Shown one piece after another: positions 1-64,000 of a DNA stretch of 64,000 bases. The DNA comes from Chondrilla cf. caribensis (taxonomy: Eukaryota; Porifera; Demospongiae; Chondrillida; Chondrillidae). Location: assembly GCA_964020155.1 (NCBI GenBank), contig OZ026557.1, positions 2,232,501 to 2,296,500 on the forward strand, read 5' to 3'. The notes beneath the pieces were generated by a model. The model made no database searches, was not told where the DNA came from, and saw only the letters and a program-made list of their open reading frames with translations. Made by a program: the position numbers and the translations under genes. The number at the start of each line of letters is the position of its first letter. Within the stretch, counting starts at the first letter, position 1.

Positions 1-157
1 TAATGTATTGAAGATAAATGTAGTACATTTCTTTGTGCATGCTTGTAATTATAATAATCCTAATTATATTACTATTAGTGTAAAATCAAATTGTCAATGA
101 TCTGTCACACTGTAATAAACCTGTAGCACACTGCAAGCCTACTAGACTACTACTCAC

Positions 158-3100
158 AGCGAATTTTCATCATCGCCATTAGATGGAAATTTCCAAAACA
201 CACATTTGGCATTTTTAACGGAAGACTGACATGACAAGAATAGAAAAGTATTTCACAGCTGTGGACAACGAAACAGAAGGCTCTTCATCAAATCAAGAGT
301 TCCAATACAGCACTAACCTCCATTGGGAATGTTATTTCAACTGGCTCATCCAATAGAGTCTGTGACTTGACATTAGTTATTCCAACCTGACTTGATACAA
401 TGGTCGATCCCAAGTGACAGTTATTCGTCCCTTCACAGCTGTGCTGCCTACTAATTATGAAATAAAAATTTTCAAAACATTTATTACGAGCACATTGTAC
501 TACATTTTACTATACAGTACTGAAATACTCATCTTGAATGAAATAAATGTTATTATATGTACATACTATATGTACATACTGTATTGTGGTTGTCTGTTAT
601 AATAGTAATAAAGCATACTATAGAATTGGATGTTATTCAATGCTGCACCTGCTTATATATAATATAATCATCTATGATTGACGATTAGATGAAGTGATTA
701 TTGGATTAGAGTTTTCCAGTTTTTTCCAATTCAGTGTGAAAGTATAAAATTAATGTACAATTCACAAAGTTATTACATATTATACATACTTCTCCACATC
801 TTGGGGTGTGGTCTGGTTTGTTTTATTCAGCCCTGTCTGTAGTAATTCTGACAGTCCATTGATTTGCATATTTACAACTTGAACAGCTGTGGGGAATAAC
901 CATTGCTGGTTTCACGGTATGCACAGGCCGAGACTATGAACAATATTGAGTGTACATGCATGTGTAGAATTATAATAATCTATATTAAATATAAATAATA
1001 AATAGTCAATTGAAAACGTACACACCTTTAATGGAACACATGCATCCACTAGCTGGAATCCTTGACGTGTATGTATGCATAATTGTAAAGTATTCATATT
1101 AAGTACTATGCACACTAATTACCCATTTACGAGGACACAAGGGATTATTGTGCAGTACATATTAGCAAATATATATAGCAAAGAGGCTGAATTTTCGAAA
1201 TTTTAGTTAAATTCAATCCACAAAATTGCTGACAAACTAAACCATAGATAAGCGCATTCCAAAAATCAAAATAGGTACTTATTTGAAATCATAATATTGG
1301 CAAGATATTTTGGACCAGGTCTATGACTACTTGAAAAAAAATAATTTTGGATGTTAGCTTATTTGGTATTGGCCTGCTTGAGAAGTGTAGCAGTGCCTTT
1401 GCTGTATGCCCATTATAATAATGACTAATAAATGAAATATTGGACATAAAATTAGCAACCTGAACTTACTTTGCATATAGAGATACACAATTATAATTAT
1501 TATACATACAGTACATTATAATAATGAGATATAATATTTCACTCATCCTGTACTCACAGTGCATACATTTACACAATTAATTCACAGACAAATAATCATT
1601 TGCTGAAACCCCTCAAGTGTACATGTTTATGTGAATGTACACACAGACATACTTTCTCCATCACTCCTTTCATTCAGTAATCCTTTAGGTATCCTTATTG
1701 ATGGCATTCGTGTTGTCTCTTGTTCTGCACTCTCGGTAAATACCAAGCCATTGGATAAAAATTCACTTTTCACTTCAAGAATACCACCAATTACCACTGT
1801 GGGTTCAATGAGTGGAACAATCAATACTTACATACATTACGAAGGTAATGCCACCACGTCTCACCAATGTTGTTCAGAGTCACATTGACTGTTTTGATTT
1901 CTCTGAAAGTGCTCACATTATTAGATGGGTGCTGTAAGTTATTTGTTATAGAAGAAGCTAATTTCTCCGAATTTTGAAGCAGGTTGGGTGCACCCTTGCT
2001 TCCCATCTATATACGTATATTTGAAGGGAAATAATACTATTATATGGAAAAAATATTATATTGACATTTCATCACCCACCGATTTTAATGAATCCCATGC
2101 CTGCATATGCTGTGAATCAAGAATATTGTCCACTAAGTTGAAGACTTCCTAAGATTTACATGTAGAATTCACATATAGAATAATTCACAATAATTGTATA
2201 GCTTGCAGTGTGCACATTCGTCTATCAATGGAGCTTATAATACATAACTCAAACCCTACCATTCCTTGCTGTCTGTCTTGCTTAAACAGGTCAGTCCTTA
2301 CAGAAGCTCTGTAGATTTCAAGATATACGGGTATCAGGATCATCAAGAAATCAGATTATTATACTAACTCAGATACAGTGTCCACATATGTGACAGCTGT
2401 CCCTAGATCTTTAGGGAATAGAGATTCCGAATAATCGACCAATCGTTTTGCCTCAGAAGTGAGAGAAGACGTTGTGGAGGTAAACAGAGCCACCTGATCT
2501 TCTTCCACAGGTTGAATACCTCCTTCAATCGCCACTGGCGTGTTCAAGGTGGACTCTCTCAATTCATTAATCTACGTATATGAATAAAATGATATTGCGT
2601 AACAGAAGTCGTAAACATTTCTTCTTCCGTAGAAAGCCAATAAAGATGAAGACATGCATGCGAACTAACACGATATTACTCTATTATCATTAGATTTCAT
2701 TTCTCATGCATACTTACAATAATTCTAGCTTCTCTGAATGCCTTGGATTCACATTCAGTCACATTAGCTTTTTCCCACATTCCACTGCTGTTACAGAACC
2801 TCTTGGCTAATCCAATATTGGATGCTATACACAAGTTTAAGAATTATATTTACATAATATGCATGCCAAAATAATTTGCTACAGTAGTGTTCTGTCTAGT
2901 TCAATGAATCTTGCATGCCGTTACACCTACAAAGGTCTGCACCAAATATCTCCTTGCCACACCCATATGCATAGCTACATGAGTTACAACATTGTTATCC
3001 CCATTCAATCCCATATGTTCAAATCATGCTAAGGGTCACCAATGCATTTGTCACGTGCACATGTTTCAAAATTTACCTGAGGTCGTCACCTATGTATATT

Positions 3101-3257
3101 GTTACACTCAGAGTGAGTTCATGGCCTGCCTACATACCTGTAGCAGTATCACTCTTTCTAGTACACCTCTGTATATTATAGTCACAAGGAGGAGTACTTG
3201 GCCAGAGAATGCCAGAGTCAGTCAAAGCCGGACAGTCACCAGTACTGGGTGAGGCAG
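158..3257 (-). CDS. Gene A third HRM domain, GAIN domain and first half of GPS
   Basis: Exons: 3138-3257 and 2718-2824 (a split HRM: CPALTDSG, LWPSTPPC, RFCNSSGMW, TECES), then GAIN exons 2369-2571, 2260-2308, 2080-2148, 1865-2006, 1653-1796, 790-886 and 318-447, and 158-225 (AKCVFWKFPS, first part of the GPS). The helical GAIN-A part is followed by beta-rich GAIN-B, as expected for adhesion GPCRs. The acceptor of the 1653-1796 exon is CACAG at 1797-1801, conserved in all three paralogs. The second GPS exon is off the left edge. Introns hold no recognisable genes. Confidence 0.8.
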
Positions 3258-6200
3258 CTAAACACAAAGATATTGATAACAAATAAACAATATGTACCAG
3301 TGAAAAGAATGTAATAATTTTATAATTACACAGCTATAGGACTCACCCACACAGCTTAAACTGTGTTTGTCTCCATCATACAAGGTGGGATTAACATCCT
3401 TTTGTGATAGTAAAAAAAATGATAATAAATAGCCATGTATTATAATAATTATTATTGATTGATAATTTACATGGATATCATAACTTGTCAATGGATTGCA
3501 AAAATACCTGAAAATCAGGAATGCCATCACCGTCTGTGTCCAATGAGCAGTGGTTTGCTCCTTCAACAACAATGTTAATGTATGGATCACTACACTGAGG
3601 ATTGTTATTGAAGAAATACAAAGACATATTATTCTTGTTGGACTGGAGTATGGCTTCCTCTGTGTGTACATGTATGTGTATATATGGCTTAGCATTGTTA
3701 ATACATTACCACTGTCCAAAATTGCATGTACCATATAGTGAATGTACTCACTCACCACACAGTGACTTGCTGACTCTGTACATTCACAGGGGGTGGAGCC
3801 GGGTCCAATGCACGAAGAAAAGACCTTATTCTCAATGGACAATTCATCATTAGGACAACGGCAGTATACTACAATGAGGCCAACAATATTAGTTAACAAT
3901 AGTATGGCATGTACTGAAGACTACAGTGAAAGTGGTTCCAATCCATGTCCAAAAGTAGATTCAGTTTTGTCTTGGTCTCTCTGTTATTAATGGTCAGCAT
4001 TCAAACTTAGCTCCATTCTTCCAAATTACAGGTACAAAGTGTAAATGTAATTAATTTGTTTTCATTACAATAATTTTAGAACATAATTACAGATGACTAT
4101 TAATATTCATTAATATGTTAAGAGGTAACTCACTTTTGAGTCACAACATACCTGATGGTTTGATTCCTAACACAACAGGAGGGTCTATGAAAACACCATC
4201 CCTGGTTGATTCCAGTGCACTGATTGCATCAACAGTGACATCTCTCTCTACATCCACTGAAAGCGAAATTGATGTTACACTTTCTGAAGTCGGGAAGTAC
4301 CTGATGACCCTGAATTCTCCAAGATTATAGGAACTAGCTGCATCTCTTAACTATTAAAATAAACATATCCATATCACTAAATACTATTATAATAATTGAT
4401 AATTTATTAAAATTAAACCTATGTATAAATTGATTTTTTTATCACCAAAATATCATAGTTAGATGGAATTTGATGAACTTAAAATCCATAGTGAACCAAA
4501 TATCTAGTACTTTAATACAACTAATTTAGTTTATTGCTATTACAAAAATTATATACGATAGAATAATGTGACTACTGTAGCTTCAATATTAGTCGCAGGT
4601 AGCTTTGGATATGTGAGGATCACATCTGGAAATGAGGCTACCTCGAATATCCAACAGCTTGAGACAGAGAGGTTTTTATTATAAAAACAGCATATTTGAT
4701 AATTACTTTCTGGTTGTATGCATTAGTAATATAGTAGCATTGTATACATCCTTTAATTTGTTTATTGATATAATTTGCATTTAGTTAGTACTGTTATAGC
4801 TTGACAAGCAATGACAAGATATAGTTTTAGTACAGTTAGAATTGTAACTAACTAAAATCATTAATTATCATCCTAACTGTTTGCCTATCTAACTAAATGC
4901 AAATTGTAGACTCAATGAAACCTCAAATTTTCAATTTGAAGCCATGTAGGACATATCGCTAACTAATAACAAATACCACACAGTAACTTTACCTTGCTAA
5001 AGAGATCATCTTCCACGTTCTTCAAAGCAATTACTGACAAAGTAACATTCACTTCAATAAGCAAAACACTTTGCTGAGTTGTACTCCCGAAGGTACATCC
5101 ATTAAAAGCAATGTCTCCCCAGTGACCATCAGTATTGCATCGTCTCCTAATTCTTGAGAAAGCACTGAGAAGAGGACTGAGATCTGAACAAGGATAGGAT
5201 ACTTCAAGACCGTGAGAAGTTCTTGGCCACTGGAACCCTCGGTCAAAACTAGGCAAACAGCAACCTTCACAAGGATCCTGATTGTGATGGAAATAGTTAT
5301 TTAATTATAATCCCTTATTACTCCTCATTAAGATTATAGACATTCATAAACAATTACATAATATACACATTTGCCTAAAGATATACATACTAATCAGATG
5401 TTAGTAATCAATTACTTGATAACACCTGACCAAGTATGATATAAATAATAACAATCAAGCATTAAATACATAAAATGCAAATGCAATTCTTAAGAATGCG
5501 ATGGAAACTCCAATGCATAATAGTTACAAATGCACCTGGATACACTCACTGGTGTTGAATTTGGTATCCCATCACCATCTGTGTCCAACCAACACAATCC
5601 TTCATTCTGCGTATACACCCCTGAACACTGAAATCAAGTGAATCAAAATGATATGGAAAATTATTGCAGTCAAAAGCAAGTGATTGTTTCACCCTCGCCA
5701 AACTCCTTTATGCCAGCCAACTGAACTATATACAACTTATTATTAATCATAAGTATTAAACATTATATGGGAACTTACAGAGCACGTTCCATTGATCTCA
5801 CATTTGCAAGGAGATCTCACATAGTATGGAGCATTACATACTTCCAGTGATAATAGAGCTCTGCTTGTAGAAGTGAATTTTGCGGGACATCTGCATTTAT
5901 CTTAAGTGAAAACAGAATATAATGTATGACTATCGAATCCAAAGCAGTGGACCAAGTGCAATGGCAGTAGAGCTTCAGTATGAGGGCAAGTAAACAATGC
6001 CATGGAGGAAGTTGTATACTGACTGACAGCTATATGTTGGAATTGAATTGAATATACCAGTAATTTCATGTATTGGAAGTCATTTTAGTGCATTTACCAT
6101 GAAATTTTCAATCATACTTGACACTATTAAAATGTAATACTGTGAATAGTGAGATCAGTAAAACAAACATTTGATAAAATTAATGATTTACCTGAAGGTA

Positions 6201-9200
6201 TAAGAAGGACTTTTTCATCTATATTGGCAGTGATCTTCATAGCACCATCATATGTTAGATGAAATATTTCAAGACTCATTAAATGGTTCCGTGCCCGTAA
6301 AGATAATGGAGATTCTAATTCAGCTACAATATGTACAAGTGTGGTGTCGTAATCCGTCAAGATTCTTTTATTGGATATAGTCAGGTTCTCAAATGGGGTT
6401 TGCAGTGCAGAATTCAGTTGGGACTGAATCTGAGAATATGAAAAATGCAATTACAATATTATGCATTATTTTTTGCTGATGCCAATTTGTCAATGGACTG
6501 CTACATATAGAATCCACAATTAGATAATAAGACAATTGAAATAAGTTAAATATACTTATTTTGCATAGTACCTGTTCTAGTAGTACAATGTTGTCATAGT
6601 TTGCAAGTGACTTGTTGAAAACAGCCGACAATATCAGAATCTCCTTTGTCCGAACATGAAATGTACAACTTGACAGATCTCCTTCCCATTGCTGATCCTC
6701 TGTACATGTCCACTTGATCCGTCCTTCTGGGTTGAAGCTGGCATGGATGCGAGAGCATGGAAGAGTCACACTATGACCAACACCTGACTCTGCCCTCAAA
6801 GGAGCTGCAGGGCAACCTGTAGACAATATATTAGGAGCTGCCAGTATCATGCAGACATTTGGAGACATCAGTTTGTCAAAGACTGGAGAGTACAATTAAT
6901 ATCATACCTGGTGTAAATGTCACATTGCTGCTAGAGGATATCAAAGGGTGATTCTGGAGGAAGCATTTGTAATCACCAGATAGGTGAGGGGAACCCCTCC
7001 TTATCTGCAATACACTAGAATTATCTACAGCAAACAAAGTGTAGTGTGAGCTAATTGATGATGGCTGAGATTCTAAAACTGTTCCATTTATACTCCATTT
7101 GACTGCAAAATTATGCAGATCAGCTCCATGGAAAGTACACGTCATGTTGACTGTACTACCAGGACCAGATATGATCCTTTCTGGTAGACTACTTATTGTC
7201 ACAATTTTTTTCAAAGGTATTTCATCTACAGAGTTTAGAGTGATATAAATTTTAGTGAAAATTACATGTATTCAGTAAACATCTAAAACAATAGAACATA
7301 TTACATAGTTACAGCATATCATATTACATGAACTGTAGATAAATTGTGATTCATGGCATGAGTGCTCTCACCATTGCAGGTTATACTGGCCAACCTAGGG
7401 CGTTCACATAGCCAATCGTAGTAATAAAAATTAGATGGTATTCCCCATCCATCATGAGGGCAGTTTAGAAGACTATCTTCATTGCCAGTACAATCTAAAC
7501 TCCCCAACCAGATCCTCCCTGTCCATGTTCCATATTTGGGACTGTTCGTAGCTCTGATTGCATTGGGAAAGCCGAGTTGTCTGCACACTACATGAGCGGC
7601 ATTCAAATCCCAGCCAATATAACAGATGGCTCCCCATGCTCCATTCAGTCCAACTAATACACGACCTTCACCAATGGAGTCTCCTTCACCTTTCTCCAGT
7701 TTAATATCAATATCAGTAACATTTCCTGTTAAACAAATAATAATATAATAATATTATGGCATTGTGTACTTAAAACCACTTTAATTATTTGATGATTACT
7801 TTTTTCAAGGATCTAAAAATGAATTTAATAGAAAAAATTGAATACCTTTCAAAATAAGTGTAATAATATCAATCTATGATATTGTGTAATTAAAATCACT
7901 TTAATTACTCAGAGACATTAATTTTATCAAACATATAACGGAGTCAATAGTACTAATGAAATTCAATGCCTATACATGCATATCTAATTGCAGAAGAGTG
8001 CCATATAGAAACTGATCAATAATACTAAAGGTATTATACCAAAAATGATATTTCGTTGTGTACGTGAATATCAGAATAATTTTGGCATACCATTTTGATT
8101 TCAGGTGGAATGTATGGTGTACAATACCTGGTGGGGATTAAACCTACAGACTTTGCATGGGGATGCTGGTAAGGCAGAGAGTGTTGAAACATGGAAAATG
8201 CATGGAAATAGCTCCCAAGTTGATAATAATATGGACTAGTTCGAACTGGTTTATGTAACTTCAGTTGATAGGGTTGGAACCTGTAGGAGGTGATAATATG
8301 AAACCAATACACTCTGTATGCACTCTACCATCCCCTGGCAATTACAGCTGCATCTTAATTACATTAATTAACCCATGATCAGAGCAATTATATATAGAGG
8401 GAAGGTCATGAAATTAGCACGTACAATAATAATTAGCATTACTTGGAATATTTCAACACTTGTATACAGTCAATGATCAAAATATTGTGTAACAAATGTA
8501 ACAAGCAGTTGGATATAATATTATACTAAGACTATGTTTCAAGCTTGCTTTGTTCTCTTTAATCAGTTCTATCAGTCCCTGTAGTAGTAAAGAGGAACTG
8601 ATAGTAACTGATGCATTTTACACCTTTTTCATCAGATTTTCAGACTACGTTTTGAAATTATTTTACATGCTGAAAATATGCCAAGTGCCATATTGTGATT
8701 GTATGAGGTAAACATCAACTTAAGTTATTTTTGCATATAAATGTCAAGGGTAAATATAATTCCATTAAAAATCTCACAATAATATGATTATATATAATTA
8801 TTTATTAAATATAATTTGCCTATATCACACAATGTTCAATGCACAATATCGGAATTTGATTATTGCATAATGGATACTTTTTCTCCCAAACAATTTTATA
8901 GTAAGTTTTGCTGACATGTATGGTACATATTGAATACAGAATATATAACCAAATGCCCACCTGTTTGACAGACCACCCCTGCATCTGATGAATGATGACA
9001 ACTATGCACACCCCAACCAGAGTGACTGCAATCCAACAGACTTTGCTCTTCTCCTTTGCAGGCAAACTTGGTAGCCCAGATACGACCAGTTCCTGCTGCG
9101 AATGATGCTGAACCTCTCACAGTTGCTGCAAGAGCTCCACTGTACCCAAGCTGTCGACATACAACTTCAGCATCATGAATATCCCAAGATTCATGACAAA

Positions 9201-12200
9201 CAGTTCCCCAAGCACCATTTAGACCCAATTCCACTCGTCCTTGAGATTCATCCTTACCACCAACCAAACGGATGTCTATTTTAGGTACAGTATCTGTATA
9301 TATGGAATTAAAGTAGCTATAAGGTACTCAAAGGGGGATTTTCAAGAACTAGTGTGTGATTTTTCTCAAATTATGTTTGAACCACATACTAAAGTTAATC
9401 ATTCAGATTATGAACAAGCATTAAATTAATTCTAATAGTCAAGATGAATGCTCAATTACATAACATTATTATTCAAGACCACAAATCCGATTGAATACAA
9501 AGTTCACTGATGATAATTCACACAAGCATTGATTACCTGTACATACAACACCTGCGGGTGTATTTGATCCACAGCTCGTTCCCCAGCCTGACAAAGGGCA
9601 GTCAATTATTGTCAACTCATTACCTCTACAATTCACATCTGTTATCCAATATCTGTTTGCAAGACTGCGTCCGAAGGCGTTACCTCCAGTTGCAGCTAGG
9701 GCGTACTGATAACCCAACATTCTGCAGACCACCCCAGCTTCAGACTCGTCCCAGTTAGTTGAACAAACCCTTCCCCAAGTACCATTGAACCCTATTTCCA
9801 CAAATCCATATGATACATCGTTACCCCCAACCAAGCGAATCTCTGGTGCATAGCTTGGTCCTGTGAGCAAAGTGAAAAGTTCTAATTAAACTCAATGCAA
9901 AAACATTTTACACTAACCTGAGATATTCTATATTCAGCACTTAATTAATCCTTAAATCTATAATTAAGGCCTAGAAAATAACATTGCCACTTTTTGATGT
10001 TCAGCACATTAGCATACACCGTCTAATGATTGATGGGCCTATTAATACAGGGGCACAAAATTACAAGACACACCTAAGCAAATCACTCCAGAACGGTTAC
10101 CGGGACTACATGGTACATTCCAACCAGAATTAACACAATCGAGTATAGTTTTCTCTTCTCCAATGCAATTGACAGAGCTTAACCAAGAACGATGTACTCC
10201 AAGACCAAAAGTTGAGCTGAAGGTTGGGAGTCCTCTTTCAAAACCCAACATTTTGCACAAAACGGTAGCATCTTCATAGCTCCAGTCTGCATGGCAAATG
10301 CCACCCCAAAATTGCCTTTCAAAACCAATCTCTACTTGTCCATTGGAAAAACCATTTCCCCCCACAAGACGAATAGATGGTTTATCTATTGAAGTGAGAA
10401 GAACACTGTAATAGCTAAAATTAAAAATCTTAAATGCTATACCATTGACATTAATGTCCATTATAATATTATTTACCATAGTAAGCATACAGCATGCATG
10501 TTATTGACAAGTGGAAGAACATAATATATATTTCACTATGCACCTGTACAAACCACTCCCACATCTTCTGCATGGTTGAGGCAGGATCCACTAGCTGATG
10601 GTATACCAATGGTACAGTCTTCAATTTTGGTTTCTTCTCCCCTGCAGTTCACTACATTACCCCACACAGTTCCAACACCCTTACCAAATGCTGAGTCGAT
10701 TGTAACAACCAAGGCCTTGTCATATCCCAGCTGCCTACATACCACATGTGCATTATGAATATCCCAATTGGCATCACACACAGTGCCCCAGACTCCATGA
10801 AAGCTGATCTCTACACGTCCAAACATGTTAGAAACACCATCGACCAAGCGAACTTGTATAGTCTCATTATGTTCTATAAAAAATGTAGATCTAATGTAAG
10901 TTGTTATTAAAGAATTTTGACTAACATAACAGAATTTTTTCATTGGCTTAATGTTGTTTCTGCGTCATTTCAACTTTAATTTATATTAATTTACAAAGTG
11001 ATTGAGGACTTATCATTTTTTGGAAATGTTCAATCTTCTTGCTGGTCAAAATGGGGTTCAAGTCAATGCCAGTGGTCGCAGAGTCTATGAATAAGTTTTT
11101 ATAAGGCTGCAAAATTTAAGTGTGATACTATGCTGTTGTTGATTCACTGATCAAATATAGCTATATGATTTTCTGGATCAAGCAGAGTTAGTAGGTTATT
11201 TACTCGAGATCCATAATGTTTAGTACAAACAAAATTACTGTTAATTGCAATGTCATTAATTCATCTTATGAATACCTAGCTGTGGCTCAATAAAATACCA
11301 AAAAAGGCAAACCAATTAGAAAAAAAAAACAGTAATGAATTTTCAATTTGGAAATTCCAGTGAATGTTAAAGAGGATATCACAGGATAGGCTTCAAAATA
11401 TCAGAATTACTCACTTCCACAGAAAATGCCTCTATCAGTGCTGTGGCTGCAACTTGTCAGTCCCCATCCACTATTATGACAATCACCAATGTTCAGTTCA
11501 TCTCCCCTGCAGTCCATCCCATCCAGCCATATTCTCCCAGTTCCTACACTAAAATATGGATAACTAGCCACAAGAAATGCCTTTCCATAGCCTAGCTGTC
11601 TACACATGACAGTGGCATCACGAATATCAATGTTGGTCCCACAAACTGTACCCCAAACTCCATTTAATCCAATCTCAATCCTTCCATATGACTGATCTAC
11701 ACCTCCAACCAGGCGAACATTACTGTGGTCGTTCAATTCTGTGTGGATTAGACAAATGTATATAAAATAATTCATCGATAGCATTAACGAAGGTACTATT
11801 GAAATTTACAATTATAGCATTACTAAATAAACAGGCATATAACACACACTGCTGCTACTGTTTTTGTGAAAACCAAACCTTCGTACCTCCACATATCACA
11901 CCAGCCTCTGTACTGTGAGAACAAGAGGAACTGTACACTCCCCATCCAGAGTGTGAACACAAGCCAATGTGTTCTTCTGTACCACTACAACCAACATTGT
12001 CGAGCCACATTCTACCTATTCCACGTGTAAAGCTACTTCTCAGAGTTGCAGCAACAGCTGTTGGATACCCCAGCATACGACACACTACATGAGCATCATG
12101 GATGTCCCAATTATTATCACAGATAGTTCCCCAAGCTCTACCAACACCAATCTCAACACGTCCATGTGACTGATTAACACCTCCTCTCAGGCGGACTTCA

Positions 12201-15200
12201 ACCTGCATGGTCTCTGTTTGTCATATGAGTGAGTGATATAAATACATCTATTATGCAAGCCAATAACTGAAAGTCAGGTAGATACAAACCTACCTCCACA
12301 AAGCACACCAGCCTCTCTACTGTGAGAACAAGAGGAACTGTATACTCCCCATCTCAAATGTGAACACAAGCCAATGTGTTCTTCCGTACCAGTACAGCCA
12401 ACATTGTCAAGCCACATTCTACCTATTCCACGTGTAAAGCTACTTCTCAGAGTTGCAGCAACAGCAGTAGGATACCCTAACATACGACACACTACACGAG
12501 CATCATGGATGTCCCAATTGTTATCACATACAGTTCCCCAAGCTCCATCAAGACCAAACTCAACACGTCCATGTGACTTATTAACCCCTCCTCTCAAGCG
12601 GACTTCAACCTGCATGGTCTCTGTTTGTTGTAGGTATACAAAAATAGTGATGGGAATACATCTCTAAGGCAAGCCAATAACTAAAGACCATTTCAACACA
12701 AACCTACCTCCACAAAACACACCAGCATCTCTATTGTGTGAACAACTTGAACTGTACACTCCCCATCCACTGTGTAAACATTTGTCAAGGCTCTCTTCTG
12801 TACCAGTACAAGCAACATTATCTAACCAAATTCGACCCGTTCCATGTGAGAAGCTACTTCTTAGAGTTGCAGCTACAGCTGTGGGATACCCCAACATACG
12901 ACACACTACCAAAGCATCTTGGATGTCCCAGTAGTTATCACAGATTGTTCCCCAAGTGTTGTTGAAGCCAATTTCAACTCTACCACCTCTTCCAGTGAGT
13001 CCACCAACCAGTCTAATAGTCATGTTATTATGTCCATCATCTATTAGTTGAATTATAATGAAGTATGTTATTATAGAATATGTTATAATTTTTAGGTCTA
13101 ATAAGTTACAAGTATCTGAACTAATTCTCCACCAATACTATAGCTCTTTTTTAGGTTCTAACTAATTCAGAATAACCCACACCATTATATGGCAATCCAT
13201 AAAATATTATAGGTTTCTATAGAATATAACTCAATCAACTGAACAGCAAACATTCAATGTAACTGCAGAATCATTTACTATGTTACCTGGAAATCCAGGT
13301 TTTTAATTCACTTCAATACCAATTTTACACAGACAGTATATACAAGGATATAGAAGGCTATAATAATACCTCGATGATAGGATCCATGTGCAACTAGTAA
13401 TCAAAGTACTCACCATCACACACAACACCTGCTAGACCACAAGAGGATGATGAAGTAGAACCCCAGAGATCATGTGGACAATTCTTTAAACTATTCTCTT
13501 CTCCAAAACAGCGGACATTCCTTAGCCAAATTCTGTTGGTGGGACCACTCCAAAAAGCAGACCCAACAGTAGCAATGATAGCTCCTTGGTATCCAAGTTG
13601 ACGACAAACTACAGCAGCATCATGTATGTCCCAATTGGTGCCACACACATATCCCCAGGCACCTCTGAAGCCAACTTGCACCTGACCTGTTCCGTTATTA
13701 GCTCCTCCAACTAATCTTAGATCAATATCATCATCTTGATTCACTGATAAAAATGTAGGTGGAAATCAGTGTAATGTGACATTTTGAGTCATAAAAATTG
13801 ATTCATTATTACTACACAAAATTTTAATATTTGAATTCCAACTGTTGTAGCTGGAATACATTTTGTACACATGTAGCAGTTAATATAACTAATGGTGCCT
13901 GTTTCAAAGTAATCAACATTATATTTGGATTTAATTGGTTATATATCAAAAATTACATGATAGTTATTATGGCATATCTATTATGCATCTCATCTCCACA
14001 ATGTTTATACTGTTATGAATATGTTCTACAGCTATATATATAGCTAGCATTATTGTGTGAGAACAGAGCTAATGCATTTAATTTCATTATTATTAATAAT
14101 ATTATTTTAAGTATAAATGTTGTGTGTGAATCAGGCATGTATGCTAGTGATTGAAGAGCCAGTAACCTGAAAAAAGGTTTACCTGAAAACATTTTTGTTA
14201 GGTAAACATCTGTGGTGATTTTCATTGACAACTAACAATGTAATATTATGTATTGGACTTTGAAAGAAATTTCCACTAAATTTAATGTGACATTTTATAT
14301 TTTACATTCCATCACAATTGGCAAACTTGGCAATATGTTGAAATATCTACAGTATAATGTTGTGTGACTTATGGATGTTAAAGGGGAGCTGAGGTAGATC
14401 AAGATCAGCCAACATACATTCCAAATTGACAACCATTATATTTTGGCTGGCAAAAGAGTTCATGAATGGTTGTCAATTGAACCAGAATTGGTGGCTAGAT
14501 ATGTGATATGATTGGAGTAGAGCTACCAATCTCTGTGCATCTGTTGGTAATAAAATACATGACCATCACCAGGTGATAATATTCCACTATCACTGATGGA
14601 TTTGATGAATTGCATGCACCACCATGCGTGATGTGCGTTTACCACCAAACATTCATTTGATTGAATTCAACTCCAAAATTCCACCACAAAGCCAATTTTT
14701 TTAAATGATGAAATTGCAAATTGAGCCAAAAGGTGCTTGCAGACCTAATAGAACCACCTAAGTGATTAGAGTGCGGGTAGTGCAGGCTTTTAACTTTAGT
14801 TGGCGTATTACATGAAAATGTAGATATAGTTATGTTGAATAGTACTTAGTCTATTAGCAGCTAACAATTAATACGAGCAACTTCTGTTTTATATATTCTG
14901 CATGATTCCGTGTAATAGCAATCACATGGCAATTACAGTCTATGTGTTGGGTTGGTGTATTGAGTAAATGAATTCACAAATTGGCACATTTCATAGTACA
15001 GTGTACAGAAATCGAATTTATACATGTATGACACTCGAAAGGTTGAAAATAATATAATTATTATGATCAAACATATGTATTCTAAGCATTTTTTACCTAA
15101 ATTTGCAAAATAAGAAAGTAAATGGGAAATTCTTCATCACCTTTGTACCCACATATGCAAATAATATATCACCCTTTTCACATGGACAGTCAGAATCATA

Positions 15201-16341
15201 GCATTTAGCACATAAACATGTTCTGAAATATGTCACGAAATTCTGCTTTAACAGTCCTCAAATATTAATTTTTTTACGGTTTTGCAATGACTTAAATATG
15301 TACACTGCTTTGAAACAGTAAACACACAATTCTTGGGTATGCAAAAGAAACAAATTTGGGGAGTTGGCAATGTCCCCAATTTTGGGACATTATTACAGAC
15401 ACAAAATAAGCAACGTTCATGCAAGATCAGAACATTCTCTGGGAATATGTGGAACCCAAGCTAACTTTGTTCATAAACAGGTTTTTATTCAGGTAGCTAG
15501 CAACTAGAATTTATTCAAAACATGTCTCTGAGTCAACATAAATATTACCTCACTAAATTTCGGCTGTTTCAAGGGATTATGTGGGTTAATGCCCTGAGAA
15601 TTGGTATAAACAGGTATGTTAATTGTTGGAACCTGATAGATGTAATGAGACAGCGCTAGCTGAATATTCAGGTTGAGCCTTGATCAGAATTTAACCATCT
15701 AGTTCAGAACATGTTGTATAGTACTGTTATACCAGTCTGTATCATAATGTTCTGAATTTTCTAAGTTGTAAATTAAATAAACTTAACAGGATTTGAAAAG
15801 CTAAAATTCCCATGTACTCTCACCTGCACATACAACACCTGCAATTCCCTGGTATGGAGGATGAGATAAATGCTGCGTGCAATTTTCATTCACCCGTCCC
15901 CATGAACTCCTTGGACACTCGGTGATCCGGTTCTCTACCCCACTACACCGCACATCGTCCAACCATATACGCCCTGATCCTCTTCCAAAACTGGACTGGA
16001 CTGTAGCAGCAAGTGCTTTAGTAAATCCCAACTGACGACAAACAACCGTGGCGTCTCTGAAGTCCCATCCTCTGCCACAAACAGTACCCCAGGGACTTGT
16101 TGTATTGAGTCTCACTTCCACATTACCTTGGGCATTGGATCCTCCGTTAACCAAACGAATCAAGGCAGTATAATTAACTTGAAGATGTAAAAGAATTAAA
16201 GTGACAAGTCATAACGCAGAGAGAGTCAGTCGGGATTGGGATGAGAGAGAGCTTACCACTACATTGGCAATTCAGTTGTTGAGATTCCACACACTGCAAC
16301 AGTGCAATGAAGAGCACTCCAAAAAAGAGCATCGCAGGCAT
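158..16341 (-). CDS. Gene A: SRCR-Ig-HRM/TSP3-GAIN adhesion GPCR (3' part cut by window edge)
   Basis: First of three tandem paralogous receptors, read right to left from the ATG at 16341. I infer 32 exons from GT/AG borders and phase continuity, totalling 6,599 nt (about 2,199 residues) inside the window. Order: signal peptide, eleven SRCR domains, one Ig domain, two HRM/TSP3 modules, a third HRM domain, and GAIN up to the first half of the GPS. The exon with the cleavage site and all 7TM exons lie left of position 1, judging from gene B, where they are intact. All exons are open and every phase matches the next, so it looks functional. As an adhesion-type GPCR it should sit in the plasma membrane with a very large extracellular region; the ligand is unknown. 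It differs from gene B by one extra SRCR exon. The family is secure; the exact exon ends are inferred by eye. Confidence 0.85.
3347..6816 (-). CDS. Gene A duplicated HRM-like / TSP3 module block
   Basis: Nine exons. Module 1 is 6572-6816 (HRM-like: GCPAAP, LPCS, IKWTC, SSCTF), 6192-6429 (linker, ends IPSG), 5779-5900 (Cys-rich, KCRCP) and 5550-5627 (DTDGDGIPN). Module 2 is 4993-5277 (HRM-like: QWPRTSHG, YPCS, RRRCNTDGHW, NGCTF), 4152-4350 (linker, ends KPSG), 3756-3868 (YCRCP), 3508-3594 (DTDGDGIPDFQ) and a small 52-nt exon, 3347-3398. DTDGDGIP is the calcium-binding core typical of thrombospondin type 3 repeats. Exon order and phases repeat between modules, indicating block duplication. The linker exons resemble no family I can name with confidence. 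Confidence 0.75.
6908..7225 (-). CDS. Gene A immunoglobulin-like domain exon
   Basis: This 318-nt exon, phase 1 to 1, encodes one Ig-fold domain. The first Cys is in VNMTCTF, the core Trp in FAVKWSING, and the second Cys in the classic SGDYKCFLQ block (D-x-Y-x-C type). A proline-glycine linker (FTPG) follows. This is the only Ig domain in the receptor, placed between the SRCR array and the membrane-proximal HRM modules. Confidence 0.8.
7372..7725 (-). CDS. Gene A SRCR domain 11 exon
   Basis: The last SRCR before the Ig domain (354 nt, phase 1 to 1). It begins with a NVTDIDIKLEKGEG linker and contains GRVLVGLNGAWG, HVVCRQLGF, GRIWLGSLDC and a terminal TCNG. In gene A the usual DAHVVC reads NAAHVVC; in gene B the same spot is NDAHVVC. 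It lies directly upstream of the Ig exon. Confidence 0.85.
8961..11738 (-). CDS. Gene A SRCR domains 6-10
   Basis: Five one-domain exons, each phase 1 to 1: 11415-11738 (324 nt), 10544-10873 (330), 10074-10385 (312), 9537-9860 (324) and 8961-9293 (333). Each holds the LVGG or LVDG start, a WG-x-x-C block, a VVC or VLC (R/K)-x-LG block, an aromatic WL- or WITDV-type block and the closing VxC. The 10074-10385 domain is the most divergent and shortest (WGGIC, VLCKMLGF). Introns of about 150-540 bp contain nothing else I can recognise. Confidence 0.85.
11887..13040 (-). CDS. Gene A SRCR domains 3-5: recently multiplied exon cluster
   Basis: Three consecutive SRCR exons: 12708-13040 (333 nt), 12294-12620 (327 nt) and 11887-12213 (327 nt), all phase 1 to 1 and separated by introns of only about 80-90 bp. 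The three share the block CRMLGYPTAVAATLRSSF and nearly the same flanks. Exons 4 and 5 are almost identical and both begin TMQVEVRLRGG, so one arose by a recent exon duplication. Gene B has only one exon of the 4/5 type (41820-42161), making this the site of the copy-number difference between paralogs. Confidence 0.85.
13414..13743 (-). CDS. Gene A SRCR domain 2 exon
   Basis: This 330-nt exon, phase 1 to 1, encodes a complete SRCR domain preceded by an acidic linker (NQDDDID). Key blocks are LRLVGG, WGYVC, AVVCRQLGY, RIWLRNVRC and GVVC. The counterpart in gene B is 42984-43313. Confidence 0.85.
15215..15715. mobile_element. MITE copy in intron 2 of gene A
   Basis: Ends are near-inverted: AACATGTTCTGAA at the left and TTCAGAACATGTT at the right. 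The inside (for example around 15340-15480) matches, in opposite orientation, the clean element nested in the LINE at 54530-55016. A counterpart sits at the same place in gene B (44580-45059), so the insertion is older than the gene duplication. The left flank CATA and right flank GTAT are no longer identical, as expected for an old copy. Confidence 0.65.
15824..16177 (-). CDS. Gene A SRCR domain 1 exon
   Basis: A single exon (354 nt, phase 1 to 1) encodes one SRCR domain starting IRLVNGG. The WGTVC, VVCRQLGF and GRIWLDDVRC blocks and the final GVVC are visible. Six cysteines indicate the group A pattern. It is separated from SRCR2 by the longest intron of the gene (13744-15823), which carries a MITE. 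The domain has an insert between its last two cysteines, so it is longer than the other SRCRs. Confidence 0.85.
16257..16341 (-). CDS. Gene A exon 1: start codon and signal peptide
   Basis: The exon is 85 nt, ends in phase 1 and has a GTAAGC donor. It opens MPAMLFFGVLFIALLQ, a typical hydrophobic signal peptide, followed by a short Cys-containing stretch (NCQCS). The start is chosen because the upstream frame in gene A has no ATG, the equivalent ATG is conserved in gene B at 45659, and a TATA box lies about 60 bp upstream. Confidence 0.8.
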
Positions 16342-16400
16342 CAGCGGTATGTTGCCGAATAAGCAATCACCCGCCTCTGAAATGGCTAGAAACGCAAGAG

Positions 16401-16408
16401 CTTTTATA
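16401..16408 (-). promoter_or_regulatory. TATA box of gene A
   Basis: TATAAAAG on the minus strand, about 60 bp upstream of the ATG at 16341. It is identical in sequence and spacing to the box upstream of gene B (45719-45726). That spacing implies a short 5' UTR of roughly 30-35 nt if transcription starts about 30 bp downstream, which is inferred. Confidence 0.6.
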
Positions 16409-18360
16409 CGCGTCTACAGTAGCCTGGCTGATCAATTTCCGGACAAACCTAGTTTCGGTGTCAGGGGGAGCTGTGGGAACCCGTGAAAATGGCGGCTCGA
16501 GTCAACTTTCCTATAGGGACTCCAGTATAGGTTATACAGTGGGAACGGAAGATTTAGAGATTTAAAACCTGAGGGCGGAGTCCGAATACATTGTGCCATG
16601 ATGCAAGACACCCTCAGGCTGCGCCTTCGGATGTAGGTTACTTACTTGTTTCGACCACCTCTCTTCATTTAACTTGTTCTTTCTCTCACTTTATATGGTT
16701 AAATGAATTCTTAACCGTCCAAATGTAGTTCTAAGACTGTTAGCTATACGAACGGCCGAATTGTTTCGAGAACCAAGCTGCTTGGTACATGATACAAAAT
16801 TTAATCTTGAGGTAAACTGTCGGTCGCTATATACTAGATACCTGGCCCAAATGCCTCTATTCAATAGATACCTAACCCTACTCTAGTAGGACGCGATCCG
16901 ATCTCTAGGGTTAATATATGTATATGTCTACAATACACATACAACATCAGCACTATAACTATTGAGTATCTAGTACACTAATTGAAATGACACCAAATCT
17001 GGTACACCACATTACACTAAGAATATAATGCTTATAATGTCGTGTAGGAACTTGTGTTTTGTCGCTTTGTAGTGAGAGAGTGTGTGCAATATTAAAGAAA
17101 GTTTTAAGATGTTTTTAATAGTTTTGAACTAGATATGTTGTAAGTCTTGTCAGGTAATTGATGGAATTGTTCAACAATTGATTTGATTCGTTTCTTTGAT
17201 TTGTTTGCCGATTGATCAATTTTGGACCCTTACAAAAATATGTGCTACAAGTTAGGTTATGAAATAATTGTTGCAAGCCAATTTCCTATACGACAGTGAA
17301 AGGTAGAAGAGCTACAAATATCGGTTCATCTTGCAAATGTGATTCAAGATTCGAGTGTCTGGAAACAGGTAATTTGTTCGGAAATTGATCATTCATACGG
17401 CAGATCAAAGGTTACCTATGCAAAGAATGACCGTTACAAGCTAACAGTTACATATAGGGTTACAGTCACAACAGGAGGTCATCCATGATACATTCATATT
17501 GTATTCAAAGTGCCAAAAACAGAGTTTAGAAATGATCAAAATTAAATACTAGACAGTATTTCATTAATTACAATGAGTAAATTACGTATGAACTCACTGG
17601 TCTACGCACACAAAGAAGAGACTCATGGAGAACCTCCTTGGTATAAAGAGGGGCCTGGGCACCGCCCAAAGCGTGACCTCCTACCATAGACCTCGCCACA
17701 ACAGTCACTGTCAAATATATTACTATTATTACTACTGCTACCTCGATTAGATCAATCATTGTTATAATACTACATGCAAAGTGGGACCCTGACTACCCTA
17801 CAGCAGATTGGCCAATGACAAATAACAATATCACTGTTGCTTGATTAAGGAGGTTCTACTTTAGCTGATTCAGTAACTTGCCACAAGGGGAACTTCCCCA
17901 AAACTATGTAATATTTGTGATGACATGCATGGCTTTGCTTGCTTTTGTTATTTGATGTGTTTTGTTCTTTGCTCAGATTTTATGATATAACCAGTGTTGA
18001 TTTTCCAGATGCCTTTATGATCAAGATCAATTATTGACATTAATTTGTAATAAGCTCAGTTGAATTTATGCATGCATAGTCTCCAAAAAGAACTACATAC
18101 TGCGTAATATAATGCATGTAAATGCAAATTTTGCAGATATTGGACAACTACATGCAGTGGTATATTATTAGTATAATTATGGAGTCGTGATTTTGAAATG
18201 CTTGTTTATGGTATATATACCACATTAAAACATTGTAAACATACTACCACTCAATAGGATATGCATAGCAACTGCCTATACTGCCCACAAAATTGGGGTT
18301 AATGAATGTATTGGGCAGATACAATGTTACTGTTGAAATTGGAGGTTTGATCTTTTCACA
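16409..18360. other. Intergenic DNA upstream of gene A, partly shared with the gene B upstream region
   Basis: No gene is supported. Sequence at 16610-17000 aligns by eye with 45940-47200, and 17280-17460 with 47570-47760, showing that the duplicated unit includes upstream DNA. The segment 17725-18360 is similar to 23127-23820 and to part of the last intron of gene B (26380-26560), a local partial duplication of the receptor's 3' intron. The reading frame seen at 45874-46278 is broken here by stops. Confidence 0.5.
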
Positions 18361-19404
18361 GGGTCATTATAACGGACCCCGAAAATAGCAATAAAATGGC
18401 CGACGCATATCAACCCCGAAAACAAACCGCATTTATAGACCAGAGGAATAATAATAAATCATTTTTGTGATATGTACCAATAATTTCGATCTCATTTTAA
18501 AGTCTGAGTAAAGAATCGATTGAAAAGCATGTATCAAGAAGCTCTAAACACGTCACAAGTAAGTTGTACTTTCGGGTAAAAATCGCTTTTTCCGCATCAG
18601 TAGATGGCCTTGGATGAACTTCAAATTGGTATCAAATGAGTGCATTATTATCTAAAGATCTACCGTGAGGGAAGATGTTATAATCTCTAACACTAGAGTT
18701 ATAATTGAAAATGTACTCATTAAACGCAGAGAAAATAGGTGTAAACTTCGCATAACTTTAACATACCTGATTATAACATCTTCCCTCACGGTCAGAATGT
18801 AGATGACATCGTTCTCTAACGTTATAAGATATAATAATACACGAAAAGGTCCATCTACTGATGCGGCTAACACCGTTTTTGAGAAACGAACGTCCGTCCG
18901 CCATTTAATGTGACGTTGCTATAGTATTACGCAACGTATTATGGAGGAATAGCCGTCGTTTCGTATATAGCAAGGTTCCTGAAGATCGCTCGCGATCCAA
19001 GTAAACGTTGAGGATCTCTAAAGGTATGTCTTTGATTTTGTACTGTAATGAATTGTGCTTACCATTTCTCAAGATAATTCAGTGGTTAACCTTTGTGATG
19101 ATTACGATTTCGTTTCGATTATCGATGTTTTATGCGCTTCCTTGCCCAATTTAGTCGTTCATTTCAGCGTATGCGCTTATTTTCATCTAATACAATTGGT
19201 GATAATGTTCGATCGTTTTCTGGTTGCATCTCAACATTACTGCTGCCTGCAGTTGCATAAAGTAGGTCTTCTATCGTGAGTTTGTCGCCTGAACAAATCA
19301 TTGCGCAATCATTTCACCGCGAGTGGTGACGTAGGTGATAAGTACTCAACATTCCAATCATTTATCACCTAAAATCTCCAACAACGTCGGGTCCGTTATA
19401 ACCC
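18361..19404. mobile_element. TIR DNA element with nested internal inverted repeats
   Basis: An about 1.04-kb block is present here but absent from the similar sequence at 23790-23830 and from the B-C interval. It is bounded by imperfect inverted ends (start TCATTATAACGGACCC, end GGGTCCGTTATAACCCC). Inside are two perfect nested inverted repeats: 23 bp (18663-18685 with 18769-18791) and 16 bp (18593-18608 with 18851-18866). It has no transposase, so it is a non-autonomous element. The target duplication is not clear. The superfamily is not identified. Confidence 0.55.
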
Positions 19405-19539
19405 CTTTGTGTTCTCTGTTTACAGTTTGTGCTGCTGAAAAATTACAACAATAACTGAAGATAGTTATACCACATGAATGCAACCTATAATAATTATTAT
19501 CACAATCATGCTATTGTTTTGATTATGATACGCAAGACC

Positions 19540-19815
19540 AGCGGATACACAACCCTTAGATGATCTGGTGCTCCTGATGGATATAATTCGAGACTTCAAC
19601 AAAAGAGAAACTGATCATACATCTGATTGTGTACATTGTTGAGCTGTAGGGTTGGTCACGCGTGATGATAACATTGATGCCAATCTCTTGAAGGTAATTT
19701 GACATGCCTTTCCCATTCCACCAGTTGCAGAAAAGATAAGGGGAGTGAATGAACCTTGTTCCACTCCTCTGATTCCTGGCTCATATAGTTTCATCGTTCC
19801 TCTTTTTATTGCCAT
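19540..19815 (-). pseudogene. C-terminal fragment of a retroelement-type protein
   Basis: The reverse strand reads GVEQGSFTPLIFSATGGMG, followed by FKRLASMLSS. After a stop, a second piece (ISIRSTRSSKG) appears in the same region. From memory this resembles a motif common at the end of retroelement-associated ORFs in marine invertebrates (SFTPLVFS-x-x-GGMG followed by KRLA, then IRG-x-RS). I cannot name the family. No polymerase domain is nearby and the B-C interval lacks it, so it is a dead, unit-specific insertion. Confidence 0.4.
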
Positions 19816-19829
19816 TGGCAGGTGTCATT

Positions 19830-21110
19830 GCGAGTTTGAGTGTGTGATATTGATAATGATATTGACTTTTGTGGCTTTACGTCAGATTTAAAGATTTCAC
19901 CGATGCAGATCACCAATCCATCTTCCACTTAGGAAATTTCCAGTTTATTGGTATCCCATGTACATATACTGTATAATTACATCCTTAGGCTATCTTCATC
20001 TATAGGCACTTTAGAGCAATAAAAACCGTTTGTATAGCTTTCCTTCCTCATAACATCACGAGGGGATTTGGGTTTCTTCTCTTCACAGCATGAGTGTGTG
20101 CAACATTAAAGAAAGTTTTAAGACATTTTCAAAACTTTCGAACTATGCTGTAACTATTGTTCAGTAATTGATGGAATTCTTTTAAGCCAAATTCCTACAC
20201 AATGGTGAGAGGAAGGAGAGCTACAAACTTTGCTTATTTCTTGTAAATGAATAGCTTCAAGCATAGACTGTAACGAGTGTCCGGAAGCAGATAATTTGTC
20301 TGGAAATTGATCACGACAGTTTACACTTAGCATTAATGCATGACAGGAATGGCCGTTACAAGCTGAACTTAATCGATGGATGTAACATTTTTACATTGAA
20401 AGAATCTTACAATCATCATGAGTGATCAGGCAATCTGATGGTGTGTCGCAAGTTATGTTAGCCTCTCTTCCCTACTGTAAGCTGACTATGAGTCCACCGG
20501 GCTTAGAGGTATATTCTGATATATACCATGTTAAGCATTTGATCCAATTTATACCTAATATATAATAATACAATGTATGTTTGATGGATGTTTTTGAACA
20601 ATTGGCAACATTTAGTTAACCATTATGACATAGTGTAGGATCTGATGTAATTTAACCTTGAACCATTTCTGATATTAACATTATGAATACTTACAATTAC
20701 ATGTTGTTGAAGGCAAAAGCTCTGCTGAGAAACCTGAAAATAGACATGGCCTGTGTGGCTTTCCACAAGTCAATCCCATTCACTTCATGATGATGCACAC
20801 TGTATTGAAACAGCTCATTATGCACAACTAGCTGCATGAATTACCCATCTTCAGGTGGGTAACTGAGTGCATGTGATGCGGGTGAATGGTTTTTGTTCAG
20901 AGTGTACGTGTACATAACCACACAGTATTCAGAGTGAAATGTAGTAAATGTGATGTATATTATGAGGGTGTACAGTTGTTAGACAAGTCATGCAGCTTAG
21001 CAATATTCTGATATTATGATAATTCAAAATAGATATATGATGAATAATAATTAATAGAAATATAATAATTTTCAAAAATTAATAGAATCCCATATGCATG
21101 TGAATTTATT
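19830..21110. other. Intergenic DNA, partly duplicated
   Basis: No gene is supported. The stretch 20100-20360 resembles 17080-17450 in the same interval, and 20020-21060 aligns by eye with 47340-48540 upstream of gene B. The conserved phrases are spread evenly, with no reading frame preserved, which fits passive duplication. Confidence 0.4.
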
Positions 21111-21120
21111 TTTCCTCACA

Positions 21121-22110
21121 GTTATCCATGTTGTTGGTTGTCTTTCCTGGAACATCACTGTGTAAGTTACACATTACAAAACCATAACAAATAAGCAACA
21201 ACCAGGATGGGTCATGAGTTTGTGCGGTATGCATCCTTTCTAGTTGGGTGGAGTAAACAGGATCTATGACTGAGTGACCCTGTGGGATGCCCAACATGGA
21301 ATTATTTAATTAAAGGCGGCGCCGCTGAGATGTTGTACGATGTCAGTCCGGGTCAGACCTGGGATTCCCAACGACTTAATTGCATAAATTATGTTTAAAT
21401 GGTTTCAGGAGTGACGTCAGTCCAGCAACTATCATGGGTTTCCTAATGTATTTTGTACAATCAGATTTCACTACACAAAGCAAGAAATAGGCAACAACAG
21501 GGGTGAACCATGAGCTTGTGTGGTGCACATCCAACCTGGGTTGGTGTAAACAGAATCTACATCTGGATCTATAGGAATTTTAGTTTGCAATCATTACGAC
21601 TCACAATGAACACTCATACATGGTTACCCATGTTGTTGGTTGTCTTCCCTGGAACATCACTGTGTAAGTTTCACATTACAAAGCCATAGCAAATAAGCAA
21701 CAACCAGGATGGGTCATGAGTTTGTGGGGTATGCATCCTTTCTAGCTGGGTTGATGTAAACAGGATCTACATCTGAGTGACCATGTGGATTGCCCAACAT
21801 GGAATTATTTAATTAAGGGCGCGCCGCTGAGATGTTGTACGATGTCAGTCCAGGTCAGACCTGGGATTCTCAATGTAATTTACTACATAAATTATGGCTA
21901 AGTGGTTTCCGGTGTGACTTCATGACCATATTAAGCAGTGTCAGTCCAGCAACTATCATTGGTTTCCTAATGTAATTTGCACAGTCATATTTCACTACAC
22001 AAAGCCAGAAATAGGCAACAACTGTGGTGAGCCTTGAACCTGTGTGGTGCACATCCAAACTGGGTTGGTGTGAACAGGATCTACATCTGAGTGACATGAA
22101 ATATGTTGGG
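21121..22110. repeat. About 500-bp tandem repeat, two units
   Basis: Unit starts at 21121 and about 21623 share TATCCATGTTGTTGGTTGTC-like openings, a CAACAACCAGGATGGG phrase and a GC-rich core (GGCGC-GCCGCTGAGATGTTG) in otherwise AT-rich DNA. Each unit is itself two diverged half-units (compare 21190-21270 with 21480-21565). The same pair exists at 48558-49530. Short minus-strand frames over it shift between copies, so I do not call them genes. Confidence 0.6.
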
Positions 22111-22525
22111 TCATGTTTCCAGAAGCAGATGGGATGACGATTATCAGGCTCTTTCTAATTTCCACGTCTTTATTTGTATGGTACACATATGTAGTACAAT
22201 GAGAACAGGGAACTTTGTGGTTTGGCATGGATGTGAGTATATGGAATATAATTGTTCACACAGTACTCCTTGAATCCACAATTATATTGTGCATGTTATA
22301 CTGGCTCGTCCCCAGATATCAAAATCCTTATATGTACCTGACATAATTACATCAGATTCTATTCATGATCATCCATGATGTGTGTTATTATCATTATAAC
22401 TATACTAAGCAGTCCTATAACACCTTGAGAATAATACAGAATCTGATGTTATCCCTAACTGTTAATGCTTCATTAATATCTTGAAGGATGCAGGTCACAC
22501 ACCTCAAACCCTATCATTGCAATGT

Positions 22526-22556
<31 letters not shown>

Positions 22557-22792
22557 TTTATAAGTAGCAATATAATTGATTACATAATTTTGATGCGAGT
22601 TTGTAATGCCCTCTACTTGTGTGCTATAATGATTATCAAAACAATACAGTAACTACACACAACGTAATTATAACTGTAATCATGATCATATGTGCACCTG
22701 GAAATTCTCATGTGGTAATACCATATAATGGACATTTATCTATAACAACTGCAAACTGATAACTACCATTAAAGTTAATGAAAACTCAATAA

Positions 22793-22870
22793 TCATTGAA
22801 CTTCCTGCTGAATGGGATGCTTCTCATCATCCTCGGCGGAAATGGATACTTTGTCATCTCCACTGATAAC
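22793..22870 (-). pseudogene. Second copy of the receptor's terminal exon (downstream of gene B)
   Basis: The minus strand reads DDKVSIS-x-EDDEKHP followed by QQEVQ and a TGA at 22793-22795. This is clearly related to the real C-tail of gene B (EDKVSICSEGDEKDQ, ending QQETQ). The 5' half of the exon is not recognisable. It lies about 3.1 kb beyond the main terminal exon. Flanking DNA (22480-23800) also resembles the flanks of that exon (25630-26880). It could be a relic of an older tandem copy or an alternative last exon. Confidence 0.5.
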
Positions 22871-23270
22871 ATATGTTACGTGTATACGTATGTTATGTTA
22901 CATATATTCATATTGTATACAGTGTCAAGAAACATACAGTAGAGGGATGATCCAAAATTTTGTATTAATTAATTGGAGAAAATTACTTATGAACATGAGT
23001 ATTTTTTTTTGAATACACAGCTTGAGCCTTCTGATAATGCATATTATTAATAATAAAAATTATTATATAAGAAAAATGATACTACAGTGAAACTCCTCAC
23101 AATAATATTGAACTCAACTGACAAAAATTACTACTGCTACCTTGATTAGATCAATCATTGTTATAATACTACATGTAAAGTGGGACCCTGACTATCCTAC
23201 AGCAGATTGGTCAATGACAAATAACATTATCACTGTTGTTAGATCAAGAAGGTTCTGCTTTAGCTGATTC

Positions 23271-23315
23271 AGTACCCCTTGTGGTAATAAAGCTTTTATT
23301 ACCACAAGGGGTACT
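23271..23315. repeat. Perfect 21-bp inverted repeat (hairpin)
   Basis: Arms 23271-23291 and 23295-23315 are exact reverse complements around a 3-base loop (GCT). The homologous places at 17876-17900 and 26398-26430 keep only one arm (for example AGAAGGGGTACT), so the palindrome formed locally. No gene is associated. Confidence 0.7.
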
Positions 23316-23829
23316 TTATCAAAGCTATGATATTTCGATGCTTACTTAATTTCATTATTTGACATTTTTCTTCTTTTGTCAGATTTGAGGATATATCCAA
23401 TGTCTATTCTTCAGATGCCTTTATGATCAAGAACATTATTTTTATTGACATACATACTTGTTATTATATTATAATATATTATATGCTTATACATTCATAG
23501 TCTTCAAAAAGAACTATGTAATGCATAATATTATACATGTACAATGCTGCAGAATTCTTGAATTCTGTTCACAGTTTTAAAACTGCAGATACTTTACAAC
23601 TACATGTTGTGGTATATTAACATAATTATGGAGACATGATTTCAAAATAGTACTTATTAATGGTTTACGACATAAAATTAAAACTCCGTCAGCACACAAC
23701 CACTCAATAGGGTATGCATAGCAACTGCCTATACTGCCCACAATAATTGTGGTTAATGAATGGCAGATACGATGTAATCGTCGAAATTGGAGGTTTGAAC
23801 TTTTTCTGTTCGCAGTTTGTGCTGCAACA

Positions 23830-24538
23830 CTGTAAGGTTAGTATATTGCTGCACTTAGTATAATCAGCGGTAGTAAATTTGTTTCAACCACCCAACAATT
23901 TCAAGTGCCTTTGAGTCTACAAAAATGTATATGAGCCGATACAGTTTGAATTTCTTAATGAGTTAATTAAAGGTCCGTTGCTGGACTTATTTCTGCTAAC
24001 AACAGAAGGATGGATGCCAAGTGGATAGTCAGGGACTTACAGGTTGCGCTAAGCACAACCATGTACCGGAAGGCTACATTGTTGCAACAAAAAATATATA
24101 GAAAGTTCAAATGACTTGACCATTATATTGTATCTGCCATTTGTACTCGATGCATTAAAATTTGTATTATTGAGATGTGCTTGTATCATGCTTTGTGAAT
24201 TTCAGGATTTATGCTGCAGACATGTGGTTCAGTAATAAGTATTATGCTTTGTTTAATAATTATTATGTCTGTGGTATACATTAAAACTCTAATAAATTCT
24301 ATTATCCAATATTAATGTTATGATATGTGCAGCATATACGTATAGTGAATTAGAAGAGTATCATTTCCAATGCAAGTTTGCAATAATAATTATTATTTTA
24401 TAAGTTCAATTTAATTCTTTATATGCATAATTTCACTATTAGAATATTATTAAATTTATTATTATGTAAAATTAATATTAATACGTATATGCACATTATA
24501 CATATACGATACACCACATTGCAATGAGTTTGCATAGC

Positions 24539-24587
<49 letters not shown>

Positions 24588-25922
24588 TGCAGATAATACT
24601 AATAATCATATAAAATAATATGTACAACACTAGTACTAGTAATTCTAGTTCAGAAAATATACTATTATAAATATATTATTGCTATATATGATTAATAGCC
24701 ACGTGCACATAACATTGTTTGTACTTATATGTACAAAATGTTATATAACACTCTTGTTGCATGGCTTGGATATCTCGCATATATTATTATGGTTAACATG
24801 TGGTCTGATGATCATTAACACATCACACCTGTAAGTAATTCTCCATCTGCTAATTAAGAAATGGCATATCTATAAGACACGCATTGCTAGGTCAATAGCA
24901 ATTGATTTCCTAGATTCTATACGTATAATTATAATGTCCAAAAATGCACATAACTCCAACATGTGCCCATGGTTGTGTGATCGTATATTAGACATGACTT
25001 GGGTGCATGGATACAAATTATTTCAAATTTAATTTTACACAATGTTTTGATGTTATACCAGCTCATATAGCTTGTTTCAAAGTTATACTATGTACATGGT
25101 ATATGCATATAATAATATATATGTTGTAACCATGTCCGTAAGAGCTAACGCAAGTCGCACGTAACGCAGCAGTAACTGAATGCACAGATAATTCAAGTAA
25201 TATCCAAACTCTGGAATAAGCACTAGACTAAGTACAACAGTGAGGTTCTACTTAAATAAGGTACAGTGAAAGGGGACAAGTGCCCACACAGAGAATACAC
25301 TAAGTGTTAAAGCACAATGGAGACTGAACGTCCAGACATAGTAAAGTGATAGGCAGTAGTTACTCAAAGACAGGTGACTATAGGGGTGGTGTTCACTGTA
25401 ACACAAAGATGATATAATACTAAAGGTGAAATGATGCACAAGCAGAATCCTCACAAATACAAGCACTATCTATCACAACACATGCACAGACATACAATGT
25501 CAATGTACATACAAGGACATACACATGGACAACACTGTTACAATGTGTATAATATTAAATTTTATATAATTGTATATACATATGTTTAGAAATGATAGGA
25601 TGATTATACCTAACTATTATTGTTCTGTTAATTTGTTAACAGATGCAGGCTACACCTCAAACCCTTTCATCTCAGTGTTAAATAAGCCTTGATTTGAATT
25701 GATTTTATGATTGTTATTATTCAATGCAAGATTGCAATACACTTACTGTTTGTTATAATGATCATCAAAATGTTACTACACACAGCATAATTATAACTAA
25801 TAATCGTGATTGAAATAGTGTGGCTGGAAATTCTTACGGTAATATTAGTACCGTAATAGATATTAATCTATAATCACTGCAAACCAATAACAAAATGATT
25901 GTTAATGAACGTGAATAAATGA
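23830..25922. other. AT-rich intergenic DNA downstream of gene B
   Basis: Contains a (TA)n tract at 24541-24582. The stretch 24590-25110 aligns with 50660-51195 downstream of gene C. At about 25112-25545 there is unique sequence at the position where the other interval carries the LINE; its ends (GTTGTAAC and GTTACAAT) are weakly inverted. Shared sequence resumes at 25545 (equivalent to about 56003). No gene is supported. Confidence 0.5.
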
Positions 25923-45659
<19,737 letters not shown>

Positions 45660-45718
45660 CAGCGGTATGTTGTCGAATAAACAATCACCCGCCTCTGAAT
45701 TCACTAGAAACACAAGAG

Positions 45719-45726
45719 CTTTTATA
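45719..45726 (-). promoter_or_regulatory. TATA box of gene B
   Basis: TATAAAAG on the minus strand, about 60 bp upstream of the ATG at 45659, conserved with gene A. A hairpin MITE has inserted about 50 bp further upstream. Confidence 0.6.
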
Positions 45727-45783
45727 CGCGTCTACATTAGCCTAACTAATCAATTTCCGAACAAACCTAGTTTCGGTGTCACG

Positions 45784-45859
45784 TGTAGTCTGGCGTAGCG
45801 ATCCTTGATCCGCCATTTTATTTTCTTGGTGCGGATCAAGGATCGGCTACGCTAGACTA
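45784..45859. mobile_element. 76-bp hairpin MITE in gene B promoter region
   Basis: The block folds on itself: TAGTCTGGCGTAGC at one end and GCTACGCTAGACTA at the other, with further pairing (ATCCTTGATCCGCC with GCGGATCAAGGAT). It is flanked by an 8-bp direct repeat GTGTCACG (45776-45783 and 45860-45867). Gene A has the uninterrupted site (GGTGTCAGG at about 16456). An 8-bp duplication fits hAT-like transposition, but the family is not proven. Confidence 0.75.
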
Positions 45860-45873
45860 GTGTCACGGGGAAT

Positions 45874-46278
45874 TTGGGAACCCGTGAAAAAATGGACTCC
45901 ATCTACACGTATAGATGTTTAAATGTACTACCTTGTACCAATGATGCAAGACATCTATGTTCTACTTGTTTCGACCACCTCTCTTCACTTAACTTGTTCA
46001 CTCTCTCACGTTATGTGGTTAAATCGATTCTAAACCGTCCAAATGAAGTTCTAAGACTGCTAGCTATACGAATGGCCGAATTGTTTCGAGAGCCAAGCTA
46101 CTTGGTACAAGATGCAAAATTTAATCTTGAAGTAAACTGTCGGTCGATATATACTAGATACCTGACCCAAATGCCTCTATTCAGTAAGCCGGATCCGATC
46201 GTCCCTTTCCATACTCTGGCGCAGCCGACCCTTGATCCGCCATCTTACGCCAGACTACCCTTTCCAGCGAAATTCTAG
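45874..46278 (+). pseudogene. Divergent 134-codon open frame of unknown status
   Basis: Plus-strand frame starting MGTREKMDS, with a Cys pair (CSTCF) and Leu-rich helical stretches (SLNLFTLSRYVVKS, EVLRLLAIRMAEL). It resembles no family I can name. The homologous DNA upstream of gene A (about 16600-16860) has in-frame stops. The last 20 or so codons run through the MITE at 46212-46257. It could be a relic of a divergent gene's first exon or a chance frame in duplicated promoter DNA. Confidence 0.2.
46212..46257. mobile_element. 46-bp deleted copy of the same hairpin MITE
   Basis: Ends TACTCTGGCGCAG and TTACGCCAGACTA enclose CTTGATCCGCCAT, the same core as the element at 45784-45859. Flanked by CCCTTTCCA direct repeats (46203-46211 and 46258-46266). 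A solo remnant (GGCTATGCCAGACTA) may also exist at about 47711-47726. Confidence 0.65.
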
Positions 46279-46279
46279 C

Positions 46280-48540
46280 CGTGCTCGATCTATCAATATG
46301 AAATTTCGTTTCGTTCATAGCTTGGTTTGAAGAAAGGGTTTAATTCTATATCGATACGTTCGAATTCGCGATGGTATGTTTTCATTTTCAAACTATTGTG
46401 AGTACATAAACTTGATACAGGGTACTCATACACCTCGTGAATATTAATGAGGTGTATTAGTGAATTATACACTGAACCACATCAAAGATAACCCCCACGC
46501 ATCATGGTACAATTGCTATGTCAATCAATCAATTTGAGTGTACCGCACCAAAAGGTACTAGGACATACCAACAGACATGCCAACTCTCATGCATTATGCG
46601 CACCATTCAGTGCTGATCTCATGCTTTCACGCGAGCATGAGCATTATCTCACGCATTGCCCTTTGATAATCATTGTTAAGCATAACACTTTCAAAATTGA
46701 GACACAGATCATGATATCATGTGGCTTCAATTTGTTGTTAAGTTGTTCCTGATTGCATGAGTACTAGTGTATAGTGCTGACAGCAAAGAAATACCACTAT
46801 GAGTTATAACAGGGCACACAGCACCAAGAATTATTGGAAATACTTTTGTATTTTTTACAAACAACTACCAAGTGAAACTTATAATCTACATATTGTACTA
46901 AGTCTTTCTAGTTTTATAGTCTATCAGTGCGTGCGCTGGTATGCCACTTCAAGGGGTGGGCACCGACATGTCTCACTCCTACACCATGCAATCTCACTCA
47001 TTTTGGAGACATGTCTCACTCATACATGAAAAACTGGTTGGCATCTATACCAATAGTCCTATGTAGCACTGTAACATCAATACACACACAACATCAGTAC
47101 TAACTACTGTATATCTAGTAATCAATTACAATGACAAGATAATGAGTTACACACCAAATCTGGCACACTACATTACACTAAGAATGTATATATATATCTG
47201 ATTTTTCTTTTTTGATATATGTTGTGTACCTCATATATAGGACAGTCCTAGTGTTATGCATGTGGCACGTTTAATAATAATGATTGATTGATATAATTAT
47301 AATATTACTGCGTATCTTCGTGTATCTATTATATAGGGACTTGCAACAAAACTGTTTGTATAGCTCTCCTTCCTTATAATGTCATGCAGGAGTTTGGGTT
47401 AAGTTTTGAACTAGATATGTTGTAAAAAGTCTTGTCCAGTAATTGATGGAATTGTTCGACAATTGATGCGATTCATTTCATCGACTTGTTTGACAATGGA
47501 TCGACTTCAGACCCTAACAAAAATATGTGCTACAAGCTAGGTTATAAAATAGTTCTAGATCTTGCAAGCCAATTTGCTACACGACAGTGAGAGGAAGGAG
47601 AGCTACAAATATTGGTTCGTCTGGCAAATGTGATTCAAGATATGAGTGTCTGGAAACAGGTAATTTGTCCGGGAATTGATCATTCATATGGCAGATCAAC
47701 GTTCGGCTATGCCAGACTAGCATGACAGGAATGACCATTACAAGCTAACCTGAGGAAGTATCAGTATTGATATTGGAAGAATCTTACAATCATCATGAGT
47801 GATCAGGCAATGTAATGGTGCATCGAAAGTTATGTTAACCTCTTAATCTCTTCCCTACTGTTAGCTGATTATGTGTGGGCTATGTGACTATGCTGACTAT
47901 GTGTGGACAAGAAGTATGTTCTGATATGATTTTAAGCATTTGATCGAATTTATACTAGTACATAATCTAACCTATAATCATAATACATTGTATATTTAAT
48001 ACATGGATGTTTTTATGCACAATTGGAAACATTAACCCATTATGACATTGTGTAGGATCTGATGTATATTTAACCTTGAACCATTGCTGATATTAACATT
48101 GAGTGAAAGAATACTTACAATTACATGTCGTTGAAGACAAAGACTCCAGTAGGAAACCTGAAAATGGACATGGCCTGTGTGGCTTTCCACAAGTCAATCC
48201 CATTCACATCATGACGATGCACACTGTATTGAAACAGCTCATTATAGACCACTATATAGCTGCATGAATTACCCATCCTACGCCTCAGGTGGATAACTCA
48301 GTTGATGTGATGTTGCCAGAATAATTGTAATGCAAGTGAATGGCTTCTGTTCAGAGTGTGTACATAACCACACAGTATTCAGAGTGAAATGTAGTAAATG
48401 GGATGTATATTATGAGGGTGTGCAGTTGTTAGACAAGTCAAGTTTAGCACTATTCTGATATTATAATAATTCAAAATAGATATATGATTAATAATTAATA
48501 GAAATATAATAATATTCAAAATAGAATCCCATATGCATGT
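46280..48540. other. Intergenic DNA upstream of gene B
   Basis: 46280-47060 has no counterpart upstream of gene A and is bounded by weakly inverted phrases (CTAGGACATACCAAC near 46558 and GGTATAGATGCCAACC, reverse strand, near 47030-47050), so it may be a decayed insertion. 47060-48540 aligns with 16930-17460 and 20020-21060. No gene is supported. Confidence 0.35.
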
Positions 48541-48557
48541 GGATTTTTTTTCCTCAT

Positions 48558-49530
48558 GGTTACCCATGTTGTTGGTTGTCTTTTGTGGAACATCACTGTG
48601 TAAGTTTTCACTTTACAAAGCCATAATAAATAAGCAACAACCAGGATAGGTCATGAGTTTGTGGGGTATGCATCCTTTCTAGCTGGGTTGATGTAAACAG
48701 GATCTACGTCTGAGTGACCCTGTGGGATGCCCAACATGGATTTTTTATTTAAAGGCCGCTGAGATGTTGTACGATGTCAGTCCAGGTCAGAGCTGGGATT
48801 CCCAACAAATTTATCGCATATATTATGGTTAAGTGGTTTCCGGTGTGACGTCAGTCTAGCAACTATCATGTGTTTCCTAATGTATTTTGTACAATCAGAT
48901 TTCACTACACAAAACCAGAAATAGCCAACAACCAGGGTGAGCCATGAACTTGCACATCCAACCAGGGTTGGTGTAAACAGGATCTACATCTGGATCTATA
49001 GGAATTTTAGTTTGCAATCATTATGAATTGCAATGAATACTCATACATGGTTACCCATGTTGTTGGTTGTCTTTCCTGGAACATCACTGTGTAAGTTTCA
49101 CATTACAAAGCCATAATAAATAAGCAACAACCAGGATGGGTCATGAGTTTGTGGGGTATGCATCCTTTCTAGCTGGGTTGATGTAAACAGGATCTACGTC
49201 TGAGTGACTCTGTGGATTGCCCGACATGGAATTATTTAATTAAAGCGGGCACGCCGCTGAGATGTTGTACGATGTCAGTCCAGGTCAGACCTGGGATTCC
49301 CAATGTAATTTACTACATAAACTATGGTTAAGTGTTTCCGGTGTGACTTGACCATATTAGGCAGTGTCAGTCCAGCAACTATCATTGGTTTCCTAATGTA
49401 ATTTACACAGTCATATTTCACTACACAAAGCCAGAAATAGGCAACAACTGTGGTGAGCCTTGAACCTGTGTGGTGCACATCCAAACTGGGTTGGTGTAAA
49501 CAGGATCTACATCTGAGTGACATAAAATTT
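48558..49530. repeat. About 490-bp tandem repeat, second copy of the 21121-22110 array
   Basis: Unit starts at 48558 and 49049 share the ACCCATGTTGTTGGTTGTC opening and the GCTGAGATGTTGTACGATG core. It occupies the same relative position in the duplicated unit as the array at 21121-22110. Confidence 0.6.
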
Positions 49531-50193
49531 GTCGAGTCATGTTTCCAGAAGCAGGCTCTTTCTTATTTCCATGTCTTTATGTGTATGGTACACATATGTA
49601 GTACAATGAGAACAGGGAACTTTGTGGCTTGGCATGGATGTGAGTATGTGATATATAATTATTCACACAGAACTCATGGAATCCACAATTAATATTGTGC
49701 ATGCTATACTGGCTCATCCCCTGATATCAAAATTATTATATGCACCTGACAAAATTACATCAGATTCTACTCATTCTCATTTATGATGTGTGTAATAATC
49801 ATTGTAATTATAATATACCAAGCAGTCCTATAACAGCTTGCTAATAATACAGAATCTGATGTTATCCCTAACTGTTAATGCTTCATTTAATTTAATATCT
49901 TGAAGGATGCAGGTCACACACCTTAAGCCCTATCATTGCAATGTCATAATATTATCATTATTCTTATTATTTTATAAGTAGCAATTAAATTGATTATAAT
50001 TTTAATGCGAGTTTGTAATGCACTCTACTTGTGTGCTATAATGATCATCAAAACAATACTACACACAACGTAATTATAACTGTAATCATGATCATATGTG
50101 TAGCTGAAAAATTCTCATGTGTGGTATGCCATATTATAACAACTGCAAACTGATAACTACCATTACCGTTAACAAAGACTAATTATTAAATGA

Positions 50194-50308
50194 TCATTGA
50201 ACTTCCTGCTGAGTGGGATGCTTCTCATCATCCTGGGCACAAATGGATACTTTGTCATCTCCGTTTATATCATCCTTATTATCCTGGCCGTGGGTGGAGT
50301 GATAGACT
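50194..50308 (-). pseudogene. Second copy of the receptor's terminal exon (downstream of gene C)
   Basis: An uninterrupted frame on the minus strand from YHSTHGQDN through DDKVSICAQDDEKHP to QQEVQ and TGA (50194-50196). It is more complete than the copy at 22793 and ends with the same EVQ, where the main tails end ETQ. An AG acceptor (TTAGTAG) sits at its upstream edge. The frame is conserved between the two intergenic copies, so an alternative last exon is possible, but the LINE now separates it from gene C by about 6 kb. Confidence 0.5.
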
Positions 50309-51195
50309 ACTAAGGGAAGAATTATGTACTAGTTACTTTCATTGTGTTTGAACATGCAGGAACTGTTACATATATTTGCATTGTATACAGTGTCAAGAAA
50401 CATACAGTAGAGGGATGATCCAAAAATTTTTTATTAATTACATGGAGAAAATTACTTATCGACATGAGTATCTTTTCTTTGAATGCACAACTTGAGCCTT
50501 CAGATAATGTATATTAATAATAATAATTATTATATAACAAAAATGATACTACAGTCAAACCCCTCACAATGATATTGAACTCAACTGAAAAAATAAATTA
50601 CTACTGCTACCATGATCAGATCAGTCATTGTTATAATACTACATGTAAAGTATTATTAAGATAATACTAATAATCATATATATAATAATATGTACAACAC
50701 TAGCACTAGCATTAGTACTTCTAGTTCAGAAAATATAATATTATTATTGCTATATATGATCATTAATAACCACGTGCACATGACATTGTATGTATTTGCA
50801 TGTACAATGATGTCATAGCACTCTTGCTGCATGGCTTGGAGATCATGCATATATTATTATGGTTAACATGTGGTCTGATGATCATTAACACATCACACCT
50901 GTACACATGCAAAGTAATTCTCCATCTGCTATTATTAAGCAATGGCATATCTATAAGACACACATTGCTAGGTCAACAGCAATTGATTTCCTAGACTCTA
51001 TACGTATAATTATAATGTTCAAAAATGCACATAACTTCAACATGTGGCCATGGTTTTTGATTTTATATTGGACATGACTTGGGTGCATGGTTACAAATGA
51101 TTTCAAATTTAATTTTAAAAATTATTTTGATGTTCATATGTTCACCAGTTCATATAGCTTGTTTCAAAGTTATTATAATATGTACAGGATATATG

Positions 51196-51200
<5 letters not shown>

Positions 51201-51251
<51 letters not shown>

Positions 51252-51264
51252 TTATATATATATA
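51201..51264. repeat. (TA)n tract at the LINE 5' junction
   Basis: A long TA run directly precedes the first LINE-derived bases. The equivalent site downstream of gene B (about 25095-25112) is also TA-rich, so this was a pre-existing tract. Confidence 0.8.
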
Positions 51265-51708
51265 CAAATGAGCAGATTCAGAAGAAGCCGGAAAGAAGTA
51301 AGGAAGCGGAAACTAGGAAAGTCGAACGTAGAAGCCATGATGCAAGGAGGAATGGATATAACCCAGGGTGCCACTACATTAAGAGACGGAAGGTATGGGG
51401 GACGAGAAGGTCTGTAACAGTAGAGGCTGTGACAAGAGAGATAGAAAAAATAGTAGGGTCAAAGGGTGAGATAAATGTGAGAAGAGTGGAATTTAACAAT
51501 GAGAAGGGAGTTAAGTGGTGGTTCTGGGTAGAGGGTGAAGAGAGAATCCTTCAGGAACTGACCTTAAAATGTGACTGGGAACATTGGGAGCTACAATCGA
51601 TGCCTTTTTTAGGAAATGCCAGAGTCAGAGTGATACCAAAGAGGGAAAGAAGCCCCATGGGGCGGGGGTGAAGACCTAAGGGATATAGGGGAAGCTAGGC
51701 ATGGGGAG

Positions 51709-52730
51709 TTGGTGGGTAATACAAGGATGATTAATGGAGGCAGTAGTGACTATTGTAAGAAAATAGGTCAGAATATCATGAATAATAGGCTTGATAGTGT
51801 AGGCTCTAGAGCTAAATATTGCAATAGGAGTAAAAATGTTACAGTAGATATTAGCTATAAGGATTACATTGATGTTATATGTTGGAATGTGGAAGGGTGG
51901 TCAAATACTAGGAATAAGGGCAACAATATGGTCCGTGGGGTAATTGAGGATGATTATAGACAGGCGGTGGTAGATTACTATAACCCTGACCTGCTAGTTT
52001 TGACAGAGACATGGGTAGGACTAGGAGAAAGTGCTTTCCTACCGGGATATACATGGATTGGCAGGAACAGAACATGGTTAGATGATAGGGCTGTAAGGGG
52101 TTTGGGGGGAGTTGGAGTATTTGTAAGAGAGAGTCTAGTGGAACAAGGTTTTGAAATGGTGGTGATAGACGATTCGATTGAAGATGTTTTGTGGGTGGAG
52201 CTTAAGAAAAAGGATGATCAACTCATAGGAGAGGGTTTGTTTTTATGTATCTGCTACATTCCCCCAGAACTATCAGGTCGGAATGTTAATGTAGAGGAAA
52301 TTTATGAAAGAATAGGGGATCAAATTTTGAACTATAAGGAAATGGGAAGGATTATTTTGTGGGGGGATTTCAATGGGAGATGTGGTAGCTCTCAAGAAAA
52401 TGTGGTTGCAGATTTGGGGTAGAGATTGTGCAGGAACGAAAGGTTGTTGATTTGGTTAAGAATTACAGTGGGCAGTTGTTAATGGAATTAATGCAGGATC
52501 ATAACTTGTGTATGTTGAATGGGAGAGGAAATGACAACTCCAACAATTTTACATGTATTTCAGGGAGAGGAACATCTGTAGTAGATTATTGCATTACACA
52601 GATAGATAACATGAATGATTTGAAGAATTTCGAGGTAGTAACAATGAATGATTTCTGTGAAATTAGTAATAGAGATATTCTAACTAGGAAGCCTGATCAT
52701 TCACTTCTAAGATGGGCCATCGTAGTTTCA
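51709..52730 (+). pseudogene. LINE endonuclease domain, frame-shifted
   Basis: Visible APE endonuclease landmarks: ICWNVEGW, LLVLTETWVG, GGVGVFVRESL, CYIPPE and ILWGDFNGR (frame ending 52422), then in a different frame TSVVDYCIT and KPDHSLLRW. The catalytic motifs are present but split by a frameshift and stop at about 52422-52428. Confidence 0.8.
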
Positions 52731-53058
52731 GATAGTGTTGGAGATAGAAATGAGTCTTTGGGTGATGAAAACTCTATGAACAGGATAATCTGGACCTATC
52801 CAAACAATAATGAGGAAGAACAACTGCAACCTAAATTGAAGAATTTGGAAAATAGGTTAGGAAATAACATGGGTGCTATTAACATTGATGAAATGTATGA
52901 GGAGTTTTGTGGGTCTGTTTTTGAGTGCTTGGAACACAAGCCAATTAAGCCAATTAGCAAAAGAAGGTTGAGGAAGAGTAAACCTTGGTTTAATAGAGAT
53001 TTGTGGAGGTTGAGGAAAGAATTCCATGGTGCGGAAAGAAAATGGCTAAAAGGGAAAA

Positions 53059-54541
53059 TTGAGAGGAGGAAATATATATAAAGTAGAAATGAATATATAT
53101 AAGAGGGAGGTTGAAAAGGCTAAACATGCTTTCGAGAAGGATCTATGTGCTGAACTAGATGAATTGGAGGGGAGAAATCCTAGTAAATGGTGGAAGAAGG
53201 TCAAGGGGCTTATGGGTAATGATAAATATAAGGTTGATTTTAATAAGGTAGTAGATTGCAGGGGTAACTTAGTTGAAGGGAAGGACAAGGTTTTTGATAT
53301 TTGGACGAGTCATTTCAATGAGCTGCTGAATAATCAAGACGATCAAAATAATACAAGAGACACAGAATTAGGTGCAACAGGTGGTAGTAGTGGAAAATTT
53401 GATGAGTTAGATAGGCCACTAGATAAAGAGGAGGGAGGAAAGCTATTAGAGACGTGCGTCTGAATGCGGCTCCAGGGCAAGATATGATTATAGGAAAATG
53501 GGTAAAAAATGGGGTAGTAACAGATTTCATCTTCAAGTTTTGTGAGAAGTGTTTAGAGTTAGGTCAGATTCCCAATGCCTGGAGAAATGATTACATTGTG
53601 CCAATTCCTAAGGGGACTTCAAAAGGTGTCCCCGACCCTAGAAAATTTAGAGGTATTAGTGTACTTTCGGTTGTATATAAGATATTCTGTACAGTTGTGA
53701 GGAATAGGCTCATTGAGGTAGCGGAATCAAATGGGTTATTATGCGAGGAACAGAATGGTTTTAGAAAGGGTAGGGGGTGTGTAGATAATATTCTGATGTT
53801 ATCGTTGCTGGGATCAAAGTATTCGAAAGTAGGGGATGGTCTAAGGTGTGGCTTTATTGATTTACAGAAGGCATATGATTCAGTCAACAGAGACAAATTA
53901 TGGGATAAGTTGGGAAAAATGGGAATCAAAGGCAAATTGTTAGATCGATTTATGAAGACGTGAAATGTACTGTGAAGCTTGGGGAGGAATGTGGAAAGTC
54001 TCTTTGTGTACGATCTGGCCTATGCCAAGGATGCGTACTATCTCCCTCGTTGTTTAGTTTGTATACAAATGAATTACCACAGCTTTTAAAAGATAATGGG
54101 CTTGGAGTTAAAGTGGATGAAGTTATGAAAGTACCAGCCTGAGGGCTATTATATGCAGATGACCTTGCAATTTTTGCTGATAGTGATGATAATTTGAATA
54201 AAGCTTTTGATGTGGTTAATGAGTGGTGTAAGTATTGTGATCTAAAAGTGAATGTTGAGAAATGTAAAGTAATACATTTTAGAAAGAAAAAGACAGAACG
54301 AACCAGATGTGTCTTCAAAATTGGAGATCAAATAATTCAGACGACACAATCTTACAAATATCTTGGGGTAGTATTGAATGAATTCTTAGAAGACAAAGCA
54401 ATGATTAGTGAGGCATTGAATAAGGGAAGGAAGGCTTTATACGAGGTAATAAGAATGAAAAGACGAATTGGACAGATAGGATGGAGGTCATTTTCCAAAT
54501 TATTCACGAGTCTAGTTCTACCAAGTATGAACATGTTCTGA
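53059..54541 (+). pseudogene. LINE reverse transcriptase domain, broken
   Basis: Pieces in successive frames: 53059-53463 (pre-RT linker), 53454-53963 (AAPGQDMI, IVPIPKG, EEQNGFRKGRG, FIDLQKAYDSV with the first catalytic Asp) and 53960-54541 (RSGLCQGCVLSPSLF, then the YADD active site at 54152-54163). A TGA at 54140-54142 interrupts the frame just before YADD, and two frameshifts lie upstream. The domain then ends abruptly at the MITE inserted at 54530. Confidence 0.85.
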
Positions 54542-55016
54542 AGTATGTTGTTAAATTCTGTTTTAACAGTCCTTAAGCCTCAACCTGACTATTCAGCTGT
54601 TTCATCACATTTATCAGGTTTTAACAGTAAACATAACTGTTTACTGTTAAAACCTGTCAATTCTCAGGGCATTAATCCAAACAATCCCTTGAAACAGCCA
54701 AAACTCAGGGTGGTGACAATTATGTTCAGGCATGTTTTGAATAAATTCCAGTTGCTAGCTATCTGAATAACAACCTGTTTATGAACAAAGTCAGTGTGGG
54801 TCCAACATAATCCCAGAGAATCCTCTGATCTTACATAAATGTTGTGTCTGTAACAATAGCCGGGTTTTTGTTAACTCCCCAAATTTGGGTTTTTATGCAC
54901 CCAAGAGTTGTGTGTTTACTGTTAATTTTCAAAACAGTTTACATAAAATTACAGTGAAACAGTAAATAGTTGAGGACTGTTAAAACAGAATTTAACGACA
55001 TACTTCAGAACATGTT
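54530..55016. mobile_element. 487-bp MITE nested inside the LINE
   Basis: Long terminal inverted repeats (about 45 bp) begin AACATGTTCTGAAG and end CTTCAGAACATGTT. They are flanked by TATG direct repeats at 54526-54529 and 55017-55020. The LINE frame stops at the left junction and resumes in register after one TATG is discounted. The interior matches the intronic copies in genes A and B in reverse orientation. There is no coding capacity. Confidence 0.85.
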
Positions 55017-55020
55017 TATG

Positions 55021-55852
55021 ATGTATGGGTGTGAAGTGTGGGGGTTAATGGGAAAGCATGGTAAACAATTAGAAAGAGTACAATTGACAGTGATTCGAAA
55101 TTTCTTGGGAGTACATTCAAAATTTCCAATTACAGCTTTAGAACTAGAAGCAGGATGGTTGCCAATTAGGTGGGAGATTCAGCTACGGGCCTTCAGATTA
55201 TGGATGAAGATTGAAAGAATGGGAGATAACAGACTGATAAAGGAAATAGTTAGATCGACTTGGGAAGATAGTGATTGGGGAATAGGGATTAGGAAATTTG
55301 CATTATGGTTTGGGATAGAAGAACATGAGATAACAGCAAAGGTATTCGAGGGATTGAATAATTATCAAGTTGATTCAATAGTAAGATCTAGTATTTGGAG
55401 AGCAGTTAGAGGTGAATGGGATGAAGCAGTTAAAACAAAAGTAAATTAGAATGGTGGAGGAGGGAGTTGGCTGAGAGCGGAGATATAGACTTGGAGAAGG
55501 CAGGGGAGGGATTGTATACATAGAGGATAGAAACTGCAGGACATTAGGGGCTGAATTAAGGGCAGGGTGTTGTAATTTGGAAGTGGAGATGGGTAGATGG
55601 AGAGGAAATAAGAGGGAGGATAGAATTTGCAAATTATGTGGAGAGGGAATTGAAGACGAAAAGCACTTTTTAACAATATGCACAAAGCTTGATTTGCATA
55701 GGGTTTGGATGAGAGAGGAAGAGAATCTTGAAAACTCGAATGAGGATGAAAGGAGTGATATAATTTTGAAGAGTTTGGAAATGCCCAAGATTGCCAGATT
55801 TGTTCTAAATATGTGGAAATCTAGAAAGGAACTGTTAAAATTTAGTAAATAG
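55021..55852 (+). pseudogene. LINE C-terminal region with CCHC knuckle
   Basis: Continues from the RT: MYGCEVWG, LERVQLTVIRNFLG, AGWLPIRWE (frame to 55449). Then, after a frameshift and stops, 55577-55852 carries RICKLCGEGIEDEKHFLTIC, a C-x2-C-x8-H-x4-C zinc-knuckle pattern common at the end of such LINE proteins. It is not functional because of the breaks around 55440-55570. Confidence 0.75.
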
Positions 55853-55955
55853 GTACTAAATAACTTTTGGAATCTTTTTATTTAGTGCTATTTTGGACAA
55901 CTGTCCTACTGTAACTTTGGACAACTGTCCTACTGTAACAATGCACTTTAATAAC

Positions 55956-55986
<31 letters not shown>

Positions 55987-56383
55987 TATATATATGTATA
56001 TATGTATAATATTAATTTATATATAATTGTATATACATATGTTTAGAATTGACAGGATGATTATACCTAACTATTATTGTTCGGTTAATGTGTTGACAGA
56101 TGTAGGCCACACCTCAAACCCTTTCATCTCAGTGTTAAAAAAGCCCTGATTTGAATTGATTTTATGATTATTATTATTTAATAATGCAAGATTGCAATAC
56201 ACTTTCTGTTTGTTATAATGATCATCAAAATGTTACTAAACACAGCATAATTGTAACTAATAATCGTGATTGGAATAGTGTAGCTGGAAATTCTTACAGT
56301 AATACTAGTACCATAATGGACATTAATCTATAATCACTGCAAACCAATAGTGATCATTGTTAATGAACGTGAATATTAAATGA

Positions 56384-56521
56384 TCATTGAGTTTCCTGCT
56401 CAGACTGATGCTTCTCATCACCCTCAGAGCAGATGGATACTTTATCTTCCCCATTGGGATCATCCTCAGCCCCCTGGCCATGGGTGGAGTGATAGGCCAC
56501 TCCATACACATTGGAAGCCTT
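56384..56521 (-). CDS. Gene C terminal exon: acidic cytoplasmic tail and stop
   Basis: 46 codons including TGA. It has the same acidic tail as gene B with a few replacements (GQGAEDDPNGEDKVS, ending EQETQ). The LINE ends about 400 bp downstream of its stop. Confidence 0.75.
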   Translation of the reverse strand, partial: KASNVYGVAYHSTHGQGAEDDPNGEDKVSICSEGDEKHQSEQETQ

Positions 56522-59500
56522 CTTTGCTATGTTTGAAATAGGGAAGAATTGTGTAGTTACTGTAAATGTACATGAACACGTAGGAACTGTTACATATATA
56601 ATTGCAGTAAAAACAGGAAGTCAGCCACACTATATCCAACTATATGTGTTATATACAAAGTGTTGAGGAACATACAGGGATTATCCATAATGAATTGGGG
56701 AATATCACATGAAAAATAAATGATTTTGGAAGGACAAAATATGTGCCCTATAATCATGATTATCTTTTGGATACAACACTTAAGCTTTCATATAATACAC
56801 TCATATATTATGATTAATGTGCCTAGTAGCAGTGAAACTAATGATATTTCTAAGAAGTTCCAATTCAGCTGATTCAGAAGCTTTATATATCACCAGAAGG
56901 TGTACTCCATCAATGCTAAGTAATACTTTTGATGATATGCATACTTACTTTCATTGTGTGAGGTTTTCTTTTCTTTTGGCAGAGTTGAAGATAAAATCAA
57001 CGTTGATTCTCCAGATGCCTTTATGATCAATAAAACATTCAACATTAATAATTTATAATAAACTCAGTCAAGCTTGTACATGAGGGAGAGTCTCCAAAGA
57101 GAATTATGTAATAATATGCATGTGTATATTTCATAGACATTCTACAACTACATGTGGTGGTATATTGTTATAAAGCTAATCAATGTCTTAGGCAGACACA
57201 ATCATTCTTATGATAATGAAGTGTTTGACCTTTTTCTATGTTTACTAATAATAAATAATAACCAACTCCAATAATAATGATAAGATATGACACCTGACCA
57301 TAATAATTATTCCCTCAATGGAGTGGTTGTGGGATATGCAAGCCTAACTGTTCAGACTAGAGTTTGCACTCGGTCGGACTGCCAAACCAAATCCATATAT
57401 ATATATAGGATTCTTGTACATTAAATTATATATTGAAGGATATTTGAGCAAAGTATACATCTGCCTGAAAAATGAACAACCTGATGGTATGTTGTGTGGC
57501 GATGAGTACTAACCTTAGTATAGGCAGCATCAATATCAGAGCTCTGCTTTGCCTTACGTCTTTTAGTGTGATAAAAGTTCTTGAATTTGGCACGAAACTC
57601 ATCATGTCTTACAACAAGACATATGAAGATAAACACACCCTACATATGCATATACACAAAACATAATACACAATGAATGATTATATGTTATGTACGTAGA
57701 AAGGAGAAAAAATAAATATAATATATCATTCACATTATTATATTACATTATATTACATATTATAATAGGACTATAGTATATCGTAGATAATCAATTTTAC
57801 ACTATGCAAAATTAAATTACGATGGATCCTTTTATATGTGTACAGTACCTGCTATTACAAGGTGCAGAGGTCAAGCTAACATGCTGGTTCAATAAGTGTA
57901 TTGTGATTTCGAAAAGATAAAGTTAGTACAATACTTTACAGACCCATTTCTGAGCATTGTAGAGCACAGGCAAGACACACATATGGCTATGCATGAACGT
58001 ACAAATATTCTCATCACCTGCAATGTGTTCAGGATGAGAAAAGCCCAAGCGAAGACAGAGGTGATGGGGTTAACAGCCAGGAGTCCGAAGATCCATGTCA
58101 ATCCAGTGAGAGGGAGAAGTACCACAACAGATTTCACAAGTTGCCTAGGATTTAATATTGCAAAGCAGCAAATTCAAATTCAGTGCCATTAGAGTAGTTG
58201 TAAACAATATGACCACAGTGTATCCATTATGCTATGGGTGACTCACATAGCTTTGATAGCATTTGTTTTCATATCACTGTCAGCATTATCTGTACTCTGC
58301 AAACGTCTACTCACATATATCTTCCTCAAAGCAATTACTATTATAACTGCATTTGCCTGGGTAATATAATATAATCAAAAGTACAGTCAAAATAGCTCAT
58401 TTCTATTGTACTGAGTGGTACAGTAAGCTTTTGTGAAGTCCTTCAGGTAATGAAACATGTATAAACTTGGAGTTGCATATCATTATACATGTATGGAAGA
58501 CTCACCAGTATAACAAAAAGCATTGGAGCTATAAAGGCAGCAATTACACCATCTTCTATTGGAAGCCAACACCTGTAATTATTGAAGCCAAATTAAAGTT
58601 TGGGCATTGAAGAAGAGAATATGCTCAATTCAGAAATGCTGATATGAATATTATACATTGACATACACTCTAATCTTGTGGTAATCTGGAGTGCCTTTGT
58701 CATATGAAGCAGGTATCCGATACAAATTATGCTTAGCAGCAACAGAAATGGCTGCTGTTATGGCAGGTAGAACTGTACATGTGAAAGATTAAACAATGTC
58801 AAGCGCAATGCAACACAGGATACACAGCCACTTACACGAAGATGTGTAAAGCTATACACAACTATACTCTATGCACAGACACAACCGTAATCAAACACAC
58901 AAACACACACACACACACACGCACGCACACACACACACACACACACACACAAACATGCACATCCATACACACACACATAAACACACACATACACATGCCC
59001 ACAAAAACACATGCATACACATTCACACATATTATATATGTACAGGTACACACTAGTGTTACTCACTCCAGCCAGTGATAGAGTAATACAACAACCACTT
59101 TCTCTTGTTGATATGAAATACAATGACAGTCATTCGAAAGATGTGAATTCCTTCACACAACATCCAGAAGAATAGAGACAAGAAGAAGTAGTGAAGGAGA
59201 GTTGTCACCAGTTTACAACCAATCTGAAATGAAAAGGAAACAATTTACATTCATGAAGGCATAGAACTGGTTGTTGTCACTGTACAAGCATATTATTGTT
59301 AACTAAGTTGTGCAATGCTGCATTGATACACAAGGGTCTACCATACAATTCCTACTTCTAAATTTGTTTTTTGAAATAAAACAATAAAGTCCTGTTGCCA
59401 TTTCTAAACTCACCAGTGATGATGCAGCTGTTTGACTACCAACAAGAAATATGACCAACCCAAAGGTCAAAGCTAAACACAAGTTCAAGTGGACAAAGTT

Positions 59501-62500
59501 CCCAATTTGTGTTATTAGTTGTTTCCTGTGAGTAAAAATGCAGATGGATCACTCTGGTTCTCTTGTGAGTTCATGTCACTGATCATGAGTTCATGCATAT
59601 TACAGAAATTATTATAAAGATTATGCATATAATGCTATAATTAAAATATATACAATGTACAATAATAATTTTGAAGCAGATAGAATTGGAGTTTGTATTA
59701 ATTAAAATACATTCAGAAATTAGCAGATTAAAATGTATTAAAAATTGGATTGGTGAGCGGATGGAGACAAGTCACCATGGCAACCATGAAGTCCCGCCAA
59801 CCACCAAAGCCTTGCCATGGTGATTCCATTTAATCAAGACCTGGGTAGTCCAACTATAATACAAACTTACCTTAAACTGATGAAGTAGACAATAGTGAGA
59901 ACCAGGGCAAACAGAGATATGGAGCATCCAATGTATGTTGCAATGGAAAGGGCGAGAAGGTGCTCAGGAGAATATTGCTGCAACAAGATGAAATGTAATT
60001 ATTTTCAATGTGTAATTTGTATGTATAGGTTACAAATGTATATGCATTGATTAAATGTACACATTAATTTCTATAAATTGTTAGAGTGTATTCTTACATT
60101 ATTAGTTGACGATGTATAATATTGCATGTGATGTGACATGTAATGTGTATGTACGTCATAGTATTGGCACAAAACTTACATTTGTTGATCCAGAAACATC
60201 CACTAGGACTGCAAAACTCGTCAGGTGTGTACTCTTACATACAACAGTATCCTTCTCAATGACAGTGGTTAGCCCTTCATCAGACCATTGTCCGGTGCTA
60301 TATAAAGGATACATATCAATGTACCATGATGTATTGAAGATCAATGTAGTACATTAGCTTGTGCATGCTTGTAATTATAATGATCAAAATCAAATTGTCA
60401 ATGATCTGTCACACTGTAATAAACCTGTAGCACACTGCAAGCCTATACTACTCACAGTGAATTTTCATCATCGTCAGATGGAAATTTCCAAAACACACAT
60501 TCGGCATTTTTAACTGAAGACTATTATGACAAGAATAGAAATATATTTTACAGTCGTGGGCAGAGGGAAGGCTCTTCATCAAATCAAGAGTTCCAATAAA
60601 GCACTAACCTCCATTGGGAATGTTATTTCAACTGGCTCATCCAATAGAGTCTGTGACTTGACATTAGTTGATCCAACCTGACTTGATAAAATGGTTGATC
60701 CTAAGTGACAGTTATCCATTCCTTCACAGCTGTGCTGCCTACAAATTATGAAATAAATATTGTAAAAATATTTATCTATGATAAACACATTGTACCAGAT
60801 ACTACTATATAAACGTAGTACTGAAATACTCATATTGTGATCATTATTTGTAAATGGTATTATATGTATGTATCATGTATTATATCAATACAATACAAAT
60901 GTATTGTGGTTGTCTATTATAACAGTATTAATATAAGTATAATATAGGTTTGGAGTTTTTTAGGTTTTCCAAATCAGTGACAGAGTATAAATACACCATA
61001 CACATAGATACATATGCATACTTACTTCTCCACAACTTGGAGTGTGGTCTGGTTTGTTTTATTCAGCCCCGTCTGTAGCAATTCTGACAGTCCATAGATT
61101 TGCATATTTACAACTTGAACAGCTGTGGGGAATAACCATTGGTGGTTTCACAGTATGTATTCAGGACCAGGCCTAAGACAACGCATAAGTATAATAATTT
61201 ATATACATATTAGTCAATTGAGAACATGCCCATGTGCTCACTAAACCAATGGAATCCTTGGTATATACATAGGAATGTGTAATTATGCAATAGTTCCAAA
61301 TACCTACCCATTTACGAGGGCAAAGGGGTTATTGTACAGTACGTATTAATGAATATAAAATAATAACAAAGAGGTTGAATTTTCGAGATTTCAGTTGGAT
61401 TCAATCCACAACAATTGCTGGCAAAACCAACCATAGATAAGCACATTCCAAAACTCAAAATAGGTACTTATTTGATATCGTAATTTGGTCTATGGCTACT
61501 TGAAAAAGGAATATATTTTTGTGTGTTAGCTTATTTGGTATTGGCCCACTTGAGAGATATGGCAGTGTCTTTGCAGTATGCTCACATAATTATAATAATA
61601 TAATATACATATAAATTAAATACTAGGCATAAAATTAGCAATTGCAGTCTGAACTAAGACTTATATAAACAGAGATACACACAATCCCATTTTATACACA
61701 TAGGTGTAGGAAGCAATTTTGTAGTGGGGGTGCTGGAACATGTGACCACATGCACATTGTATATACACGTAGTATGTGGGGCGTACATAACTTTTGACAC
61801 ATGTGCACACAGTACTAGTAGTAACTGTAGATATATGCATGATCATGAACAATAATTCAGCTTACAATATTATACAGATATGCATTTGTATGTACAAATC
61901 ATTCACACAAATGAAAAACAAATCATTAGTTATTTCATACTACCAAAATAGTGTTGTTATCTTTCATTGACAGAAATTAATGAAGAAGCTATTTCGCATA
62001 GATTCAAAACATCTAATCTAGATTTGTAAGTGTTAAGTAATAAGATATGATTCAGCCTGTCTGCATTCACTTTCTTTGCAACAAAATTAATTCAACAAAC
62101 TCTGGCAACTAACACTAGAACGTTTGGCAGCCATTTAAACTTAAAATCATGGCATCTAATCACATGACTTCATAATTTAAATGGCATCTACCAGTGCCAA
62201 TAATTTAGTTTTTCATTTTTTGCTTCCTTTGGTTACTTGTCAAGTTGAGAAGGTAATTATTAGCAGCAGATATTGGAGAATATATTGTTACTGTTGTGGA
62301 ATGTGGTTCTTTGATTTAGAAAAAAAAGAAATCGACTCGAGCTGAGCCTGATGCTTTAGTTAAGCCTTTCTCCTTTTTTAAACTACAACTTCAAAATGTG
62401 GGGGTGCTAGCACCCCCAGCACCCCTGGTTCCTATGCCTATGCTGCAGTACAATTTTAATAACGAGAAATATTATTTCATTTATCCTGTACTCACAGGTA

Positions 62501-63806
62501 TGTTCATGCATTTACCCAATGTATACACTGACAAAATTAGAATTTACAGACAAATGATCATTTGATAAAACCCATCAAGCATACATGTGTATGTGAAAGT
62601 ACACACAGACAAACTTTCTCTGTCACTCCTTTCGTTCAGCAATCCTTTAGGTATCCTTATTGATGGCATTCGTGTTGTCTTTTGTCTTGCACTCCCGGTA
62701 AATACCAAGCCATTGGATAAAAAATCACTTTTTACTTCAAGAATACCACCATTTACCACTGTGAGATCAATTAATGGAACAATCAACAATTACACAAATT
62801 ACAAATCCATGGATTGTCACCATGTCTCACCAATGTTATTCAGAGTCACATTGACTGTTTTGGTTTCTCTGAAAATGCTCACATTATTGGATTGGTGTAA
62901 GTTATTTGTTATAGAGAAAGCCAATTTCTCTGAATTTTGAAGCAGGTTGGGTGCACCCTTGCTTCCCATCTATATGCATATTATTTGAAAGGAATAATGT
63001 TATAGTAGTCAAAAGGAAAAGTTAATATATCGACATTTTATCACCCACTGATTTTAATGAATTCCATGCCTGCATATGTTGCGAATCAAGAATATTGTCC
63101 ACTAAGTTGAAGACTTCCTATGATTTACATGTAGAATTCACATATTGTAGAATAAGTCACAATGATTATAATAGCTTGTAGAGTACTCATTTGTCTACTA
63201 ATGGAGCATATATTGCATAATTTAAACCTTACCATTCCTTGCTGTCTGTCTTGCTTAATAAGGTCAGTCCTTACGGAAGCTCTGTAGATTACAAAATATA
63301 TGGGTACGTATCATGATCATCAAGAAATCAGATTTTTATACGAACTCAGATACAGTGTCCACATATGTGACAGCTGTCCCTAGATCTTTAGGGAACAGAG
63401 ATTCCGAATTATCGGCCAATCGTTTTGCTTCGGAAGTGAGAGAAGACGTTGTGGATGTAAACAGTGCCACCTGATCTTCTTCCACAGGTTGGATGCCTCC
63501 TTCAATCGCCACTGGCGTGTTCAAGGTAGATTCTCTCAATTCAACAATCTACATAATATATGAATATTAGATGATATTACATAACGGTATTGGACATATC
63601 TTCTTCCATACAAAGCCAATAAAGATGAAGACATATTATCTCGAACTATCACGTGTGGTCACTCTATTATCATTAGACTATTTTCTGATACATACTTACA
63701 ATTACTCGAGCTTCTCTGAATGTCTTGGATTCACAGTCAGTCACATTAGCCATTTCCCACATTCCACTGCTGTTACAGAACCTCTTGGCTAATCCTATAT
63801 TGAATG
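56384..63806 (-). CDS. Gene C: 3' part of a third paralogous adhesion GPCR
   Basis: Nineteen exons inferred, 2,171 nt (about 723 residues), covering the second half of the third HRM domain, GAIN, GPS, 7TM and tail. The 5' exons (SRCR, Ig and HRM/TSP3 modules by analogy) lie beyond 64000. Every exon is open, and phases agree with gene B. Lengths are identical except for one codon missing in each of 62831-62969 and 60456-60520. It is probably functional. Whether its ectodomain matches A and B cannot be seen here. Confidence 0.85.
57514..59977 (-). CDS. Gene C seven-transmembrane domain
   Basis: Exons 59871-59977, 59414-59525, 59067-59223, 58667-58772, 58506-58572, 58247-58356, 58018-58144 and 57514-57639. 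Lengths equal those of gene B exon by exon (107, 112, 157, 106, 67, 110, 127 and 126 nt). TM6 carries LTGLTWIFGLLAVNP and TM7 starts FLILNTLQ. Strong conservation across the core suggests the same G-protein coupling as gene B, which is inferred. Confidence 0.88.
58901..59015. repeat. Interrupted (CA)n microsatellite in the TM3-TM4 intron of gene C
   Basis: Shorter, interrupted counterpart of the tract at 28423-28528, in the same intron. Confidence 0.9.
60180..63806 (-). CDS. Gene C HRM end, GAIN domain and GPS
   Basis: Exons: 63700-63806 (RFCNSSGMW, HRM end), GAIN 63346-63548, 63233-63281, 63049-63117, 62831-62969, 62615-62758, 61026-61122 and 60609-60738, then GPS 60456-60520 and 60180-60297 (GQWSDEG, VVCKSTHLTSFAVLVD). 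The cleavage motif HLT-S is intact. The second and fourth GPS cysteines are missing, as in gene B. The 62615-62758 exon uses a GTTTGT donor where A and B have GTATGT or GTATGTC. Its downstream intron carries the insertion at 61701-62440. Confidence 0.85.
61701..62440. mobile_element. About 740-bp TIR insertion in a GAIN intron of gene C
   Basis: The intron between 61122 and 62615 is about 1.5 kb, against about 0.75 kb in genes A and B. The extra block starts TAGGTGTAGGAAGCA with GGGGGTGCTGG close behind. It ends with the inverse, reading TAGGCATAGGAACC and GGGGGTGCT on the minus strand. No ORF. It is a non-autonomous DNA element, family unknown, inserted after the duplication. Confidence 0.6.
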
Positions 63807-64000
63807 CTATACACAAATTTATGAATTATATTTAAATAATAAGTATCCCAGAATAATTTGCTACAGAAATGTTCTGTCTAGTTCAATGTATCTTGCATGC
63901 CTGGAATACAAAACTGCTAACCCTACAAAGGTCAGCAGCAAATATAACATTGCCATGCCATAGCTACATAAGTTTGTACTTATAACATTCAGTCAATTCC
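63807..64000. other. Intron of gene C running off the window
   Basis: Aligns by eye with 32682-32880 of gene B, which lies between the two exons of the third HRM domain. The first HRM exon of gene C is therefore expected just beyond position 64000. Confidence 0.7.

Follow-up and report, generated by a model that had tools for sequence, protein, structure and literature searches.

A tandem family of eight adhesion GPCRs with SRCR arrays in the sponge Chondrilla cf. caribensis

Bona fide Toll-like receptors are reported to be absent from sponges, and SRCR domains are often credited with the sorting of microbes and self. We analysed 64,000 nucleotides of contig OZ026557.1 from Chondrilla cf. caribensis (the window), where SRCR domains appear to be wired to a signalling receptor. 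An earlier note on this DNA had described three head-to-tail paralogs with a period of 29–30 kb, each joining SRCR, Ig and HRM/TSP3 parts to GAIN/GPS and a 7TM in one polypeptide.

The tandem order holds, with more copies and looser spacing than the note gave. Searching beyond the window, as it had proposed, finds eight head-to-tail copies across ~211 kb of the one contig, with start-to-start distances of 24.9–30.8 kb. Genes A, B and C all lie on the minus strand, a detail missing from the note, and gene B is the only complete copy inside the window (Table 1). All gene models are conserved-exon models with a curated final exon set. They match the range given before, 158..63806, at both ends: gene A E31 ends at 158, with its remaining exons expected in the 5-kb stretch adjoining the window, and gene C E23 starts at 63806, with the rest of the gene reaching 76484 in window numbering. 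All eight copies keep the same order. Seven can be read through to their ends, with predicted products of 2,336–2,602 aa: a signal-peptide-like start, 9–11 SRCR, Ig, two HRM/TSP3-like modules, HRM, GAIN/GPS and a class-B 7TM. E1 was found in 7 of 8 copy models, that of U5 after a shifted donor. When the sponge's own genome was searched with the Ig-to-7TM part of gene B, 36 of 337 candidates were scored; the 56 matches all fall within the array. On the 5' side of U7 there is also an E2-like remnant with a frameshift.

Table 1. Features of genes A, B and C in window coordinates
Feature	Position	Strand	Basis or remark
Gene B (unit U3), complete	26309..45659	-	2,406 aa from 40 curated exons; altered E5 in addition
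Gene B E1, signal-peptide-like N terminus	45575..45659	-	Signal peptide judged by eye
Gene B SRCR array, E2–E4, E5 (altered), E6–E11	37294..45495	-	phmmer with typed consensus; PF00530; 6 Cys per curated SRCR
Gene B E5, altered SRCR exon	41820..42161	-	Alignment with three other E5 copies; gene models
Gene B E12, Ig domain	36830..37147	-	Pfam Ig_3 34.8 bits, ig 32 bits
Gene B module 1 (E13–E16): HRM-like, middle region, Cys-rich, one TSP3-like loop	35442..36735	-	
Gene B module 2 (E17–E21): HRM, middle region, Cys-rich, one TSP3-like loop	33247..35146	-	
Gene B third HRM (E22–E23)	32575..33156	-	Pfam HRM 30.2 bits
Gene B GAIN and GPS (E24–E32), CVFW...CKSTHL/TSFAVLVD	29828..32432	-	Pfam GAIN 40.1 bits (cut-off 26.5), GPS 48.2 bits (cut-off 22.5)
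Gene B class-B 7TM (E33–E40)	27037..29633	-	Pfam 7tm_2 163 bits (cut-off 20.6)
Gene B last exon E41	26309..26551	-	Stop position uncertain
Gene A (U4), E1–E31, 11 SRCR	158..16341	-	Later exons beyond window
Gene A tandem SRCR exons E4, E5b, E5a	11884..12956	-	TRF; self-alignment
Gene C (U2), E23–E41	56890..63806	-	Conserved-exon models

Gene B agrees with the 41 exons and roughly 2,500 residues expected of it once the altered E5 (114 codons) is counted with the curated exons. Its 40 curated exons are free of internal stops, splice-site faults and phase faults, and the phases agree throughout from E1 to E41. In E5, 7 bp have been inserted and the donor has moved, which alters the end of the domain; the frame is restored at E6.

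The note had given 10–11 SRCR domains per protein. Gene A does have 11; gene B has 9 intact and 1 altered, and intact curated SRCR exons number 9–11 per copy across the array. PF00530 scores above its cut-off in gene B at window positions 38866 and 42247 and in gene A at 8965 (150 of 662 candidates scored). All 79 curated SRCR exons contain exactly 6 cysteines; E5 of U1, U3 and U7, which is damaged or altered there, was excluded from this count. SRCR group A is defined by 6 cysteines, and in this respect the domains are group A-like. Mammalian group A domains are split over two exons, whereas here one phase 1-1 exon encodes each curated SRCR. Exons of this phase can be exchanged without loss of frame. 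The exons have turned over: E4, E5b and E5a of gene A form a tandem repeat (period 407 bp, 85% matches by TRF), and E4 and E5 are fused in U6. In U3, U7 and U1, E5 has an alteration or a frameshift or lacks a phase-1 acceptor.

Outside the SRCR array, five pieces of gene B were scanned with Pfam at curated cut-offs. Ig_3, ig, I-set, HRM (in module 2, at 31.3 bits, and before GAIN), GAIN, GPS and 7tm_2 all exceed them, which bears out the Ig, third HRM, GAIN/GPS and 7TM of the earlier description. Its HRM/TSP3 modules fare less evenly. The HRM of module 2 is confirmed, but TSP_3 falls below the cut-off in gene B (14.6 bits against 25) and Pfam gave no match to the first HRM, in module 1, which scores 20.7 bits against a typed HRM consensus. 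A profile comparison of module 2 with module 1, the latter represented by two related proteins only (P0001 and P0002, below), aligns the two at an hhalign probability of 99%. From its strand/helix pattern, the middle region of the modules can be read as resembling a SEA fold.

The C-terminal half has the marks of an adhesion GPCR (class B2): GAIN and GPS stand just ahead of a 7tm_2 domain, with an H-X-S/T motif and a tethered agonist sequence. All 7 copies with sequence at this place read HLT and then TSFAVLVD. The best PDB match is ADGRD1 (E 2.6e-42), with whose tethered-agonist region the one here aligns. The Gly-Cys disulfide of the GPS, found in most adhesion GPCRs, is missing: the GPS reads Gly-Leu, and the cysteine beside HLT, its probable partner, is absent too. 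Both cysteines are likewise absent, by eye, from P0001, P0002, P0012 and P0015 (below). The disulfide is no absolute requirement of the family. ADGRB2 carries an HLS motif yet stays uncleaved, so the motif alone is no proof of cleavage.

Every domain tested is under purifying selection, with dN/dS of 0.21–0.54 in six copies and 0.22–0.46 with all copies; whole-domain positive selection was sought, and no domain exceeded 1. Values are low in the 7TM (0.25) and HRM3 (0.23) and highest in SRCR1 (0.54), SRCR7 (0.52) and SRCR11 (0.50). SRCR2 (0.26) and SRCR3 (0.21) are constrained as strongly as the 7TM. The most variable 20-codon window is the end of SRCR1, the outermost SRCR (pN 0.277, pS 0.232 in seven copies; protein mean pN 0.060); when SRCR codons were shuffled 2,000 times, this value was never reached. 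With all eight copies, pN (0.322) is below pS (0.332) at this place. Windows with pN above pS number 9 of 2,219 in eight copies and 102 of 2,205 in seven. Between cysteines 4 and 6 of eight SRCR exons, amino-acid and silent variants stand at 156:70 against 325:301 elsewhere (Fisher p 8e-6), or 115:39 against 235:198 without U5 (p 1e-5). Taken per exon, uncorrected p is below 0.05 in 4 of 8, including SRCR1 (p = 0.018). By the window values, SRCR loops evolve at about the silent rate, a result that relaxed constraint would also give. Trees built from partitions of the copies disagree in topology, with several low supports and U5 as a long branch; this hints at gene conversion, a claim we do not make.

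The reading we consider probable is that the eight sponge adhesion GPCRs of this tandem family act as recognition receptors and signal through a GAIN-tethered agonist. The outer half (9–11 SRCR and Ig) would bind a surface or soluble ligand of microbial, self or matrix origin, and a stalk of Ig and HRM/TSP3-like modules would lead to GAIN, which may cut itself at HL/T. Binding or pull could then shift the outer fragment and free the tethered agonist (TSFAVLVD...), which would activate the class-B 7TM and, presumably, a G protein. From copy to copy the signalling half stays near-constant, while SRCR exons come and go, fuse, and change near their ends. The outcome would be a small set of receptors with differing faces and a single output.

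The earlier note had named separate SRCR/Ig and GAIN/7TM genes as one way in which it could fail. That the model wrongly joins separate genes or separate transcripts we consider very improbable, though SRCR-only isoforms may exist. The JGI protein P0001 (1,428 aa), a 5'-truncated, intron-free ORF on a 4,846-bp contig, is 58.5% identical to gene B over 1,388 aa, from inside E11 to within E40. It lacks the start and has a longer and different C-terminal tail, but like gene B it runs through the last SRCR, Ig, two HRM/TSP3-like modules, HRM, GAIN, GPS and 7TM in identical order. Because this one intron-free frame begins in the last SRCR and extends through the 7TM, these parts share one polypeptide. 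For the SRCR domains farther out, the support is splice phase and conservation; gene B keeps phase from E1 to E41, and a signal-peptide-like start stands ahead of SRCR1 (the search was confined to that start). Open exons with matching phases and P0001 together uphold the chimeric polypeptide in tandem array. Misassembly, or a set of mostly dying duplicates, is hardly credible as an account of the array. The faulty E5 of U3, U7 and U1 and the remnant near U7 would fit decay. However, pairwise identity is 62–84% at aligned positions, so the array is not a single locus assembled twice; SRCR numbers and intron lengths differ from copy to copy; internal stops are absent from the exons read of every copy, E5 excepted; and dN/dS is well below 1.

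The weightier alternative concerns function. The copies could be adhesion or force sensors, cell–cell or cell–matrix, resembling a signalling counterpart of the SRCR-rich sponge aggregation receptor, with copies kept for dosage or tissue use and SRCR ends relaxed. Adhesion GPCRs have been discussed as mechanosensors, and purifying selection in each domain tested and loop change at, not above, the silent rate both agree with this, as do the Amphimedon scavenger-receptor genes, some of them tandem, that are reported to go up in the adult. On the other hand, amino-acid variation is concentrated near SRCR ends and SRCR number is variable, so that change is not even, and none of the five gene B pieces scanned with Pfam, all beyond the SRCR array, gave a short consensus repeat (sushi). 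We regard this alternative as possible, though not the likelier outcome. For the recognition receptor that we favour, and that the earlier note had suggested, SRCR-end variation gives modest support, and so does Aplysina aerophoba, in which an SRCR gene and an adhesion GPCR, one of each, go up on microbial-pattern challenge. Against it count Dysidea avara, whose GPCR genes go down on challenge in the same study, and Halichondria panicea, where GPCRs are absent among the LPS-responsive genes. As a whole, the note's interpretation is partly supported. A further step, to a multigene recognition system in which SRCR faces are renewed by exon exchange over one conserved G-protein output, telling microbes, symbionts or individuals apart and differing between individuals in copies and loops, seems doubtful to us.

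Eight diverged copies with a near-constant signalling half permit a direct test of differing outer domains on the same output.

SRCR-bearing adhesion GPCRs are already known from sponges; the present domain combination and the array look new. Among the titles matched in the open-licence literature, the papers that report SRCR in adhesion GPCRs are those on Amphimedon and amphioxus, and we found none on arrays of such genes. Amphimedon queenslandica Aq712029 and Aq715659, published in 2014, belong to this class and bear several SRCR repeats; HRM occurs in at least eight adhesion GPCRs of this sponge, and Ig domains appear in a figure legend (PMC4302439). Two Amphimedon database proteins are 36–37% identical in the GAIN–7TM part, but their listed domains are without SRCR; the Amphimedon proteins were absent among the 120 listed of 160 protein matches. 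Amphioxus has adhesion GPCRs with an SRCR domain (PMC2246102). The crinoid protein P0151 (726 aa) is an adhesion GPCR with SRCR, 30% identical over 70% of the GAIN–7TM query, but HRM is missing from its listed domains. The sponge aggregation receptor of Geodia is an SRCR-rich membrane receptor; it has short consensus repeats beside SRCR and is described without a 7TM in the excerpted review (PMC4557014).

The named best protein matches come from sponges. LOC135335369 of Halichondria panicea (P0012, 1,726 aa) and P0015 of Dysidea avara (1,933 aa), like the proteins here, join SRCR to GAIN, GPS and 7tm_2 at about 30% identity in the GAIN–7TM part. Their SRCR domains are mixed with sushi and fn3 in the former and with Ig in the latter. 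The JGI protein P0002 (2,595 aa) has the same core of Ig, twin modules, HRM, GAIN, GPS and 7TM (33.7% identity over 1,410 aa), with Calx-beta, fn3 and Ig domains in place of SRCR. A common core of twin HRM/TSP3-like modules, HRM, GAIN and 7TM thus bears different heads: SRCR in Chondrilla and Calx-beta/fn3/Ig in P0002.

The window (C12:2232501-2296500, in a 137-Mb genome of 37 contigs), with its SRCR exons on the minus strand, had been described in an earlier note as holding three head-to-tail paralogs. The head-to-tail order stands, but not the number: a search of the neighbouring sequence, which the note had proposed, extends the array of this one gene to eight copies, U1 to U8 (200 kb around the window examined, 6.5 kb of it N). 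Copy starts are 24.9-30.8 kb apart, and units are 62-84% identical to each other at aligned positions. The window holds U3 (the complete gene B), most of U4 (gene A) and the end of U2 (gene C); the last part of U4 would lie in an excluded 5-kb stretch beside the window. A frameshifted SRCR1-like exon remnant 5' of U7 is the trace of a further partial copy. The broken non-LTR retrotransposon between genes B and C, identified by eye, has endonuclease-like and reverse-transcriptase-like YADD frames and a C-terminal Cys/His motif, and coincides with a strong G skew.

Features of the array, window and genome (G000, whole genome; C, contig; E, exon in gene order)
Feature	Location	Strand	Content
Array U1-U8	C12:2123855-2334620		eight copies
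SRCR1-like remnant	C12, ~3 kb 5' of U7 (rc position 196359)
E5 slot, U2, U4, U5			two intact SRCR exons
E5 slot, U8			one intact SRCR exon
E5 slot, U6			no intact SRCR exon; E4 fused with E5 half
E5 slot, U7			one SRCR exon, frameshifted
E5 slot, U3			one SRCR exon, altered
E5 slot, U1			open SRCR without phase-1 acceptor under the acceptor rule used
Retrotransposon	window 51250-55880	+
Shared repeat	window 15211-15715, 44576-45025, 54530-55020		genes A and B: intronic, between E2 and E3, same orientation; inverted within retrotransposon
Large SRCR exon clusters	G000:C6:3.31-3.43 Mb; C16:0.64-0.68 and 3.63-3.68 Mb; C10:0.525-0.552 Mb; C2:6.29-6.38 Mb		150/662 SRCR candidates scored
7tm_2 cluster	G000:C9:4548830-4641016	-	12 matches, 11 with near-whole 7TM in one open frame
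HRM-repeat frame	G000:C22:1062052-1079685 (flanks L029, L030)	+	5,987 aa uninterrupted

Exons were modelled with a splice-aware finder scoring codon-by-codon conservation among copies; the final set was chosen by the number of copies keeping each exon open with AG/GT borders. For seven copies the models extend from E1 through to E41 (2,336-2,602 aa, no internal stops), and U4 has an open frame as far as E31 (2,199 aa). The first ATG of U5 is the third codon. Borders were moved for splice sites or phase at U1 E19 and E30, U2, U6 and U8 E33, U5 E1 and E29, and U7 E30. None was moved in gene B, and the outer coordinates read earlier agree to the base with modelled exon ends.

Pfam places Ig, two HRM, GAIN, GPS and 7tm_2 above cut-off on gene B; it scores TSP_3 weakly and gives no match at the first HRM. 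Modules 1 and 2, the paired HRM/TSP3-like parts, are related to each other. Among solved structures, ADGRD1 best matches the gene B 7TM with its tethered agonist. On contig C22, an HRM-repeat frame has a tandem 162-bp period with room for ~109 repeats (150/310 candidates scored; sequence read in the flanks alone), a Ser/Thr-rich stretch ahead and a GPS-like CVFW...CSHLTTF behind. Neighbouring frames of 3,234 and 3,275 aa contain HRM arrays as well, with GPS matches between. A search for 7tm_2 on C22 gave no match, and a literature search for the HRM-repeat frame found nothing.

That the gene B domains form one polypeptide, as had been claimed, is upheld from the last SRCR onwards by P0001, the closest database protein among the matches listed. 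This 5'-truncated 1,428-aa ORF on a 4,846-bp contig spans from inside the last SRCR through Ig, both modules, HRM, GAIN and GPS to the 7TM. Its identity to gene B is 58.5% across 1,388 aa, and the alignment is poor in the 68-residue tail at its end. Since P0001 is intron-free and gene B has 29 introns over the matching part, from E11 to E40, P0001 most likely derives from RNA.

Copies differ at the E5 slot, which is flanked by E4 (SRCR3) and E6, the fixed SRCR exon that follows. A 407-bp repeat marks the tandem SRCR copies of gene A; in gene B a 7-bp insertion alters the domain end and a shifted donor restores frame. Fixed SRCR exons are phase 1-1, so gain or loss is possible with the frame kept; for E5 exons this phase was a search condition. 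All 79 curated SRCR exons have six cysteines. SRCR identity rests on Pfam for part of the exons (150/662 candidates scored) and on a self-typed consensus for the others.

Mean pairwise dN/dS per domain is 0.21-0.54 in the six close copies (0.22-0.46 with U1 and U5), with SRCR3 at 0.21, HRM3 at 0.23, 7TM at 0.25 and SRCR2 at 0.26, and is highest in SRCR1 (0.54), SRCR7 (0.52) and SRCR11 (0.50). In the seven copies other than U5, the 20-codon window at the SRCR1 end varies most (pN 0.277, pS 0.232), followed by that at the SRCR11 end (pN 0.151, pS 0.150), which is Tyr-rich and varies in length. With all eight copies the SRCR1 window still ranks first (pN 0.322, slightly below pS 0.332), followed by one on the GAIN side, at E29. 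Counting distinct codons as extra states in eight SRCR exons, amino-acid to silent states are 156:70 between cysteines 4 and 6 versus 325:301 elsewhere (p 8e-6), 91:34 between cysteines 4 and 5 (p 2e-5) and 65:36 between 5 and 6 (p 0.024; 0.094 without SRCR1), p values being rough because the copies share ancestry.

This excess is real in these copies. We take it as a hint that contact surfaces are changing, and relaxed constraint is compatible with it as well. The loops change at about the silent rate, not above it. An explanation we hold to be rather unlikely is that these are receptors of cell-cell or cell-matrix adhesion and force with merely relaxed SRCR ends. We favour, as the probable explanation, a recognition receptor signalling through a GAIN-tethered agonist. 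That the array is a multigene recognition system with diversified SRCR faces seems quite doubtful.

All seven copies with sequence have HLT + TSFAVLVD which, with GAIN, GPS and 7TM, point to the usual adhesion-GPCR switch: GAIN would cut itself and the tethered agonist would then act. A passage of PMC13062082 holds the cleavage motif insufficient by itself and names Phe and Gly as further determinants. In this GPS, CVFW is intact and the former Gly-Cys keeps its Gly; the CVFW Phe, aligned by eye, is probably the named determinant. The Cys of Gly-Cys is lacking, as is a second GPS cysteine. Both are likewise absent, by eye, from P0001, P0002 (2,595 aa) and the Halichondria panicea and Dysidea avara proteins P0012 and P0015, so this loss looks like a trait of the receptor group.

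P0002 has a core like that of gene B but a head of Calx-beta/fn3/Ig. SRCR (PF00530) and 7tm_2 occur together in three of the 120 matches listed of 160 (P0001 and one protein each from Halichondria and Dysidea) and, in a second search, in 1/58, a protein from a crinoid. When the query ran from Ig through module 2, the search matched P0001 alone and was of limited sensitivity, because it missed P0002. Excerpts of published work describe SRCR repeats in adhesion GPCRs of Amphimedon, of whose adhesion GPCRs at least eight have HRM (PMC4302439), SRCR in amphioxus adhesion GPCRs (PMC2246102) and tandem scavenger-receptor genes in Amphimedon (PMC3447736). Under microbial patterns, Aplysina increased expression of an SRCR gene and of an adhesion GPCR, one of each, and GPCR genes went down in Dysidea, according to a portion of PMC6208332; the available portion of PMC8242945 has no GPCR among LPS-regulated genes of Halichondria. 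Given these earlier reports, SRCR adhesion GPCRs are a known kind of receptor; the architecture described here, with its eight-copy array, is a new variant within that kind.
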